Of a stretch of DNA of 64,000 bases, positions 1 to 64,000 are shown one piece after another. The notes beneath the pieces were generated by a model. It did no database searches and had not been told where the DNA came from. It saw only the letters and a program-made list of their open reading frames with translations. The stretch's first letter is position 1; the number at the start of each line of letters is the position of its first letter. The position numbers and the translations under genes were made by a program. Source of the stretch: Flavobacteriaceae bacterium (GTDB lineage Bacteria; Bacteroidota; Bacteroidia; Flavobacteriales; Flavobacteriaceae); assembly GCA_021648265.1 (NCBI GenBank), contig JAKITD010000001.1, positions 62,001-126,000 on the forward strand, in the 5' to 3' direction.

Positions 1-576
1 GCGGAGGCTTTTGAACAATATCAAAAAACGAATCCGCAGTTATTGGTTTTAGATGTAATGATGCCAAAAAAAGATGGTTTTACCTTGGCTAAAGAAATTC
101 GAAAACAAGACACAAAAATTCCTATTATATTTTTAACAGCCAAATCACAAACCCAAGATGTAGTAGAAGGTTTTTCAATTGGCGGAAACGATTATCTAAA
201 AAAACCTTTTAGTATGGAAGAGCTGATTGTGAGAATGAATTCTTTGCTAGAACGTTCCTCATTACAAAAAGAAAACACCTTAATTACCATTGGAAAATAC
301 ACCTTCAATTTCCAAAAACAAACCCTTCAAATTGAAAATGAGGAGGAATCAAAAATGCTAACTCACCGAGAAGCTCATTTGTTATTTCATTTATATAATA
401 ACAAAAATGAAGTGTTGGATCGTTCTTATATTCTTAAAAAACTTTGGAATGATGATGACTTTTTTAGCGGTAGAAGTATGGATGTCTTTATCACTAAACT
501 TCGAAAAAAACTAAAACAAGATGAGGAGATTCAGATTGTGAATGTTCGTGGTTTTGGTTATAAGTTGATTTGTTAA
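1..576 (+). CDS. OmpR-family response regulator, 5'-truncated
   Basis: DNA-binding response regulator of a two-component system, cut by the left window edge. The frame is open from base 1, so the real start lies upstream. The visible part begins inside the receiver domain. The phospho-acceptor Asp is in LVLDVMMP (codon 52-54), the switch Thr/Ser is in FLTAKS and the conserved Lys is in KKPF. The C-terminal half is a winged-helix DNA-binding domain (LTHREAHLL, then RSMDVFITKLRKKL and VNVRGFGYKL), which fits the OmpR/PhoB class. The partner kinase is probably just outside the window. The target genes cannot be read from the sequence. Confidence 0.93.
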   Translation, partial: AEAFEQYQKTNPQLLVLDVMMPKKDGFTLAKEIRKQDTKIPIIFLTAKSQTQDVVEGFSIGGNDYLKKPFSMEELIVRMNSLLERSSLQKENTLITIGKYTFNFQKQTLQIENEEESKMLTHREAHLLFHLYNNKNEVLDRSYILKKLWNDDDFFSGRSMDVFITKLRKKLKQDEEIQIVNVRGFGYKLIC

Positions 577-577
577 C

Positions 578-620
578 AAAGAATTAAGACCGCTTCGCTT
601 TATGATAAAAGAATTAAGAC
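578..620. repeat. Short direct repeat between genes
   Basis: The 13-base word AAAGAATTAAGAC occurs at 578-590 and again at 608-620, with a period of 30 bases, directly after the response regulator stop codon. The spacer contains CGCTTCGCTT. No function is assigned. It looks like intergenic repeat debris. Confidence 0.5.
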
Positions 621-693
621 TTGATTTTAAATAAATTTAGAAATTTATAAATCGTATCATCTTACATCTTTATTTACTACCTTGTCAATCATT

Positions 694-1464
694 TTGAAAA
701 TATTTCTATTCATACTACTTATTCCATTTTTTGGTGTTTCACAAGAGCTTTCTTTTGTTGAAAAAACAGATTTAAATGCCAATCAATTTATTGGTTATGA
801 CTCTTATAATGACTTATTTTATGTAACAGATCAAGTATTATATAAAAAAACAAAGAACGATTTATACAATTTTAAAGATTTTCAGTTAGGTGAAATTTAT
901 TCGGTAGATATTGTAAACCCTATGAATATTGCCGTGTATTATCAGGATTTTAATACCGTGGTTTTACTAGACAATAGGCTAAACGAAATTGAACGGGTGG
1001 AGTTCAATATCATTTCAGAATTTACCAATACCAGTCAGGTGACAATCGCAGCTAACAATAGTTTATGGATTTTTAATATTGATCTTCAGCAGTTAGAGTT
1101 GTACAATTACCGATCAAAGATAAAGACATTGGTTTCATTACCAATTAATGGTGAAGTGCTTTCGCAAGTGAGTAATTTCAACTATTGTTTTGTTTTAACG
1201 GAAGAAAAAATACGTGCCTATAATATCTACGGAAGTCTTTTAGCCGAAATAAATAATGAAGGTTTTCAGAAAATAATACAGTTCAACGAAAATTTAATTG
1301 CAATTAAGGATAATGAGCTGTTTTATATCGATAAAGAAACAAGAGAATCGAAAAAAATAAAATCTCCCGAAATAACTATAAAAGACTTGCAGCTTACGCA
1401 AGAATTCCTTTATATTTATGACGAAAATCAAGTACAAAAATTTACATTAACACTCCCTAAGTAA
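694..1464 (+). CDS. Secreted hypothetical protein
   Basis: Exported protein of about 257 residues that I do not recognise. It starts with a clear signal peptide (MKIFLFILLIPFFGVSQ, cleavage probably after SQ). The start is TTG. TTG at 694 puts the signal peptide at residue 1, but an in-frame TTG at 682 is also possible, and no ATG is available. The rest is beta-rich and repetitive in pattern (LFYVTDQVLY, LWIFNIDLQQ, LFYIDKETRE), which resembles a beta-propeller, but no named family is clear. It ends only six bases before the deoxynucleoside kinase gene, so the two are probably co-transcribed. Confidence 0.8.
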   Translation: MKIFLFILLIPFFGVSQELSFVEKTDLNANQFIGYDSYNDLFYVTDQVLYKKTKNDLYNFKDFQLGEIYSVDIVNPMNIAVYYQDFNTVVLLDNRLNEIERVEFNIISEFTNTSQVTIAANNSLWIFNIDLQQLELYNYRSKIKTLVSLPINGEVLSQVSNFNYCFVLTEEKIRAYNIYGSLLAEINNEGFQKIIQFNENLIAIKDNELFYIDKETRESKKIKSPEITIKDLQLTQEFLYIYDENQVQKFTLTLPK

Positions 1465-1470
1465 TACTTT

Positions 1471-2085
1471 ATGCACGTTGCCATCGCAGGAAATATAGGA
1501 TCAGGAAAAACAACGCTAACACAACTTTTAGCGAAACATTATAAGTGGAAACCACAATACGAAGACGTAGAAGACAACCCTTATTTGGATGATTTTTACA
1601 ACAAAATGGAACGTTGGTCATTCAACCTTCAGGTATATTTTTTAAATAGCCGTTTTCGTCAGATTCTAGATATTCGAAAAGACAAAAAAACCATTATTCA
1701 AGATCGTACGATTTACGAAGATGCTTTTATTTTTGCTCCCAACCTTCACGCAATGGGATTAATGACCAATCGTGATTATGAAAATTACCGTTCACTTTTC
1801 GATTTAATGGAAAGTGTAACCGAAGCTCCAGACTTACTTATCTATTTACGAAGCTCCATACCAAATTTGGTTGGTCAAATTCATAAACGTGGTAGAGAAT
1901 ACGAAAACTCTATTAGTATTGATTACCTAAGTAGATTGAACGAGCGTTACGAAGCTTGGATCGATACCTACGACAAAGGAAACCTCATCATTCTTGATGT
2001 TGATAATATCGATTTTGTTGATAACCCTGAAGATTTAGGCGATGTTATCAATAAGATTGATGCGGAGATTAATGGCTTGTTTTAA
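1471..2085 (+). CDS. Deoxynucleoside kinase
   Basis: Phosphorylates a deoxynucleoside with ATP in the nucleotide salvage pathway (cytoplasm). The P-loop GNIGSGKTT is at residues 7-15. The ERW motif that binds substrate and the DRT motif (DRS in relatives) follow. A C-terminal lid with Arg residues (HKRGREYE) is present. At 204 residues it has the normal length of the dNK/dGK family. Substrate specificity (dA, dG, dC or T) cannot be told from the motifs. It lies directly behind the secreted hypothetical gene and is followed by a strong hairpin terminator. Confidence 0.92.
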   Translation: MHVAIAGNIGSGKTTLTQLLAKHYKWKPQYEDVEDNPYLDDFYNKMERWSFNLQVYFLNSRFRQILDIRKDKKTIIQDRTIYEDAFIFAPNLHAMGLMTNRDYENYRSLFDLMESVTEAPDLLIYLRSSIPNLVGQIHKRGREYENSISIDYLSRLNERYEAWIDTYDKGNLIILDVDNIDFVDNPEDLGDVINKIDAEINGLF

Positions 2086-2121
2086 CTCCAAATAATAAAA
2101 ACAGGAACATTTGTTTTAAAA

Positions 2122-2159
2122 AATCCAACTAAATAAAATAAATTTAGTTGGATTTTTTT
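2122..2159 (+). terminator. Rho-independent terminator after the dNK gene
   Basis: Perfect 13-bp stem (2122-2134 with 2142-2154, AATCCAACTAAAT) with a 7-base loop, running into a T tract. It sits 37 bases after the kinase stop codon. Confidence 0.85.
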
Positions 2160-2196
2160 ATGTAAATACTTTATTAATTATTTGTAGGAATATATA

Positions 2197-2204
2197 TAGC
2201 TTTG
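2197..2204 (+). promoter_or_regulatory. Candidate -7 promoter element (TAGCTTTG)
   Basis: Exact match to the Bacteroidota -7 consensus TAnnTTTG, 32 bases before the lipoprotein start codon. No TTG lies at the usual 17-23 base spacing upstream, so the -33 half is weak. Confidence 0.5.
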
Positions 2205-2236
2205 CAGCTTATATTTTTAACATTAAAAACAAAACA

Positions 2237-2773
2237 ATGAAAATTTTAAAATTACTTTTTTTAAGCTTATTCGTATCATTTGCAATTTCTTGTTCGTCAT
2301 CTGATGATGACAATGGAGACAATGGCTCTGGTGAAACAGATGCTGAACTTGTCGATATGTGGATTGGATCTGCAGTAAATTATTCTGGAACTTCGGTAAC
2401 TGAAACTCAAGGAATTACTTTAACAGCAGATTTTGTAGGTGTAGGTTATGATATTGACTTTACATTTGATTTTACTGAAAACCCAAATATACTTACCGCA
2501 GAAGGATCGTATAGCATTGAATTAACAACTACAATACAAGGGCAGTCTACAACTCAAAATATTGAAGATTTAGGGTTTGAAAATTCAGGAACTTGGAGCC
2601 GTGATGGCAATCAAATTTCTTTGACTTATGATGGAACTACAGACGTGGCTACGATTACTGAATTAACAGAAACTACTCTAATATTAAATATTGCTAGAGT
2701 AGATGTAACTGATCAAGGTGGTGTAATTTCAACGGTTACAACAGATTCATATTTCACATTTACAAGACAATAG
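2237..2773 (+). CDS. Small lipoprotein, lipocalin-like
   Basis: Exported lipoprotein of 178 residues. The signal peptide ends in the lipobox FAISC with Cys19. It is followed by an acidic low-complexity linker (SSSDDDNGDNGSGE) typical of flavobacterial surface lipoproteins. The remaining ~140 residues alternate beta strands (ITLTADF, DIDFTFDF, GTWSRDGNQISLTYDG) in the pattern of lipocalin-like domains common in this family. No enzymatic motif is seen. It has its own promoter element and terminator, so it is monocistronic. Confidence 0.85.
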   Translation: MKILKLLFLSLFVSFAISCSSSDDDNGDNGSGETDAELVDMWIGSAVNYSGTSVTETQGITLTADFVGVGYDIDFTFDFTENPNILTAEGSYSIELTTTIQGQSTTQNIEDLGFENSGTWSRDGNQISLTYDGTTDVATITELTETTLILNIARVDVTDQGGVISTVTTDSYFTFTRQ

Positions 2774-2794
2774 AAATAATTATTTTTTATCCAA

Positions 2795-2829
2795 AAAAAC
2801 CTGCTAAACATAAAGTTTAGCAGGTTTTT
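2795..2829. terminator. Bidirectional hairpin terminator
   Basis: Perfect 15-bp stem (2795-2809 with 2815-2829, core ACCTGCTAAAC) with A tracts before and T tracts after. It can stop transcripts of the lipoprotein gene (+) and of hppA (-). Confidence 0.8.
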
Positions 2830-2840
2830 AAATTTATAGA

Positions 2841-2871
2841 GACCTACTAGGTTTTAAAAACCTAGTAGGTC
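2841..2871. repeat. Long palindrome, repeat family copy 1
   Basis: GACCTACTAGGTTTT pairs with its complement across one base (2841-2855 with 2857-2871). It lies between the convergent lipoprotein and hppA genes. A second copy of the same design is at 18026-18070, with compensating changes in the stem, so this is a repeated structured element and not just a chance hairpin. It may also act as a second terminator. Confidence 0.75.
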
Positions 2872-2882
2872 TTGACAAGAAA

Positions 2883-5360
2883 CTATTTTGTTTCTTCTAC
2901 TTCTTTAATTACCTTAACAGTGTGACCTTCAACTTTAACATCTGTATTTTTTAATGCTTCTATACTAGCTTTTACTTCCGCTTTAGTTCCTTCAAAAGTT
3001 TGTTCTGTTTTGGTAGTTTCACCATTTTTAATTACTATAGTTGTAACGGTTGCTTTTGCCATACCATCGTCATTCACTTCCATAATCACGTTTACTTGCT
3101 TTTCAGATGAAATCGTTTTTACATCCTGAGCTTCGTGTAATTCCATATCGTTTGTCATTGCGTGTCCTTCCGAAGAATGACCTCCTAAAATTGGAGCAAT
3201 TACCAATCCAATTAAACAAGTAAGTTTAATTAAAATATTCATTGAAGGCCCAGAAGTATCTTTAAATGGATCTCCAACAGTATCTCCAGTAATTGCAGCT
3301 TCGTGAGCAGCAGAACCTTTATGCGTCATTTCGCCATTAATCATTACACCAGCTTCAAAAGATTTTTTAGCATTATCCCAAGCACCACCAGCATTGTTTT
3401 GGAAGATTGCCCAAAGCACACCACTTACGGTAACTCCTGCCATATAACCACCAAGCATTTCAGCAATCATCAGGTTGTCCATACCAAATAGCATCGGTAC
3501 AAAAGTAATTACTAACGGAAAACCAATAGTTAGTAAACCCGGTAGCATCATTTCTCTTAAAGAAGCTTCTGTAGATATTTTTACACATTTATCGTATTCT
3601 GGTTTCCCAGTTCCTTCCATAATTCCAGGAATTTCTCTAAATTGACGCCTTACTTCATACACCATTTCCATAGCAGCTTTACCAACAGCATTCATTGCTA
3701 AAGCAGAAAATACTACAGGTACCATTGCACCAATAAATAGCATTGCTAATACGGGTGCTTTAAAAATATTAATTCCATCAATTCCTGTAAACGTTACATA
3801 AGCAGCAAATAACGCTAATGATGTTAAGGCAGCAGATGCGATAGCAAAACCTTTACCCGTTGCAGCCGTAGTATTACCAACAGTATCTAAAATATCTGTA
3901 CGCTCTCTAACAATAGGATCTTGTTCACTCATTTCTGCAATTCCTCCTGCATTATCAGCAATTGGACCAAAAGCATCAATAGCTAATTGCATTGCGGTTG
4001 TTGCCATCATTGCAGATGCTGCCATTGCAACACCATAAAATCCAGCAAAAGCATACGAAGTCCAAATTGCAGCAGCAAATAAAATTACTGTTGGAAATGT
4101 AGAAATCATTCCTGTTGCCAAACCTGCAATAATATTTGTTCCTGCTCCTGTAGCTGATTTTTGCACAATATTAAAAACAGGTTTTTTACCTAAACCTGTA
4201 TAATATTCTGTTACTGATGAAATAACCGCTCCAACAACTAAACCTACTAATGCAGCATAAAACACACGCATTGCAGTAATATCTTTTAATACGTTTCCTC
4301 CTGTTTCAAAGAAATTCATTTTCATAGTTTCTGGCAACATCCAAGTAACTAAAAAATAACTTGAAATAGCAACCAACCCAATAGAGAACCAGTTTCCTTT
4401 ATTTAATGCTCCCATCACTTCTGATTCTTTAGCATCATTAGATTTAATACCTACTAACATAGTACCTAATAATGAAATGATAATACCAGCACCAGCAATA
4501 GACATTGGTAATAAAATTGGACCAATATGTCCGAAACCTTCAAAGATGTTTATGTCGTTTACATCAATAATGTAATTTCCAAGAACCATTGCAGCCAATA
4601 CAGTTGCTACATAAGAACCGAATAAATCTGCTCCCATTCCTGCAACATCACCTACATTATCACCTACATTATCAGCAATTGTAGCTGGATTTCTAGGATC
4701 GTCTTCAGGAATTCCTGCTTCCACTTTACCTACTAAATCTGCACCTACATCGGCAGCCTTTGTATAAATACCTCCACCAACTCTAGCAAATAAGGCAATA
4801 GATTCAGCTCCTAAAGAAAAACCTGCTAAGGTTTCAAGAACAATCGTCATTTTATCTGTTGAGAAAACACCTGCAGCACCTCCCATAAAATAATGATAGA
4901 AAACAATAAAAAACAAGGTTAAGCCTAAAACAGCTAAACCTGCAACGCCTAATCCCATTACAGTACCACCTCCAAAAGAAACTTTCAAAGCATTTGGTAA
5001 ACTAGTACGAGCAGCTTGTGTTGTTCTAACGTTAGTCTTAGTTGCTATTTTCATTCCCATATTTCCAGCATAAGCCGAGAAAAATGCTCCGAAAATAAAA
5101 GCAATTACAATTAGCCAGTGAGTAGAAGGAACTACTATTGAAACTATAAACAATAAAACACTTACTCCTACTACAAACATTGCTAGTAAACGATATTCTG
5201 CATTTAAGAACGCTAAAGCACCTTCGTAAATATGATCAGCAATTTCTTTCATTTTACCATCTCCTGCATCTTGTTTCATTACCCAAGATTTTTTGTAAAG
5301 CATATAAGCTAAACCTATAAATGCCGCTACGATTGGCATATAAATCATCATTGATTCCAT
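2883..5360 (-). CDS. hppA: Membrane-bound proton-pumping pyrophosphatase
   Basis: Integral membrane pump that hydrolyses pyrophosphate and exports ions. Core motifs are present: the [20 protein letters not shown] substrate region (about residues 214-233), [14 protein letters not shown] (234-247) and [19 protein letters not shown] near residue 497 has Ala where K+-independent enzymes have Lys, which predicts K+ dependence. E186 (GAESIALF) occupies a place that is usually Ser, and G248 (LFGSY) replaces the Glu of Na+-pumping relatives. This fits a flavobacterial H+ pump type. At 825 residues it is longer than usual because of a soluble ~75-residue C-terminal tail rich in Lys and Glu. It follows ppa on the same strand but has a separate promoter element. 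Confidence 0.95.
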
Positions 5361-5387
5361 TTTCTATTATTTTATTATTAAGCTGGG

Positions 5388-5395
5388 CAAAAGTA
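5388..5395 (-). promoter_or_regulatory. Candidate -7 element for hppA (TACTTTTG)
   Basis: Exact TAnnTTTG match on the minus strand, 27 bases before the hppA start codon and downstream of the ppa terminator. No well-spaced TTG is seen, so only the -7 half is supported. Confidence 0.5.
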
Positions 5396-5414
5396 GTAAA
5401 ATCAAAGGGAATAA

Positions 5415-5449
5415 AAAACCCCTCAGAAAAAGTAATTCTGAAAGGTTTT
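5415..5449 (-). terminator. Terminator between ppa and hppA
   Basis: Read on the minus strand, a 14-bp stem with two G-U pairs (5436-5449 with 5415-5428; arms AAAACCTTTCAGAA and TTCTGAGGGGTTTT) is followed by a T run. It separates the two pyrophosphatase genes into distinct units, or partly attenuates read-through. Confidence 0.7.
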
Positions 5450-5470
5450 ATTATTAATTTTTCAATAATT

Positions 5471-5998
5471 CTAAATCCTGAAATTTCCTGTTTTTTTATG
5501 TTCACTCTCTTCATATCGTTTTATACATTTTTTATGTATTTCGTAAGCTTCTTCAGCATCTCCCCAACCTCCTACATCTACTTTCTTTTCTTCTAAATCT
5601 TTATAAACTTGAAAAAAATGTTCTATTTCTTTTACCATATGTGGGTTCATATCGGATAAATCGTTTAATTTATTCCAAATAGGATCGGATACAGGTACAC
5701 ATATTATTTTTTCATCAGGTCCTTTTTCATCGGTCATATGAAAAACACCAATTGGCTTCACCTCCATCACACACATCGGGAATGTAGGTTGCGTTACCAA
5801 TACCAAAACATCTAAGGGATCGCCATCTAGAGCTAATGTTTCTGGTATAAAACCATAATCTGCTGGATACATCATTGATGAAAATAACATTCTATCAAAT
5901 CGGACTTTATGTAAATCGAAATCGTATTCGTATTTATTTCTACTTCCTTTTGGTATTTCGATTAATACATCGAAGGTTTTTTTATTTCTTGGACTCAT
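5471..5998 (-). CDS. ppa: Inorganic pyrophosphatase, soluble family I
   Basis: Cytoplasmic enzyme that splits pyrophosphate to two phosphates and pulls biosynthetic reactions forward. Family I signatures are visible: IEIPKGSRNKYEYD near the N-terminus, YPADYGFIPET, and the metal-binding acidic motif DGDPLDVLV. At 175 residues it has normal length. It lies directly upstream of hppA on the same strand, so two enzymes for the same substrate, one wasting and one conserving the energy, are neighbours. Confidence 0.95.
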   Translation of the reverse strand: MSPRNKKTFDVLIEIPKGSRNKYEYDFDLHKVRFDRMLFSSMMYPADYGFIPETLALDGDPLDVLVLVTQPTFPMCVMEVKPIGVFHMTDEKGPDEKIICVPVSDPIWNKLNDLSDMNPHMVKEIEHFFQVYKDLEEKKVDVGGWGDAEEAYEIHKKCIKRYEESEHKKTGNFRI

Positions 5999-6071
5999 AA
6001 TTCTATATTTTCTGTAAAATTAATGATTGTTATAGTAAGGTAAGGTTATATTTTAACTAAATTGAAGATGG

Positions 6072-6091
6072 ATTCTCACTTTCGTAAGAAT
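6072..6091 (+). repeat. Degenerate intergenic hairpin
   Basis: ATTCTCACTTTCGTAAGAAT forms an imperfect hairpin around TTTC. Its layout (GATTC, arm, TTTCG, arm, GAATGACA) resembles the CCTGC/GCAGG hairpins at 15205, 17113 and 20259, and it is probably a decayed member of the same repeat group. Confidence 0.45.
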
Positions 6092-6159
6092 GACAAAGGC
6101 TAGAATAATTATCTAAATTGTTTTAAAAATAACATTTGTGTATTCGTGGCTTTCAGCAA

Positions 6160-8652
6160 TTAAAAAGAGAAACTAAATCTTCCTGTGACTCCAAAATTAC
6201 GAGCACCTGGAATTTCTTTGTAATTTCCTCGGAAGTTGAACTCGATGGCAAATATTTTGAAGATATTTCCAATTCCTGCACTCCATTCCCAATAAATATC
6301 ATTTGGTGAAAGATATCGAATTGGTAATCCGTCAATTCCAACATTTATAGAGTTATTGGCTTCAGATAGTTCGCCATACACCGCTCTAAAGCCTACTATT
6401 TCACGTAGATTTAATTTCCGAAGCATTGGCACTCTTCCAAAAAGCCTTCCTCCAAAATTATGTTTTAAATGAAATGAAGCATAAGTGTCGCTCACAAATT
6501 CATAAAAATCTAACTGTGTAAATGTATTGTAAATACTAAATAATGTTTGGTTTCCTGGAATTGGATTTAACAATCCTAAAGGTACTGTTCCAAATATTTT
6601 ACCAACCTCAACAGTAGTGTATAATCTTCCAACTCCCCCAAGGTTCCAAGGTTGTGTATATAAGGCTTGTACTTTGTGGTATTGAAAATCTCCATTTAAA
6701 ACATTCTTTAAACCAAAGGTATATCCTGCATAAAATTCGGGAAAATTACCCCTATTTATTATATTTCGTTCCACACCATAACCCGAAGTTTTTCTTCCCG
6801 GTGTATAGTTGATTCCTAATTCTAATTCAGGTTGTTTGATTTCGGATTGAATATCTCCATTTTCATCGTAGTAATCCAAACTAAAGGTATTGGTGGCAGA
6901 TTTTAATGTTCGAAAAGACAAAGTAGTTCTAAAAACAAAGTTCTTAACAGGTTCCATTTCAAAACCCAAAGTAGAAAGATTAATGCGAGTTAAGCGGTCG
7001 TTTGCTCCTACAGTTATTAATCCCGAAGACGCTCTATTTCTTCCCAACACATCTTTACTATTGGTTAGACTTGCGCCTGTTTGTTCCACATCTTTTCGAT
7101 GCCCTCCAAAAATAGTTTTTCGTTTTTTTCTGTCAAAAAGCCATTTTCCAGAAAGTCCAAATTTAAATCGTTCATCTCTTAATCCGTAGGCTCCAAACAC
7201 TTCCGCACGCCAAGGATCATTGGGTGTAAAGTAAGTTCTACCTCCCAATCGTATTCGTAGTCCTTCTGCTTCATTATAACCAAAAACAGAATAAAACGGA
7301 CCTACATCAAAATTTTCAAGTTCATAATAACCACTGGCAAACATGGATCCGAGGGTATATAAGCTTTTAAATCGCCTCACCGTTTTTAAGGTGTCCAACA
7401 TTTTATAAACTCCCTCTTCATCGTTGCTTAATTTTTCCATCCTACGCTCTTCCCAAAATTCATCGTCACGATTAAAAACTTCATATTGATAGGGATCTAC
7501 ATTTTCCTTATAAAATTTTTCTTCTTTTAGAACATCAAACTCGTAATTATCATAAAGAGTAGTACGTTTCCCATACATTCCTTGAGCTTCTTCCTTTTTT
7601 CTGATACTAAAATCACTCAACATATAATCTCGGGTCATCAAGAAAACGGAATCGTTCAGCACATCAAATTCTTGTTCAATATAAATTTCACGAACCCAAT
7701 TCAAGTTGGCACTTTTGGTGGCTTGTAAATTAATTTCTTTAATCGCCCAAGTGCTATCATTTACCCAAAAATCTCCTTTAAAAGTAAGTTCGTTTTTACG
7801 TCTTGGATAATAGACAATATTATAGCACCATTTATCACCAATATACGTGCTGTCTAGCAATACATAATTATAAACCTGTATTCCTGTTTTGGAAAGTGGA
7901 CTTGTAAATGCAACATCAAAAAACTTTAAATGGTTGTCATAAATATCAAAATCTGCGTATAAATCTTTTATAAATTCTATAATGGTTTGGTTGTTTTCAA
8001 AACCCGAATTTTTGTTTCCTTCTAATACTTGATTTTCTTTATTTATTAAATTATTACCATATACTTTATAAATGGCCTCGTTAATAAAAATTGGCAAATA
8101 AGTATTCCCAGTAATACGGGATGTATCCACTTGATCGAAGACAAATTCCATTCCTTTAAAAGTTTTATTCTTCATAAAGGAACTGTCAATGGTATTTAAA
8201 TCGAATTCTAATTTTTCGTATTTATCGTAGCTGTATTGTTTAAACTTTTTTACACCATTTTCTCTTCGGTGTTCCCAAATTTTACGAAGAATATCTATTG
8301 CAGGATTGTTTTTTTTAGATTGTTTTCCGCTAAAAATAACTACTTCATCCAAAGCAGCCGATTCCTCTTCTAAAACAACATTCATTTTATAAGTGCTCTT
8401 TTGAGTAAGTTCAATTTCTAGGGTGGAATATCCAACAAACGAAACGATTATAGCATAATAGGATTCATCACTTTCTAAATAGAAACGTCCATTTTCATTT
8501 GTGATGGTGCCTTCGTAAGAATCTTTAAAAACAACATTTGCAAAGGCAACAGGCTCTCCAAATTCATCCTTAATTACACCACTCACCTTGGTTTGCGCTT
8601 GAATCAAAGAGGTAGTTATAATAAATAAGAAAAAATAAAATTGCTTCATCAA
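6160..8652 (-). CDS. DUF5686 outer-membrane protein with carboxypeptidase-like domain
   Basis: Outer-membrane protein of 830 residues. A signal peptide (MMKQFYFFLFIITTSLIQAQ) is followed by a carboxypeptidase regulatory-like beta sandwich (about residues 21-105: VSGVIKDEFGEPVAFANVVF, then TNENGRFYL, VSFVGYSTLEI). The large remaining part matches the DUF5686 architecture and ends in a series of amphipathic strands with a terminal Phe (GRFSFSF), as expected for a beta barrel inserted by the BAM machinery. Function is unknown. The domain pair is typical of Bacteroidota surface proteins. It lies downstream of pdhB on the same strand (93-base gap). Confidence 0.85.
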   Translation of the reverse strand: MMKQFYFFLFIITTSLIQAQTKVSGVIKDEFGEPVAFANVVFKDSYEGTITNENGRFYLESDESYYAIIVSFVGYSTLEIELTQKSTYKMNVVLEEESAALDEVVIFSGKQSKKNNPAIDILRKIWEHRRENGVKKFKQYSYDKYEKLEFDLNTIDSSFMKNKTFKGMEFVFDQVDTSRITGNTYLPIFINEAIYKVYGNNLINKENQVLEGNKNSGFENNQTIIEFIKDLYADFDIYDNHLKFFDVAFTSPLSKTGIQVYNYVLLDSTYIGDKWCYNIVYYPRRKNELTFKGDFWVNDSTWAIKEINLQATKSANLNWVREIYIEQEFDVLNDSVFLMTRDYMLSDFSIRKKEEAQGMYGKRTTLYDNYEFDVLKEEKFYKENVDPYQYEVFNRDDEFWEERRMEKLSNDEEGVYKMLDTLKTVRRFKSLYTLGSMFASGYYELENFDVGPFYSVFGYNEAEGLRIRLGGRTYFTPNDPWRAEVFGAYGLRDERFKFGLSGKWLFDRKKRKTIFGGHRKDVEQTGASLTNSKDVLGRNRASSGLITVGANDRLTRINLSTLGFEMEPVKNFVFRTTLSFRTLKSATNTFSLDYYDENGDIQSEIKQPELELGINYTPGRKTSGYGVERNIINRGNFPEFYAGYTFGLKNVLNGDFQYHKVQALYTQPWNLGGVGRLYTTVEVGKIFGTVPLGLLNPIPGNQTLFSIYNTFTQLDFYEFVSDTYASFHLKHNFGGRLFGRVPMLRKLNLREIVGFRAVYGELSEANNSINVGIDGLPIRYLSPNDIYWEWSAGIGNIFKIFAIEFNFRGNYKEIPGARNFGVTGRFSFSF

Positions 8653-8744
8653 AAAAGTAAATCGATGTTAATACATAGATTTTAGGGCTTGTAAGTCAAT
8701 AATTAAGCCATTATATTAAATGACTTTCAGTAAACAATATGTGT

Positions 8745-9722
8745 TTATTTGTACATTACTTTTTTTACAGCTTTAATTACATCATTGCTATTTGGCAGCC
8801 ATTCAGCAAGTAAAACTGGTGAAAAAGGTGCAGGAGTATCTGCTGTATTTATTTTAATAATTGGGGCATCTAGATAATCGAACGCTTGTTCCTGAACTTG
8901 GTAGGTGATTTCGGTAGCAACATTTCCAAAAGGCCAAGCTTCTTCAAGAATTACCAATCGGTTTGTTTTTTTAACGGAATCTAAAATAGTTTTATGATCC
9001 ATTGGTCGAACCGTTCTTAAGTCGATAATCTCACATTCAATTCCTTCTTTTGAAAGAACATCGGCAGCTTTATATGCTTCCTTAATTATTTTTCCGAAAG
9101 AAACAATCGTTACATCCGTTCCTTTTCGCTTTATTTCAGCGATTCCCAAAGGAATTAAATATTCACCTTCTGGAACTTCTCCTTTATCACCATACATCTG
9201 TTCGCTTTCCATAAAAATAACAGGATCGTTATCTCTAATCGCGCTTTTTAAAAGTCCTTTTGCATCTTTAGGATTGCTAGGAACCACCACTTTTAAACCA
9301 GGACAGTTAGCGTACCAACTTTCAAAAGCTTGCGAATGTGTTGCAGCTAATTGTCCAGCTGAAGCCGTTGGTCCACGAAAAACAATAGGAATACTAAATT
9401 GTCCGCCACTCATCTGACGCATTTTTGCAGCGTTGTTTATAATTTGATCGATTCCCACTAAAGAGAAATTAAAGGTCATAAACTCAATAATTGGACGGTT
9501 ACCATTCATTGCAGACCCTATACCAATACCAGAAAAACCAAGTTCAGAAATTGGGGTATCAATAACTCGCATGGCACCAAATTCATCCAGCATTCCCTTA
9601 CTAGCTTTATACGCACCGTTGTATTCGGCAACTTCCTCACCCATTAAATATATGCTTTCGTCACGTCGCATTTCCTCGCTCATCGCCTCGCAAATCGCTT
9701 CTCTAAATTGAATTGTTTTCAT
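8745..9722 (-). CDS. pdhB: Pyruvate dehydrogenase E1 component, beta subunit
   Basis: Beta subunit of the thiamine-diphosphate-dependent E1 enzyme that feeds pyruvate into acetyl-CoA in the cytoplasm. Recognisable stretches are TIQFREAICEAMSEEM, DTPISELGFSGIGIGSAMNG, GPTASAGQLAATHSQAFESW and the transketolase C-terminal region (IDLRTVRPMD, EEAWPFGNVATEI). At 325 residues it is full length. The alpha subunit and the E2 gene are not in the window, which is common in flavobacteria. The start codon overlaps the stop of an open frame without a start (9719-9940). Confidence 0.93.
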   Translation of the reverse strand: MKTIQFREAICEAMSEEMRRDESIYLMGEEVAEYNGAYKASKGMLDEFGAMRVIDTPISELGFSGIGIGSAMNGNRPIIEFMTFNFSLVGIDQIINNAAKMRQMSGGQFSIPIVFRGPTASAGQLAATHSQAFESWYANCPGLKVVVPSNPKDAKGLLKSAIRDNDPVIFMESEQMYGDKGEVPEGEYLIPLGIAEIKRKGTDVTIVSFGKIIKEAYKAADVLSKEGIECEIIDLRTVRPMDHKTILDSVKKTNRLVILEEAWPFGNVATEITYQVQEQAFDYLDAPIIKINTADTPAPFSPVLLAEWLPNSNDVIKAVKKVMYK

Positions 9723-9940
9723 GTGTCTATAATATTTGTTGAATCGGTCACATGCTGTTCGCTATAAGTCATTCCTTTGGGTGATAAACTTTTTAACATG
9801 CTCGTTTCATAATTGACTTCTAAATTATTGAAAAATCTGAATTGCTTCAGAAATAAAATATCTTCTTTTTTAATCCTTTTTATAAAAGGAATCGCAAAAA
9901 TACTATTATTTATAGGTGGCTTGCTATTTTTTCTAAAGAT
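9719..9940 (-). other. Open frame without canonical start, upstream of pdhB
   Basis: The minus strand carries 73 open codons whose TGA overlaps the pdhB ATG as ATGA, the arrangement of translationally coupled genes. The conceptual peptide ends SLSPKGMTYSEQHVTDSTN and looks protein-like, but it contains no ATG, GTG or TTG before an internal Met about 26 codons from the end. It may be a decayed gene, a short peptide of 26 residues, or chance. The rest of the 345-base gap (9723-10067) holds only the etfB promoter element. Confidence 0.3.
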
Positions 9941-9987
9941 TTAACGATTTTTATTATGCACGCATAGTAAATATAGAAAAATATCCT

Positions 9988-9995
9988 TATCTTTG
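9988..9995 (+). promoter_or_regulatory. Candidate -7 promoter element of etfB (TATCTTTG)
   Basis: Exact TAnnTTTG match 72 bases before the etfB start. The -33 TTG is not obvious. It predicts a leader of about 70 bases. Confidence 0.55.
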
Positions 9996-10067
9996 TTGCA
10001 CGAAATTTAAAGCTGAAATATGCTGTTGATTTCATAATAAAACAGTCTAAAACATAAAATAGAATCT

Positions 10068-10808
10068 ATGAAAATATTAGTGTGTATAAGTCACGTACCA
10101 GACACTACTTCTAAGATTAATTTTACAGATAGCGACACCAAGTTTGATACGAATGGTGTACAATTTGTAATTAATCCGAACGATGAATTTGGTTTGACAC
10201 GTGCGATGTGGTTTAAAGAAAAACAAGGTGCTACTGTTCACGTAATAAATGTTGGTGGTCCAGAAACCGAACCTACTTTACGTAAAGCTTTAGCTATTGG
10301 TGCAGACGAAGCAATTAGAGTAAATACTCCTGCTAGCGACGGATATTATGTTGCAAAACAATTAGCGAATGTAGTAAAAGAAGGCGGATATGACTTGGTT
10401 ATTGGTGGTCGTGAATCGTTGGATTATAACGGCGGAATGGTACCAGGAATGGTTGCAAAACTTACCGATGCTAATTTTGTAAATATGTGTATTGGTCTTG
10501 AAGTTGAAGGAAATAACGCAACGGTAACTCGTGAGATTGATGGCGGAAAAGAAGTGATTAGCACGACACTTCCTCTAGTAGTTGGTGGACAAAAAGGAAT
10601 TGTACAAGAAGCAGATCTTCGCATCCCAAATATGAGAGGAATAATGCAAGCTCGTTCAAAACCTTTAACTGTTAAAGAACCAATCGTTACAAACACAGAA
10701 ACTAAAATAGATAGTTTTACAAAACCAGAATCAAAAGGTTCTGTGAAATTAGTAGATAGTGCAGAAGAATTAGTAAACCTACTTCATAACGAAGCTAAGG
10801 TGATTTAA
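10068..10808 (+). CDS. etfB: Electron transfer flavoprotein, beta subunit
   Basis: Small subunit of the soluble ETF heterodimer, which passes electrons from acyl-CoA dehydrogenases to the respiratory chain. It begins MKILVCISHVPDTTSKINF. It has the AMP-binding stretch DLVIGGRESLDYNGGMVPGM and the beta-subunit signature around VEGNNATVTREIDGGKEVI. At 246 residues it is normal for the family. It lies upstream of etfA on the same strand, with a 99-base gap that carries repeat sequence. Confidence 0.95.
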   Translation: MKILVCISHVPDTTSKINFTDSDTKFDTNGVQFVINPNDEFGLTRAMWFKEKQGATVHVINVGGPETEPTLRKALAIGADEAIRVNTPASDGYYVAKQLANVVKEGGYDLVIGGRESLDYNGGMVPGMVAKLTDANFVNMCIGLEVEGNNATVTREIDGGKEVISTTLPLVVGGQKGIVQEADLRIPNMRGIMQARSKPLTVKEPIVTNTETKIDSFTKPESKGSVKLVDSAEELVNLLHNEAKVI

Positions 10809-10815
10809 TAACAAA

Positions 10816-10888
10816 ATCCAAATGAAAAGCACCAAATTCCAATTATTAAGGATTTGGTCCCGATAACTATCGGAATTATCATTTGAAA
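10816..10888 (+). repeat. Repeat-like insert inside the etfBA operon
   Basis: The gap between etfB and etfA carries TCCAAATGA near its left end and TCATTTGA near its right end. Between them is a short palindrome CCGATA-AC-TATCGG (10860-10873). The layout looks like a small non-coding repeat inserted between two genes whose products form one complex. No T tract follows, so read-through is likely. Confidence 0.45.
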
Positions 10889-10907
10889 TTTATAATTATA
10901 AAATATT

Positions 10908-11876
10908 ATGTCAGTATTAGTATATACAGAATCTGAAGAAGGTACATTTAAAAAAATCGCTTTCGAAGCGGTGTCCTATGCAAAAGGAATTGCAGATATG
11001 TTAGGAACTTCAGTTACCGCAGTTTCTATAAACGGAAATGACACCAATCAATTAGGAAATTATGGAGCATCCAAAGTACTTCAAATATCTAATGAGAAAT
11101 TAAAAAAATTTAATGCACAAGGGTATGCAGATGCAATTTCACAAGCTGCAAAAAATGAAGATGCTCAAGTGGTAATTGTTACTTCAAGTGCTAACAGTAA
11201 ATATTTAGCACCATTATTAGCGGTGAATTTAGAAGCTGGTTATGTACCTAATGTAATGGAATTACCAACCAGTGCTTCTCCATTTAAAGTGAAATCAAAT
11301 GTATTTTCAAACAAGGCATTTGCAATTACTGAATTTACAACTGATGTTAAATTAATAGGATTAGCAAAAAACACTTACGGAGTAAAAGAAAACGAAACTG
11401 CAATTACAGCAGAAGATTTTTCTCCAACTTTAGATGAAAGCGACTTTAATACTAAAGTAACTTCGGTAGATAAAGCAACCGACAAAGTAACCATCGCCGA
11501 TGCAGATATCGTAGTATCTGGTGGTCGCGGATTAAAAGGACCAGAAAATTGGGGAATGATTGAAGAATTAGCAGACGTTTTGGGTGCTGCAACCGCTTGC
11601 TCAAAACCAGTGAGTGATTTAGGATGGAGACCTCATAGCGAACATGTTGGGCAGACTGGGAAACCCGTTTCCTCTAACCTATATATTGCTATCGGAATTT
11701 CTGGAGCCATTCAACATTTAGCAGGCGTAAACTCTTCAAAAGTAAAAGTAGTAATAAATAATGATCCCGAAGCACCTTTCTTTAAATCAGCTGATTACGG
11801 AATAGTTGGCGATGCTTTTGAAGTAGTACCTCAGCTTATTGAAAAATTAAAAGAGTTTAAATCTAATAACGCATAA
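10908..11876 (+). CDS. etfA: Electron transfer flavoprotein, alpha subunit
   Basis: FAD-carrying subunit of ETF, partner of EtfB. The N-terminal nucleotide-binding-like half starts MSVLVYTESEEG. The C-terminal FAD domain has VVSGGRGLKGPENW, CSKPVSDLGWRPHSEHVGQTG and the end motif YIAIGISGAIQHLAGVNSS, all typical. At 322 residues it is full length. It is closed by a strong terminator. Confidence 0.95.
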   Translation: MSVLVYTESEEGTFKKIAFEAVSYAKGIADMLGTSVTAVSINGNDTNQLGNYGASKVLQISNEKLKKFNAQGYADAISQAAKNEDAQVVIVTSSANSKYLAPLLAVNLEAGYVPNVMELPTSASPFKVKSNVFSNKAFAITEFTTDVKLIGLAKNTYGVKENETAITAEDFSPTLDESDFNTKVTSVDKATDKVTIADADIVVSGGRGLKGPENWGMIEELADVLGAATACSKPVSDLGWRPHSEHVGQTGKPVSSNLYIAIGISGAIQHLAGVNSSKVKVVINNDPEAPFFKSADYGIVGDAFEVVPQLIEKLKEFKSNNA

Positions 11877-11907
11877 TTTTTTATTAATTTGTGCCTGAAT
11901 AAAAGGG

Positions 11908-11952
11908 CTGTTTAATTTTAAGGTAGTCTTAAAATTAAACAGTTTTTTTTTT
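11908..11952 (+). terminator. Terminator of the etfBA operon
   Basis: Perfect 15-bp stem (11908-11922 with 11928-11942, CTGTTTAATTTTAAG), a 5-base loop, then ten T residues. Confidence 0.9.
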
Positions 11953-11964
11953 GAATATAATTTA

Positions 11965-12585
11965 ATGAGTTTAATAAAACTTAACATTAAAGGCATTTCA
12001 TACAGTCAAACCCAAAATGGTGCTTATGCATTAATTTTGAGTGAAGAATTTGGAAACCGAAAATTACCAATTGTTATTGGTGCTTTTGAAGCGCAATCTA
12101 TTGCCATTGCTCTCGAAAAAGAAATTATGCCTCCCCGACCACTTACCCATGATTTGTTTAAAACCTTTGCCGAACGCTATAATATTGTAGTAATTCAAGT
12201 AATTATCCATAAGCTTTTAGACGGTGTTTTTTATTCCAGTATTATTTGTGAACGAGAAGGAATTGAAGAAATTATTGATGCCCGTACTAGTGACGCAATA
12301 GCATTGGCATTACGATTTAATGCTCCAATTTTCACTTATAAAAATATTTTAGAAAAAGCAGGAATTAATTCAGACCCCGAAACTAAAAGTGAAGAGTTTT
12401 CTAAAAAAGAAGAACTCATTATTGAAGATCTTTTAACAGGGAACGAAAACACACCAACTACACCAAAAGAAGATTATAGTAGTTACACACTAAAAAATCT
12501 CAACAAAATGCTTGAAGATGCAGTTATTAACGAAGAATACGAAATAGCAGTATCTATACGTGATGAAATTTCAAAAAGACAATAA
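11965..12585 (+). CDS. Bifunctional nuclease family protein (DUF151) with UVR motif
   Basis: Protein of 206 residues. The N-terminal ~130 residues match the DUF151/BFN fold (LILSEEFGNRKLPIVIGAFEAQSIAIALE, then RPLTHDLF and the ARTSDAIALALRF motif). The C-terminus (about 165-206: LKNLNKMLEDAVINEEYEIA) matches the UvrB/UvrC-interaction helical hairpin. Relatives in plants were reported to have DNase and RNase activity. The bacterial role is uncertain, and the UVR motif hints at nucleotide excision repair or protein contacts. It starts 12 bases after the etfA terminator. Confidence 0.88.
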   Translation: MSLIKLNIKGISYSQTQNGAYALILSEEFGNRKLPIVIGAFEAQSIAIALEKEIMPPRPLTHDLFKTFAERYNIVVIQVIIHKLLDGVFYSSIICEREGIEEIIDARTSDAIALALRFNAPIFTYKNILEKAGINSDPETKSEEFSKKEELIIEDLLTGNENTPTTPKEDYSSYTLKNLNKMLEDAVINEEYEIAVSIRDEISKRQ

Positions 12586-12592
12586 ACAACCT

Positions 12593-14305
12593 ATGCAAAA
12601 ATATTTATTAGTTGCAGTACTGGTTTTAGCTCAATTTATTTCAACTGGACAAAACTTAGAAAAAGATTGGTATCTTTCAAATATTGAAAATGAGCAAGGG
12701 GAAACAGCACTTCCAGTAAACGCTAAAAAAGATCATTTATCGCTTTCTGAAGGTGCTTTTTTATTCGAATTGGAAGCTGAAAACCTTAAAGCTTCTGGTG
12801 ACTATATGTTTCAGAAAAAATTATTGGTGTTTTACTACAATCAACCAAAGGACACAATTAGAAGGTATAAAATCAAAGAACATACCGATTCTACTTTAGT
12901 ATTTACCGAAAATGGTGTTTCTTATAAATTCAAGTCAACCCCAAAAACGACTGAAGTTATTACACCTATAAAAGAAGAAAAAGGAGCAATAATTCCAAGT
13001 GAAGGTTTTTCTACAAAAAGCTTATGGCGAGGAATTTTAGGAATGGTTTCTTTGTTATTTATAGCCTTTTTATTTAGTAATAACCGTAAAGCAATCGATT
13101 GGAAAAGTGCTGGAATAGGAATTGCATTTCAATTAATAATTGCCGTAGGAGTTTTAAAAGTTCCCTTTGTACAAAGTGGATTTGAAGCCGTTGGAAAAAT
13201 TTTTGTTAGCATTTTAGATTTTACTAGAGCTGGAAGTCAATTTTTATTCGATGGTTTAGTTGCTGACATGAATACCTTCGGATTTATTTTTGCGTTTCAA
13301 GTATTACCTACCATTATATTTTTCTCTGCTTTAACCTCGGTGTTGTTTTATTTGGGAATCATTCAGAAAGTAGTAAAAGCCTTTGGTTGGTTACTTTCAA
13401 AATTATTAAATATATCGGGAGCCGAAAGCTTAAGTGTTGCCGGGAATATATTTTTAGGTCAAACAGAAGCGCCTCTTTTAATAAAAGCCTATTTAGAGAA
13501 AATGAATAAATCTGAAATGCTTTTAGTAATGATTGGAGGAATGGCAACCGTAGCAGGAGCAGTACTAGCGGCATATATCGGCTTTTTAGGAGGTGACGAC
13601 CCAGTACTGCGATTAATGTTTGCTAAACACTTATTGGCAGCATCGGTAATGGCAGCTCCAGGTGCAATTGTGGTTTCAAAAATATTATATCCACAAACCG
13701 AAGAGGTAAATACAGATGTTAAAGTTTCTTCAGAAAAAATAGGAACCAACATCTTAGATGCTATTGCTAACGGAACGACTGAAGGTTTAAAATTAGCCGT
13801 AAATGTAGGTGCAATGTTATTAGTTTTTGTTGCATTTATAGCCATGTTTAACGGAATTTTAGGATGGTTTGGCGACCTTACCAACATCAACGATTGGGTT
13901 GCTGCAAATTCATCTTATAATGAACTTTCGCTTGAAGCTATTTTAGGAACCATTTTCGCACCATTAATGTGGTTAATTGGTGTTGCTAAAGAAGATATGA
14001 TGATGATGGGACAACTACTCGGTATAAAATTAGCTGCCAGTGAGTTTGTAGGTTACATACAACTTGCTGACTTGAAAGATGTTACAAACACCGCACACTT
14101 AACCTATGAAAAATCTATTATTATGGCAACTTATATGCTTTGTGGATTTGCAAATTTCGCGTCTATTGGGATTCAAATTGGAGGTATTGGCTCTTTGGCT
14201 CCTGGACAACGTAAAACCTTATCTAAATTTGGTATGAAAGCATTAATAGGCGGTAGTATTGCTTCGTTAATTTCGGCTACAATTGCTGGAATGATAATTG
14301 GATAG
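12593..14305 (+). CDS. CNT-family nucleoside transporter with secreted N-terminal domain
   Basis: Ion-coupled nucleoside importer of the concentrative type, in the inner membrane. The core (about residues 145-570) has the CNT hallmarks GQTEAPLLIKAYLEKM, MIGGMATVAGAVLAAYI and GFANFASIGIQIGGIGSLAPG. Before the core are a signal peptide (MQKYLLVAVLVLAQFISTGQ) and about 120 residues of extracytoplasmic beta-rich sequence, which is unusual because bacterial NupC proteins are about 400 residues. I chose ATG 12593 over 12560: it gives the signal peptide at residue 1 and removes the overlap with the upstream gene. It may be co-expressed with the nuclease gene (7-base gap). Confidence 0.9.
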   Translation: MQKYLLVAVLVLAQFISTGQNLEKDWYLSNIENEQGETALPVNAKKDHLSLSEGAFLFELEAENLKASGDYMFQKKLLVFYYNQPKDTIRRYKIKEHTDSTLVFTENGVSYKFKSTPKTTEVITPIKEEKGAIIPSEGFSTKSLWRGILGMVSLLFIAFLFSNNRKAIDWKSAGIGIAFQLIIAVGVLKVPFVQSGFEAVGKIFVSILDFTRAGSQFLFDGLVADMNTFGFIFAFQVLPTIIFFSALTSVLFYLGIIQKVVKAFGWLLSKLLNISGAESLSVAGNIFLGQTEAPLLIKAYLEKMNKSEMLLVMIGGMATVAGAVLAAYIGFLGGDDPVLRLMFAKHLLAASVMAAPGAIVVSKILYPQTEEVNTDVKVSSEKIGTNILDAIANGTTEGLKLAVNVGAMLLVFVAFIAMFNGILGWFGDLTNINDWVAANSSYNELSLEAILGTIFAPLMWLIGVAKEDMMMMGQLLGIKLAASEFVGYIQLADLKDVTNTAHLTYEKSIIMATYMLCGFANFASIGIQIGGIGSLAPGQRKTLSKFGMKALIGGSIASLISATIAGMIIG

Positions 14306-14306
14306 A

Positions 14307-15020
14307 TTATTTTTTAATCAATCTTTTTATAGAAGTGTTTCCATTTTCATCTGTAATTGAAACAAAATAAATTCCACTATTTAAATTTTGAACATCAACA
14401 GAGGTATTCGATTGATAATTCTTTTCAGTTAAAATAATTTCACCTAATATATTATAAATTGTTACGTTTACTTTTTCTGAAGTATTGTCAATAGAAATAA
14501 AAAACTCATTTGTGATTGGGTTTGGAAACAAAGTAAAATTTACACTAAAACTATCTTGAGTTGACAAAGTGTACCATTCATATTCTGCAGAATCTCCATT
14601 TTCATTATAAATAATTAAATACCACCACTCTGGAAAATCAACATGTCCCACTATATAAGGAAATGGGAAATCAATATAATCATTAAAAAAATTAAAGTAA
14701 AGCACTTCAAAGGTTGAATTATCAGGATTTTCACATTCTATTAACGTTGTAGATATTCCGTTTGGAAAAGCAAAAGTAACATCAGTGTTATTATAAACCA
14801 GCTCTCCCTCAAAACTACTGCATACACCAGTAATTAAGTTTTCAGGGTCGCTGTTAAAACTCAAAATAACATTTGAGATTTCTTCATTTGAAGGAGGTGT
14901 GTAATTTTGGCCATCAATATTTAAACTATATAAACGCCAATCATTATAAAAAAGTTCTTCCGCCTGAGAATAAGAATTTAAAGAAAAAGCAAAACAAAAT
15001 AAAACCATTATATATTTCAT
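14307..15020 (-). CDS. T9SS type A sorting-domain protein
   Basis: Secreted protein of 237 residues. A signal peptide (MKYIMVLFCFAFSLNSYSQ) is followed by a lipocalin-like beta domain of about 140 residues (WRLYSLNIDGQNYTPPSNEE, CSSFEGELVYNN). It ends in a classic Por/T9SS C-terminal sorting domain (about 160-237: FTLFPNPITNEFFI, VTIYNILGEII, LNSGIYFVSI, KRLIKK). It is exported through the Sec system and T9SS to the cell surface. It is convergent with the nucleoside transporter, with one base between the stop codons and no room for a terminator. Confidence 0.9.
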   Translation of the reverse strand: MKYIMVLFCFAFSLNSYSQAEELFYNDWRLYSLNIDGQNYTPPSNEEISNVILSFNSDPENLITGVCSSFEGELVYNNTDVTFAFPNGISTTLIECENPDNSTFEVLYFNFFNDYIDFPFPYIVGHVDFPEWWYLIIYNENGDSAEYEWYTLSTQDSFSVNFTLFPNPITNEFFISIDNTSEKVNVTIYNILGEIILTEKNYQSNTSVDVQNLNSGIYFVSITDENGNTSIKRLIKK

Positions 15021-15058
15021 AATAAAATAATTTAGGTTAGAAATGTTCTATAAATACA

Positions 15059-15066
15059 CAAAAATA
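15059..15066 (-). promoter_or_regulatory. Candidate -7 element for the T9SS protein gene (TATTTTTG)
   Basis: Exact TAnnTTTG match on the minus strand, 38 bases before the start codon. No TTG lies at the correct distance upstream. Confidence 0.45.
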
Positions 15067-15204
15067 TTTTCGTTAATAACTTTTTATATCATTCAACAGA
15101 TAAAAACTTTCAGTAAAATGCTTTTTTTTATTTTTATCGCTGTTATTTTGTCATTCAGAGCATAGCGAAGAATCTCACAAATACCCTTACTAATTAAAAA
15201 AGAT

Positions 15205-15220
15205 TCCTGCTTTCGCAGGA
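15205..15220 (+). repeat. Hairpin just upstream of thyA
   Basis: TCCTGC-TTTC-GCAGGA is a perfect 6-bp stem with a tetraloop, ending seven bases before the preferred thyA start. The surrounding TAATTAAAAAAGAT is shared with the hairpin before fabD. The 3' arm supplies an AGGA at Shine-Dalgarno distance. Confidence 0.7.
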
Positions 15221-15227
15221 GATGAAT

Positions 15228-16052
15228 ATGAAACAATACCACGACCTTATAAAACACGTTCTTGAAAACGGAACCTTAAAAGAAGATAGAACAGGAACAG
15301 GAACCAAAAGTGTATTTGGTTATCAAATGCGATTCGATTTAAGTAAAGGCTTCCCAATGGTAACCACCAAAAAGTTACATTTAAAATCGATTGTTTACGA
15401 ATTACTATGGTTTTTAAAAGGCGATACAAATATTAAATACCTTCAAGAAAATGGGGTGCGAATCTGGAACGAATGGGCAGATGAAAATGGCGATTTAGGT
15501 CCTGTTTATGGTTACCAATGGCGAAATTGGAATGGCGATGAGATTGACCAAATTTCAGAAATTATTGAAACCATCAAGAAAAATCCAGATAGCAGAAGAA
15601 TGTTAGTTTCTGCTTGGAACCCTTCCGTTTTACCTGATACTAGTAAATCTTTTTCAGAAAATGTGGCTAACGGTAAAGCGGCACTTCCTCCTTGTCATGC
15701 GTTTTTTCAGTTTTATGTAGCCGACGGAAAATTATCTTGTCAATTATACCAACGCAGTGCCGATATATTTTTAGGAGTTCCTTTTAACATTGCTTCGTAT
15801 GCCTTATTTACAATGATGATGGCACAAGCTTGCGGATTGGAAGTAGGGGATTTTATCCACACTTTTGGTGATGCTCATATTTATAGCAACCATCAAGAAC
15901 AGGTAGATTTACAATTATCCCGAGAACCAAAACCATTACCAAAAATGATTTTAAATCCAGAAGTAAAAAATATTTTTGATTTTACTTTTGAAGATTTTAC
16001 TTTAGAAGGATACGAACATCACCCACATATTAAAGGTGCGGTGGCTATTTAA
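15228..16052 (+). CDS. thyA: Thymidylate synthase
   Basis: Makes dTMP from dUMP using methylene-tetrahydrofolate (cytoplasm). Clear motifs: [32 protein letters not shown], the nucleophile Cys in [33 protein letters not shown] and the C-terminal [11 protein letters not shown] prefer ATG 15228 (MKQYHDL, aligning with the E. coli start) to the ATG at 15222. Length is 274 residues. It precedes folA, which regenerates the dihydrofolate that ThyA produces. Confidence 0.96.
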
Positions 16053-16117
16053 TTTTGAAATCATAATTCTAAATTAAGAATTATTAATACCTTTACTTCA
16101 GAATTAAACACAACAAT

Positions 16118-16540
16118 ATGTTTTCAAAATCTAAAAAAGAATCTCGTCAAGAATCGGAACAACGGGAACAATACGAATATGCTCAAGAACGCATCAATCA
16201 AAAAAAAGGGTTGCTCTCACACCTTATTTATTTTGTAGTTGGTTCTATTATTTTAGCGATTATTAACCTTGCTTTAGGAATAGGAAAAGAATTTCTGTTT
16301 ATAGGTTATCATTGGTATATTTGGGCAATTGTGATTTGGGCTTTCCTATTACTTACACACGTTTTTAATGTATTGGTTAAAAATCGATTTATGGGAAAAG
16401 AATGGGAACATCGTCAATTAGAAAAATTGAAATCATTACAAGAAAAAAAGATTGCTGAACTTGAAAAACAGGTGGAAAAAGAAATAACTATAACTCCTGA
16501 AACCAAAGAACCCAATCCAGAACCTGAAGAAGAACTATGA
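16118..16540 (+). CDS. 2TM domain membrane protein
   Basis: Membrane protein of 140 residues with the flavobacterial 2TM domain. Two helices (about residues 33-55 LIYFVVGSIILAIINLAL and 63-85 WYIWAIVIWAFLLLTHVFNV) are joined by a short HWY-containing loop. A charged N-terminus and a Glu/Lys-rich C-terminal tail (KKIAELEKQVEKEI) are probably cytoplasmic and coiled. Function is unknown. Similar domains occur fused to LytTR regulators. Its stop overlaps the folA start (ATGA), so translation is likely coupled. Confidence 0.85.
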   Translation: MFSKSKKESRQESEQREQYEYAQERINQKKGLLSHLIYFVVGSIILAIINLALGIGKEFLFIGYHWYIWAIVIWAFLLLTHVFNVLVKNRFMGKEWEHRQLEKLKSLQEKKIAELEKQVEKEITITPETKEPNPEPEEEL

Positions 16541-17019
16541 TTACCATCATCGCAGCCGCAGGTTTAAATAATGAATTAGGAAAAGACAATGATTTGGTTT
16601 GGCATTTGCCCAACGATTTTAAACGTTTTAAAAAACTAACTACGGGGCATCATATTATTATGGGACGTAAGACTTTTGAATCTTTTCCGAAGCCATTACC
16701 CAACAGAATCCACTTGGTAATTACCCGAAATAAAAACTACCAACCCGAAGGAGCTATTGTTGTTCATTCTATGGAAGATGCTTTAGAAATTGCAAAAAAC
16801 GATGAGCAACCTTTTATTATAGGTGGTGGAGAAATTTATAAAATAGGAATGGATTTTGTCGAAAAAATTGAACTCACCCGAGTTAACAATGCCTTTGAAG
16901 CCGATACTTTTTTTCCTGAAATACCATCGGATAAATGGGAACTAATTTCAGAAGTACATCATTGTCAAGATGAAAAGCATCAATTTGATTATACGTATCA
17001 AACTTTTTTGAGGAGATAA
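16537..17019 (+). CDS. folA: Dihydrofolate reductase
   Basis: Reduces dihydrofolate to tetrahydrofolate with NADPH (cytoplasm). It has the family start ITIIAAAGLNNELGKDNDLVWHLPNDFKRFK with catalytic Asp in LPNDF, the NADPH-binding IMGRKTFESF and FIIGGGEIYK, and the C-terminal EVHHCQDEKHQFDYTYQTF. At 160 residues it is typical. It overlaps the 2TM gene by four bases and belongs with thyA in one metabolic unit. Confidence 0.95.
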   Translation: MITIIAAAGLNNELGKDNDLVWHLPNDFKRFKKLTTGHHIIMGRKTFESFPKPLPNRIHLVITRNKNYQPEGAIVVHSMEDALEIAKNDEQPFIIGGGEIYKIGMDFVEKIELTRVNNAFEADTFFPEIPSDKWELISEVHHCQDEKHQFDYTYQTFLRR

Positions 17020-17024
17020 ATTGT

Positions 17025-17058
17025 TTTGTCTTCTTTATAATTATTACCCTATTTTTGC
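17025..17058 (+). promoter_or_regulatory. Candidate promoter of fabD
   Basis: TTTG (17025-17028), 22 bases, then TATTTTTG (17051-17058), matching the Bacteroidota TTG-N17-23-TAnnTTTG rule. It predicts a leader of about 70 bases that contains the 17113 hairpin. Confidence 0.6.
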
Positions 17059-17112
17059 ATTTCAATTCAGTAATTTATTCCGAAGTTAATAAAGAAGTTT
17101 AATTAAAAAGAT

Positions 17113-17128
17113 ACCTGCCTTCGCAGGT
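17113..17128 (+). repeat. Hairpin just upstream of fabD
   Basis: ACCTGC-CTTC-GCAGGT, a perfect 6-bp stem ending six bases before the fabD ATG. It shares sequence and flank (TTAATTAAAAAGAT) with the hairpin before thyA. Confidence 0.7.
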
Positions 17129-17134
17129 AATTAT

Positions 17135-18025
17135 ATGAAAGCATACATATTCCCAGGACAAGGAGCTCAATTTACAGGAATGGGCTTAGATTTATATGAT
17201 AACTCTGCAAATGCAAGAGGATTATTCAATCAAGCAAACGATATTTTAGGTTTCGATATTATGAAAATAATGTTTGAAGGAACTCCCGAAGAATTAAAAG
17301 AAACCAAAGTAACACAACCTGCTATCTTTTTGCATTCTACTATTTTAGCAGAAGTATTGGGAGATTCATTTCAACCCGATATGGTAGCTGGACACTCGCT
17401 TGGAGAAATTTCAGCTTTGGTTGCTAATAAAACATTGGCTTTTGAGGACGGATTAAAATTAGTTTCAAAAAGAGCATTGGCAATGCAAAAAGCTTGTGAA
17501 GCACAACCGTCAACAATGGCTGCTGTTTTAAGTTTAGAAGATGCTGTAGTTGAAAAAATATGTGCCGATACTCCTGGAATTGTAGTAGCTGCTAATTATA
17601 ATTGCCCTGGTCAATTAGTGATTTCTGGTGATGTGGAAGCTATTAATTTAGCTTGCGAAGCAATGAAAGAAGCTGGTGCCAGACGTGCTTTAGTACTTCC
17701 TGTTGGCGGTGCTTTTCATAGTCCTTTAATGGAGCCTGCAAAAGAAGAATTAGCTGCTGCGATTGAAAACACAAACTTTTCAAACCCTGTTTGCCCGATT
17801 TATCAAAATGTTAGTACGACAGCAGTTACTGACCCTTCAGAAATTAAGAAAAATTTGGTTTCGCAATTAACTGCTCCTGTAAAATGGAATCAAAGTATGC
17901 AGCAAATGATTGTAGATGGTGCTACCACTTTTGTAGAAGTAGGTCCAGGTAATGTTTTGCAAGGATTATTACGAAAAATTGATAAAAGTGTTGCTACGGA
18001 AAAAGCTGCATTACCTGAGAATTAA
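17135..18025 (+). CDS. fabD: Malonyl-CoA:ACP transacylase
   Basis: Loads malonyl groups onto acyl carrier protein for fatty-acid synthesis. The active Ser is in GHSLGEISAL (about residue 90), the N-terminal YIFPGQGAQFTGMG is diagnostic, the catalytic His is in VGGAFHSPLM and the end has FVEVGPGNVLQGL. At 296 residues it is normal. The flexirubin cluster at the right end carries no malonyltransferase of its own in this window, so this housekeeping enzyme probably supplies it too (inference). Confidence 0.95.
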   Translation: MKAYIFPGQGAQFTGMGLDLYDNSANARGLFNQANDILGFDIMKIMFEGTPEELKETKVTQPAIFLHSTILAEVLGDSFQPDMVAGHSLGEISALVANKTLAFEDGLKLVSKRALAMQKACEAQPSTMAAVLSLEDAVVEKICADTPGIVVAANYNCPGQLVISGDVEAINLACEAMKEAGARRALVLPVGGAFHSPLMEPAKEELAAAIENTNFSNPVCPIYQNVSTTAVTDPSEIKKNLVSQLTAPVKWNQSMQQMIVDGATTFVEVGPGNVLQGLLRKIDKSVATEKAALPEN

Positions 18026-18070
18026 TATGTAAGACCTCACAGGTTTTAGAAACCTGTGAGGTCTTACATA
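18026..18070. terminator. Perfect 21-bp palindrome between fabD and galE, repeat copy 2
   Basis: The inverted repeat 18026-18046 with 18050-18070 has a 3-base loop and exactly fills the gap between two convergent stop codons. Its core GACCT-CAC-AGGTTTTA matches the palindrome at 2841 except for three stem bases that change together on both arms. It most likely ends transcription in both directions, although no long T tract is present. Confidence 0.75.
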
Positions 18071-19090
18071 TTATAAATTTCTAACTTTCTTCTCCCATTT
18101 CCAAGAGGACAATAAGGAATCTTCCATCGATTTTTCAGATTTCCAACCCAATTCTTCATTTGCCTTTTTAGTATCTGCATATACCGAAATTACATCGCCT
18201 GCTCGTCTTTCTACAATCTTATAATTCAGTTTTTGATGGGTTACTTTTTCAAAAGCATTGACCACTTCTAATACAGAACTTCCTGTTCCTGTTCCGATAT
18301 TAAAGAATTCAAAATTAGTTACTCCTTTATTATCTAACAGACGCTGAAGTGCTACCACGTGTGCTTTTGCTAAATCTACCACGTGAATATAATCACGAAC
18401 ACAAGAGCCATCTGGTGTTGGATAATCATCTCCAAAAACTGAAAGTTGCTCTCTTAATCCCGCAGCAGTTTGTGTAATAAATGGTACTAAATTTTGTGGA
18501 ACTCCTAAAGGTAGTTCTCCAATTTCAGTGGATTCGTGGGCTCCAATGGGGTTAAAATACCGCAATGCAATCGACTTCAGGTTACTTACCGAACAAGTGT
18601 CAAAAATAATTTCTTCACTAATCTGTTTGGTGTTTCCGTAGGGAGAAGTTGCTTTTTTTATAGGAGCAGATTCATTAATTGGCAATGAATCTGGCTCACC
18701 ATAAACCGTACAAGAAGAACTAAAAATAAAATTAGTAATCTCATTTTTATTGCATTCCTGAAGTAAATAAATTAATGTATTTAAGTTGTTTTCATAGTAT
18801 AATAATGGATTATTAACACTCTCTCCTACCGCTTTACTTGCTGCAAAATGGATGATTCCTTCGATATCTTGATACTTCTGAAAGAAAGTTGAAACCTCAG
18901 TTTTATTCCGAAGATCTAATTTTTCAAACAGTGGTTTTTGTTTTGAAATGTTTGTAATTCCGTCAATTACTTCCATAGAAGAATTTGATAAATTATCGAT
19001 AATCACTACTTCAAAACCTGCATTTTGTAATTCAACTACCGTGTGAGAACCTATATAACCCAAGCCGCCAGTGACCAAAATCTTACTCAT
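18071..19090 (-). CDS. galE: UDP-glucose 4-epimerase
   Basis: NAD-dependent extended SDR that interconverts UDP-glucose and UDP-galactose for surface polysaccharides. The Rossmann motif GGLGYIGSHTV is at residues 8-18. The catalytic Ser/Tyr/Lys are in SSSCTVYG and SPYGNTKQ. The family motifs LRYFNPIGAH and CVRDYIHVVDLAKAHV are clear. At 339 residues it has full length. It is two bases downstream of the aminotransferase gene on the same strand, so they form an operon. Confidence 0.93.
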   Translation of the reverse strand: MSKILVTGGLGYIGSHTVVELQNAGFEVVIIDNLSNSSMEVIDGITNISKQKPLFEKLDLRNKTEVSTFFQKYQDIEGIIHFAASKAVGESVNNPLLYYENNLNTLIYLLQECNKNEITNFIFSSSCTVYGEPDSLPINESAPIKKATSPYGNTKQISEEIIFDTCSVSNLKSIALRYFNPIGAHESTEIGELPLGVPQNLVPFITQTAAGLREQLSVFGDDYPTPDGSCVRDYIHVVDLAKAHVVALQRLLDNKGVTNFEFFNIGTGTGSSVLEVVNAFEKVTHQKLNYKIVERRAGDVISVYADTKKANEELGWKSEKSMEDSLLSSWKWEKKVRNL

Positions 19091-19092
19091 TC

Positions 19093-20250
19093 CTATTTGT
19101 TTACAAAATTAATTACCATTGAAGTGATGTACTCAATTTGTTCATCATCCAACTCGGTATGCATCGGTAATGATATCACTTCTTTTATTAATTGATTGGT
19201 TACAGTAAAATTTTCTTCCTTATATCTAACGTCCAAATAAGCTTTCTGAAGGTGTAACGGAATTGGATAATAAACTCCACAAGGAATTCCGTTTTCGTTT
19301 AAATGTTTTGCCAAAGCATCTCTATCTGAATTTACAATTTTCAAAGTATATTGATGATATACGTGACAATCGCAATTTTCTTTATTTGTATCTGAAGCAT
19401 CGCAAAAACAAGTAGGTGTGATGATATTTTCTCGATCTTTAAAAGCCTTGGTATATTTTGCTGCTGCAGTTCTTCTAGCTTTATTATAACTATCTAAATT
19501 AGGAAGTTTTGCTCTTAAAACTGCCGCTTGAATAGAATCTAATCTTGAATTAACGCCCACTACATCGTGGTGATAACGCTCATACATTCCGTGATTTACA
19601 ATCCCTCTAATCATATGTGCTAGTTCATCATCATTGGTAAAAATTGCTCCACCATCTCCATAACATCCTAAGTTTTTAGAAGGAAAAAATGAAGTAGAAG
19701 CTACGTGACCAATCGTACCTGTTTTCTTTTTTGAACCATCTTTTGAGGTATAGTAACCGCCAATTCCTTGAGCGTTGTCTTCAATTACATATAAATTATG
19801 CTCATTTGCTAAGTCCATAATTTCATCCATATTGGCAGCTAATCCAAATAAATGAACAGGAACTATCGCTTTCGTATTTGGTGTGATTGCATTTTTTATA
19901 GCTTCCACATCAATATTAAAAGTCACTGGATCTACATCTACCAAAACTGGCGTTAATCCTAAAAGTGCAATTACCTCTACCGTTGCAGCGAAAGTGAAAT
20001 CGGCTGTGATTACTTCGTCTCCTGGTTTTAATCCAAGACCCATCATCGCAATTTGCAAAGCATCGGTCCCGTTGGCACAAGGGATCACATTTTTCACATT
20101 TAAATACTCTTCTAATTCTTTCTGAAAAGCATGAACCTCAGGACCATTAACAAAAGCGGTGTTTTCGATTACATTTAAGATAGACGAATCTACCCTTTCT
20201 TTTATTGCTGCGTACTGACCTTTAAGGTCAACCATTTGAATTTTTTTCAT
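19093..20250 (-). CDS. DegT/DnrJ/EryC1/StrS aminotransferase
   Basis: PLP enzyme that aminates a keto-sugar nucleotide, usually for O-antigen or capsule sugars. Seen: CANGTDALQIAMMGLG, the Asp that contacts PLP in YVIEDNAQGIGG, the Lys that forms the Schiff base in FFPSKNLGCYGDGGAI, and RLDSIQAAVLRAKL. I chose ATG 20250 (MKKIQMVDLKGQY), where family similarity begins. The TTG-type extension to 20295 would run through a hairpin. Residues about 279-294 carry a Cys-rich insert (CFCDASDTNKENCDCH) that could bind a metal. It is paired with galE, which supports a nucleotide-sugar role. Confidence 0.9.
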   Translation of the reverse strand: MKKIQMVDLKGQYAAIKERVDSSILNVIENTAFVNGPEVHAFQKELEEYLNVKNVIPCANGTDALQIAMMGLGLKPGDEVITADFTFAATVEVIALLGLTPVLVDVDPVTFNIDVEAIKNAITPNTKAIVPVHLFGLAANMDEIMDLANEHNLYVIEDNAQGIGGYYTSKDGSKKKTGTIGHVASTSFFPSKNLGCYGDGGAIFTNDDELAHMIRGIVNHGMYERYHHDVVGVNSRLDSIQAAVLRAKLPNLDSYNKARRTAAAKYTKAFKDRENIITPTCFCDASDTNKENCDCHVYHQYTLKIVNSDRDALAKHLNENGIPCGVYYPIPLHLQKAYLDVRYKEENFTVTNQLIKEVISLPMHTELDDEQIEYITSMVINFVNK

Positions 20251-20258
20251 AACCTTTA

Positions 20259-20272
20259 CCTGTGAATACAGG
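20259..20272 (-). repeat. Hairpin just upstream of the aminotransferase gene
   Basis: On the minus strand CCTGT-ATTC-ACAGG, a 5-bp stem ending eight bases before the chosen ATG. Context (GGTTCCTG, TTC, CAGGTAAAGG) aligns with the hairpins before thyA and fabD. Confidence 0.6.
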
Positions 20273-20360
20273 AACCTCATTAATAAGTTAGACAATTATC
20301 TCTTAAATAGAGAAAAACTTAATTTACAAATTTTATAAGTATCGTAAATTTTGAATTTTA

Positions 20361-20386
20361 CAAAATTACAAAAATGAAATGGCAAA
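20361..20386 (-). promoter_or_regulatory. Weak promoter candidate for the aminotransferase-galE operon
   Basis: On the minus strand TTTG (20383-20386), 14 bases, then TAATTTTG (20361-20368). The -7 match is exact, but the spacing is shorter than the usual 17-23 bases. Confidence 0.35.
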
Positions 20387-20409
20387 CCATGTAATTCAGT
20401 AAAGAAACG

Positions 20410-20417
20410 TATTTTTG
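20410..20417 (+). promoter_or_regulatory. Candidate -7 element of waaA (TATTTTTG)
   Basis: Exact TAnnTTTG match 17 bases before the waaA start, predicting a very short leader. No TTG lies at the right distance upstream. Confidence 0.45.
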
Positions 20418-20434
20418 TGATTCAGTTTTAGCAG

Positions 20435-21673
20435 ATGCACTTTTTATACAATTTTTTCATATCTATAAGTTCCCTATTTATCTGGTTGAGTCAGTTTTTT
20501 AATCCTAAAATGAAGTTGTTTGTAAAAGGTAGAAAGTCTGTTTTTAAAACATTAAAATCTCAAATAAAACCCGAAGATAAAACCATTTGGTTTCATTGTG
20601 CTTCCTTAGGGGAATACGAACAAGGAGTCCCAATTATGGAGGCCACCAAGAAAGTGTATCCAAATCATAAATTAGTGGTTTCCTTTTTTTCACCTTCTGG
20701 ATTTGAGGTTAAAAAAGATAATTCTGTTGGAGACATCACCGTTTATTTACCTTTAGACACTCCAAAAAATGCCAATAAATTCATAAAACTTGTTCATCCT
20801 TCGTTGGCTATTTTTGTGAAATATGAATTTTGGCCCAACTACCTTTTTCAATTGAAGAAAAGCAACATTCCTACATTTTTAGTTTCAGGATTATTTCGAG
20901 AAAATCAGATTTTCTTTAAGTCCTACGGAAGTTTTATGCGAAGTGCTTTAAGAACTATCCATCACTTTTTTGTACAAGATGAAGCTTCAAAAACATTATT
21001 AGAATCTATTAATATTGAAAACGTTTCGATAAGTGGCGATACTCGTTTTGATAGAGTTTACAATCAATTAAAACAAGATAATACCTTAGATTTTATAGCG
21101 GATTTTAAACAAGATAAAATTTGTGTTGTTTTAGGAAGTACCTGGCCAGAGGATGACAGTATTCTTTTGGAATACATTAATACATCTTCCGATAAAGTGA
21201 AATTTATTATTGCTCCTCATGAAGTAAAACCTGCTAGAATTGAGGATTTAAAAATGAATATTGAAAAGAACACGGTTCTATTTTCAGAAAAGAAAGGAAA
21301 GAACTTAGCCGATTATAAAGTGTTTATTATTGATACCGTTGGCATCTTAACCAAGATTTACAGTTATGCCGATGTTGCTTATGTGGGTGGTGCTATGGGG
21401 AAAACAGGATTGCATAATATTTTAGAGCCTGCTACTTTTGGGGTTCCGATTGTGATTGGTCAACATTTTGAAAATTTCCCCGAAGCAAAAAAATTGCAAG
21501 AATTAAAAGGATTGTTTTCGGTAAAAATGGCTTTGGGTTGTTCGGCTATTTTATTTAAGTTGGTAAATGATGATGATTTCAGAAAAAAATCTGGGCTTAT
21601 TGCCGAAAAATATATACAAGACAATTTAGGTGCTACTGAAAAAGTGATGGATTATACTGAAGATAATCTTTAA
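20435..21673 (+). CDS. waaA: Kdo transferase (lipid A core)
   Basis: Inner-membrane glycosyltransferase that adds 3-deoxy-D-manno-octulosonic acid to lipid A. A single N-terminal hydrophobic anchor (FLYNFFISISSLFIWLSQFF) precedes the domain with the diagnostic FHCASLGEYEQG and the acceptor-side motifs FWPNYLFQLKK and SGLFRENQIFF. The C-terminal GT-B half has VLGSTWPEDD, IIAPHEVKPARI, AYVGGAMGKTGLHNILEPATFG and NFPEAKKL. At 412 residues it is of family length. It is divergent from the aminotransferase operon. Confidence 0.93.
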   Translation: MHFLYNFFISISSLFIWLSQFFNPKMKLFVKGRKSVFKTLKSQIKPEDKTIWFHCASLGEYEQGVPIMEATKKVYPNHKLVVSFFSPSGFEVKKDNSVGDITVYLPLDTPKNANKFIKLVHPSLAIFVKYEFWPNYLFQLKKSNIPTFLVSGLFRENQIFFKSYGSFMRSALRTIHHFFVQDEASKTLLESINIENVSISGDTRFDRVYNQLKQDNTLDFIADFKQDKICVVLGSTWPEDDSILLEYINTSSDKVKFIIAPHEVKPARIEDLKMNIEKNTVLFSEKKGKNLADYKVFIIDTVGILTKIYSYADVAYVGGAMGKTGLHNILEPATFGVPIVIGQHFENFPEAKKLQELKGLFSVKMALGCSAILFKLVNDDDFRKKSGLIAEKYIQDNLGATEKVMDYTEDNL

Positions 21674-21691
21674 CAATTAAATTCCCTTTTA

Positions 21692-21731
21692 ACCACAAAG
21701 AACGCTAAGTTTTACGCAAAGGTCGCAGAGA
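21692..21731. repeat. Possible dispersed intergenic repeat
   Basis: The gap between convergent waaA and the repressor gene contains ACCACAAAGAACGC...ACGCAAAGGTCGCAGAG, with the short word GCAAAG/ACAAAG recurring. It resembles the repetitive spacer tracts often seen in this phylum, but there is no second copy in the window. No hairpin terminator is visible here. Confidence 0.25.
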
Positions 21732-21772
21732 GATTATGATTAGTTTGCCACATTATTCTTCTAAAAACCTAC

Positions 21773-22537
21773 TTACTGAATCCGTTTTATTTGTCCTTTT
21801 AAATCTTCCATAGATTTTTGTAACTGCTTTAATAAATTGCTCTCAGAATGTTCTTCAATACCAAATGTAAGCTTACTATTTACTTGCCATAATTCTTGAA
21901 TATCATTCACTTTTACTTCAATTGGCAAGTACTCTTCATTTAAAGAAATCAATTTAATTTTTGAAGGGTCGTTTATTTTATGAAGCTTTTTTACCAACAC
22001 CGAATCGTGTAAAACCACAATGTAAATTTTATTATCAGAAGCTTCCGAAACATTTGAAACTGCTCTTCCTAACACCCAATCATTCGGGCGAATATTTGGC
22101 AACATACTATCGCCTTCTACCTGAAAACCACGATAGGTCGCATTGCGATATTGTGGTAAGGGTAAATTAAAAACTGGCAATGTTTGATACCAATCTACAT
22201 CTTGAATGTTATGTGGATAACCTGCGGCGGCTTTTTGATTCACTAAGACGATGGCATCGGTATTGTCTTCGTTTAAGGTAATAACTTTCGGACTTACATC
22301 AGTGCCATTTACGGCAACATATTGTTCAAAGCTCTCGCCAAACAACCATAATGGGTTTATATTAAATTGCTTTAAAAGTTGCATTACGGCTTTACCAGGA
22401 ATTTTTGTTTTTCCTCGTTCTATATCTACAGTACTGGTGCCAATTTCCAATAGTTCAGCAAAAGATTGCTGTGTGTATCGCTGCTCTTCTCTTACTTTTT
22501 TAAATCGTTTTGCTTCGGTAGATAAATTTTTGTCCAT
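21773..22537 (-). CDS. XRE-type repressor with LexA/S24-like C-terminal domain
   Basis: Transcription regulator of 254 residues. The N-terminal helix-turn-helix of XRE type (about residues 6-60: RFKKVREEQRYTQQSFAEL, IGTSTVDIERGKTKIPG) is followed by a peptidase S24-like domain with the nucleophile Ser in VEGDSMLPNIRPNDWV and the general-base Lys in VLVKKLHKI, so self-cleavage or a derived dimerisation role is possible. The C-terminus is coiled (LLKQLQKSMEDLKGQIKRIQ). I place the start at ATG 22537: the only upstream candidate, a TTG at 22570, is part of the promoter itself. Confidence 0.88.
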   Translation of the reverse strand: MDKNLSTEAKRFKKVREEQRYTQQSFAELLEIGTSTVDIERGKTKIPGKAVMQLLKQFNINPLWLFGESFEQYVAVNGTDVSPKVITLNEDNTDAIVLVNQKAAAGYPHNIQDVDWYQTLPVFNLPLPQYRNATYRGFQVEGDSMLPNIRPNDWVLGRAVSNVSEASDNKIYIVVLHDSVLVKKLHKINDPSKIKLISLNEEYLPIEVKVNDIQELWQVNSKLTFGIEEHSESNLLKQLQKSMEDLKGQIKRIQ

Positions 22538-22540
22538 TTC

Positions 22541-22570
22541 CAAATATACAAAATTGTGGAATATCTCCAA
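22541..22570 (-). promoter_or_regulatory. Promoter of the S24 repressor gene, probably leaderless
   Basis: On the minus strand TTG (22570-22568), 19 bases, TATATTTG (22548-22541): a full match to the Bacteroidota promoter. The -7 box ends three bases before the ATG, so transcription should begin at or next to the start codon. TTCCA (22538-22542) and TGGAA (22557-22561) form an inverted repeat over the -7 box and may be an autoregulatory operator. Confidence 0.7.
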
Positions 22571-22594
22571 GTTTTATTTGATTTTTTCCAAACA

Positions 22595-22629
22595 AAAAAG
22601 CCTTTCAATTTTTAATTGAAAGGCTTTTT
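22595..22629 (-). terminator. Terminator of the adhesin-porP-ompA operon
   Basis: Perfect 15-bp stem (22595-22609 with 22615-22629, core GCCTTTCAAT), with a T run on the minus strand. It lies about 100 bases after the OmpA-family gene. Confidence 0.88.
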
Positions 22630-22658
22630 ATTGTGTATATTCGGGATTCAGATTTATT

Positions 22659-22698
22659 CCTTGCATTTCGACCCCGCTCAATATAAACTCTGGCAAGG
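22659..22698. repeat. Inverted repeat with CCTTGC/GCAAGG arms
   Basis: CCTTGC (22659-22664) and GCAAGG (22693-22698) flank TTTCGACCCCGCTCAATA. It lies between the OmpA gene and its terminator. The motif has the look of a dispersed intergenic repeat, with no other full copy in the window. Confidence 0.35.
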
Positions 22699-22730
22699 AT
22701 CTTTTTATTCAATCTAAAGCCTCATTCTAT

Positions 22731-24674
22731 TTACTTCTCTATAATAATAAACTCAGACCTTCTATTAAGTTGGTGCATTTCTTCGCTACATTCTATACCG
22801 TCTGCACAGGCGTTTATTAATTGGTTTTCGCCATAGCCTCTTCCTGTTAGTCTTGATGCCGAAACACTGCCTTTTTCTATTATATAAGCTAAGGTAGATA
22901 CGTTTCTTCGTTGTGATAATTTTATATTATATGCGTGAGTGTTTCTACTATCGGTATGAGAACGTACATCTATCTTATAGGTTGGATATTGTTTCATAAA
23001 AGCAATTACTTTCTGAAGTTCTATCTCTGCATCGGCTCTAATAAAGGATTTATCTAAATCGAAATAAATAGGGTTTAAATCGAGTAGCTTATTTAAATCT
23101 GCACCAACAGCTATTTCTGGTTGTGGATCTAAACCTAAAGCAAGTTGTAAATTGGCAGAAAACTCATCGCTAGTTATAAACGACTTCTCATCTGGATCAT
23201 AAGTTTCCTTTGTGGCTCTTACAGAATATCGTGTTGTACAAGAAACCTGACCTAAATTAAACTTACCGTCAACAGCAGATATCGTTTCTCTTAAAATATT
23301 ATTATTTTCGTCATAAAGTACAACTCTTGCATCAGAAATTACCTCGTTAGTATCTTTATCTCGTACTGTTCCACGAAGGGTTTGTATACAATTTTTAATA
23401 GGCGCCTCTATTTGTCTAAAAGTATAAATATCATCGCTTCCCTTTCCTCCTTCACGGTTAGAGGCAAAATAACCAATGCCAGAAGTAGAATTTATAATGA
23501 ATGTAAAATCATCCATAGAACTATTTACTGGCTCTCCTATATTATATCCTTCGCCGTAAGTTCCGCCTTCTTGTCTTTCAACAACGAAAACGTCTAATCC
23601 ACCAAGTCCTTGATGTCCGTCTGAAGAAAAATACATATCGCCATTCTTTGCAATAAAAGGAAAGGTTTCTCTACCTGCTGTATTAATAACATCTCCTAAT
23701 GAAACAGGTGTACCAAAACTATCTCCCATAATTTCTATTTGATATAAATCTGAAAGTCCTTCGCCTCCAGGCATATCTGAAGCAAAATACAATGTTCCCT
23801 CATCTGGGCTTAATGCAGGGTGAGCTACAGAATATTCGTTGCTATTAAATGGTAACTCCTTAGCAACTTCCCATTGACCATCTACTTTTACAGAACGGTA
23901 CATCTTTAATAAATTTGTACCGTTACTATCTTCTTGATAATTTCTTTTTGTATAGTTATTTCTTGTAAAATAAACCGTATTACCATCTTTAGTAAAAGCG
24001 GCTGTGGATTCGTGATACCTACTATTAAGTGCCTTAGACAACCTATCGCTTTTGCCACCAGATTCGTTTGCAGCACCTGTAACATAAAGATCTAAAAAGG
24101 GCTGGTCATTCCACTCGTGTATTCTTTTTGTAATTCCTCTATTTGACCTATTTGAAGCATAAACAAGATTCCCTTGGTAAAAACTAGGTGCAAAATCTGA
24201 AAGCTCAGAATTAATACCAACATCCGAAAGTTCAAACCTTCCTGATTGCATCTCTATAAGATCTAAATAATTTTTTTCGCTTTGAAAAAATACAGCTCTA
24301 TCGTCACTAGAGTTTACACTATATAAATCTTCCATAACCCTATCAGCAGCAGCATACTGCCCTAAACTTTTTAGCGATTGCGCATATCTAAAAAGGTATT
24401 CCGAATCTATTTCATCTCCATAAGAATCGTATAAAAGACCATACCACTTTGAAGCACTTGGAAGATCTGCATTGAAATAATATGAATCTCCTAATTTTTC
24501 ATAAATATCCTGAGAGTGATAACCCTTGTCCACAACTTTTAAAAGAATTTCTCTCGTGTCAACATAAGCAAATTTATCAAAATCTTTTGTGGCTTTTTCT
24601 ATTTTATTTTCTTGAGAAATAATAGTAGAAGTGGTTGAAATTACAGCTATTAGTAATATTAAAATATTTTTCAT
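22731..24674 (-). CDS. OmpA-family protein with propeller repeats (T9SS adhesin partner)
   Basis: Outer-membrane-associated protein of 647 residues. Signal peptide (MKNILILLIAVISTTSTIISQ), a TPR-like helical region (about 25-150), a PD40/WD40-type beta propeller (about 160-420: ALSPDEGTLYFASDMPGG, ITKNGDMYFSSDGHQGLGG-type repeats), a carboxypeptidase regulatory-like domain (about 430-510) and a C-terminal OmpA peptidoglycan-binding domain (about 535-647: FDLDKSFIRADAEIELQKV, DVRSHTDSRNTHAYNIKLSQ, GRGYGENQLIN). This is the usual third gene of adhesin-PorP-OmpA triads linked to T9SS and gliding. Confidence 0.9.
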   Translation of the reverse strand: MKNILILLIAVISTTSTIISQENKIEKATKDFDKFAYVDTREILLKVVDKGYHSQDIYEKLGDSYYFNADLPSASKWYGLLYDSYGDEIDSEYLFRYAQSLKSLGQYAAADRVMEDLYSVNSSDDRAVFFQSEKNYLDLIEMQSGRFELSDVGINSELSDFAPSFYQGNLVYASNRSNRGITKRIHEWNDQPFLDLYVTGAANESGGKSDRLSKALNSRYHESTAAFTKDGNTVYFTRNNYTKRNYQEDSNGTNLLKMYRSVKVDGQWEVAKELPFNSNEYSVAHPALSPDEGTLYFASDMPGGEGLSDLYQIEIMGDSFGTPVSLGDVINTAGRETFPFIAKNGDMYFSSDGHQGLGGLDVFVVERQEGGTYGEGYNIGEPVNSSMDDFTFIINSTSGIGYFASNREGGKGSDDIYTFRQIEAPIKNCIQTLRGTVRDKDTNEVISDARVVLYDENNNILRETISAVDGKFNLGQVSCTTRYSVRATKETYDPDEKSFITSDEFSANLQLALGLDPQPEIAVGADLNKLLDLNPIYFDLDKSFIRADAEIELQKVIAFMKQYPTYKIDVRSHTDSRNTHAYNIKLSQRRNVSTLAYIIEKGSVSASRLTGRGYGENQLINACADGIECSEEMHQLNRRSEFIIIEK

Positions 24675-24697
24675 TTTAGTACTTATTTTATTGAAAA

Positions 24698-25642
24698 TTA
24701 AAAGAATCTTGGGCTTAACAATCTATCTTGCCTATTAAAGAGTTCAAAACGTAGCATAAACTCATAAGAACCTCCGTTGTATCGTCTAATATCCGTTGTT
24801 TCAGAATCATAGGCAAAACCAAGCATAAGTTGGTCTGTTATTTGAAAACCAACCATACCACTAACAGCAGCACTCCATCTATAAGCAGCACCAAGTGTAA
24901 TACGATCATATATTAAAAAGTTAGCAGATAAATCTACTTGCAAGGGTGCCCCAGAAGTCATTTTTGTAAGTAAAGCTGGTTTAAAAAGAATATTCTCTGA
25001 CAAATCAAATGTATATCCTGTAATAAAATAATAGTGAGCATTTTCCTTAGCAGTTGCACTTGAATTATTCGAATTATTTGATTCATCAAAATACTCAGTT
25101 TCTAAAAAATTTGGAACACTAAATCCAAAATAAAATTTATCTGTATAATAATATACACCTGCACCAATTCGAGGGGAAAACCTATTATCAATAAAAATTT
25201 CGGCAACAGGATCTCCTGTATTAAAACCACCAGAATTAGCCCGATTACTATCTATATCTAACAGTTGTCCTCCTGCTTTTATACCAAATGCCAATTGTCC
25301 TTTTTCCGAAACATCAATTGTGTAACTAAAATCTATATCAAAATAAGACTCTTTTGATATAAATATTTCATCATTAGTTACATTAACTCCTATACCTACT
25401 CTTTTTCCTAAAGGAGCATGTGCTGAACCACTAAAGGTTCTTGGAGCACCATCTAACCCTGTCCATTGGGTTCGGTATAATAACAACATACTTAAAACAT
25501 CTCTTGACCCAGCATACGCTGGGTTAATACTTGACGTATTATACATATACTGAGTATATTGAGCTTCTTGTTGAGCAAATGACGTATTAGTATAAAAACC
25601 TAATGTTAAAAAAACTAAAACGGTTGCGTAAATATTTCTCAT
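24698..25642 (-). CDS. PorP/SprF-family type IX secretion protein
   Basis: Outer-membrane protein of 314 residues with a signal peptide (MRNIYATVLVFLTLGFYTNTSFAQ). The family signature (EAQYTQYMYNTSSINPAYAG) opens the mature part, followed by alternating strands of a predicted barrel (GKRVGIGVNVTNDEIF, PRIGAGVYYYTDKFYFGFS, MLGFAYDSETTDIRRYN). SprF in Flavobacterium johnsoniae is needed for secretion and anchoring of the neighbouring adhesin SprB. By the same logic this gene serves the giant adhesin immediately upstream. Confidence 0.93.
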   Translation of the reverse strand: MRNIYATVLVFLTLGFYTNTSFAQQEAQYTQYMYNTSSINPAYAGSRDVLSMLLLYRTQWTGLDGAPRTFSGSAHAPLGKRVGIGVNVTNDEIFISKESYFDIDFSYTIDVSEKGQLAFGIKAGGQLLDIDSNRANSGGFNTGDPVAEIFIDNRFSPRIGAGVYYYTDKFYFGFSVPNFLETEYFDESNNSNNSSATAKENAHYYFITGYTFDLSENILFKPALLTKMTSGAPLQVDLSANFLIYDRITLGAAYRWSAAVSGMVGFQITDQLMLGFAYDSETTDIRRYNGGSYEFMLRFELFNRQDRLLSPRFF

Positions 25643-25657
25643 AATTTAAATTATTAT

Positions 25658-25685
25658 ACCTATCGAAGTGTTTACTTCGATAGGT
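25658..25685. repeat. Hairpin between adhesin and porP genes
   Basis: 12-bp perfect stem ACCTATCGAAGT with loop GTTT (25658-25669 with 25674-25685). The T tract follows on the plus strand, so for the minus-strand operon it is not a classic terminator. A role in mRNA stability or processing is possible. Confidence 0.6.
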
Positions 25686-25700
25686 GTTTTTTATTAAGTT

Positions 25701-28700
25701 TTATCTTCTATTAATATATAATGGTCCTGCCAATTGTTTATTTTGCCCTTCATTATTAACATAATTAATTACGTAGTAGTAAGTTCCAACTGGTAACATT
25801 TCACCTTTATCGATAGTTGTTCTTCCCTCAGAAATTCCTCTAAAGTATTTACCGTTTCCTGTTCCGTATCCGTTTACACCGAAAACCTGAACTCCCCATC
25901 TATTAAATATTTCTACAGTATTATTAGGGTAATTTTCAATACCTCGTATAACAAACACATCATTTAACCCATCTCCATTTGGTGTCATAATATCAAAAAT
26001 TTCTAAATCATCTTCAATGTCAGGGTTATTATTGTTTGTTTCATCATAGTCTGGAATACCATTATCATTATTATCTGCTATCTCATCACCATTTGGTAAA
26101 CCATCTCCATCACAATCAAGAGCTAACCAAGATTCACTTACTCCAACAACCTCAATGTCTTCATAAGATATCTCTTGACTTTCAAAATTATAATCACAAG
26201 GATCCATTGGATCTGTATCATCGTTTAATTCATCTCCGTTGCTTACGCCATCGCCGTCACAATCTAAATCAATCCATTCTTGCGAAGGTTCTAGCGTCTG
26301 ACTTATAATAATAAAATCACAAATATCAAAAGGATCGGTTCCATCCAATACTTCATCATCATTAGTTATACCATCACCATCACAATCTCCGTCTTTCCAT
26401 TCCTGTGTAGGTTCTAAAGTTTGGTTTTCTAGTACTAAATCACAAGAATCTAATGGATTAGTTCCATCTATTAATTCCTGACCATTTATTACCCCATCAC
26501 CATCACAATCAGCTTCATTCCATTCTTGAGAAGGTGTAACGGTTTGTCCTTCTAAAATGAAGTCACACATATCAAGTGGATCGGTGCCGTCTATGAGTTC
26601 GTCACCATTAGTTACACCGTCACCGTCACAATCCATTCCTTCCCACTCAGGTGTTTGTGGTACACTTGCATTTTCTAACATAAACTCACAAGGATTAACT
26701 GGATCTGTTCCGTCTATTATTTCATCGCCATTTGTTACTCCATCACCATCACAATCTCCGTCTATCCATTCTTGTGACGGATCTGTATCTTGATTAGCTG
26801 CAATTAAATCACACTCATCTAATGGGTCGGTATTATCTAATATTTCCTGTCCGTTACTTACTCCGTCACCATCACAATCTAATAAATCCCATTCCTCAGA
26901 AGGATCTAATGTTTGACTTGCTAATACAAAATCACAAGGATCTGTAGGATCTGTACCGTCGGCAATCTCCGTACCATTAGTTACTCCATCACCATCACAG
27001 TCTGCATCATTCCACGGTCCTCCTGGAGGTAACGTTTGACTTTCTGGTATTAAATCACAAGAATCTAACGGATCGGTTCCGTCTATTACTTCATCTCCGT
27101 TAGTTACACCATCACCATCACAATCTAATGCTTCCCACTCAGGTGTTTGTGGTACACTAGCATTTTCTAACATAAACTCACAAGGATCAACTGGATCTGT
27201 TCCGTCTATTATTTCATCGCCATTTGTTACTCCGTCTCCATCACAGTCTCCATCAATCCAAGATTGGCTCGGCGGTACTGTCTGCATAGTGTAATCTAAA
27301 TCACACTCATCTAATGGATTGGTTCCGTTACCTTCATCAGCACCGCTACCGTCTGGATCTATTTCATCACCATTTGTTACTCCATCACCGTCACAATCTA
27401 AACCTTGGAATTCTGGGGTTGTTATTGTGTAATCCTGATTTGCTTGTTCAAACTCACAAGGATTCGTTGGGTCAGTTCCGTCAGAAACCTCTGCTCCATT
27501 AGTCACTCCATCGCCATCACAATCTGCATCGTTCCAATCTGTAGTAGGCGTTGTGTCTTGATTAGCAGCAATTAAGTCACACTCATCTAGTGGATCTGTA
27601 CCATCAATTAGTTCTTGTCCATTGGTTACTCCGTCACCGTCACAATCTAGTGCTTCCCATTCAGGTGTTTGCGGTAAAGTAGCATTCTCTAACATAAACT
27701 CACAAGGATCAACTGGATCGGTTCCATCAATTATCTCATAACCATTGGTTACTCCGTCTCCATCACAGTCTCCATCAATCCAAGATTGGCTCGGCGGTAC
27801 TGTCTGCATAGTGTAATCTAAATCACACTCATCTAATGGATTGGTTCCGTTACCTTCATCAGCACCGTTACCGTCTGGATCTATTTCATCACCATTTGTT
27901 ACTCCATCTCCATCACAATCTAAACCTTGAAATTCTGGGGTTGTTATTGTGTAATCCTGATTTGCTTGTTCAAAATCACAAGGATTTGTAGGGTCAGTAC
28001 CGTCGATAATCTCTGTACCATTAGTTACGCCATCTCCATCACAATCTGCATCGTTCCACGTAGTGCTTGGCGTTGTATCTTGATTAGCAGCAACTAAATC
28101 ACATTCATCTAATGGATCCGTACCATCTATAATCTCTTGTCCGTTGGTTACACCATCGCCATCACAATCTAATGCTTCCCAAACCGGTGTGGTTGGTAAA
28201 CTTTGACTTGTTAATACAAAATCACAAGGATCTGTTGGATCGGTACCATCTATTACTTCATCGCCATTAGTTACACCATCACCGTCACAATCTGCATCGT
28301 TCCAAGCTGTAGTAGGCGTTGTGTCTATACTTGCAAAATCTAAACTACAAGAATCTAATGGGTCGGTGCCATCGGCTATTTCTTGTCCGTTGGTTACACC
28401 ATCGCCATCACAATCTAATGCGTCCCAAGCAGCTGTAACATTTGCTATTACTTGATTGGTACTGTCATAATCACAAGGATCGGTTGGATCAGTATTATCT
28501 AATACTTCTTGTCCATTAGTCACACCATCACCGTCACAATCTGCATCGTTCCAAGTTGTGGACACATCAGCTATTACTTGACTATCTACATCATAATCAC
28601 ACAAATCTAACGGATCGGTACCATCGGCTATTTCTTGCCCATTGACTACTCCATCTCCATCACAATCTGCTAAAATCCATGGGGCAGTTTGAGTTTCGGT

Positions 28701-31700
28701 TACCAATAAATTATTATAATCACAAGGATCGTAAGGATCTGTTCCGTTACCATCATCAATTCCGTTTCCGTCTGGATCTACTTCTGTACCATTTATTACA
28801 CCATCTCCGTCACAATCGGATAAGTACCATTCTGATGTAATATCGATTAAGTTAACACCTGTGATATCTCCACCACTGCAAGGGTCAATTGGATATGTAC
28901 CATTAGCACACTCTGTTGCGTTATCTTCCCCGTCACCGTCACAGTCCTCCAAACCTAATGAGCTTCCTGGGTTTGCTGCTAAAAACAGACATATATCTAC
29001 TGCTCCAGTAATTGCATCATCACATGTTGGATCTGCAACTGTTACTGTTAAATTTGCTGGAAGAGATGTATCTCCGTCATTATCGTTTACTGTGTATGGT
29101 ATCGTTGCAATTCCTGAAAAAGTAGGTAACGGGTCAAATGTTATATTACCAGAAGAATCTACAGTCCATGTGTTGCCGTCTATATCTATAAATATATTTT
29201 GGATTCCAGATGTATTTGGGTCTAAGTCTACTGTAGCAGAGTCTATTGTTCCGTCGCTATCTGTATCATTCCCAGTTATAGGAAAAGTTACATCGGTATC
29301 GTTAGTAGTTGTGGCACTATCTGGATTAGCTACTGGTGGAACATTTACTGTTGCCGCCACAACAATTATAGCATCTGCAGAACTACAAGTTAGTTGATTT
29401 GGTTCATTTAAACATATTTGATACCTAACAGTATATATTCCAGGTGTTGACCCTGGAGGTATAACCATAGTGCCATCTGGATTTATTGATACTCCAACTA
29501 ATCCGCCATGAGAAACTATACTTATATTATCATTTATATTTGAATCATTTGCAGGACTACCATCTGAAAGATCTACTCCATTACCATTGTCGCCAAACAC
29601 ACTTAGCGTTGTTCCGCCAATTGTTTCATCTATAGGTGAAGAAGTAAAATTATCATCGTTTGCAATAATTATTAGTGAACTTACTATTAGTTCAGCACTA
29701 TTTTGCTCATCTACACAGGCATTTTCTGGATGTGTAACAACAAGATTATACATATAGCCGTTTAGTCCTGTAACATCAGATATAGATAGGGTTGCCGTAC
29801 TTGTACCTAAATAAACTGATACATCTGTCAAGTCTGTAAAGGTTATTCCTCCATTTGTACTTACTTGCCATTGGTAAACCAATGCAGCACTCACATCTGT
29901 TGCAGGTGTTGGTAATGTATAATTAGGTGTTCCTCCAGCGAAAGTAGTTGTACTTACAGCTGTAGCAGAAGTTATAGTAAAACTAGTACCTAAACCTATA
30001 GCAACTGTTTGATCTAGTAGAAGACTAGCGTCTACTGTTACCTGTGTTGCTGTGGTTACACTTGTATTTGTAGCTGGAGTATTTGTATAAGCATCTCCTG
30101 TTCCAGTTATCCCAGCAGATAACACCAAACCATTAGCATTAACACCGCCTCCCGAAAGGGTTAATGGATCGCCTGGACCGTATTGTTCACCATCACCAGC
30201 ATCTGCATTATCGTTGCTATATGCTTCATTTGCATCTGAACAACCATCATTGTCTGAGTCTGTATCGAAAACATCGAATATCCCGTCGAAATCAGTATCT
30301 AAATCATTTTCACAAACCGTAGTAAATGTTAAATTTGCAATACCAATACGCATTGTACTATTAATATTTGTTTCTTTATTTAAATAAGTAAATTCAATAC
30401 TTATAATAGGTTCATTAAAAGTTAAATCTAAGACCCCACCAGTATCTCCGCTTGGTGCGTTCCCTTCGAGTGTAATGCCTTCAAAAATATTATTCCCAAG
30501 ATAATTAATATGATTCCCCAAAGGAGCTGTGTAATTTGAAGCATCTATTTGTATTATTGAACCGTCTAGTCTTCTAGCCTCGATAGTTACTTCATCTTGC
30601 CATTGATTGACTCTCGCATCAATATCCTGCATCGAAAAAGTAAGGGTTTGTAAAGGTTTTGAAAAAGTAAATGTGGTTATTGACGGATCTGGGTCAGACC
30701 CCTCGTTATTGTGCTCTATTTCTAAAATATTACCAAAACCAAAACCGTTTACTACCGAAACTTCTCTAACAGCATTACCATCTGTATCATTTAAATCTAC
30801 AGTCATTACTACACCATCTATCGCAGTAGAAGTTAAAATTGGATTTGGATTTGCATGTAAATTTGAAGCATTTCCAGTAAATCCAAAATCTTGACCCCAT
30901 TCAAAAACACCTGTTATCGCAGGCGCACAGCCCATTTCATCAGTGTCTAAAATACCATCATTATCATCATCTAAATCTGCATAATCTGGAACACCATCAC
31001 CATCATTGTCTGGGAGCACTATTGTTACAGTTACATTTGCCGAATCTGAATAACCATTACCATCATCAATTGTATAAGGAAAATTAATTGGACCTAAGCT
31101 ACCAAGAGGTGGCGTCACAACCAACTGACCACCAACTAAAAGAACTTCTGTTCCATCAATTAAGATGACTGGGGCTCCTCCATCGAAAATAGGAACTCCA
31201 TTTACTTCAGTAATTGTTAAAATATCACCTTCAGGATCACTATCATTATTAGTTACATTAATTGTTACTGGAGTGTTAATACCTGTTGAAGCGTTATCGT
31301 TAAAAGCAACAGGAGGATTATTCATCACAGACGAAGCAGAGGAAGATCCCGCTACAGAATTTGTAGGATCATTTGCACCAAAGTCAGCTGTATTATTACC
31401 TATACAAGGCGTTGTCATTTCTACAGTAAAAGTTACCGTTACTTGTTGCCCTGGCTCAAGGATTCCTGAGGTGTTGTCAAAAAAATCAATATCAAAAACA
31501 CCATCATATCCAGGATTTATATTAGGATCTACTAAAGCCGTTGAAGAGGCGATAGCAGGAGAAGTAACAATACCAACAATACTACTGGCTCCACAAATTG
31601 CAGTAAGATCATCTGTTAAAACCAAATTACTTATTTGCACATTAGAAGAAGCATTATTAGAAGCCACTAATTGATAGGTTATATCTCTATTATTAGGAAC

Positions 31701-33245
31701 CCCGCTTGCAGCAGGCACATCTCCTATAATACTTTTTTGTAAATCTAACGAAACAGAATAAGGGAATCTCATAGCTCTACTAGGACAACTACATTGATCT
31801 TCGGAGGATGGCGTATCAATACCAGTAGAAGCGTTATAATATCTATCTACATGACTCCCTTCAGAATCAGTCCACTCAATATAGGTATCATTGTTGGTTT
31901 CAAGGTCACCATCTGCACTTCCTTGCGTATAGCTAGGATCAATAACAGCAAAACTATTCCAGCCACTAAAACCTGTTGGTCCAACGTTGTATGTTATATC
32001 TAAAATTATTTCTGCCCCAGCAGTCATAGAAACACCGCCAGCTAATACACCTGTATTTGCTCCCGCACCGTTATAAGTTCCATTTACAGCTCCGACACCA
32101 GAAACTATAGTCACTACAGAACTATTAATAGGAATACCATCTGCAATAAATGGCTCCATAGACAAGTAAAATTGCACATTTGAAGCTGTAGCAGCTCCAT
32201 CATTTTTTATGATAACCGTATTTGTAAAATCATATGTCCCATCATAATTAACAACAGGAGTATTAACAGGAACAAACAAATTTGCAGCAACTGTAGTTTG
32301 AGTTGTGTGAAAATCATTATGCGTAACACTTGTTGTTGGGCTTCCGTCTGATGATGAAGTAGTGATAGCATTCACAAAAGTAACACCATTATTTGCACCT
32401 ACCCCTTGACCACCAGCACAAGCAGGATCAACATAAACACAAAAACTTACGCTTATCCTTTGTCTAGGGTATAAAATATTGTTCGTTACCGCAGAAGCAT
32501 TAAATAAACCCCCTGCTCCAGGCGAAGCTGGGTTACTAGCGTCAAACTCAACAGCATCCCAATCAGCTCCAGTCCACATTAACGGAAAATTAAATCCATT
32601 ATTATTACCTGTAGATATACCATTACGATCTATTTGAGTTACACAACCTGTGTTAAATGCCAGAGTAGATTCTAAATCATCAAACAGCTGTACGCTAGAA
32701 ATATTATCAACATAACTCTCATTAAATAAAGCTACAGTATATTGTATTTTATAAACACCACTAGCCGTATAACCTTGATTACAACTAGATATACCTACTG
32801 TTAATTGTGCATTAATAGAGTCAATAGTAATAGATAGCACCGCAGTAGTGTCAGGATCAATTCCATCAGAAACAGTGTATGTCGCCTGCACAACAGAACC
32901 AGCATACCCAGGATTTGGCACAAAATTATAACTACCATCAGCAAAAATGGTTAAATCACCCTCAGGCAAAAATGCCGTTGTTCCTGCAGGGTAAGTAGTA
33001 CCTCCTGCAACAAATTGAGTTACTGTTATTGGAGTTCCATCAGGATCAAAATCGTTTGCCAAAACACCTAGAGCGGCAACAAATAAAGGTGTTGCTTCAT
33101 CTGTAGAGTTAGACTCATCAACAGCAACTGGAGAGGTTTGAGCTTCTACCGCTAAACTAATTAGGGCAAAAAACACAAATGTGGTTATTTTAAATATCCT
33201 TTTTGTGTTTTTAAATATTTCTAATAAAAAAGTAAAATTCTTCAT
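25701..33245 (-). CDS. Giant T9SS type B adhesin with calcium-binding repeats
   Basis: Secreted surface protein of 2514 residues, probably exported by T9SS and used in adhesion or gliding. N-terminal signal sequence ends in LISLAVEAQ. A cadherin-like/Big domain follows (LGVLANDFDPDGTPITVTQF), then DUF11-like domains (about 140-640), another cadherin-like stretch (NDSDPEGDILTITEVNG), a DxDxDG region (DNDGDGVPDYADLDDDNDGI, about 745) and more Ig-like domains. Residues about 1435-2385 are a thrombospondin-type-3-like array with 23 DCDGDG motifs. The last 100 residues are a gliding-motility-associated C-terminal (type B) sorting domain (MTPNGDGLNDVFVI, VEIFNRWGVQVF, GTYYYVINY). Upstream partner of porP and ompA. 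Confidence 0.92.
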   Translation of the reverse strand: MKNFTFLLEIFKNTKRIFKITTFVFFALISLAVEAQTSPVAVDESNSTDEATPLFVAALGVLANDFDPDGTPITVTQFVAGGTTYPAGTTAFLPEGDLTIFADGSYNFVPNPGYAGSVVQATYTVSDGIDPDTTAVLSITIDSINAQLTVGISSCNQGYTASGVYKIQYTVALFNESYVDNISSVQLFDDLESTLAFNTGCVTQIDRNGISTGNNNGFNFPLMWTGADWDAVEFDASNPASPGAGGLFNASAVTNNILYPRQRISVSFCVYVDPACAGGQGVGANNGVTFVNAITTSSSDGSPTTSVTHNDFHTTQTTVAANLFVPVNTPVVNYDGTYDFTNTVIIKNDGAATASNVQFYLSMEPFIADGIPINSSVVTIVSGVGAVNGTYNGAGANTGVLAGGVSMTAGAEIILDITYNVGPTGFSGWNSFAVIDPSYTQGSADGDLETNNDTYIEWTDSEGSHVDRYYNASTGIDTPSSEDQCSCPSRAMRFPYSVSLDLQKSIIGDVPAASGVPNNRDITYQLVASNNASSNVQISNLVLTDDLTAICGASSIVGIVTSPAIASSTALVDPNINPGYDGVFDIDFFDNTSGILEPGQQVTVTFTVEMTTPCIGNNTADFGANDPTNSVAGSSSASSVMNNPPVAFNDNASTGINTPVTINVTNNDSDPEGDILTITEVNGVPIFDGGAPVILIDGTEVLLVGGQLVVTPPLGSLGPINFPYTIDDGNGYSDSANVTVTIVLPDNDGDGVPDYADLDDDNDGILDTDEMGCAPAITGVFEWGQDFGFTGNASNLHANPNPILTSTAIDGVVMTVDLNDTDGNAVREVSVVNGFGFGNILEIEHNNEGSDPDPSITTFTFSKPLQTLTFSMQDIDARVNQWQDEVTIEARRLDGSIIQIDASNYTAPLGNHINYLGNNIFEGITLEGNAPSGDTGGVLDLTFNEPIISIEFTYLNKETNINSTMRIGIANLTFTTVCENDLDTDFDGIFDVFDTDSDNDGCSDANEAYSNDNADAGDGEQYGPGDPLTLSGGGVNANGLVLSAGITGTGDAYTNTPATNTSVTTATQVTVDASLLLDQTVAIGLGTSFTITSATAVSTTTFAGGTPNYTLPTPATDVSAALVYQWQVSTNGGITFTDLTDVSVYLGTSTATLSISDVTGLNGYMYNLVVTHPENACVDEQNSAELIVSSLIIIANDDNFTSSPIDETIGGTTLSVFGDNGNGVDLSDGSPANDSNINDNISIVSHGGLVGVSINPDGTMVIPPGSTPGIYTVRYQICLNEPNQLTCSSADAIIVVAATVNVPPVANPDSATTTNDTDVTFPITGNDTDSDGTIDSATVDLDPNTSGIQNIFIDIDGNTWTVDSSGNITFDPLPTFSGIATIPYTVNDNDGDTSLPANLTVTVADPTCDDAITGAVDICLFLAANPGSSLGLEDCDGDGEDNATECANGTYPIDPCSGGDITGVNLIDITSEWYLSDCDGDGVINGTEVDPDGNGIDDGNGTDPYDPCDYNNLLVTETQTAPWILADCDGDGVVNGQEIADGTDPLDLCDYDVDSQVIADVSTTWNDADCDGDGVTNGQEVLDNTDPTDPCDYDSTNQVIANVTAAWDALDCDGDGVTNGQEIADGTDPLDSCSLDFASIDTTPTTAWNDADCDGDGVTNGDEVIDGTDPTDPCDFVLTSQSLPTTPVWEALDCDGDGVTNGQEIIDGTDPLDECDLVAANQDTTPSTTWNDADCDGDGVTNGTEIIDGTDPTNPCDFEQANQDYTITTPEFQGLDCDGDGVTNGDEIDPDGNGADEGNGTNPLDECDLDYTMQTVPPSQSWIDGDCDGDGVTNGYEIIDGTDPVDPCEFMLENATLPQTPEWEALDCDGDGVTNGQELIDGTDPLDECDLIAANQDTTPTTDWNDADCDGDGVTNGAEVSDGTDPTNPCEFEQANQDYTITTPEFQGLDCDGDGVTNGDEIDPDGSGADEGNGTNPLDECDLDYTMQTVPPSQSWIDGDCDGDGVTNGDEIIDGTDPVDPCEFMLENASVPQTPEWEALDCDGDGVTNGDEVIDGTDPLDSCDLIPESQTLPPGGPWNDADCDGDGVTNGTEIADGTDPTDPCDFVLASQTLDPSEEWDLLDCDGDGVSNGQEILDNTDPLDECDLIAANQDTDPSQEWIDGDCDGDGVTNGDEIIDGTDPVNPCEFMLENASVPQTPEWEGMDCDGDGVTNGDELIDGTDPLDMCDFILEGQTVTPSQEWNEADCDGDGVINGQELIDGTNPLDSCDLVLENQTLEPTQEWKDGDCDGDGITNDDEVLDGTDPFDICDFIIISQTLEPSQEWIDLDCDGDGVSNGDELNDDTDPMDPCDYNFESQEISYEDIEVVGVSESWLALDCDGDGLPNGDEIADNNDNGIPDYDETNNNNPDIEDDLEIFDIMTPNGDGLNDVFVIRGIENYPNNTVEIFNRWGVQVFGVNGYGTGNGKYFRGISEGRTTIDKGEMLPVGTYYYVINYVNNEGQNKQLAGPLYINRR
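26102..28947 (-). repeat. Coding tandem repeat array, 23 DCDGDG units
   Basis: Repeats of about 40-45 residues, each holding DCDGDG-V-TNG-E-DGTDP and a Cys before and after (consensus piece DPLDECDL). Asp-rich loops are known calcium ligands in thrombospondin type 3 repeats. In most units two Cys per repeat could form a regular disulphide ladder. Confidence 0.9.
27121..28164. repeat. 522-bp in-frame tandem duplication inside the adhesin gene
   Basis: 27121-27642 and 27643-28164 are near-identical four-unit blocks. For example the marker CAATCCAAGATTGGCTCGG begins at 27254 and at 27776, exactly 522 bases (174 codons) apart. Both blocks encode the longer variant unit with DPDGNGADEGNGTNP (Asn to Ser in one copy). 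Confidence 0.85.
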
Positions 33246-33909
33246 AAGCTACTTACTTAAATTGTATTTTAATAGTTAAAGCATTTAATCTAAGAGTCAA
33301 TAATCTTAAATTATATTTCGTCGGCGAATTTAACATTATTTTACAATAATTTATTATCTGTATCAATTAAAAGACGGGTTTGTCGTTTTTTTTCGATGAA
33401 CTCATTTTTATTTTCGACGAAATACACATATTATTTTAGTTCTAAACAATATTTAACATTTTTCATCATCAACAAATTATAAAAATGTATCGTATCCTTT
33501 CAATTCAATATAAATTAACTAATGCTAGTAAATTTATCATAATAACTACATCTACAGGGACTTATCTAAAAAGATGATAAATTATAATCATTAAAAAACA
33601 ATAATTTACCGTACAAAATTACATAGATAATATACAGAGGAAAATAAAATATTCTAAACAGAAACTATTGTGTTATAAAGTAGTCTTTTTATGTTATTTC
33701 TGGATTGATGTTAGTTTCCTACCTGTGAATATTTTAGATAATACTCATTTTTTAAATTTTAACACTACGTATGAAATACGGGTCTTCTACGAGCTTATAG
33801 CCGTTTATCAGTAATTTAATTCGCTATAGTGTAATATTTTTTAACTTTTCTTTAGGTTTATTCCTTCTTTTGTATATCTTTGAATTTTTAACCCCCAAAT
33901 ATTTATATT
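33246..33909. other. Non-coding gap upstream of the adhesin operon
   Basis: 664 bases without a convincing gene. It holds a 9-bp inverted repeat ATTTCGTCG (33315-33323) / CGACGAAAT (33415-33423), with further TTCG/CGAA words between (TTCGATGAA near 33392). It also holds the -7 element of the downstream plus-strand lipoprotein gene. No clear promoter for the adhesin gene was found by eye. Confidence 0.5.
33875..33882 (+). promoter_or_regulatory. Candidate -7 element of the small lipoprotein gene (TATCTTTG)
   Basis: Exact TAnnTTTG match 27 bases before ATG 33910, the same octamer as the etfB element. No TTG at standard spacing. Confidence 0.55.
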
Positions 33910-34032
33910 ATGAAAAAACTTATGTTTATTTTAGCCCTAGTTGCATTAGCTGCAAGTTGTACCCCAGAATCTATTAATAGTGACGACCAACAAATCGACA
34001 AACTTAAATATGAAATCCCGCGTAACGGATAG
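33910..34032 (+). CDS. 40-residue lipoprotein
   Basis: A complete short gene: MKKLMFILALVALAASC, then a polar tail ending YEIPRNG. A positively charged start, hydrophobic stretch and lipobox LAASC (Cys17) make it a convincing lipoprotein of 24 residues after processing. It is preceded by a good -7 promoter element, and its ATG lies at a normal distance. It overlaps the next gene by 23 bases in another frame. Function is unknown. Ordinary length cut-offs would miss it. Confidence 0.75.
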   Translation: MKKLMFILALVALAASCTPESINSDDQQIDKLKYEIPRNG

Positions 34033-34501
34033 AAATAAAAACATTTATTCTGGAGTGGCAATATCTATAATACTGATAGCCACTCCTTTTTTGTTTTATA
34101 TATATAAATTTGCTCCGTCAGATTCAACTGAATGGAATACTATTTTCGGAATATTTAAGTCAAATGGTTTTGGAAACATGCAAGCTTTTACGCATGCTTT
34201 ATTTACAAAAATCACATTCCTAACTCTTACTATTATTTGGTTTTTAACAGCGAGAAACTGGTGGAAATACGCGATACTTGTTCCTCTTACCATGTTTTTA
34301 TTCCAACTCTCTGGAATTATTAATTGGGAACTTAAATATATTGATGAATATGACTTTTGGTATTCGCTTCCTTTTATTTTACCCATCGTTCTTTTTCTTA
34401 TTTATTTATCTTACAGAATCAGCAAAAACAAAGACTATTATTCTGAAATTGACAACAATGCCAAAGAAGAAATACACAGAATGTTTAGTGACGATTTGTA
34501 G
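34010..34501 (+). CDS. Four-helix membrane protein of unknown function
   Basis: 163 residues from ATG 34010 (MKSRVTDRNKNIYSG). An in-frame start at 33980 is possible but lies deep inside the small lipoprotein gene. Four hydrophobic helices: VAISIILIATPFLFYIY, ITFLTLTIIWFLTA, YAILVPLTMFLFQLSGII and SLPFILPIVLFLIYLSY. The C-terminal tail is acidic and polar (EIDNNAKEEIHRMF). I recognise no family by motif. The overlap with the lipoprotein gene suggests translational coupling and a shared role. Confidence 0.8.
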   Translation: MKSRVTDRNKNIYSGVAISIILIATPFLFYIYKFAPSDSTEWNTIFGIFKSNGFGNMQAFTHALFTKITFLTLTIIWFLTARNWWKYAILVPLTMFLFQLSGIINWELKYIDEYDFWYSLPFILPIVLFLIYLSYRISKNKDYYSEIDNNAKEEIHRMFSDDL

Positions 34502-34547
34502 TCTAAAAAATTAACTGAAAATTTATTTATTTTATTTTAAAAAAAGC

Positions 34548-34577
34548 TTTGCTATTATATTAAAAGTTTTAAATTTG
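34548..34577 (+). promoter_or_regulatory. Promoter of the tRNA-Gly/tRNA-Leu unit
   Basis: TTTG (34548-34551), 18 bases, TAAATTTG (34570-34577): the best full match to the Bacteroidota sigma-A consensus in the window, ending 36 bases before tRNA-Gly. Confidence 0.75.
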
Positions 34578-34613
34578 CAACCGCTTTGACAACAAAGCTA
34601 TGTTCATATTAAT

Positions 34614-34686
34614 GCGAAAATAGCTCAGTTGGTAGAGCGCCACCTTGCCAAGGTGGAGGTCGCGGGTTCGAATCCCGTTTTTCGCT
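34614..34686 (+). tRNA. tRNA-Gly (anticodon GCC)
   Basis: 73 bases. Acceptor GCGAAAA pairs with TTTTCGC, D arm GCTC/GAGC, anticodon loop TTGCCAA on a CCACC/GGTGG stem, T loop TTCGAAT. CCA is not encoded. Confidence 0.97.
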
Positions 34687-34744
34687 CAATCGACTACGCT
34701 CAGTGACTGAAATTAAATTAGGTGACCGAAAAAAACATACCAAT

Positions 34745-34830
34745 GCTGAAGTGGTGGAATTGGTAGACACGCTGGACTTAAAATCCAGTGGACAGTAATG
34801 TCCGTACGGGTTCAAGTCCCGTCTTCAGTA
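34745..34830 (+). tRNA. tRNA-Leu (anticodon UAA)
   Basis: 86 bases with the long variable arm of class II tRNAs. Acceptor GCTGAAG pairs with CTTCAGT, anticodon stem CTGGA/TCCAG around CTTAAAA, T loop TTCAAGT. Probably co-transcribed with tRNA-Gly (58-base spacer). Confidence 0.97.
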
Positions 34831-34832
34831 CT

Positions 34833-34862
34833 AAAGCCTTATCGAAAGATAAGGCTTTTTTG
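34833..34862 (+). terminator. Terminator after tRNA-Leu
   Basis: 11-bp stem AAAGCCTTATC with a GAAA tetraloop (34833-34843 with 34848-34858), then T residues. Confidence 0.9.
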
Positions 34863-35046
34863 GTTTATGTTTATAGCTATTATTGGATTAATGGGGATTA
34901 AGTCCAAAAGTTGTGGGATTATACAAAATATAATTATTTTGAAATTATTACTACAACTAATTGAAAAGACAACAAAATTAATTTGTGTTGAATTTCCACG
35001 AGCTACAATAAACTTTAAATCCTGATTTTTAATTGACAAAACTTTA

Positions 35047-35074
35047 TTGTTAATTAATATAATTTGTATATTCG
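35047..35074 (+). promoter_or_regulatory. Promoter of tRNA-Arg
   Basis: TTG (35047-35049), 17 bases, TATATTCG (35067-35074), one base off the TAnnTTTG consensus, 32 bases before tRNA-Arg. Confidence 0.5.
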
Positions 35075-35106
35075 CACCCGCAAAAGAAGTGTTTTTTTTT
35101 GCAGTG

Positions 35107-35180
35107 GGGCTCGTAGCTCAGCTGGATAGAGCACCTCCCTTCTAAGGAGGCGGTCACAGGTTCGAATCCTGTCGGGCTCA
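35107..35180 (+). tRNA. tRNA-Arg (anticodon UCU)
   Basis: 74 bases. Acceptor GGGCTCG/CGGGCTC with two G-U pairs, D arm GCTC/GAGC, anticodon stem CCTCC/GGAGG around CTTCTAA, T arm ACAGG-TTCGAAT-CCTGT. Confidence 0.96.
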
Positions 35181-35190
35181 CTATATTTTA

Positions 35191-35220
35191 AAAACCTGTA
35201 TTTTTTAATACGGGTTTTTT
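35191..35220. terminator. Terminator after tRNA-Arg, possibly bidirectional
   Basis: 12-bp stem (35191-35202 with 35207-35218, AAAACCTGTATT with one G-U pair) followed by T residues. A tracts on its left could also stop the minus-strand genes converging from the pigment cluster. Confidence 0.75.
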
Positions 35221-35269
35221 TATTTAACGTCCTGTCCCACATCGAAATAAATTAATTTCTTGAAAACAA

Positions 35270-36091
35270 TTAATTTTTAGTAGTTAATTCTTCATCCCAA
35301 ATAATTTCAATAGTTACAGGATTTAATTTTTTATTGTTTGTAGTAAAAAACACATCATTAAAGATAATACTCATAGGTACTTTTTGCATATCATTTGCAT
35401 TTCCTCCAGGCATTCTATCCCATTTCAAAGTAATAGTCTTCTTTGATTGTGGAGCTAATGCAATTATTTCTTTAGTGTTCTTAGAAGTGTATATATTATT
35501 ATCCGGCATTTTTAAACCAACTCTAAAAGGACGAACAATAATATAATCTTTACCTTTATTATTCATTTCTATTTTTATAGTCATTTTCTGGGATTTCCTT
35601 ACTGGTATAGATACCAGACAAGTTACATCTCCAAAATTAAAATCTTTTTTTGGCATAGGAATTTTAAAATCAGTAACTTCTAAGGAAGTACTATTTTCTT
35701 TTAGTACAAATAAACCATCTAACAAAATATTAAAGTTTTTTTGCTTAGCTATTTTATTTCTATCGACTTTAATAGTTTGGCTTTTAGATTTGGATATAGG
35801 TATTAACTTTAATTTTCCCGTTACTGGAATGCTATTTTCATTAACAACAATACTACTTTCCTGACTGTTATAAGCAAGAAAAGATTTTGTTTTGTTAGTG
35901 ATTTTTAAGGAAAATTTTATTTCATCTTTATAATCTATAATATTTTTTATATGCACCTCATAATCATCATCGCTTAATGTTTTATCAAGATAATATACTT
36001 TTTCAAAATTTGTTAAATCTTCACTTTTTGAGTCTTGCCCAAAAGTTAAAAAGGACATCAAAAGTCCTAAATATAATACACTATTCTTCAT
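35270..36091 (-). CDS. Secreted hypothetical protein at the end of the pigment cluster
   Basis: 273 residues from ATG 36091, which places the signal peptide MKNSVLYLGLLMSFLTFGQ at residue 1. The mature part is beta-rich with Ig-like spacing (IKFSLKITNKTKSFLAYNSQ, VDRNKIAKQKNFNILLDGL, IALAPQSKKTITLKWDRMPG) and no catalytic motif. I do not recognise the family. The pattern of strands suggests a periplasmic or surface binding protein. Same strand as the cluster, 36 bases after the acyltransferase gene, so probably read from it. Confidence 0.75.
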   Translation of the reverse strand: MKNSVLYLGLLMSFLTFGQDSKSEDLTNFEKVYYLDKTLSDDDYEVHIKNIIDYKDEIKFSLKITNKTKSFLAYNSQESSIVVNENSIPVTGKLKLIPISKSKSQTIKVDRNKIAKQKNFNILLDGLFVLKENSTSLEVTDFKIPMPKKDFNFGDVTCLVSIPVRKSQKMTIKIEMNNKGKDYIIVRPFRVGLKMPDNNIYTSKNTKEIIALAPQSKKTITLKWDRMPGGNANDMQKVPMSIIFNDVFFTTNNKKLNPVTIEIIWDEELTTKN

Positions 36092-36127
36092 GTTTTTATT
36101 TTTTTTCAGGAACAAAGATAAATAAAT

Positions 36128-37246
36128 TTACGCTAATGACTTCTCCTTATTATGTAAAGGCACTACATACATTTTTAAAACACGATGATAAATATCTTCG
36201 TTGGTAGCTTTAGATAAATATTCTTTAAATTCTCCTACTTCTTTGTCTGTATAATGATGCCTATATTTGGTTTCATTATACAGCATATCATGTGCTATGT
36301 AGTTTGTTTTTTGAATCTGGTAGTTTTTATAAACTACTCTGTCTATTTCGTTTGCAATACTAATTACATCTTTTTTACGATTATTTGTGAAATTAATATT
36401 GTTAACATTTAACTCTTCAAAAACTAATTTTACATTTCCTTTTGGGTCTTTAACTCCATTTACAAGGCTGTAAATATTTTCAAACTGTCGTTTTTTATAA
36501 ACACCTTCTTTTGCAATAATACTTAGCTCGTTTGCTTTTTCGAAAGCACAAGGTTCGTACTCGTAAGATATACTTGAGACAACAATATTCAATTCTCTTA
36601 CGGCTTCTTTTATATCTTTCCCGCCACTTAACAGTAGCATTTTTACAAGTCCAGGTGCTGTAATATCGTTTCCATTTTTTGTTCTGCCCCTATTTTGTGC
36701 AATCCAAGAAGAGGTGTTTTTTTTGGTAATAGAATATCGCAGATAATTTGATAGGTTTATTGAGTTTCTAATCGTTTCAGACCGATTGCTATTTCTTATA
36801 ACCGTAAACATATTATTTAATTTTGAAACCGCCTTCATAGTTTCATTAACCATTAGATTATCGCCCAAAGATATTTCGGTAAAAGGTCTTCCAATATCCC
36901 ATAAGTGGTTTTGAAGTAATGCGGAATCTAAAAAAATATCTCTATGGTTAGAAATATACAAACAATTAGGTTTATTAATTTCTTCGATTCCTACTATTTT
37001 AAAGGAACTCATTGTTGCTTTTATAGAGTTCTTTATAACCATCTCTATAAACTGAACCTGAAAATCCGAACAAGACTTACAGTTTCGTAATTTCTTAATC
37101 ACCTCATTTTTAGTCCATTTTGGATAAAAAAACTGAATGCCTTTTATAAATTCGTTATTAGTTTCTAGCCATTTTAATGCTTCCAAAACTTGCTCTTTTG
37201 TGTAAGGTTGGATGTCTTTAAAATCTTCTGTTATTTCTAAATTCAT
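36128..37246 (-). CDS. PlsC-type acyltransferase
   Basis: 372 residues with a glycerolphosphate-acyltransferase-like core: the HX4D catalytic motif is NHRDIFLD (about residue 99) and the later conserved block is WIAQNRGRTKNGND. The N-terminal ~85 residues contain two Cys-containing helices (LRNCKSCSDFQVQF) outside the core. No membrane helix is evident. In this cluster it probably moves an acyl group of the pigment or of a lipid anchor; the acceptor is unknown. It ends two bases before the ligase gene on the same operon. Confidence 0.85.
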   Translation of the reverse strand: MNLEITEDFKDIQPYTKEQVLEALKWLETNNEFIKGIQFFYPKWTKNEVIKKLRNCKSCSDFQVQFIEMVIKNSIKATMSSFKIVGIEEINKPNCLYISNHRDIFLDSALLQNHLWDIGRPFTEISLGDNLMVNETMKAVSKLNNMFTVIRNSNRSETIRNSINLSNYLRYSITKKNTSSWIAQNRGRTKNGNDITAPGLVKMLLLSGGKDIKEAVRELNIVVSSISYEYEPCAFEKANELSIIAKEGVYKKRQFENIYSLVNGVKDPKGNVKLVFEELNVNNINFTNNRKKDVISIANEIDRVVYKNYQIQKTNYIAHDMLYNETKYRHHYTDKEVGEFKEYLSKATNEDIYHRVLKMYVVPLHNKEKSLA

Positions 37247-37247
37247 A

Positions 37248-38537
37248 CTACGTTCTTTTATCTACAAATAAGATTGGTTTTCTATTTATTCCTGGAAATT
37301 TAAGTTTATTTACATCGTCTATCGAAAGAATAACGATACTAGGCAATACTCTTAATTTGGCTCTTACATGGTCTTTTAGGCGTTTCATTAAATCTTCGGA
37401 AGCTGCTTTTGTACCTAGTTTTATGGTTATATTATCCATTCCTACTTCATTTTTATCTAACTCAATAATATAATTTTCAATTTCTGGAAAACCGTTCAGT
37501 AAATTAAACATTGCTGGTGGATAAATGGTGGTTCCTTTATATTTTATCATCTGTTTTTTACGACCAATAACAGGTCCTAATCGCAAAGTGTTTCTTCCGC
37601 ATTTACACGAGTTATAATGTGCTTTTACTACATCGCCTGTTTTAAACCGCAATAACGGCATGGTTTCTACACCTAAAGTGGTTATAACCAACTCTCCTTC
37701 TTCTCCTTTTTTAACAGGAATATTATCATCATTTAAAATTTCGACAATAATTAATTCTGGATGAAGATGTCCTCCTTGCTGAAACTCACATTCAGAAAAG
37801 GCAGTACTCATCTCGGTAGAAGCGTACGTAGAATACAGCTCGATATTCCATTTACTTTTAATTTTTTTTGATAAAACATTATCCGAAAAATCTTGGTTTT
37901 TTAACGGCTCTCCAATACAAATAACTCCTTTTACAGAACTTGAGTTGATGTCTATTTTATGATTTTCGGCATACTCAATCAACTTCAGTAAAAAAGAAGG
38001 AACTGCGATTAAATAAGTTGGTTTAAATTTTAAAATAGAATCCCATTGTAATTCGGGAATTCCTGCTCCAACTCTAATGATACCTGCTCCTAATTTTCTA
38101 GCTCCTAAAAAATAGGCTAATCCTGCTAAAAAACGTCTGTCGATAGTCGTCATTAACTGTACAATGTCTTTTTCTGAAACTTTTGAACAAGCAAACGAAA
38201 TCGCTTCATTATACGCCAACCGATCTAAATCTTTATCTGAAAGTCCAAAAAAAACTGGTTTTCCTGTCGTACCCGAGGTGGTTACATAATCAATAATTTT
38301 TGAAGTAGAAACACAAATAAAATCCTCGTTATATTTATATAAATCTTCTTTTGTTGTTACTGGTAACTTGGTAAGGTCTTCCAAAAAATTAATACTAGAA
38401 ATATCAATATTATTTTGCTTGAAAACGTCTTTATAAAACGTGGAGTTTTCAGCTAAGTAAGCTAATAACTCTTTTAGTTTTAGTTCTTGAAAGACTTTTA
38501 TTTCTTGAACCGATTTTAATTCTACTTCAGGAATCAT
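37248..38537 (-). CDS. AMP-dependent acyl ligase (PaaK-like)
   Basis: Adenylate-forming enzyme of 429 residues. The ATP-binding loop is TTSGTTGKPVFFG (about residue 86), the aromatic-site region is ELYSTYASTEMSTAF, and LLRFKTGDVV and GRKKQMIKYKGTTIYPPAMF mark the hinge and C-terminal lid. A Cys pair in SCKCGRN is as in phenylacetate-CoA ligases. In aryl polyene pathways a ligase of this sort activates the 4-hydroxycinnamate starter and loads it on ACP; that is the likely role here. It overlaps the C45 gene by four bases (ATGA). Confidence 0.88.
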   Translation of the reverse strand: MIPEVELKSVQEIKVFQELKLKELLAYLAENSTFYKDVFKQNNIDISSINFLEDLTKLPVTTKEDLYKYNEDFICVSTSKIIDYVTTSGTTGKPVFFGLSDKDLDRLAYNEAISFACSKVSEKDIVQLMTTIDRRFLAGLAYFLGARKLGAGIIRVGAGIPELQWDSILKFKPTYLIAVPSFLLKLIEYAENHKIDINSSSVKGVICIGEPLKNQDFSDNVLSKKIKSKWNIELYSTYASTEMSTAFSECEFQQGGHLHPELIIVEILNDDNIPVKKGEEGELVITTLGVETMPLLRFKTGDVVKAHYNSCKCGRNTLRLGPVIGRKKQMIKYKGTTIYPPAMFNLLNGFPEIENYIIELDKNEVGMDNITIKLGTKAASEDLMKRLKDHVRAKLRVLPSIVILSIDDVNKLKFPGINRKPILFVDKRT

Positions 38538-40186
38538 TTAATTTTCCTTTTAATTTTAGTAATGTAACTCTCTATTTTCTGTTTGTCTATAGCGGTGGTA
38601 ACTTCTTTACTTAGTGCTGTTTCAAACTGTAATAATGCTGCTTTGTAATATTTATTTTTGTAGTAATATTTTCCCGCAAGATAGTAAACTCCCCAAAAAT
38701 CGTGATTTAAAGATGTAAAATTATTTAATGTTTTTAAACTTATACTCTCCTTTTCTTCTATAATTTTCTCAATTTCATTTTTCTTAATTCTAAAAGTTTC
38801 ATACTTTATAAAGGCTTCAGAATTTACAAATAAATCTTTTTTAATTACTAATTCTTTTATCGAAAGTGAACTTGTTTTTTGATTTGAATTTGCAAAAACA
38901 CTATCCAACTGAAAAGCTACAAAAGCACCTAATTGATATGGATTGGAAGAAACCCAAACCATTTTTCCTGAAGGCTGAAACACAATACTGTGATGTGCTA
39001 ATAATTGGTTGAGTGCTTTCTCGTTTCCATAGCCAATCTGCAAATCGTTTATTCCTTCTTTATTTCTTAAAATTGCAACTGCTTTTTCTGGCGTTATTTT
39101 TTCTTCTTTTAAAAGCTCTTCCATCCTATCGAATCTGTATTTTGAATGACTCTCTATAATTGCTTTATTATTGTTTTTATCGTCTTTATAGACTTTACTT
39201 TGAAAATGGTTAGAACAAATTATTTTAGATGAATTGGTTACTTCAAAAACTCCAAATTTATCGGGCGACATTTCAATTAATATCGCTTTATTGTCAATAG
39301 CACTTCCAACCATAATAGATTCTGAAACAAAAACTTCTCGTTTTTTGGCAATAGCAATGGCTTCTTTTATTGTTGAAGCATACTGGATAATTTCTCTGGT
39401 TACTAGCGAAATTGGTGTTTTTGCTACCAACGGAATGTCCGATTTTCCTGCATTAATGGTAACTGTTAATCCTTTTTCGTTCATACCAGACATCACTCCT
39501 ATCATTCCTGCCCAAGAAACCGCCATATATTTGTATCCTTTTTCGGGCTGGATAAAGGAGATTAATTTATCTTCAGAAAAACCATCTCCTGCATAAAAAT
39601 CGAAGTTTCTTGCGATAATTAAATTTCCGTCTTTCGTATTTTCTCCCCAAACTGCAAAGGAAGAACATCCCACCAAAGCCAAATCCTGAAAGGCATGACC
39701 AATATCATGAGCACTATGCAAAAAAAGTGTTTTTAGATAATTATCTCCTAAAAATTTGTATTTTTTTGAACCATATTTAGAAACTCCGTAGATTTCTGTT
39801 TTGTATTCTTCGGTTACATGCAGGTACATTTTTCGTCCGTACCAAGTTAAAAATTTACGCAGAAGATACTGCTTAAATTTGGAAGGAACCAAGGTGTTTA
39901 ATTTATTAAAAAATAACTCTTCTTGTTTTATAATAAGCTCTTTAGAAAGTACACCAATTGTGTTTCCTAACTCTAGTGGATTTCCTGAAGCAACCAGTTC
40001 CCATTGTCCAAAATTATTTTTCCGAAGACTATTTTTTCCTTTAAAAAAAAGGGTGTCATTTATTGCAATTCTTGAAGAATCATTAATAGTATATTGGCTA
40101 ATATCTGGTCTGTCTTTGATTGACCTCTTTGTTCCGCAAGAGGATAAAACTACTATTAATCCGACGAGAATAAGACGATATAACAT
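38534..40186 (-). CDS. C45-type acyltransferase/hydrolase lipoprotein
   Basis: About 550 residues from ATG 40186. The signal peptide has lipobox VVLSSC (Cys at about 17), so it is a membrane-anchored periplasmic lipoprotein. The central domain matches the Ntn-hydrolase C45/acyl-CoA:6-APA acyltransferase family: the nucleophile Cys is in GCSSFAVWGENTKDGNLI (about residue 173), followed by RNFDFYAGDGF and GMNEKGLTVTINAGKSD. The last ~150 residues are helical and TPR-like (YYLAGKYYYKNKYYKAALLQ). Family members make or break amide and ester bonds, so this is a candidate for pigment ester formation or lipid attachment. The longer start at 40213 is less likely. Confidence 0.82.
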   Translation of the reverse strand: MLYRLILVGLIVVLSSCGTKRSIKDRPDISQYTINDSSRIAINDTLFFKGKNSLRKNNFGQWELVASGNPLELGNTIGVLSKELIIKQEELFFNKLNTLVPSKFKQYLLRKFLTWYGRKMYLHVTEEYKTEIYGVSKYGSKKYKFLGDNYLKTLFLHSAHDIGHAFQDLALVGCSSFAVWGENTKDGNLIIARNFDFYAGDGFSEDKLISFIQPEKGYKYMAVSWAGMIGVMSGMNEKGLTVTINAGKSDIPLVAKTPISLVTREIIQYASTIKEAIAIAKKREVFVSESIMVGSAIDNKAILIEMSPDKFGVFEVTNSSKIICSNHFQSKVYKDDKNNNKAIIESHSKYRFDRMEELLKEEKITPEKAVAILRNKEGINDLQIGYGNEKALNQLLAHHSIVFQPSGKMVWVSSNPYQLGAFVAFQLDSVFANSNQKTSSLSIKELVIKKDLFVNSEAFIKYETFRIKKNEIEKIIEEKESISLKTLNNFTSLNHDFWGVYYLAGKYYYKNKYYKAALLQFETALSKEVTTAIDKQKIESYITKIKRKIK

Positions 40187-40301
40187 ATGACGTACGATAT
40201 TTATTTTCAACAAATTGAAAATTTTTTAATAGCGATTAATTGTTTCCATGTTAATAAGAACAATGGTACTACTAAAAAATAATAGCTGTTTTTTAGTAGC
40301 A

Positions 40302-41828
40302 TTATTGATCCAATGATTTGTTAATTGATTCCATTATTTTTCCTTTTCCTAAAATATGTGAACACGTTAAAACTCCACTAATAGCAACTCCTAAGATGCC
40401 ATGCATATTTAAGCTTTGTCCTGTAAAGAAGAGTTTTTTAGATTTTGTTTTTGGAGACAGCAAGGATGCCAATGGGTTGTCTGCATCTTTCTCGTATCCA
40501 TAAATAGCACCATTATCAGAACCAATATAATCTCTGTTAGACAACGGTGTTGATGCATGAACAGATCTTATACAGTCTCTAAAATTTGGGAATTTTTTTT
40601 CAATTTCATCTAATACTTGCTGAATCTTTTTTTCTTTAAACGCTTCATAATCCTCTCCTCTTTTAGATTCTAACGCTACTGTATTTACGGTGTCTTTCCA
40701 TTTTGCAAATTCATTAAAATCCATATAGGTCATAACAGTTACAGTGTGTGCCCATTTACCTTGGTTCTTTTTTCTACCCAACGAAATCATATAAGATTCT
40801 GGCCACAACTTTTTGTCGTAACCTTCTGTAAACCAAAGCTTATCTGAACTGTTAAAATGATATATATTATTGTCAAAATATTCAAATGTATCTGGCTTTA
40901 GCACCACATAAATACTGAAAATAGAAATCATGCTTTTTATTCTTTCTACTCTATTAAAGTAGGATTTTTTTAAGACCCTTCCTTTTAACATTTTTAGGGT
41001 AAGTTTAGGTTCTATATTAGAAATAAAATAATCTGCCTTAACCTCAACACCGCTTTTTGTAATTACAGTTTCTATTTCATTATTTTTAATGCCAAAATCT
41101 GTAACTTCTTGATATTTAAACAACTCTCCTCCGTTTTTTTTAATTTGCTTTATTAGTAATCTCGAAATTTGGCTTCCTCCATCTACACAACGCCAAGAGC
41201 TTGTAATGTAAGAGTTTACCGATAAGGCATGGACGTAAAGTGGGGTGTTTTCGGTTCCTGCATACAACAAATTAGTACCTAATAATACTGAAATTAATTT
41301 TTTATTATCTGTAATCGAATTTAAGAAATCTATTAATTTTATACCTAACATTTTGAGGTTGTAAATACTTTCTTTTTTTAAATTATACAACGGAAAACCA
41401 TCGCATAACTCTTGCATTTTTTTACAATAATCATCGATAGCCTTTTTTTCGTCTGGGAAATATTCTTTTAATCTTTTAGAAAATTTATCATAACCTTGTG
41501 CGTAACAATATTCTTTTGGGTCATCACCAAAAGTAACAATATCGAAAGCATCTTCATTCATCCTTTTTATATTAAGACCGTCCATGATACCCAAATATTT
41601 AAAATATTGGTACAAGTTTTCTCCTTCGCCAAGTCCTCCCAAATAATGCACTCCTGTATCAAATAATTGTTTATCTCTAGTAAAGGTTTGCAGATTCCCT
41701 CCAAATTGGTTGTTCTTTTCTAGCACACAAACACTATAGCCATGGCGCGACAATATAACTGCAGATGTTAATCCAGCCATTCCGCTACCTATAATTACGA
41801 CATCGTATTTTTTTTTTATTTCTTTCAT
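40302..41828 (-). CDS. FAD-dependent oxidoreductase, phytoene-desaturase/CRTISO-like
   Basis: 508 residues. Dinucleotide-binding motif VVIIGSGMAGLTSAVIL at the N-terminus with EKNNQFGGNLQTF, and the C-terminal FAD motif LFFTGQSLNMHGILGVAISG. The whole length resembles carotenoid desaturase, isomerase and retinol saturase proteins, which act on polyene chains. In this cluster it could desaturate, isomerise or reduce the aryl polyene. It is single-copy here and flanked by the C45 and MMPL genes (short gaps of 62-115 bases). Confidence 0.85.
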   Translation of the reverse strand: MKEIKKKYDVVIIGSGMAGLTSAVILSRHGYSVCVLEKNNQFGGNLQTFTRDKQLFDTGVHYLGGLGEGENLYQYFKYLGIMDGLNIKRMNEDAFDIVTFGDDPKEYCYAQGYDKFSKRLKEYFPDEKKAIDDYCKKMQELCDGFPLYNLKKESIYNLKMLGIKLIDFLNSITDNKKLISVLLGTNLLYAGTENTPLYVHALSVNSYITSSWRCVDGGSQISRLLIKQIKKNGGELFKYQEVTDFGIKNNEIETVITKSGVEVKADYFISNIEPKLTLKMLKGRVLKKSYFNRVERIKSMISIFSIYVVLKPDTFEYFDNNIYHFNSSDKLWFTEGYDKKLWPESYMISLGRKKNQGKWAHTVTVMTYMDFNEFAKWKDTVNTVALESKRGEDYEAFKEKKIQQVLDEIEKKFPNFRDCIRSVHASTPLSNRDYIGSDNGAIYGYEKDADNPLASLLSPKTKSKKLFFTGQSLNMHGILGVAISGVLTCSHILGKGKIMESINKSLDQ

Positions 41829-41890
41829 GTCTCAATATTATTTTATAGTAAGTTTAGTTCAAAAAAAAGCGTTTTCACTAAATATAGTCT

Positions 41891-44800
41891 TTAAAGTTTA
41901 ATAGGTTTTTTTAACGCTACAATATTATTGTTTTCTGAAACTATCACAAAACCTACTGTTTCTAATTTTTTAGCCGCATATACATTATTTACGATTATTA
42001 CTTCTTTAAATTTTTCAATTTCTGAAATATTTATCACACTTTTACAATCTTTGGACGTAAGTAATAAGGTATCAAAATTTAATTGTAATTGCTCTTTAAA
42101 TTCAGAAAGATATTTAACGTCTCTATGCAAATTTGTAAAGCAATTTTCTGCAATTGCTTGTTTGTTTTTATCGTGTATAAATGTGGTTATTTTTCTGTCT
42201 AAAAACTTAGCGACTAAAAGTATATCTATCTGCCCAAAATCATCTGCAATATGAAGGATTTTAGATTTTATTGGCACTATTTTATTTAACAAAAAATACC
42301 GTTTTTTGTTTTCTTCAAAATCTATAGAAACCATTGTAATTAACTCTTTTTCTTTAAATTTATAATTAGAAAACAGTATCCTTTTATAGTAATCTATTCC
42401 TTCTACTTCTTCTCTAAATTTTAAAAAATTATTTTTATAAAGACCACTTATTTTTTTTGCTCGTTCCCGATCTGTTTCTCCAAAATTAATATCATTATAG
42501 GCAATTCGCTCTCCTACTTTTACTGTAATGGCTCCCGAATAAATCATGAAATCTCCTTTGGGCATTACTTCAGAATTACCGTGAATATAGATAGGAAGAA
42601 CATCAATTTTTAATTGTTGTTGCAAAAAGAAAGCACCTTTATGAAAACGTCCTATTTTATTGGTAAATGATCGTTTTCCTTCTGGAAAAACACATAACAT
42701 ATATCCTTGATTTAGTTTGTTTTTTAAATGTGTTACACTTCCGTCAACTCCTGTAGATACGGGGTAAAATCCTAAAACTCTTGCTAAAACACCGAATATG
42801 GGCGATTTATAAACCCAATCGTTTACCAAGTAAATAGTGTTGTGTGCTAACGAACTCATCGATAATGTATCTAACGAAGATGCGTGATTTGCAATAACTA
42901 TCGCAGGTTTTCTAAAGGTCTCGCCAACATCATTTACCACCCTTTTTTTGGTTAAATAATTGTTTTTTAATACTTGAGTTACAAATCTGGAAATTATCTT
43001 GTGCATCCATTTGTATTTTTTCTTTTTAGAAATCGGAATGAGTTTTAAGATCGTAATACTAAATAATGAAAAGAACATTCCGCCGATTGCATAAAAAGCG
43101 GTAAGTAAAAAAGACCTCATAAAAAGCATAAAATGTATAGGCGAATTTCCTCTTTTTGCTCTATCGCTAATAAAGGTTTTAAACAATAAAGGCTGTATGG
43201 TAAACACTACAAAAACAGTAACTAATATGCCTATTAAACTTACCATCGAAATTGAATACACCGCAGGGTGTTTAGCAAAAACCAATACTCCAACACCCAA
43301 AACGGTTGTAATTACCGAAAGTATTATAGAGATTTTATAAGTACCTACTTCTTTTGTTCCGTAGGTATAATCTTTTCTTAAAGCATTGGTCATAAAGATG
43401 CTATAATCGATTCCTAAACCAAAAATAAATGAGGAAATAATAATATTAAAAACATTAAATTCTATCTTAAAAACACCCATTATTCCAATGGTTAACAACC
43501 AAGTAAGCATTATCGGAATACTCGTAATTAACGTTAAAGACAAGCTTCTATAAAACAAAAATAGTATTAAAACTACTACTAGTAGCGAATAAATTATCAA
43601 TCGATTAAAATCGTTTTTTAGGTTTCCTAAGAGCGTTTCGTTAATTTGTTTTCGGTCTATTGGCAGTACGTTTTCTTGATTTTTAAAAATACCTAATACT
43701 TCTTGTAAATTTTCTTCTTTAACCTTTATCAACGAAGTAACTGTAGTAAAATCTTGTTCTGCATTGATATAATCGCTCACAAGAAAAGTTTTAATTTTTT
43801 GGTATTCTTTTAATGAAATAGGTTTAAAATCTTTAGCAAGCAACGTGTAAAATTGCTGAAATGTCTTGGGTTTAAAACCTAATTTTGTACCGCTTTCTAC
43901 AAGATTATTTTGCGTATTTATTTTGGTATCTTTATCCCAAAAAGAGTTCCATAAATTTATTTTTTCTTGCTGTATTTTTTCAGAAAAAACCAACGCACCA
44001 ATAGAGCTAAAATTATAAATTTTATCGTTTTCTTTTAAAACTTTTAATTTAGTAAACACCTCATCATTAAGAGATAATGCTTTGTCTTTATCTTCCGAAA
44101 ATGTTGCAATATATAATGATTTTGAAGAGAAATTAATGAGTTTATCTAGGTTCTCTTCAGAAGCTACCATTTCTGGAGGCATATAATTTAGCTTGGTTAA
44201 ATCTTTACTAAAAACCACTTTGTTATAGGTGAAAAAGCTAACTATCAAAATCACAAATAAAACACCCAATCCCAATTTGCTTTTATGAAAATTATAGCGT
44301 GCAATTTTATCTAAAATGGTGGTTCTTTTTTCTTTCTTTTCAGAAATTTTATATACTTGCGGAATAAACAACAAAGCAAAAACCGAAGATCCCAAAACAC
44401 TTACTGCAGCAAAAATCCCTAAATCCTGCAAGGCTTGAGAGTTGATAAACAATAAGCATAAAAATGCCAAAGCAGTTGTTAAACTACTCATTAAAATTGG
44501 CTGTGCAACATCTTTATATAAAGCTTTTACATTATTATTATTTCGTAAATGCGTGAGAATATGCAACGAATAATCAATGGTGATTCCTAAAAGAACCGAG
44601 CCTAACCCCAAAGATATTGCCGAAATTTTATCACGTACTAAAAACAAAAAAACACCCGCTAATAACCCACCAATTATGGTAGGAGCAAACAATACAATAG
44701 GAATGGTTATTTTTTTATAAAACACCATAAGTATAAGCATTAACACCGAAAGCGAAATACTAACCGTTACCTGAATGTCCTTTTTTATTTGCCTTGCATT

Positions 44801-45580
44801 GGCAACAGCAATAATCACACCTCCAAAATATTCGCTTCGTACTTTTTCTTTGTAGGTTTTGTTTAATTTTTCTTGAACTTTATATAACTGATCAACAAAC
44901 TCTCTATTTTTATTGGTTTCGCTAGACGCTAATTTTGGAGTGATAAAAAGTAAGATGTTTTTTTTGTCTTTACTAACCACAAAACCATTTTCGATGGTAA
45001 ATTGATCTCCAATATTTAAAGCTTGCAGCTTTTTTAAAGCTATAAACGAAAGCCCCAAAGGATCTTTAACAATCATGTTTTTGGTAATCATTCCCGAAGG
45101 CGAAAGTATCGACTTATAATTGGTATTGGTTATGGCATCAATGCTATCTTTTGTTATTTTATTTTGGATGGAACGATAATCGTTTTCGTCTAAAAAAAGT
45201 GGTAAATTTTGATATACAAAATCAATGGTTTCTATTATATCTTCATCGGTTACTTTTCCTTGTATCTGGGCAATATATTTATTGGAAGTAGCAGTAATAC
45301 TATCGATAAACTGAGTCGCATAGTCTGATAAGTCTTCAAAAGAACCCTTGGGTTGTAATTGAATATTAACTATTAATTTATCTGAAAAGTTAGCAGATTT
45401 TAATACTTTCTGAAGTTTTTTTGAATCTTCGCTAGCAGGTATTAGTTTTGAAATATCTTCTTCAAACTGAAGCTTTGATACCACAAACATCATTCCTGCT
45501 ACTAGAAAAAGTAAGGCAACGAGGCTTCTTAATTTTTTAGAAGAAATATATTTATATAACCGGTAGAAAGTGTTTTCCAA
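41891..45580 (-). CDS. MMPL exporter fused to PlsC acyltransferase and a C-terminal Rossmann-like domain
   Basis: 1229 residues. Residues about 1-800 are an RND/MMPL transporter with two halves, each a periplasmic domain and a helix bundle (for example GSVLLGITIDYSLHILTHLR and FIFGLGIDYSIFMTNALR, the paired D-containing motifs). A further helix pair near 810-850 leads to a PlsC domain with NHASSLDTLSM (about 899) and FPEGKRSFTNKIG (about 969). Residues about 1095-1229 look like a degenerate methyltransferase fold (SKILHIADDFGQIDILLVAK). It probably exports the pigment or its lipid form to the outer membrane. It starts three bases after the GT2 gene stop. Confidence 0.88.
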   Translation of the reverse strand: MENTFYRLYKYISSKKLRSLVALLFLVAGMMFVVSKLQFEEDISKLIPASEDSKKLQKVLKSANFSDKLIVNIQLQPKGSFEDLSDYATQFIDSITATSNKYIAQIQGKVTDEDIIETIDFVYQNLPLFLDENDYRSIQNKITKDSIDAITNTNYKSILSPSGMITKNMIVKDPLGLSFIALKKLQALNIGDQFTIENGFVVSKDKKNILLFITPKLASSETNKNREFVDQLYKVQEKLNKTYKEKVRSEYFGGVIIAVANARQIKKDIQVTVSISLSVLMLILMVFYKKITIPIVLFAPTIIGGLLAGVFLFLVRDKISAISLGLGSVLLGITIDYSLHILTHLRNNNNVKALYKDVAQPILMSSLTTALAFLCLLFINSQALQDLGIFAAVSVLGSSVFALLFIPQVYKISEKKEKRTTILDKIARYNFHKSKLGLGVLFVILIVSFFTYNKVVFSKDLTKLNYMPPEMVASEENLDKLINFSSKSLYIATFSEDKDKALSLNDEVFTKLKVLKENDKIYNFSSIGALVFSEKIQQEKINLWNSFWDKDTKINTQNNLVESGTKLGFKPKTFQQFYTLLAKDFKPISLKEYQKIKTFLVSDYINAEQDFTTVTSLIKVKEENLQEVLGIFKNQENVLPIDRKQINETLLGNLKNDFNRLIIYSLLVVVLILFLFYRSLSLTLITSIPIMLTWLLTIGIMGVFKIEFNVFNIIISSFIFGLGIDYSIFMTNALRKDYTYGTKEVGTYKISIILSVITTVLGVGVLVFAKHPAVYSISMVSLIGILVTVFVVFTIQPLLFKTFISDRAKRGNSPIHFMLFMRSFLLTAFYAIGGMFFSLFSITILKLIPISKKKKYKWMHKIISRFVTQVLKNNYLTKKRVVNDVGETFRKPAIVIANHASSLDTLSMSSLAHNTIYLVNDWVYKSPIFGVLARVLGFYPVSTGVDGSVTHLKNKLNQGYMLCVFPEGKRSFTNKIGRFHKGAFFLQQQLKIDVLPIYIHGNSEVMPKGDFMIYSGAITVKVGERIAYNDINFGETDRERAKKISGLYKNNFLKFREEVEGIDYYKRILFSNYKFKEKELITMVSIDFEENKKRYFLLNKIVPIKSKILHIADDFGQIDILLVAKFLDRKITTFIHDKNKQAIAENCFTNLHRDVKYLSEFKEQLQLNFDTLLLTSKDCKSVINISEIEKFKEVIIVNNVYAAKKLETVGFVIVSENNNIVALKKPIKL

Positions 45581-45583
45581 TTT

Positions 45584-46771
45584 TTAAACGTGGTTTTTCT
45601 TAGCATATAAAGATAATAAGAAATATGAAATAAGCCCTGTTACTATTGAAGCCGTAAAAGCCAAAATAAAACTACCTAAAATATAGGTTTTTAAACTTTT
45701 TGCGAATTCAAAGTTCTCATTAAAGTCTTCAAGTAAAAAATCATTGGTTTCACCCAAAACCATATCTCCAATTTTAATACTCAAAAACACAATAAACGGA
45801 ATAAATGGCGGAAAACTTACGTTAGAAAACGCAAAAGAAATTGCCTTATTTAACCTAAAAAATAATGCAAGCGAAATAGCTAAAATTGTATGAAATCCCC
45901 AAAAAGGTGTAAGTCCAATAAAAACACCTAATGCTATGGATTGAGCTTTCTTTAAAGGCGTATCGTTACTGCCTAAAACCTCTTCTTTTATAAAACGCCG
46001 AATTCCTTTTTTTTTGAATTTTCTAATTAAATCTCTCGGTTTTATATACAAAAAAGCAACCAATACCAACCAGGTATTTAGCAGGCTTATTCTTGCAAAA
46101 TCTTTATAGGGTCTAAAGTGTGTTACTCGCTCACTCTTATCGTACAACACTTTTACAGGAACGTTTTTAACTGTAATTCCTCGCCAAGCTGCTTTTACAA
46201 TGTTTTCTATTTCAAACTCAAACTTGGTGGTATAAAATTTTATTTTATTGATGGATTTTAAAGGATATAATCGAAAACCAGATTGTGTATCGGTGAGTTT
46301 AATTCCTGTTTCTACACGGTACCAAAAGTTAGAGAATTTATTCCCAAAACTACTTCCTCCCGGCACACTTTCTTGATCCATGTTTCTGGCACCAATAAGT
46401 AGCAGGTTTTTATCGTCTTCACTTTCCAGTTTATTTACAAATACCGAAATGTCTTCTGGAAAATGTTGCCCATCGCTATCAATAGTAATCGCAAAATCGT
46501 AGCCAAGTGCTTCGGCTTTTTTAAATCCTACTCGCAAAGCATTTCCTTTTCCTTTGTTTTTAGGAATGGTAATTTGCTCTAATTGTGAATAATTTTTTAG
46601 TATTTCTGAAGTGGAGTCGGTAGCTCCATCGTTAACAATTATCAAGTCGTCTGTGTATTTTAAAACACCATCAATGACTCGCTTTAAAGTACGCTCATTG
46701 TTATATGTGGGCATTAATACACATATTTTTAAGGCTTTTAACCTTTGTTGGATGGAACGGTGAGTTGACAC
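45584..46771 (-). CDS. Glycosyltransferase family 2 fused to DUF2062
   Basis: 395 residues. The GT-A domain (about 14-240) has CVLMPTYNNERTLKRVIDG, IIVNDGATDSTSEIL, the metal-binding Asp motif in TIDSDGQHFPED and LTDTQSGFRLYPL. It resembles polyprenyl-phosphate sugar transferases. The C-terminal DUF2062 domain (about 265-395) has GVFIGLTPFWGFHTILAISLALFF and FSNVSFPPFIPFIVF, which are membrane helices. It could glycosylate the pigment or a lipid carrier. Aryl polyene loci elsewhere also carry glycosyltransferases. Confidence 0.88.
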   Translation of the reverse strand: MSTHRSIQQRLKALKICVLMPTYNNERTLKRVIDGVLKYTDDLIIVNDGATDSTSEILKNYSQLEQITIPKNKGKGNALRVGFKKAEALGYDFAITIDSDGQHFPEDISVFVNKLESEDDKNLLLIGARNMDQESVPGGSSFGNKFSNFWYRVETGIKLTDTQSGFRLYPLKSINKIKFYTTKFEFEIENIVKAAWRGITVKNVPVKVLYDKSERVTHFRPYKDFARISLLNTWLVLVAFLYIKPRDLIRKFKKKGIRRFIKEEVLGSNDTPLKKAQSIALGVFIGLTPFWGFHTILAISLALFFRLNKAISFAFSNVSFPPFIPFIVFLSIKIGDMVLGETNDFLLEDFNENFEFAKSLKTYILGSFILAFTASIVTGLISYFLLSLYAKKNHV

Positions 46772-46775
46772 TATT

Positions 46776-47426
46776 TTATTTCTTTTTATTTCTTCTTGCG
46801 TTTCTTTTCTTTTCTAATACCAACTTACTATACTGCTTTAATGATTTGTAAAGTGTCGTTGCATTTTCATGACCTTTTACTCTAACCACTAGTTTATGTT
46901 TTTCCCAACTATTTTTCTTTTCTTTCTTTAAAATTGAAACCCAAATATTTAAAAATGCTATATCATCTTCTCGTTTATCAATTTTACCAAACTTATATAC
47001 TTTCGAGAAGTCGTAAAGAATCCCTTTATCTCCTTTTGTGTTCGACTTATTCATTACAATTAATCGAATGTAATCTTCTTCAAAAACTGCTTTGTATTTT
47101 TTCTTGTCATTTGAGTTTTCCCAATAAGTATAGGTGTTAAAATATTCGAGAATTATACTTTTTACTTCTTCTAAGCTTTCAGAATTATCGATAACTTCAC
47201 TATAAATTTTTACGGTACCATCTTCATATTGTATTTCGGCAACATCAATAATTTTTAGGTTAAAAACAGATCCTTTCAAATTACTAAATTTATGATATTT
47301 AATAAATTTAGTTCCAACTTCATTCACTTTGGCCTCGATGGCATCACCATTAACTTTTACAATAATATCTTGTGAATGAGTAACAAAAGATGATAAAATC
47401 AGAATAAGTAGTATTGAGTATTTCAT
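46776..47426 (-). CDS. Secreted hypothetical protein, tandem paralogue A
   Basis: 216 residues with a signal peptide (MKYSILLILILSSFVTHSQ). The mature start QDIIVKVNGDAIEAKVNEVG and IKYHKFSNLKGSVFNL closely match the next gene, so the two arose by duplication. This motif set (IxVKxxG..IxAKVxEIG..IKY) is common in short flavobacterial periplasmic proteins. The C-terminus is very basic (RNARRNKKK). No function is known. Located between the glycosyltransferase and paralogue B. Confidence 0.8.
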   Translation of the reverse strand: MKYSILLILILSSFVTHSQDIIVKVNGDAIEAKVNEVGTKFIKYHKFSNLKGSVFNLKIIDVAEIQYEDGTVKIYSEVIDNSESLEEVKSIILEYFNTYTYWENSNDKKKYKAVFEEDYIRLIVMNKSNTKGDKGILYDFSKVYKFGKIDKREDDIAFLNIWVSILKKEKKNSWEKHKLVVRVKGHENATTLYKSLKQYSKLVLEKKRNARRNKKK

Positions 47427-47534
47427 AATAAAGTTAGTTAATTAATGATTTTTATCTTTCGGAAAATGTCTTAGGTTTCATTACACAAAAGTTTTTTGGT
47501 CTTTTATTATTAGACACAAATAGTTTTCTTTATT

Positions 47535-48164
47535 TTAATTTCCTTTTAGAAGTACGTTAAAATGTTTTAGAGCTTTTAATAATGATTTAGCTTCATTAAA
47601 GCCTCTAATACCTAATACAAGTTTATCTTTGCTTCTTTTATCTTTTTCTTTATTATATACTCTAGAAACATAAATATTAAGATAAGCTTTTGCATTAGTA
47701 CGCTTATCAATTTCAACAAATTTGTAAACATTAAAAAAATCAAAAAGCAAATTGTAATTAGCTTTTTTTTCGTTTTCGTTGACTATTATTAACCTTAATA
47801 AATCATCTTCAAAGGATGCTATGTATTTTTTATTTTCGTCAAGATATACAAAAGAATAATTGTTAATATATTCTACAATGACATCTTTTGTTTCTTCTAA
47901 TGACAACAATAAAAGTCCGTTTTCTTCTACGTTAGGTTTAATTAATTCAAAAGTTCCATTCTCAAAATTAACTATCACAACATCTTTTTTGTTTATACTA
48001 TAAACTGGTCCTTTTAAATTATCGAACTTATGATACTTAATTACATCTATCCCAATCTCATCAACTTTAGCTTGAATTGAAGTCCCATCTTCTTTAACAA
48101 TAATATCTTGTGAATGAGCAACAAAAAATGATAAAACCAAAACAAATAATATAGCTGTTTTCAT
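47535..48164 (-). CDS. Secreted hypothetical protein, tandem paralogue B
   Basis: 209 residues from ATG 48164, which places the signal peptide MKTAILFVLVLSFFVAHSQ first. A longer form from 48224 would overlap the upstream gene and prefix an unlikely basic extension. QDIIVKEDGTSIQAKVDEIG and VIKYHKFDNLKGPVYSI mirror paralogue A, and both share a central NxYxxxYxENKKYxAxFExDxLRLIxxN-like block. The C-terminus is shorter than that of A. Unknown function; duplicated in the flexirubin-type cluster. Confidence 0.8.
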   Translation of the reverse strand: MKTAILFVLVLSFFVAHSQDIIVKEDGTSIQAKVDEIGIDVIKYHKFDNLKGPVYSINKKDVVIVNFENGTFELIKPNVEENGLLLLSLEETKDVIVEYINNYSFVYLDENKKYIASFEDDLLRLIIVNENEKKANYNLLFDFFNVYKFVEIDKRTNAKAYLNIYVSRVYNKEKDKRSKDKLVLGIRGFNEAKSLLKALKHFNVLLKGN

Positions 48165-48171
48165 AATAAAA

Positions 48172-48660
48172 TTATTTAAAAAATGATTTTTCTTCTTCGG
48201 AAAAAGATTTAGATTGTAGTACAAACCCTTTAATATAGTCCTTTAATTCTTTTGAAGAAACTTCATTATAATGGTCTATAATAAACTGTTTATCTTCTTC
48301 TTTGTTTTTTCGATAACCAACGACTTTAGGTGAATTTTCTTGAACTCCCAACCTGACAACCCTAATTTCAATATTATCTGGATTTTCTAAAACAGCGTAT
48401 TCAATTAAAGCAGTTCCTTCTTTAAAAAACTCTTTCTTCTCTTTAATACCTTTAGCAAATCTTGCCATTAATGTTAAAACTGCTCCTTTATAAGCAACTA
48501 AAACTTTACTATCTGTTTTGTTAACTTTAATTAATTCTTTATTTAATTTAATGGCTTGTTCTTTGTTACTAACAGCAACAACATAGTCTTTCCTTACTTT
48601 TGTTAAACTTGGAGAAAGCAAAAAAGTTGAAATAAACAATATAGATAACAACGTTTTCAT
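48172..48660 (-). CDS. Secreted helical hypothetical protein
   Basis: 162 residues. The signal peptide MKTLLSILFISTFLLSPSLT is followed by an all-alpha sequence with TPR-like character (KEQAIKLNKELIKVNKTDSK, EGTALIEYAVLENPDNIEIR). I cannot name a family. It is seven bases before paralogue B and one base after the FabZ-like gene, so it is a cluster member. A role as a periplasmic adaptor for the LolA/MMPL export system is only a guess. Confidence 0.78.
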   Translation of the reverse strand: MKTLLSILFISTFLLSPSLTKVRKDYVVAVSNKEQAIKLNKELIKVNKTDSKVLVAYKGAVLTLMARFAKGIKEKKEFFKEGTALIEYAVLENPDNIEIRVVRLGVQENSPKVVGYRKNKEEDKQFIIDHYNEVSSKELKDYIKGFVLQSKSFSEEEKSFFK

Positions 48661-49029
48661 TTAAGAATTTACTTTATATTTTGCATTCATTTTTAAAGCT
48701 AATGTTTCTTCAAAAAAGGTACTGTTTTTTAGTTTCAAAATACCATCTTCTTCAGAGTAGGAAATATTTAAAACCAAATTTGGGTGTATCTCAGGGTTAA
48801 TTTTTGCCATAAATTTAATATTGGTCGATGTTTGTAGAAGCAACTTTTTTGAAAGTTCTTTTTCTGTCAATTCTTTAATAATTTGCATCATACAAACTCC
48901 TGGCATTATTGGATTTCCAGGAAAATGGCCTTTAAAAATATCGTGTGCGGCATTTAATCTTATTTTTGCAGTAATCTCGGTTTCCGAGCTTATTAATTCA
49001 TCAACTTTATATAATCCTTCTATTAACAT
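48661..49029 (-). CDS. FabZ-like hotdog dehydratase, catalytic Glu replaced
   Basis: 122 residues, a compact hotdog domain like 3-hydroxyacyl-ACP dehydratases. The FabZ motif GHFPGNPIMPGV is intact with His35, but the residue 14 places later, a Glu in FabZ, is Gln49 (CMMQIIKE). This loses the usual second catalytic residue. In the polyene pathway such a protein removes water from the 3-hydroxyacyl-ACP. It may need a partner (see the hotdogs at 60323 and 60775). Located between the helical protein and the lipoprotein. Confidence 0.82.
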   Translation of the reverse strand: MLIEGLYKVDELISSETEITAKIRLNAAHDIFKGHFPGNPIMPGVCMMQIIKELTEKELSKKLLLQTSTNIKFMAKINPEIHPNLVLNISYSEEDGILKLKNSTFFEETLALKMNAKYKVNS

Positions 49030-49033
49030 ATTA

Positions 49034-49651
49034 TTATTTTTTAAACTTTACAAGCTCGATATTAAGATTTATATTTTTGTGATTTATTACTATCAAATTT
49101 GCGTTATTATCTTTACTATTATCGAATAAAATTATCACTTTTTCTTTTCTTTTTGATGTGCTTACAATCTTGTCTAAAGTAGCTGATTTTTTATTATAAA
49201 AATAAAAATTATTTCTGTTTAAATTTGCTGTTTTATATACTTCAAAATTTTTAGATTGATATTGGTTAACAACATTTTGTTGTTCTGAAATTAATAATTT
49301 AAAATCTTTCTGAAATGTATTAACAATCATTTTCTTATCTAATTCTTTAACAATATAATTAACTGTAAAATTATCTTCTTCATATAAAAAATCGAATAAT
49401 TTATTACCAAACTCTGTCGTAAAAACTACTCGATGTATGCCTTCAGATTGCTTTTTAACAATTAATATTCCTCCAAAATTATTACCATATACTTCGATTT
49501 TAGCTTTATAGACATAATCTTTCTTTATATCTGAAAAATAAGGATTTTTTACAATACTCTTTGACAGATCAACACCTAACAAGTCTTTTGTTGTTTTTAA
49601 AGAACAAGAACCTAACCCTAAAAAAAAGAAACTAATTAGTAAATATCGCAT
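49034..49651 (-). CDS. Cluster lipoprotein, possibly LolB-like
   Basis: 205 residues. Lipobox LGLGSC with Cys16 (MRYLLISFFFLGLGSC), then a beta-rich domain (KIEVYGNNFGGILIVKKQSE, HRVVFTTEFGNKLFDFLYEE). Its start overlaps the end of the LolA-like gene by 20 bases. A lipoprotein coupled to LolA could act as an outer-membrane acceptor, as LolB does in proteobacteria, but sequence similarity to LolB is not evident by eye. Family not recognised. Confidence 0.75.
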   Translation of the reverse strand: MRYLLISFFFLGLGSCSLKTTKDLLGVDLSKSIVKNPYFSDIKKDYVYKAKIEVYGNNFGGILIVKKQSEGIHRVVFTTEFGNKLFDFLYEEDNFTVNYIVKELDKKMIVNTFQKDFKLLISEQQNVVNQYQSKNFEVYKTANLNRNNFYFYNKKSATLDKIVSTSKRKEKVIILFDNSKDNNANLIVINHKNINLNIELVKFKK

Positions 49652-50258
49652 CGCTTAATGTGCTGTTATCAACTCTGTTTGAAAATATTATTTTTGTAAA
49701 ATCTTCAGAAGGCTCAATCATTTTAACTTCTATTACTGCACCTGTTTTTTTATTAAAATGCAGCTCGAATGTTTTAATAAATTTTGCAAAATTTTTATCT
49801 TTTGAAGTAAGAATTACTTTATTATAATTCTCTGTTTTAGAATACAAAATATCGAACTGCTCTTCATCAAACATATCGCCTGTAACACTATTTATTATTA
49901 ATTTATTTAACTGTTTAAAGAGTTTACTGGAGCTTATCTTTACATCGCTTTTTGTTCCTCCATCATTTATTAACAGAACATTATCTTTAAATATTACACT
50001 ATATTGGTAGGGTTTTGTGTATTCCCATTTTACCCAATTTGGTGCTTTAAAAGTCATTTTACCTGAGGTTTTTATGTCTTCTGTAAGAAAGTCTAAGTGT
50101 TTATATTGTATAAAATCTGAGGTGATGGTTTTTGTTTTTTCTGAAACTTCTTTAATTTGGTTTTTAAAGGATGATATTTCTGAAGCGTTCATTTTCACCT
50201 CTTGGGCGTTTGCACCAAAAGTTAAAAACAACATCCCTAAAAACATAATATTACGCAT
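49632..50258 (-). CDS. LolA-like periplasmic lipid/lipoprotein carrier
   Basis: 208 residues with signal peptide MRNIMFLGMLFLTFGANAQ. The mature domain has the LolA fold pattern: ITSDFIQYKHLDFLTEDIKT, SGKMTFKAPNWVKWEY, KDNVLLINDG, then the long strand pairs (KTFELHFNKKTGAVIEVKM). It carries a hydrophobic molecule across the periplasm. In aryl polyene clusters a LolA-like protein is a constant companion and is thought to help move the product to the outer membrane. It overlaps the genes on both sides. Confidence 0.88.
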   Translation of the reverse strand: MRNIMFLGMLFLTFGANAQEVKMNASEISSFKNQIKEVSEKTKTITSDFIQYKHLDFLTEDIKTSGKMTFKAPNWVKWEYTKPYQYSVIFKDNVLLINDGGTKSDVKISSSKLFKQLNKLIINSVTGDMFDEEQFDILYSKTENYNKVILTSKDKNFAKFIKTFELHFNKKTGAVIEVKMIEPSEDFTKIIFSNRVDNSTLSDAIFTN

Positions 50259-51027
50259 AGGCTTTTGTATTAAAAAGTTGATCGATAGTTACCGATTTAA
50301 TTTCTTTTTTATCTAAAACAACCAAAAACTGTTCCAATATTTCTATTGTTTTTTGGCTGGTATCGTGCAATAAAACAACATCGCCTTTTTTAATGTTTTT
50401 TGTTATTCTGTTTAGTATTTTTTCTTTTGTTTTTTTTGTTGTATCCAACGATCTAATACTCCAACCTACAGCATCTAGCTTTTCTATTTTTACTGCTTTA
50501 GCAATTCTTGGATTGGTTACTCCAAAGGCAGGTCGAAAAAAATTGGTTTTAATTTGAAATAATTCTGCTATTAAATCTTTGTTTTTTTTTAAATCAAAAA
50601 TAACTTCCTCTGTTTTCAAAAATCCAAAATTATTACTGTGCGAATACGTATGGTTTGCGATGGTATGCCCTTGTTTAATTATTTCGGCAACAATTTCGGG
50701 GTGCTTTTCTACTCGATTCCCTATTAAAAAAAAAGTTGCTTTTGCATTATATTTTTTTAATAATCGCAACACTTTTGGGGTGAATTCTATATGTGGGCCA
50801 TCGTCAAATGTAATTGCAATATTATTTTCTTTAACCGAATAATTACTATGCTTTGCATTTAAAAAATAATTCCATCGTATATGAAAAGAACCAATTACAG
50901 TAAGCATTACCCATATTAAAATCAATAAATTAATCCATAAAAAGGAAAAAGAATAAACCACTCTTAAAAGTATAAAAACCACTAAAAGAGGAATAAATAT
51001 TCTATTAACATTTTTATAAGTTAACAT
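50251..51027 (-). CDS. Polysaccharide deacetylase family protein
   Basis: 258 residues. Two N-terminal hydrophobic segments (about 9-50) anchor it in the membrane. The NodB domain has the metal-binding ITFDDGPHIEFTPKVL with the catalytic Asp pair, HTIANHTYSHSN with the His ligands, and FFRPAFGVTNPRI; the later catalytic motif VVLLHDTSQKT is also present. It removes acetyl or related groups from a sugar or lipid; the substrate in the cluster is unknown. It overlaps the neighbouring KS-like gene by seven bases. Confidence 0.88.
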   Translation of the reverse strand: MLTYKNVNRIFIPLLVVFILLRVVYSFSFLWINLLILIWVMLTVIGSFHIRWNYFLNAKHSNYSVKENNIAITFDDGPHIEFTPKVLRLLKKYNAKATFFLIGNRVEKHPEIVAEIIKQGHTIANHTYSHSNNFGFLKTEEVIFDLKKNKDLIAELFQIKTNFFRPAFGVTNPRIAKAVKIEKLDAVGWSIRSLDTTKKTKEKILNRITKNIKKGDVVLLHDTSQKTIEILEQFLVVLDKKEIKSVTIDQLFNTKAYA

Positions 51028-52085
51028 GATTTCAGTAATACAAAACTATGATTTTTACCTCTATATTGGTTATATAATAACACGTTTTTGATGGAAGTTA
51101 CCTCAACGGTATTCAATTTTAAACTTTGAGGGATTGTTTGCTCTTTTATCAATTTACAAGCTGTCCACACTCCAAAGGCAGAAGCTGTATTATACTCTCC
51201 AGAAAAATGTTTGTAATACACTTGTGCTGTATTTTTAAATATTAAATTTTGGAGCTTTTTATAGTGTTCATCATATTCAACATCTCCATTAATTCCTAAA
51301 ACAACCAAATCAATTTCAGAAACAGATAAACTATTTTTAGTTAAAAACGTTTCTATTTTTTTTGTTAATCCCCCTTCCGAAAGCTCATTATATATAGCAA
51401 CATCAATTAATTTTGCATAAGAATTATTTGTCTTTTTATTTTCTAAAACAAAGAATTGAGCTCCTTCTCCATAAACGGCTCCTTTACTTTCTGAAAGTAA
51501 AATACCATTAGCTAAAGTATCTTCATTTTTAACATGACCAATTAATTTTTGGGTTTCAAAAGTAAACTTACCTATTTCATCAACACCACCAATTAGCACA
51601 TTTTTTTCTCCATCATCCATCATCATCATCATGGCATCAATCATGGAGGTTTCAAACGAGGTCGCATCGTGTACATAGGTAACATTATAGGCCTTACATC
51701 CCAAACCTAAAGCTATTTGTGCTCCAACGGTGTTATGCGTAGATTGTATAAATGCTGTTGGCGTTAAAAACTGCTCGTCGTTATCGATAATGTTTCTAAG
51801 AAATTTTTCAGAATCCTGTAAACATCCCATTCCAGAACCTGTAATTATTGCTTCAGGCGTTTCTAACAATGCATCTTTTAATGCAATTGAGGAGGCAACA
51901 GCTCCCATTTTTACACCAATTGACATTCTACGAATCATCGAAGGCTGAATATACTCTCTATAATTTGGTTTTTGTACCGAAACCAAATTGGTTGTTAATT
52001 CTTCAAAATCCTGAAAACCAGTGGCTGTATCTGTAGTTTTTTGAGCAGATACACATCCTATTCCGTTAATAAAATATTTGCTCAT
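51021..52085 (-). CDS. Chain-length-factor-like ketosynthase partner (no active Cys)
   Basis: 354 residues of thiolase fold, shorter than a full ketosynthase. Where FabF-type enzymes have the nucleophile in TACSS, this protein has HDATSFET (about residue 142), so Cys is replaced by Thr. Other KS landmarks are partly kept (ITGSGMGCLQDSEKFL, THNTVGAQIALGLG, FVLENKKT). It lies two bases from a complete ketosynthase gene, the order expected of a KS plus chain-length-factor heterodimer as in aryl polyene and type II PKS systems. Confidence 0.85.
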   Translation of the reverse strand: MSKYFINGIGCVSAQKTTDTATGFQDFEELTTNLVSVQKPNYREYIQPSMIRRMSIGVKMGAVASSIALKDALLETPEAIITGSGMGCLQDSEKFLRNIIDNDEQFLTPTAFIQSTHNTVGAQIALGLGCKAYNVTYVHDATSFETSMIDAMMMMMDDGEKNVLIGGVDEIGKFTFETQKLIGHVKNEDTLANGILLSESKGAVYGEGAQFFVLENKKTNNSYAKLIDVAIYNELSEGGLTKKIETFLTKNSLSVSEIDLVVLGINGDVEYDEHYKKLQNLIFKNTAQVYYKHFSGEYNTASAFGVWTACKLIKEQTIPQSLKLNTVEVTSIKNVLLYNQYRGKNHSFVLLKSC

Positions 52086-52086
52086 A

Positions 52087-53283
52087 CTATGCTTTTGAAA
52101 AAATTAAAGTAGAACAATTTCCGCCAAATCCAAAGGAGTTTGAAAGTACGTGATTTAGTTCTTTTTGAACCAATTTAGTTTCAGGAATAATGTTGGTTTC
52201 TGCTATTGGAGTTTCGAAATTTAAATTCGGAAATACCATATTATTTTGTAATGCCAATACAGAATAAACAGCCTCAATTGCTGCTGCTGCTGCTAAGGTG
52301 TGACCAGTAAATGCTTTGGTTGAACTTATGCTTGGAATATTTTTTCCAAAAACGCTACAAATTGCAGCACTTTCGGAAGCATCGTTGTTTTCGGTTGCTG
52401 TTCCGTGGGCATTGATGTAATCTATTTCTTTAAAAGATAGGTTTGCTACTTTCAATGCTTTTTTCATAGCCAATGTAGCGCCTTCTCCATTTTTTGAAGA
52501 AGCAGTTTGATGAAAGGCATCATTTGCATTGGCATAACCAGAAACATAGGCTAACACTTTTTTGTTTTCTTTTTTTACACATTCATCCGATTCTAGCACT
52601 AAAAAAGCTGCGGCTTCTCCTAAGTTTAAACCTGTTCGGTTAGCGTCAAAAGGTCTGCAATTGGTTTCAGAAAGTATCATTAAAGTTTTAAAACCATTGA
52701 TGGTAAATTTAGACATACAATCGGATCCTCCAACAATTACTCGGTCTAATTTTCCTGCTTTAATCATACGTGCTCCCAACATTATAGCGTTTGCAGCAGA
52801 GGAGCAAGCGGTACTTATTGTAGAAACAAAGTCTGTGATGCCTAAACTATTTGCTATTTTTGTGGAAGAATCTCCAGCAGAATGACTTGTAATAAATCTT
52901 CGGTTTTTGGTTTCTTGAAACTGAGAGTAAAAGTATTTTTCTGTTAAATCCATTCCGCCAACACTTGTTGCCGAAATTAATCCTGTTCTGCAAGAATTAA
53001 TGTCTTTTATTTTTGCGTTTTTCACAGCTTGCTTTGCTGCAATCTCACCAAACAATGCCGTTCTAGAATAATTATGATTTTTTGGTAGTTTTAAACAAAC
53101 TGCCAAATTATGGTTAGACATTTTTACCTCTCCTACTTTAATGTGGCTTTTATGGTTGGTTTTAATGTTTTCAATTTCAGAAATCCCTGGAGTTATATTT
53201 GTTAACGACTTATAGTTTTCTTCTACCGTATTTCCGATAGAAGATATAATTCCCATTCCTGTAATTGCAATTCCCTTAACCAT
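52087..53283 (-). CDS. Beta-ketoacyl-ACP synthase (KS of the polyene PKS)
   Basis: 398 residues with a complete condensing-enzyme active site: nucleophile Cys in STACSSAANAIMLGA (about 158), His in INAHGTATENNDASE (about 294) and His in FTGHTLAAAAAIEAV (about 328). The GGNCS near the end matches the family. It condenses malonyl-ACP with the growing chain. It pairs with the Cys-less partner downstream and is 17 bases downstream of the ACP gene. Confidence 0.93.
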   Translation of the reverse strand: MVKGIAITGMGIISSIGNTVEENYKSLTNITPGISEIENIKTNHKSHIKVGEVKMSNHNLAVCLKLPKNHNYSRTALFGEIAAKQAVKNAKIKDINSCRTGLISATSVGGMDLTEKYFYSQFQETKNRRFITSHSAGDSSTKIANSLGITDFVSTISTACSSAANAIMLGARMIKAGKLDRVIVGGSDCMSKFTINGFKTLMILSETNCRPFDANRTGLNLGEAAAFLVLESDECVKKENKKVLAYVSGYANANDAFHQTASSKNGEGATLAMKKALKVANLSFKEIDYINAHGTATENNDASESAAICSVFGKNIPSISSTKAFTGHTLAAAAAIEAVYSVLALQNNMVFPNLNFETPIAETNIIPETKLVQKELNHVLSNSFGFGGNCSTLIFSKA

Positions 53284-53300
53284 AAAACTTTAAAAGACTA

Positions 53301-53558
53301 TTATTTTTTTCTATGCTCGGTAATATAGGTTGCCATAACCTCTATAGATTCAAATATTTTTTTTCCTTCTTTTGGGTCTGTTAATCTAATTCCGTAATCC
53401 TTATCTAGCATAACGATAAGCTCTAATGCGTCAATTGAATCTAGTCCAATTCCGTCTCCAAAGAGTGAATCATTATCATCAAAATCTTCAATCGAAAGGT
53501 CTTCAAGGTTTAGTATTTCGATAATATTTTTTTTTAATTCTAATTTTAAATCTTCCAT
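53301..53558 (-). CDS. Acyl carrier protein
   Basis: 85 residues, acidic. The phosphopantetheine Ser is Ser41 in GDGIGLDSIDALELI. It carries the starter and extending polyene. It is followed closely by the KS gene, and two bases before it is the half-KS gene. It is the only ACP in the window. Dialkylresorcinol loci often have a second ACP, which may lie beyond the right edge. Confidence 0.93.
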   Translation of the reverse strand: MEDLKLELKKNIIEILNLEDLSIEDFDDNDSLFGDGIGLDSIDALELIVMLDKDYGIRLTDPKEGKKIFESIEVMATYITEHRKK

Positions 53559-53560
53559 TT

Positions 53561-54169
53561 TTATGTATTGTATAATTGTTTTAAATTTTGTTCTGTATGT
53601 TCAATAATTCCTTTTTCAGAAACCAAATATAAAAAAGCTTCGTAGGAGTTTTTATCTATATTTACCCAACCTGCCAAAACAGACTCGCATTTGTTATTTT
53701 GTAGTAAGCTTTTTTCGTAATTATAATGAAAATTTGCATTGTATTTTTCAAATACAAAAAAACCATTTTCACTTTTTAATTGATGCCTAATACTAATTTC
53801 TCCAATGCCAATATTTGGCAATGTATATACAAATACTGCTGGGCTTGGAAAGTAATTATCTTTATCGTTTATTGAGTTTTGGTATTTACGATCGGTCTCT
53901 AAGCTTGATGCATTATTGGAGAGTATAATTGCTGTGTTTTTTTCTTTAGTATTTACTTCATTTAAAATAATCTCGGCAGAAAGAAAAGCGAGTTTACTCA
54001 ACAAATCCATTTTAAAATATTTGGAATATTTAATTTCTAAAAACTGATAAACATCTTTAAAAAAATCTTTCACCTCTAAAGTATCTGCAGAAAAAACCAA
54101 GTCTCCGTTTACAGAAATTTCATTGTTTTTAATAGAACAATATTTTTGTATGTGCGTTTTTTTAAGCAA
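53561..54169 (-). CDS. Half-length ketosynthase-like protein
   Basis: 202 residues that resemble only the N-terminal half of a ketosynthase: KLAFLSAEIILNEVN, AIILSNNASSLETDRKYQ and the strong match FPSPAVFVYTLPNIGIGEIS, which is the family's ASP.LFPYTLPN..AGE region. The sequence ends before any catalytic His, and no nucleophile Cys is present at the expected place. This fits the short ketosynthase-like (chain-length-factor type) proteins of aryl polyene loci. It could be a structural partner of one of the KS enzymes. Confidence 0.8.
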   Translation of the reverse strand: MLKKTHIQKYCSIKNNEISVNGDLVFSADTLEVKDFFKDVYQFLEIKYSKYFKMDLLSKLAFLSAEIILNEVNTKEKNTAIILSNNASSLETDRKYQNSINDKDNYFPSPAVFVYTLPNIGIGEISIRHQLKSENGFFVFEKYNANFHYNYEKSLLQNNKCESVLAGWVNIDKNSYEAFLYLVSEKGIIEHTEQNLKQLYNT

Positions 54170-54175
54170 GTAAAT

Positions 54176-55234
54176 TTATTTTTTCTTGCAAATTAAAATA
54201 GTATGGTTTTCTCCTATTTGGTTAATATCTTCTACCAAATACAAACCTGCTTTATCAATTAAGGTCATAAATTCTGAGGCTTTATACATCTTACTATTTC
54301 CGTTTGCCATTGTTGTAAAGTAGAGTGATGTTGCTTCTAAAATAAATTTTGCATTATCAAACTTTTGTCGATCTGTAAAGGTTTCCATAATAAACAACTC
54401 GGAGTTTTTATCCATAGAGTTTGCACAAACCGATAAGATTTTTACAATTTCATCTTTCGAGAAACAGTCTAAAAACTGGCTCATCCAAATAATATCTGCA
54501 CCTGTAGGAATTTGAGGGTTTTCTGACAACCAATCTATTTCGTGACCTTCAATTCTATTTTCAAAACCATTCTTTTTTGCATTGGCTAAAGCTACGTTAA
54601 GTTGTCCAGAAAGATCTACCATTTTTACTTTCACATCTTCATTAAATTCACAACAGGTAATTGCAAATTTTCCGGTATTTGCTCCAACATCAAAAATCAA
54701 TTTTGGGTTTCTTTTAAAAACTACTTCAAGTGCATCTTTAAAAACATAATCCGAATAATAGTGGTCAAACTCAAACCAAGACTTATTTTGTTGTGGTGTT
54801 AATTTTGAAAGCCCTTCGTAGATTGTATCCCAATTTCCTAATTCTTTTAAACCTTCTGCTTTTCCGTTTAAAATTGAATCGTTTAAATGATACAGCCCTT
54901 TATAACAAATGTCATTATTAAAATTAATATTTACATTTACCGTATTGTCAAAGGCAAGAAAGTAACCTATTTTAGTTAATTCGTATTTGCTATCTTTATT
55001 AATCAAGACTATATCCGAGCTTTCAGCAATTTCTAACAACACACCTACTCCATATTCGCTAACCGAAGTTCCTAAAGCTATTTCTTTAAGAGTTGCTCCA
55101 TTTTTACTGTTAAAAATAAAGTCCATTATTCCAAGTTTCCGAAGAGAAATAGTTGCTTGAAAAATATAAGGTGCAAAGGCAATTTTTTGTGCTTCTTGAA
55201 GTGCTTCAACAGCTCTCATTGTTTTTTTTGACAT
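54176..55234 (-). CDS. SAM-dependent methyltransferase
   Basis: 352 residues. The N-terminal winged-helix dimerisation-like part (about 15-100: YIFQATISLRKLGIMDFIF, TSVSEYGVGVLLEIAES) precedes a class I methyltransferase domain with the SAM motif LIFDVGANTGKFAI (about 180), DLSGQLNVA and IIWMSQFLDCFSKDEI. Layout is that of small-molecule O- or C-methyltransferases. Flexirubins often carry a methyl group on the aryl head, so ring methylation is the likely job (inference). A possible internal promoter lies just upstream. Confidence 0.88.
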   Translation of the reverse strand: MSKKTMRAVEALQEAQKIAFAPYIFQATISLRKLGIMDFIFNSKNGATLKEIALGTSVSEYGVGVLLEIAESSDIVLINKDSKYELTKIGYFLAFDNTVNVNINFNNDICYKGLYHLNDSILNGKAEGLKELGNWDTIYEGLSKLTPQQNKSWFEFDHYYSDYVFKDALEVVFKRNPKLIFDVGANTGKFAITCCEFNEDVKVKMVDLSGQLNVALANAKKNGFENRIEGHEIDWLSENPQIPTGADIIWMSQFLDCFSKDEIVKILSVCANSMDKNSELFIMETFTDRQKFDNAKFILEATSLYFTTMANGNSKMYKASEFMTLIDKAGLYLVEDINQIGENHTILICKKK

Positions 55235-55257
55235 GGTTAGTTTTTAAAGGTGTTTAG

Positions 55258-55284
55258 CAAAAATAATTAATTAGTTAGCCCAAA
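55258..55284 (-). promoter_or_regulatory. Candidate internal promoter of the pigment cluster
   Basis: In the 105-base gap before the methyltransferase gene: TTTG (55284-55281), 15 bases, TATTTTTG (55265-55258) on the minus strand. The -7 box is exact but the spacer is 2 bases short of the usual range. Confidence 0.4.
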
Positions 55285-55339
55285 TTTTTAAGTCGCTAAT
55301 TTACGGTAAGTAATCGTTTCTTTCCAATATATCAAGCAA

Positions 55340-56479
55340 TTAATCGATGATTTTTTTAAAAACAACAGCAGTATTACAACCTCCAAAACCAGAAGCTGTT
55401 TTTAAAAAAACGTTTAGTTCTTTGCTTACTAGTGTCTCTATTACGTTTATAGATTTCGATACTCCTAACTCGTCAAAACCTTTGGACGAAATTAAGGTGT
55501 TATTCTGAAGCGATTTTATTCCAATAATGGTTTCTAATAAACCTGAAGTTCCTAAGGTATGTCCAAAATATCCTTTTAAACTATTTAATGGTATTTCTAA
55601 CATATTTAGCCTTTCAAAAGCAACAGCTTCCATTTCGTCGTTATAGTTTGTTGCGGTTCCGTGTGCAGAAATATAGTCTATATCGCTATTTTCTATCTCC
55701 GCTTCTTTTAATGCAGATTGAACGCTTAGCACCAAACCTTCACCTGTTCTTGAAGGTCCAGAAATATGATTGGCATCGTTGCAAGAACCTGCACCAAGAA
55801 TTTGAATGGCATATTTATTTTTTTTTGAGGTTACCAAAACACTTGCTACTGCCTCACCAATGGTTATTCCCGCTCTGTTTTTTGAAAATGGTTTACAGGG
55901 CAAATCACTTATGGCTTGAAAAGAGGTAAAACCCGAAAGAATAAATTCTGAAACTAAATCGCCACTCACAATAATTACCTCATCATACACTCCATCTTTC
56001 ACAAATCGTTGAGCTACAGCAACTGCTAATACTCCCGAAACACAAGCATTTGAAAGTACAATCGCTTCATTTTTAAAACCAAAATAATTTTGAATTTGCC
56101 TTCCTAATTCGGGTAAATAGCTTCTTTTTTTATCTGAGTAAAATTTTGATTTTGGGGAAAGTGTATCAATATTTCCTTTGGTAGTAGCAATAATTAAACC
56201 TGTTTTTTTTGTGATTTTTAGTTTAGATTCGTTTAGAATATTTGTCACAGAAAGCAACATCATTTTTTCGAGAGTTGTATAGTTCTCTATGTTTCCTATT
56301 TCTAAAAACGCACTATCTATTTTCTCTTTATCTACTTTGGAGCTATAATAAGATTCTCCTTGATTTCTTTTATATTCTTGTATCCCAGAAATTTCAGAAG
56401 CCAATTTCCTAAAGTTTTCTTCACTTGTAAAACCTAATGAAGAAATAATATTGTGGTTGGTTATAAATGTTTTTCTCAT
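55340..56479 (-). CDS. Beta-ketoacyl-ACP synthase, second KS
   Basis: 379 residues. The active site is complete: Cys in LSNACVSGVLAVAVA (about 146), His in SAHGTATNYNDEMEA (about 275) and His in GYFGHTLGTSGLLE (about 306). TAS-GFGGCN closes the fold. It is more divergent than the KS at 52087 (ACVSG instead of ACSSA), so it probably has its own role, for example chain initiation on the aryl starter or the alkyl part of the resorcinol. Two bases separate it from the thioesterase gene. Confidence 0.9.
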   Translation of the reverse strand: MRKTFITNHNIISSLGFTSEENFRKLASEISGIQEYKRNQGESYYSSKVDKEKIDSAFLEIGNIENYTTLEKMMLLSVTNILNESKLKITKKTGLIIATTKGNIDTLSPKSKFYSDKKRSYLPELGRQIQNYFGFKNEAIVLSNACVSGVLAVAVAQRFVKDGVYDEVIIVSGDLVSEFILSGFTSFQAISDLPCKPFSKNRAGITIGEAVASVLVTSKKNKYAIQILGAGSCNDANHISGPSRTGEGLVLSVQSALKEAEIENSDIDYISAHGTATNYNDEMEAVAFERLNMLEIPLNSLKGYFGHTLGTSGLLETIIGIKSLQNNTLISSKGFDELGVSKSINVIETLVSKELNVFLKTASGFGGCNTAVVFKKIID

Positions 56480-56480
56480 G

Positions 56481-56915
56481 TTATTTTAATAGTCCAACTT
56501 TTCGCTTCCAGTTTTCAAAAAATGGAGGTAAGTGCAAAAATAACTTATCATCGTCTCCTAAAAAAACTTGAGTTGTTTTACCTGTACAAACAACTTGATT
56601 AGCTTCATTATAAATTTCGTATCTAAATTTCATTTTTGCCGCAGGAGAATCTATAAATATCGTTTTTATGGTGGCAACTTCTCCATAACGCAAAGGATGT
56701 TTATGCTCGCTACTCGACTTTACAATTGGCGAGGTAAAACCGTTTTCTTTTTGCTCTAAATAAGAGATTCCGTGATGTCGCCCAAAAGCTTCTCTGCCGT
56801 CTTCAAAATACTGAATATAGTTGCCATGCCATACAATACCCAAAGGATCTGTTTCTACAAAACGAACTCTTATTTGACTGCTGAAGGTTATTTCTTTTAT
56901 TAAATTAGACTGCAT
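56481..56915 (-). CDS. YbgC-type acyl thioesterase
   Basis: 144 residues, hotdog fold. The 4-hydroxybenzoyl-CoA thioesterase motif is present as VETDPLGIVWHGNYIQYFED with the catalytic Asp in TDPLG, followed by GRHHGISYLEQKE. It may release or edit acyl chains from ACP. It overlaps the ABC permease gene by 11 bases, showing tight coupling in the operon. Confidence 0.88.
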   Translation of the reverse strand: MQSNLIKEITFSSQIRVRFVETDPLGIVWHGNYIQYFEDGREAFGRHHGISYLEQKENGFTSPIVKSSSEHKHPLRYGEVATIKTIFIDSPAAKMKFRYEIYNEANQVVCTGKTTQVFLGDDDKLFLHLPPFFENWKRKVGLLK

Positions 56916-58179
56916 TTTTTCTGTTATTATATACTATTGAAATGGTGGTGGTAATTAGAAAAAACAAAAATAGTAAAAGTAAATCTAGTATTATTTCTGA
57001 AAGTCCTGCGTTTCTTAAAAACACATCGTAAAAAGCATTTAATCCCCAATTCATTGGTGATAGTTTTGAAATGAATTGCATAAAACTTGGCATTATAAAA
57101 ACTGGAACCCAAACACCTCCCAAAGCTGCTAATACTACTACAAAAGTAGCTCCAAATGGTGCAGCTTGTTCTTGCGAAGTTGCAACTGTACCTAATAATA
57201 ATCCCAAACCAACAGCTGCCAAACCAGAAAACAAAGCTACTATAAAAGCCAAAAATATTTTACCAGAAACATCTAATGTTGGTAATCCAATGGCAGGAAA
57301 CAAATAGATTCCAACTAACATCATCAACATAAACTGTATTAAACAAACTACCAAAAAAACAATTGTTTTCCCGCCTAAAACAGTTGCATAAGAAACTGGA
57401 TTTGTTCTTAATCGTACAAAAGTTCCTTGGCTTTTTTCTTTTACCATATTAATAGACAAAGGCACGATGATAAAAAATATAGCAAATAAAGTCCAAGCTG
57501 GCACATTGTGTTGTGCAGAATTTGGTAGTACCTCATCATCATCTAATTTTGGTGTTATTTCTTTAAAACTTATAAATTTTTCTGAATTAAAAGAAAAAGC
57601 AGACTCCTCGTCTGAGAGTTGTTCTTGAAAAGCTTTATAAATAGATTTAGTTTCAATTTCCGAAATCATTTTATCGATACTACTTTTTACAGAAAGCTTA
57701 AAAGATTGCTGTATTGCGGGATCAAAATACAATCTTACTTCTTTGGTCTTTATTTCTGAAGTCACTGGATGTTTCCCTTCCTCTTCCAATCCAAACTCTG
57801 CTAAAACTCCTTCTACATTTTGATTTATTTTTTTTTCTAAATCTTTCGATAGATTTTCAGGAATAACGATAGCTAGTTGATACGCTCCTTTAAAAACAAG
57901 ATTTCTGGCTTCCTCTTCATTCTCTTTATAAACAACATCAAATAGGTTTTGCTCTTTTAAACTTTCAGAAACACTTTTAGAAATTTTTCCTTTGTCGTTA
58001 TCGACTAATAAAACTGGAATTTTGGTTTTATTTATACTCTTAAACGAGCTATCTTGTATTAATGTAATAGTAATTATTAATACTAAAGGCATTACAAATA
58101 AAATGGTTAACCCTCCTAAATCGCGAGTTAGCAATAAAGATTCTTTATATGCAGAGTTCCATAATTTATACATGATCAC
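56905..58179 (-). CDS. ABC transporter permease (ABC-2 type)
   Basis: 424 residues. One N-terminal helix (LTILFVMPLVLIITITLI), a large periplasmic part (about 45-230), then five or more helices (TLFAIFFIIVPLSINMV, VFLVVCLIQFMLMMLVGIYL, LAFIVALFSGLAAVGLGLLL, FVVVLAALGGVWVPVFIM and a C-terminal helix). The topology is that of YhgE/ABC-2 exporters. It overlaps its ATPase gene by 14 bases. It probably exports a pigment precursor or finished pigment together with the MMPL protein. Confidence 0.9.
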   Translation of the reverse strand: MIMYKLWNSAYKESLLLTRDLGGLTILFVMPLVLIITITLIQDSSFKSINKTKIPVLLVDNDKGKISKSVSESLKEQNLFDVVYKENEEEARNLVFKGAYQLAIVIPENLSKDLEKKINQNVEGVLAEFGLEEEGKHPVTSEIKTKEVRLYFDPAIQQSFKLSVKSSIDKMISEIETKSIYKAFQEQLSDEESAFSFNSEKFISFKEITPKLDDDEVLPNSAQHNVPAWTLFAIFFIIVPLSINMVKEKSQGTFVRLRTNPVSYATVLGGKTIVFLVVCLIQFMLMMLVGIYLFPAIGLPTLDVSGKIFLAFIVALFSGLAAVGLGLLLGTVATSQEQAAPFGATFVVVLAALGGVWVPVFIMPSFMQFISKLSPMNWGLNAFYDVFLRNAGLSEIILDLLLLFLFFLITTTISIVYNNRKNAV

Positions 58180-58909
58180 GTAGTTCTTTTCCTGTAAATG
58201 CTATAAAAACATCTTCTAGGTTATGTGCATTCTCTTTATTGTTAATTAGTTCTGAAGGTTTTCCTTTTATAATAATTTTACCGTGATCGATAATGGCAAC
58301 TCTGGTGCAAAATTTTTCAGCTTCATTTAAATGATGCGAAGTGTAAACAATAGTTGTACCTTCTTTATTTAATTTCTGAAGGTGTTTAATTATCACATTT
58401 TTAGATTGCACATCTACTCCAACTGTTGGTTCGTCTAAAAATAAAATTTTAGGTTGATGAAGGATACTTGCAATTAAATTGATTCTTCGTTTCATTCCTC
58501 CAGAAAACACTTCAATTTTTTTATTCGAAAATTCTGAAAGACCTAATTTATCAAGATAATCACAGATAGTGTTTTTAAGTTTTTTTCCTTTTAAACCGTA
58601 CATGCTTCCAAAATAATGAAGGTTTTCGTAAGCAGTTAACGATGGATAAAGTGCGTATTCTTGCGGAACAATACCAATTAACTGTTTAAGTTCTTGCTTG
58701 TTATTTGTGTAATTAAGACCGTTAATTAAAAAAGATCCTGAAGTTGGTTTTATCAAGGAACAAAGCATGGATATTAGGGTTGTCTTTCCTGCTCCGTTAG
58801 GTCCTAAGATGCCAAATATTTCTCCGTCTTCAATATTCAAACTTAGATTAGAAACCGAAAAATTTTCCGCTCCTTTATACTTTTTTGAAAGTTGCTGAAT
58901 TTGAAGCAT
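58166..58909 (-). CDS. ABC transporter ATP-binding protein
   Basis: 247 residues with Walker A GPNGAGKTT (about 37-45), Q-loop GIVPQEYALYP, signature SGGMKRR (about 136) and Walker B ILFLDEPTVGVD with the H-loop TSHHLNEAE. It is the energy unit for the permease encoded immediately downstream. Confidence 0.94.
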   Translation of the reverse strand: MLQIQQLSKKYKGAENFSVSNLSLNIEDGEIFGILGPNGAGKTTLISMLCSLIKPTSGSFLINGLNYTNNKQELKQLIGIVPQEYALYPSLTAYENLHYFGSMYGLKGKKLKNTICDYLDKLGLSEFSNKKIEVFSGGMKRRINLIASILHQPKILFLDEPTVGVDVQSKNVIIKHLQKLNKEGTTIVYTSHHLNEAEKFCTRVAIIDHGKIIIKGKPSELINNKENAHNLEDVFIAFTGKELRDHV

Positions 58910-58915
58910 ACAAAT

Positions 58916-59914
58916 TTATTTTATTGTTTTTTTTAGTTGAGTAAAAAACACTTTTTCTCTGTCTGCAATTTCATCTAATTGTGTTGCAACACTCTCGTAA
59001 GAATCTTGTAGTGCTTTTCTGTTTTTATAGATTCTTGAAGCATTTAAGGCGAAATCTCTCCATAAATTACCAATTTCGGTCATTTCTTTCGATAATTCGG
59101 CTAATTTGTTATTTTTTAAAATCGCACTAGATTCCTGTAAAAAGGCAGCAAAAATATAACGAAAACCTCCACCACCTGTTCCTATTTCTTCTTGCATTCT
59201 TACAATCTGCCCTAAGTAATGATTTGCCTTTTTTACGCCATGTTTCTTTGGCCATTTACGAATAAGGCTTGCTACATGTTTAATTCCTTTTACTCCTAAA
59301 ATTGGAATAGGAGCTAACATATCTTTGCAGGTTTGCTTGATTCCTTTTATAATAGCATTTTTTAAATCTAATTCTTTCGGGAAATCTATTGGATAATAAA
59401 TATGTCCTTTGGGAGCAAAAGCACCTTTTGCAAAACGTACTTTTTCTAATTCTCTTTCGGTTAGCTTTGTAACCTTTTCCATTATAGGGTCGCTAATTAA
59501 ATACGAATTATCTTCTTTTCCATAGACTACTAAGTTATGAGCATTAAAATGAAAGCGATATTCGTCTGGAAAATAGGCTAAATTAAAAACTCCAACCTGA
59601 AGTCCTACAGGGTTGTTTTGGGCTAAATTTTCATCTAATCTAGCTTTTGCTTCTTTTGGATTTTTAAATTTTTCTTTTTTAATTTTTATTCCAACGCGTT
59701 TTGCGAATTTTTTAAATATCTGTCCAGGCATTACTCGATAAGTAATTGCAGGTGCATGATTTACTTTTAAAAAAGGAATGTAACAGTATAAAAGACCCGA
59801 GCCAATACCAAAAACCATTGGCTCGCTTACAGGAAAACCATTATATGCCATTAAGTTTGAAACTACACCATTTTCGCAATGAGCGGTTTGTTTATGTGTA
59901 AAGTCTATCTTCAT
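58916..59914 (-). CDS. BtrH-like N-terminal domain protein, possible acyl transferase
   Basis: 332 residues. The N-terminus (residues 3-60: KQTAHCENGVVSNLMAYNG, FGIGSGLLYCYIPF) matches the BtrH-type papain-like fold, with a conserved Cys13 in HCENG. The later HNLVVYGKEDNSYLISDP supplies the His and Asp typical of this group. In butirosin synthesis BtrH moves an acyl group from ACP to an amine, so an ACP-to-acceptor transfer is plausible here. The C-terminal helical part fits DUF4872. A good candidate for joining pigment halves. Confidence 0.85.
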   Translation of the reverse strand: MKIDFTHKQTAHCENGVVSNLMAYNGFPVSEPMVFGIGSGLLYCYIPFLKVNHAPAITYRVMPGQIFKKFAKRVGIKIKKEKFKNPKEAKARLDENLAQNNPVGLQVGVFNLAYFPDEYRFHFNAHNLVVYGKEDNSYLISDPIMEKVTKLTERELEKVRFAKGAFAPKGHIYYPIDFPKELDLKNAIIKGIKQTCKDMLAPIPILGVKGIKHVASLIRKWPKKHGVKKANHYLGQIVRMQEEIGTGGGGFRYIFAAFLQESSAILKNNKLAELSKEMTEIGNLWRDFALNASRIYKNRKALQDSYESVATQLDEIADREKVFFTQLKKTIK

Positions 59915-59918
59915 AAAA

Positions 59919-60320
59919 TCATTCTTTTATTTGCTGCAATTCTGTAACCGAAATATTAAAGACCTCAGCATATTTTTCTAATACTTTAGTAGATAATTTT
60001 TTAAAAACTGAAGGTTTAAAATGTTTTTTAACTCGCCAACTCCATACACCGACATAGCTAGACAAAATAGAGACATCCATTTTATTAAGTTCCATGTAAT
60101 ATTCTATAGGGCTTGTTTCATTGTTTACAACTCTTTTCATTGCCCTTTCTGTACGTTCATTTATTTCCTGAATTGCATTATCTAAGGCTATTTTTTTTGG
60201 ATTCCACCCTGTGCTCTTTGCAGTTATATACTCTCCATTTTCATCAACTGCATAACATAGTTCTTTAAAACTAGCAGACCCTAAACTGCTTTTATCTTGT
60301 GGCACATCTTCTTTTCTCAT
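59919..60320 (-). CDS. Conserved-looking hypothetical cluster protein
   Basis: 133 residues without signal peptide or membrane helix. It is mixed alpha, with a Trp pair (VGVWSWRVKKHFKPSVF) and a C-terminal helix (KVLEKYAEVFNISVTELQQI) reminiscent of a small helix-turn-helix or carrier-binding module. I recognise no family. It is 4 bases upstream of the BtrH-like gene and two bases after the hotdog gene, so it is surely co-expressed with them. Confidence 0.75.
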   Translation of the reverse strand: MRKEDVPQDKSSLGSASFKELCYAVDENGEYITAKSTGWNPKKIALDNAIQEINERTERAMKRVVNNETSPIEYYMELNKMDVSILSSYVGVWSWRVKKHFKPSVFKKLSTKVLEKYAEVFNISVTELQQIKE

Positions 60321-60322
60321 AA

Positions 60323-60778
60323 CTAAACTTCATGAATTAAGAAATTAAATGTACAATTTACAATTAATTTATTTTCTATAAAGGTGGAGCATTTTATATG
60401 GCATATACAAATCGAATCTGTGTCGAATCTCGAAATTAAGGATGCTCTTGTGGTAATATATTCGCCTACTTTGGGTAGATTAAAAATTTCAATTTTTTTA
60501 ATCGCACTTATATAACCCATTAATTTATTGCTTTCTCCTGTAAGATCATCCTCTAAGAAAAAACCTTGACCTACAATAGCAGTTGATGTTTGGGCTGCAT
60601 TTTCAATGAGTCCCGATGCGGTTAAATAGTTGTTTTCTACAAAAATACAATTTTCGATTATAGGCAATCCTGATGTTACAGATTCATTATCAATTTTTAG
60701 TAAATCTTTTACCATTAACATAACTCCTCTGTGCGGCAAAAAATCTTTAAAGTCTTTATTTTCTAGGCTTCTACTCAT
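60323..60778 (-). CDS. Hotdog protein, dehydratase-like (A)
   Basis: 151 residues. LPHRGVMLMVKDLL (about 14-27) matches the start of FabZ-type domains, and SGLIENAAQTSTA keeps the catalytic-helix acid (Glu59). The His 14 residues before it, catalytic in FabZ, is absent (Ile45). It resembles the ApeP-type hotdogs of aryl polyene loci. It overlaps the next hotdog gene by four bases, and the two share the string AIKKIEIFNLPK, so they are duplicates. Confidence 0.83.
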   Translation of the reverse strand: MSRSLENKDFKDFLPHRGVMLMVKDLLKIDNESVTSGLPIIENCIFVENNYLTASGLIENAAQTSTAIVGQGFFLEDDLTGESNKLMGYISAIKKIEIFNLPKVGEYITTRASLISRFDTDSICICHIKCSTFIENKLIVNCTFNFLIHEV

Positions 60779-61215
60779 AAAACAGCTAGTACTGTTTTCA
60801 TTTCACTTAATGCAATGATTTTTTCATTACATTTTGTTTCTATTTTCACTAAAGTTACACCTGCCATTTCGAACAAAATAGTTGCCGTTGTAACTAATTC
60901 GTCTCCTTTTTTTGGAAGATTAAAAATTTCAACCTTTTTAATTGCACCTATATATCCTGTTGGAGCAGGCTCTTGTTTTAAAAAATATTGATATCCTGTA
61001 AACAGTGCAACCGTTTGTGCCATATTTTCTACAAGCCCCGAAGTTGTAAATGTTGATTGAAAGGTAAATATATTTGCGTCATAAATTGTAAATCCTGAAA
61101 CTATTTTGTTTTCAGAAAAATAAAACAACTTATCGACCATTACAAATGGTGCCTTTTGAGGAATTAGATTATTAACCTCTTCTTTATTGGTTATTGGGTT
61201 TTTAAGTAAATTCAT
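60775..61215 (-). CDS. Hotdog protein, dehydratase-like (B)
   Basis: 146 residues, a paralogue of hotdog A: LIPQKAPFVMVDKLFYF at the start, SGLVENMAQTVALFTGY with Glu63, and IGAIKKVEIFNLPKKGDEL. The upstream catalytic His is absent (Ile49). It probably pairs with hotdog A or with the FabZ-like protein at 48661 to make an active dehydratase. It lies one base from the DarB-like gene. Confidence 0.83.
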   Translation of the reverse strand: MNLLKNPITNKEEVNNLIPQKAPFVMVDKLFYFSENKIVSGFTIYDANIFTFQSTFTTSGLVENMAQTVALFTGYQYFLKQEPAPTGYIGAIKKVEIFNLPKKGDELVTTATILFEMAGVTLVKIETKCNEKIIALSEMKTVLAVL

Positions 61216-62349
61216 TTAACACACGGTTAAAAAAGCATACGCATAAGAGAAACGTGCACTTTCTGGTACAGAAAGTAAAATAGTATCTCCTTTTTTAAGT
61301 TTTCCTGATGCTACTAATTCTTCAAGCATTATATAAATAGAACCTGCTCCAATATTCCCTACTTTATCAAGGTTCATAAACCAGTTGTCCCAAGGCACTT
61401 CAATATCTTGTTTTACCATTTCGTCATACAGCCTATCTCTAAAGTAGTAAGAAGAAACATGTGGCAGGTAATAAGTGATGTCTTTTGGTTTTATACTATT
61501 TTTTTCTATTGCATCTTTTAGGCTTTCTACTCCTTTTACTAGAATGTTTTCACTTAATAATTTTACATCTTGTTTTACTGAAAATAGTGATTTTTTCTTC
61601 CAGTCTTCAACAGGGTATTCTGCCCATGGCTTTAATGTTCCATCTTCTAATTTATCTCCTCCAGCGTACATACAAACTTCTAATTCGTGAGCATAGGAAT
61701 AGCCTTTCATCCATTCTATTTTTAACGGAAAATCTCCTTTTGGTTCGTTTTCTAATAAAAAAGCACCCGCACCATCTGAAAGCATCCAACGTAAAAACTC
61801 TTTTTTAAAAGCGAGAACTGGAGTTTCTTTAAGTTTTTTTAAATGAGAAATTTCATCTTCATACATATCTGCACTCATCCTCGACGACATTCTTTCAGAA
61901 CCGGTACAAACAGCATTGTTTACTTGGTTTGACATAATCGCCATATAACCATATTTTAAGGCATTCATTCCAGAACAACAAGCTCCAGATGGAGAATTAA
62001 CTTCTAAATTCACATTTTTTAAATAGCCATGAACCATAGACGCGTGTGAAGGCAACATTTGATCTGGACTGGATGTACCGCAAGAGAGTAGTTCAATTTT
62101 ATTTTTACCAAAATCTTTATCACACAATAACTCTATCGCTTCGCTAACTAATTGTGCGTTGTTATGCGTAACATTACCATCGTCATCAATAGCATAATAC
62201 CGAGTTGTAATTTTATTATTTCGCAAAACAATTCGTCTTGCTTTTGAAGTTTTACCATCTATTAAACCAAGTTTTTCTTCCATTTGATTATTTTCAATTG
62301 GGTTATTTGGTAAAAACTTAGAAATTCTTGTTATATAAACGGCGTTCAT
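61216..62349 (-). CDS. darB: DarB-like ketosynthase III (cyclohexanedione/resorcinol formation)
   Basis: 377 residues of KAS III fold. Catalytic triad visible: Cys in SGACCSGMNALKYG (about 124), His in YLPHVSSYYFRD (about 296), Asn in VGNIGAGSIYIMLEEL (about 332). In dialkylresorcinol pathways DarB joins two acyl thioesters and closes the ring. The neighbour immediately downstream in the DNA (62349) is the DarA-like protein, which is the pairing found in dialkylresorcinol loci. The four-base-or-less junction indicates co-translation. Confidence 0.85.
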   Translation of the reverse strand: MNAVYITRISKFLPNNPIENNQMEEKLGLIDGKTSKARRIVLRNNKITTRYYAIDDDGNVTHNNAQLVSEAIELLCDKDFGKNKIELLSCGTSSPDQMLPSHASMVHGYLKNVNLEVNSPSGACCSGMNALKYGYMAIMSNQVNNAVCTGSERMSSRMSADMYEDEISHLKKLKETPVLAFKKEFLRWMLSDGAGAFLLENEPKGDFPLKIEWMKGYSYAHELEVCMYAGGDKLEDGTLKPWAEYPVEDWKKKSLFSVKQDVKLLSENILVKGVESLKDAIEKNSIKPKDITYYLPHVSSYYFRDRLYDEMVKQDIEVPWDNWFMNLDKVGNIGAGSIYIMLEELVASGKLKKGDTILLSVPESARFSYAYAFLTVC

Positions 62350-63278
62350 TAATTCTTCTTTATATGTACAGATGAATAATATTTTTTATCTCTATTTCTG
62401 CTTTTGGTTAAGGGAATAAAAGTTAGCAAAAATAGCAAAAAAACTATTGGTGCAATTAACCATATTGCAACGGTTAAATATATACTAAATAACTTAATAA
62501 ATGGCTGACGACTTTCACTATTCGCAATACCTTTAGAACTAATAAAATTTGCCCATTTACCAAACAAAACATTTGCTCGTTTATCCATTACAATTAAAAA
62601 AGGCTTTATTACTATTGCGTTTTTTTTAAGTAATTGCCCTTGGAGGTTCTCGTAATTTCCTTTTAGCAAACTGTTTAATATTACAGGACCAAATTTAGTA
62701 GATTCACTTATGTCTTTATCAGAAACTCCTGGCTTCGGAAAGATTCCTAAAAACTTGGTTTTAACTCCTTTCATCATCCAATGCAAGATGGTAATTACGC
62801 TAATATGATTAATATGCCGATCTACCAAAGCAATGTTTCCAACAAGATTCGCTTTGTTTTGAATCAATAATTCTTTCATCTTTTCTTGTGCCATAATCCA
62901 CATATTCCTACAACCAATAACAGTTACTGTTGGTGTGTTTTTAAATAAAATCTTTGCTATGTCTGATGTTAAAAAAGAATTAACGGGTATCGACGGCGAC
63001 AAATACCATACTTGATAAGAAAGAATAATTAAATCGTATTTTTCTTTTAAGATTGGATCTTCTAGACCTACCAACTCGGAAGAAATTTGTAAAAATGTCT
63101 CTGGAAAAGCGTTAAAAAAAGTTTTTTTATCCCAAGGAAATGGAAAGTTTTTTTTTAATTTTATTTCATAGAAAGACAGATTAACTTCAGAAGAGTTTTC
63201 TAATTCTCTTGTGATATTCTTAGAAATATCTAACAACTGCCCTGACTGGGAATAATATACAACTAGTACTTTTTTCAA
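62349..63278 (-). CDS. darA: DarA-like protein (aromatisation of the resorcinol ring)
   Basis: 309 residues. The N-terminus is flavodoxin-like (VLVVYYSQSGQLLDISKNI, with the FMN phosphate loop SQSGQ, and ILSYQVWYLSPSIPVNSFL), which suits a flavin-dependent oxidation. The C-terminal part ends in a strong membrane helix (LTVAIWLIAPIVFLLFLLTF, about 270-290) and a basic tail. In Fuchs and co-workers' model DarA aromatises the cyclohexanedione made by DarB. It overlaps the darB-like start by one base. Confidence 0.82.
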   Translation of the reverse strand: MKKVLVVYYSQSGQLLDISKNITRELENSSEVNLSFYEIKLKKNFPFPWDKKTFFNAFPETFLQISSELVGLEDPILKEKYDLIILSYQVWYLSPSIPVNSFLTSDIAKILFKNTPTVTVIGCRNMWIMAQEKMKELLIQNKANLVGNIALVDRHINHISVITILHWMMKGVKTKFLGIFPKPGVSDKDISESTKFGPVILNSLLKGNYENLQGQLLKKNAIVIKPFLIVMDKRANVLFGKWANFISSKGIANSESRQPFIKLFSIYLTVAIWLIAPIVFLLFLLTFIPLTKSRNRDKKYYSSVHIKKN

Positions 63279-63285
63279 AATTATA

Positions 63286-64000
63286 TTATTTTATATCATT
63301 CCAGAAATCAAAATAGTTAAACCATTGGTAAGGATATTTTTTTAAGATTTCTTCGATGCTCTGCGTGTATTTTTTTAATAAATCTTGAGCATCTCTTTTT
63401 GTAAATTTCACTTCTCTTGCATAAAATTGGTAATGTTTCGAGTTTTTTTTCATGATATACAAAAAAAGAACAGGGACATTTAGTCTTGAGCCTAATAAAA
63501 AAGCTCCTGCTGGAAATTTAGCTTCTTGTCCAAATAATTTTTCTGAGAGCGTTTTACTTCCTTCAAAATAACGATCGCCAGTAACGCAAATTAGTTCGTT
63601 ATTCCGCAACGATTCATTGATTTGAAATATATGTGATAAATCGTCTCTTACTATTATAAATTTCATGTTTGATTGTAATGAAAATTTATCTAGGTAACTT
63701 TTGATTGCTTGATGCTCATTATCGGTAGTTACCAAGCTAATTTGGGAAGAATTATCAAGTTCTGACAAAAAATAATCGGCTATTTCAAAATTACCTACGT
63801 GAGCACTTATTAATATTCCGCCTCTTTTATTTTTAAGTAATCTTTTAATATTATTGTCTCCATCAAAACTGTAGGTAAACTGTTTTGACATCCCAAAAGA
63901 TATTGCAAATTTATCTATAATAGTTTGTCCAAATGTGTAATAGCTTTTATAGACTTTAAAAAAACTTTTAAACTTAGAATATTTTAACCGTTTGTGGAAG
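63286..64000 (-). CDS. LpxL/HtrB-type acyltransferase, truncated by window edge
   Basis: The frame stays open through base 64000, so the true start lies outside the window; an internal Met at 63891 is not the start. Visible: ISAHVGNFEIADYFLSEL with the HX4E catalytic motif, VTGDRYFEGSKTLSEKLFG, and the FPAGAFLLGSRLNVPVLFLY block of the lysophospholipid acyltransferase/lipid A acyltransferase family. The terminal QWFNYFDFW is as in LpxL. In the cluster it is a candidate for pigment acylation or ester formation. It lies next to darA. Confidence 0.88.
   Translation of the reverse strand, partial: FHKRLKYSKFKSFFKVYKSYYTFGQTIIDKFAISFGMSKQFTYSFDGDNNIKRLLKNKRGGILISAHVGNFEIADYFLSELDNSSQISLVTTDNEHQAIKSYLDKFSLQSNMKFIIVRDDLSHIFQINESLRNNELICVTGDRYFEGSKTLSEKLFGQEAKFPAGAFLLGSRLNVPVLFLYIMKKNSKHYQFYAREVKFTKRDAQDLLKKYTQSIEEILKKYPYQWFNYFDFWNDIK

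Follow-up and report, generated by a model that had tools for sequence, protein, structure and literature searches.

Gene content of the locus

We analysed a 64,000-nucleotide stretch of DNA (the window) from a Flavobacteriaceae bacterium, part of a 166-kb contig (C48) in a fragmented draft genome (112 contigs, 92% complete). Window coordinates equal contig coordinates minus 62000, and the same scale is extended past 64000 (locus L005). Most of a cluster of 34 genes fills the right-hand part of the window, and the cluster continues past 64000; all 34 are open reading frames, and no gap between them exceeds 108 bp; the genes at 36128-64000 are all on the minus strand. For comparison we used 20 clusters, picked from 37 FlxA genomes of the order and representing three families. 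The features are listed below with model scores, model cut-offs and recurrence among the comparison clusters.

36128-37246 (-) acyltransferase-like, last gene on the 3' side of the operon, membership doubtful; PF01553 20.3 bits, below cut-off 23
37248-38537 (-) FlxY, 4-coumarate-CoA ligase family; NF053551 718.8 bits, cut-off 520; 20/20 clusters
38534-40213 (-) C45-family autoproteolytic acyltransferase/hydrolase; NF040521 235.4 bits, cut-off 85; PF03417; 20/20 clusters
40302-41828 (-) CrtD-like FAD oxidoreductase; PF13450, PF01593; 17/20 clusters
41891-45580 (-) MMPL exporter with a fused acyltransferase domain; PF03176 and PF01553 in a single protein
45584-46771 (-) glycosyltransferase 2 with DUF2062 domain; PF00535, PF09835; 20/20 clusters
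46776-47426 (-) protein without family match, tandem paralogue 1; 0/20 clusters
47535-48224 (-) protein without family match, tandem paralogue 2, start codon uncertain; 0/20 clusters
48172-48660 (-) small conserved protein without family match; 17/20 clusters
48661-49029 (-) hotdog dehydratase (FabA/FabZ-like); PF07977 31.9 bits, cut-off 23; HFPGNPIMPG motif
49034-49651 (-) LolB2; NF053540 243.8 bits, cut-off 60
49632-50258 (-) LolA2; NF053544 234.3 bits, cut-off 125
50251-51027 (-) polysaccharide-deacetylase family protein; PF01522
51021-52085 (-) ketosynthase (KS)-like partner without catalytic Cys (chain-length-factor-like); PF13723; Cys-His-His absent in alignment
52087-53283 (-) ketosynthase with Cys-His-His; PF00109, PF02801; motifs
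53301-53558 (-) acyl carrier protein (ACP) 1; PF00550; NF006617 77.1 bits, cut-off 70
53561-54169 (-) short KS-fold protein without catalytic residues (FlxL position); profile match to ketosynthase 6kxd_B, E 1.7e-4; alignment
54176-55234 (-) FlxJ-family methyltransferase; NF053543 461.7 bits, below cut-off 560
55340-56479 (-) ketosynthase with Cys-His-His (FlxI position); PF02801, PF00109; alignment
56481-56915 (-) hotdog thioesterase; PF13279; TIGR00051 72.7 bits, cut-off 68.7
56905-58179 (-) ABC-2 permease; PF12698
58166-58909 (-) ABC ATPase; PF00005
58916-59914 (-) DarH, BtrH-related acyltransferase; NF053550 516.2 bits, cut-off 300
59919-60320 (-) DarG; NF053545 202.6 bits, cut-off 170
60323-60778 (-) hotdog-like protein, paralogue of the 60775-61215 product; 33% identical to it, E 1.8e-22
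60775-61215 (-) FabZ-like dehydratase (FlxF position); NF000582 39.7 bits, below cut-off 113
61216-62349 (-) DarB ketosynthase; NF053539 654 bits, cut-off 550
62349-63278 (-) DarA candidate, flavodoxin-type N-terminal half; position beside DarB; flavodoxin matches
63286-64164 (-) LpxL-like acyltransferase, in the window up to 64000; PF03279 56.1 bits
64177-64437 (-) ACP2, beyond the window; PF00550 39.2 bits
64442-65662 (-) ketosynthase with Cys-His-His, beyond the window; PF00109, PF02801; alignment
65678-66430 (-) FlxB ketoreductase, beyond the window; NF053542 416 bits, cut-off 340
66462-67592 (-) WG-repeat protein, beyond the window; PF14903; 12/20 clusters
67603-69123 (-) FlxA tyrosine ammonia-lyase, beyond the window; NF053541 884 bits, cut-off 700
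69210-70454 (+) halogenase-family flavoenzyme, 'FlxK' by position, beyond the window; PF04820; fold

The first-pass annotation had described a flexirubin-type cluster, which is borne out by the family models, the conserved gene order and recurrence in relatives. The parts it had listed (acyl ligase, KS pair, second KS, ACP, hotdog dehydratases, DarA/DarB, methyltransferase, LolA, MMPL and ABC export) are all present at 36128-64000, DarA as a candidate. NCBIfam cut-offs were exceeded by FlxA, FlxB, FlxY, DarB, DarG, DarH, LolA2 and LolB2. The type II polyketide synthase core consists of three ketosynthases with Cys-His-His, one lacking the Cys, a short protein of KS fold, two ACPs and hotdog proteins, and alignment and motif checks indicated that the KS, ACP, ketoreductase, dehydratase and lyase motifs are intact. 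Most cluster genes recur in the 20 comparison clusters, and in 17 of these the Dar and ABC genes are local as well, indicating that the resemblance is not due to chance.

The DarA candidate and DarB occur side by side in the same 17/20 comparison clusters. The best family match of the candidate is a flavodoxin model (E 0.0088), and no curated DarA model matched. The assignment as a DarA candidate is made by position and flavodoxin fold only, which counts against the reading. DarH is the best candidate for the acyltransferase that would form the ester. The acyltransferase-like gene at 36128-37246 has a counterpart in 1/20 comparison clusters (G087, at 54%). The tandem ORFs 46776-47426 and 47535-48224, whose products are 44% identical over 207 aligned positions, form an insert (46776-48224) without counterpart in any of the 20. 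We observed no Pfam or NCBIfam family match for these two ORFs, for 35270-36115 or for 48172-48660, and neither a Pfam/NCBIfam family nor a PDB match for the hotdog-like product of 60323-60778.

The ketoreductase, ammonia-lyase and second ACP genes adjoin the window edge

A Pfam and NCBIfam scan of the 29 gene-like ORFs at 36128-64000 detected no SDR ketoreductase, aromatic amino acid lyase or second ACP, in agreement with what the first-pass annotation had noted for the window. These functions are missing there because their genes lie just past the right edge of the window. We found ACP2, a ketosynthase, FlxB and FlxA within ~5.1 kb of base 64000, all in an operon-like array of minus orientation on the contig that holds the window. 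The annotation had left two options, genes beyond 64000 or replacement by housekeeping enzymes; the first is what we observed (64177-69123), with a ketoreductase (FlxB), a tyrosine ammonia-lyase (FlxA) and a second ACP all found at the right, and the second falls away, since dedicated genes are present. The same gene order is seen in relatives, making an assembly error at base 64000 unlikely. Among 80 named FlxA loci, which ranked highest out of at least 578 relatives, FlxB accompanies FlxA in 78, and the remaining two loci stop 1.0-1.2 kb past FlxA. We conclude that it is nearly certain that the cluster is complete, and that the locus is a canonical flexirubin cluster; it is an ordinary one, and an example of a window edge passing for a missing pathway step.

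FlxA carries ASG at residues 139-141 and NQD, and reads SH at what we take to be the first specificity motif. The combination of a HAL-like motif 1 and a TAL/PAL-like motif 2 is the same as that of the biochemically proven tyrosine ammonia-lyase (TAL) of Chitinophaga pinensis (PMC3992019). One of the control genomes, Bacteroides ihuae, scored above the cut-off for FlxA and FlxJ. The controls were screened with the profile models; the halogenase-like gene served as a query in alignment searches and lay outside that screen.

FlxJ-family matches (E <= 1e-60) were found in 5/37 FlxA genomes of the order. The score of the FlxJ-family protein in our cluster lies below the model cut-off, which counts against a firm assignment. 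In Chitinophaga, 39/40 genomes match the same model and 0/40 reach 560 bits. In 18 of the comparison clusters the FlxJ slot holds no FlxJ. That a full-length substitute methyltransferase sits there instead was not supported, the slot having either no ORF >=100 aa or ORFs of 107-231 aa only.

A halogenase-like gene shares the distribution of FlxA

The gene at 69210-70454 adjoins flxA and is divergently transcribed. Its product contains GxGxxG at 12-17, WxWxIP at 215-220 and FxxPxxSxG at 298-306, which we take to be flavin-dependent halogenase motifs, and Lys73, presumably the conserved active-site lysine, which aligned with a lysine of PltA and 3nix. In an alignment of 41 rows from 40 genomes (G163 twice), Lys73 and FxxPxxSxG were retained in 41/41 rows and WxWxIP in 40/41, one row having C for the first W; GxGPxG is no test in 22/41 rows, because the reading frame there was chosen by that motif. 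A Foldseek search with the predicted model (mean pLDDT 80.9) indicates a halogenase-type fold: six chains of 3nix came first, halogenases occupied ranks 7-28, and PltA, ChlB4, CndH, Bmp2 and Mpy16 were the nearest after 3nix. FasV, a named halogenase, was also among the fold matches, and several of the halogenases at ranks 7-28 act on carrier-bound substrates. Flavin monooxygenases and reductases join the list from rank 29 on. Among solved structures the closest is 3nix from Cytophaga hutchinsonii (46-47% identity), whose deposition title is just 'flavoprotein/dehydrogenase'; both points count against a chlorinating role.

In the order sample, the halogenase-like gene and FlxA (above cut-off) were found in the identical 37/196 genomes, on the same contig in 37/37 and separated by <=234 bp in 33. 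The hypergeometric value for this overlap, 8e-41, ignores kinship, and the 37 genomes are not independent because they were drawn from 9 genera. In the phylum sample, which overlaps the order sample in genomes, the gene was present in 23/296 genomes, namely 23 of the 25 with FlxA and none of the 271 without. No match was found in the two other FlxA genomes (G339 and G460), nor, among the 16 of the 80 named-locus genomes that were tested, in the metagenome-assembled genomes G199 (L154) and G201 (L152), which carry FlxA relatives. In Chitinophaga, 39/40 genomes hold the gene inside the operon, always 6.8-8.7 kb from FlxA; the name 'FlxK' follows the arrangement of the operon in Chitinophaga sp. 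GbtcB8 rather than in C. pinensis itself. Comparison clusters G095 and G183 belong to genomes that retain the gene with FlxA and have no DarB match in a whole-genome search, suggesting a role in the aryl-polyene half of the pathway. For G116 and G183, the gene falls outside the stretch compared.

Proposed pathway and alternative explanations

We observed which genes are present, their families and motifs, their conserved order, and the joint occurrence of FlxA and the halogenase-like gene; from these we infer each reaction of the following route. FlxA would deaminate tyrosine to 4-coumarate, which FlxY would activate, and the aryl polyene would be extended by the ketosynthases with the KS-like partner, the two ACPs, FlxB and the hotdog dehydratases. 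DarB and DarA would make the dialkylresorcinol, an acyltransferase, for which DarH is the best candidate, would join it to the aryl polyene, and the pigment would reach the outer membrane by way of the Lol, MMPL and ABC proteins. FlxJ would methylate the phenol ring, and the halogenase homologue would most likely chlorinate the same ring while the ring is carrier-bound. The predicted product is a ring-methylated, possibly chlorinated yellow-orange flexirubin. We put the probability of this reading as a whole, a canonical flexirubin cluster with ring methylation by FlxJ and a halogenase homologue most likely chlorinating the same ring, at about 0.85. The first-pass annotation had expected the gap in the window to decide between a full flexirubin and a variant; it does not, and what decides between a plain and a decorated product is FlxJ together with the halogenase-like gene.

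Three alternatives concern the cluster as a whole. A true lack of the three functions, with housekeeping FabG, HutH and AcpP substituting, could draw on the empty scan of the 29 ORFs and on a second aromatic amino acid lyase in the genome (contig C112); however, on the FlxA model that lyase reaches 333.9 bits, well short of the cut-off of 700, and the dedicated FlxA, FlxB and ACP2 in the same array past 64000 make housekeeping enzymes unnecessary, so that we give this explanation almost no credence. A plain aryl polyene that lacks the dialkylresorcinol ester, and hence is not a flexirubin, is a very unlikely product. In its favour, there are FlxA clusters with no local Dar genes (G095, G116 and G183, the first and last of which lack a DarB match genome-wide); here, DarB, DarG and DarH all exceed their cut-offs, with the DarA candidate next to DarB. 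Decay of the cluster to a silent state is scarcely more plausible; the fragmented draft state of the genome would allow it, but 34/34 genes are open, the conserved genes align with those of relatives over most of their length, and the KS, ACP, ketoreductase, dehydratase and lyase motifs are intact.

Chlorination by the halogenase-like gene is about an even bet. In the available portions of the literature that we found joining 'flexirubin' and 'halogenase', no flexirubin halogenase is assigned, although differently named genes would escape such a search; the terms chlorflexirubin and chloroflexirubin were not found in the literature searched. Chlorflexirubin may be a minor pigment of Flexibacter elegans, and carries no weight in our argument. 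Flexirubins are chemotaxonomic markers that vary in chlorination (PMC3992019). FlxY is reported to accept 3-chlorocinnamic acid (PMC3992019), and chlorination might therefore also precede loading. We had expected that presence or absence of the gene might explain chlorination in Flavobacteriia as against Chitinophaga, with absence in the latter; this was ruled out by its presence in 39/40 Chitinophaga genomes. The main flexirubin of C. pinensis, C43H54O4, is methylated and chlorine-free (PMC3992019), which, given the gene within the operon of nearly all Chitinophaga genomes, counts against chlorination, and is evidence against chlorination being constitutive. Also counting against it, the available part of a report on Azoarcus names arcA as a 'halogenase' of the pigment cluster there, yet the pigment was read as nonbrominated (PMC3949708).

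These observations bear on an alternative that we rate as somewhat unlikely: the flavoenzyme would belong to the core of flexirubin synthesis but would have lost halogenation, and would catalyse some different flavin-dependent reaction, such as a redox or protective step on the aryl polyene while it is bound to its carrier. Such a role would fit a gene almost as widespread as FlxA in a pigment class that differs in chlorination (PMC3992019), the chlorine-free C. pinensis pigment (PMC3992019) and the dehydrogenase title of 3nix. By contrast, the halogenase motifs are retained in nearly every row, the Foldseek ranks right behind 3nix (7-28) are halogenases, and, by our reasoning from the formula, C43H54O4 has no surplus oxygen or double bond that would call for a further oxidase. 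A more specific version of the chlorination reading, which we hold tentatively and at slightly under even odds, is that a carrier-protein-dependent FlxK is near-universal in Bacteroidota flexirubin pathways, bound to FlxA more tightly than DarB is, and chlorinates ring A during polyene assembly; chlorinated congeners would then be the rule, and this organism, which has an FlxJ-family gene as well, would make a rare ring-A chloro-methyl flexirubin. With one linked candidate gene that has intact motifs and the distribution of FlxA, the origin of flexirubin chlorination becomes directly testable, and FlxJ and the halogenase-like gene together would allow ring decoration to be predicted from genomes.

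Comparison with known systems

We compared the cluster with the flexirubin clusters of C. pinensis and of Flavobacterium johnsoniae, the latter of which we take to be the Fjoh_1075-1110 region. According to the available portions of the published descriptions, both share FlxA, FlxB, FlxY, ketosynthases, dehydratases, a thioesterase and a methyltransferase with our cluster, as well as LolA (and LolB), an exporter, a glycosyltransferase, a deacetylase and DarB with DarA (here a candidate), and the dar genes lie inside a single cluster here, as in F. johnsoniae (PMC3992019, PMC11885536). Our cluster differs in its tandem paralogous ORFs (46776-48224), found in 0/20 comparison clusters, in having an FlxJ-family methyltransferase, which only 5/37 FlxA genomes of its order have, and in its halogenase-like gene, which is divergent from flxA rather than inside the operon as in Chitinophaga.

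Halogenases of the PltA, Bmp2, Mpy16 and ChlB4 type share the predicted fold of the candidate (TM 0.77-0.83 by query length) and the GxGPxG, WxWxIP and FxxPxxSxG motifs, and the lysine is shared with PltA and 3nix; their identity to the candidate is 22-26%, 3nix being closer. The xanthomonadin and arcuflavin clusters of Proteobacteria, as far as the available parts of their descriptions extend, share aryl polyene genes, LolA, an acyltransferase, an exporter and a glycosyltransferase with our cluster, and a halogenase gene is listed in both the Xanthomonas and Azoarcus clusters (PMC3691225, PMC3949708). Unlike the tyrosine-derived starter proposed here, their aryl starter comes, in the portion of the report available, from a chorismate-utilising enzyme (PMC3949708).

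The flexirubin cluster extends beyond the window

All gene-like ORFs between positions 36128 and 64000 lie on the minus strand, in a single operon-like array. Family scans of 29 of these ORFs gave matches above the NCBIfam cut-offs for FlxY, DarB, DarG, DarH, LolA2 and LolB2, and further matches to ketosynthases, an ACP, hotdog proteins, a methyltransferase, an ABC-2 exporter, a C45 acyltransferase, a CrtD-like flavoprotein, an MMPL-acyltransferase fusion, a glycosyltransferase and a deacetylase, bearing out the component list of the first-pass annotation. The 29 scanned ORFs include no SDR, lyase or second ACP, as that annotation had also stated; it proposed that the missing genes lie beyond base 64000 or that housekeeping enzymes fill in. 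Since the operon is on the minus strand, its upstream genes fall to the right of base 64000. The window spans positions 62001–126000 of the 166,445-base contig C48, and continuing its coordinates along the contig gave the following genes, the last of them divergent from flxA.

63286–64164, minus strand, LpxL-like acyltransferase, running over the window end
64177–64437, minus strand, ACP2
64442–65662, minus strand, ketosynthase
65678–66430, minus strand, FlxB (416 bits; cut-off 340)
66462–67592 (L005:7462–8592 in the fetched locus), minus strand, WG-repeat protein, between flxA and flxB
67603–69123, minus strand, FlxA (884 bits; cut-off 700)
69210–70454, divergent from flxA, halogenase-family flavoprotein of 414 aa, above the PF04820 (Trp_halogenase) cut-off

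The first of the two proposals was therefore correct: ACP2, a ketosynthase, FlxB (the SDR) and FlxA (the lyase) are all present beyond base 64000. The extended array comprises 34 genes, and no gap within it exceeds 108 bp. A second aromatic lyase of this genome, encoded on contig C112, reaches 333.9 bits with the FlxA model, short of the cut-off of 700. We conclude that this is a full flexirubin cluster truncated by the window edge, an ordinary finding, and its FlxJ-family methyltransferase predicts ring methylation of the product. We know of no proposed role for the WG-repeat protein in flexirubin biosynthesis.

Three ketosynthases (64442–65662, 52087–53283 and 55340–56479) keep Cys-His-His; the 51021–52085 protein lacks the Cys and is chain-length-factor-like, and the 202-aa protein at 53561–54169, whose profile matches ketosynthase 6kxd_B (E 1.7e-4), is a short protein of KS fold that has none of the catalytic residues. 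FlxB carries TGGSRGIG and YSAAK, and the DS serine is present in each of the two ACPs. FlxA has ASG at residues 139–141; of its two specificity motifs, both placed presumptively, the first reads SH and the second contains the Q of NQD. These residues fit the mixed pattern of C. pinensis FlxA, which passages of PMC3992019 report to be a tyrosine ammonia-lyase in vitro, with a HAL-like motif 1 and a TAL/PAL-like motif 2.

We also observed that the MMPL exporter and an acyltransferase domain form a single 1229-aa protein (41891–45580), and in 17 of the 20 clusters compared the best single alignment spans at least 97% of it. Tandem paralogues (46776–47426 and 47535–48224; 44% identical) are inserted in the operon, flanked by the glycosyltransferase gene and a small conserved one; their starts, judged by eye, look signal-peptide-like, and they had no family matches and occur in 0/20 comparison clusters. 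Elsewhere in the window, a 2514-aa surface protein (25701–33245) combines TSP3, Big_9 and cadherin-like repeats with a CHU_C type IX secretion signal, and is followed by PorP/SprF (24698–25642) and OmpA-family (22731–24674) genes. Its gene lies in a G+C-richer part (0.37–0.40 in 26001–32000, versus 0.32–0.35 in adjoining 2-kb bins).

Conservation of the cluster

The comparison set consisted of 20 clusters from other genomes, representing three families; in the f5 genomes the cluster is partly inverted. FlxY, FlxB and the C45 protein occur in 20/20, DarB, the DarA candidate, LolB2 and both ABC genes in 17, the WG-repeat protein in 12 and FlxJ in two. Among named loci fetched with FlxA (the best 80 of at least 578 relatives), 78 contain FlxB, and the two without it stop 1.0–1.2 kb past FlxA. 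The DarA candidate, whose N-terminal half is flavodoxin-type, accompanies DarB in 45 of these best 80 loci and appears without it in one more, the short locus L107. FlxJ was found in 5/196 genomes of the order, each of them a FlxA genome, and in 39/40 Chitinophaga genomes; it lies between flxA and the halogenase-like gene in G143 and L098 (Flavobacterium aquariorum).

A halogenase-family gene is linked to FlxA

Across the order sample of 196 genomes, FlxA (over cut-off) and the halogenase-like protein (E ≤ 1e-60) occur in an identical set of 37, sharing a contig in all 37 and lying ≤234 bp apart in 33; these genomes represent 9 genera, so there are fewer independent events than the count suggests. 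In this cluster, 111 bp separate the profile-match ends of the two genes. The phylum sample (296 genomes, some also in the order sample) had FlxA in 25 and the halogenase-like protein in 23, all within the 25. G339 and G460 are the two FlxA genomes that gave no match to the latter; in G266 and G488 it is on the FlxA contig, yet hundreds of kilobases away. All 40 Chitinophaga genomes have FlxA and 39 the halogenase-like protein, always 6.8–8.7 kb apart, the exception (G217) also lacking FlxJ. The gene is near FlxA in 73 of the best 80 named loci (of at least 578); for the remaining seven, four genomes have it beyond the fetched stretch, two have no match, and the seventh locus, L077, covers just 597 bases upstream.

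Of the 37 FlxA genomes of the order, 35 gave a DarB match: 34 over cut-off, plus G088. In G088, itself FlxA-positive, the DarB sequence is broken across two frames that overlap (G088:C1:3280889–3282020), by a frameshift or sequencing error. G095 and G183 gave no DarB match and are candidates for aryl-polyene pigments without the dialkylresorcinol half; both keep FlxA and the halogenase-like gene, indicating that this enzyme tracks the aryl-polyene half. Gene order in Chitinophaga sp. GbtcB8 agrees with the C. pinensis letters: A lyase, B SDR, C KS, D ACP, E acyltransferase, F dehydratase and, from I onward, I KS, J methyltransferase, the halogenase-like gene, L KS-like and M ACP. By position, the halogenase-like gene is FlxK, a name absent from the main text of PMC3992019.

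Does the halogenase-family enzyme chlorinate?

The top PDB match of the halogenase-like profile was 3nix, a Cytophaga hutchinsonii protein titled flavoprotein/dehydrogenase, followed by PltA, CndH, Bmp2, CmlS, Mpy16 and ChlB4. The predicted model (mean pLDDT 80.9) has TM scores by query length of 0.91 to 3nix and 0.83 to PltA; its fold matches at ranks 7–28 are halogenases, followed by other flavin enzymes. In an alignment of relatives (41 rows from 40 genomes, G163 entering twice), Lys73 and FxxPxxSxG are conserved in 41/41 rows and WxWxIP in 40/41. The closest characterised folds include halogenases that act on carrier-bound substrates. The conserved halogenase motifs and these folds argue for chlorination. 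We put the probability that the enzyme chlorinates at about one in two.

We found no assignment of a flexirubin role to this gene in the open-licence PMC text covered, which includes parts of PMC3949708, PMC11187115, PMC9248904, PMC11237725, PMC12565237, PMC11885536, PMC9606717, PMC3691225 and PMC3992019; others may have made one. A linked, co-distributed halogenase-family gene is the sole lead here that deserves a bench test. It is possible that the enzyme has a core, non-halogenating role. Counting against chlorination, passages of PMC3992019 give the main C. pinensis pigment as C43H54O4, and passages of PMC3949708 include a halogenase among the genes of the Azoarcus cluster but read its pigment as nonbrominated. 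In favour of chlorination, ring-chlorinated members exist among known flexirubins (passages of PMC3992019), and passages of PMC3691225 contrast a Lysobacter xanthomonadin-like cluster without a halogenase gene, which yields a non-brominated pigment, with Xanthomonas, which has the gene and makes pigments bearing 0–2 Br.
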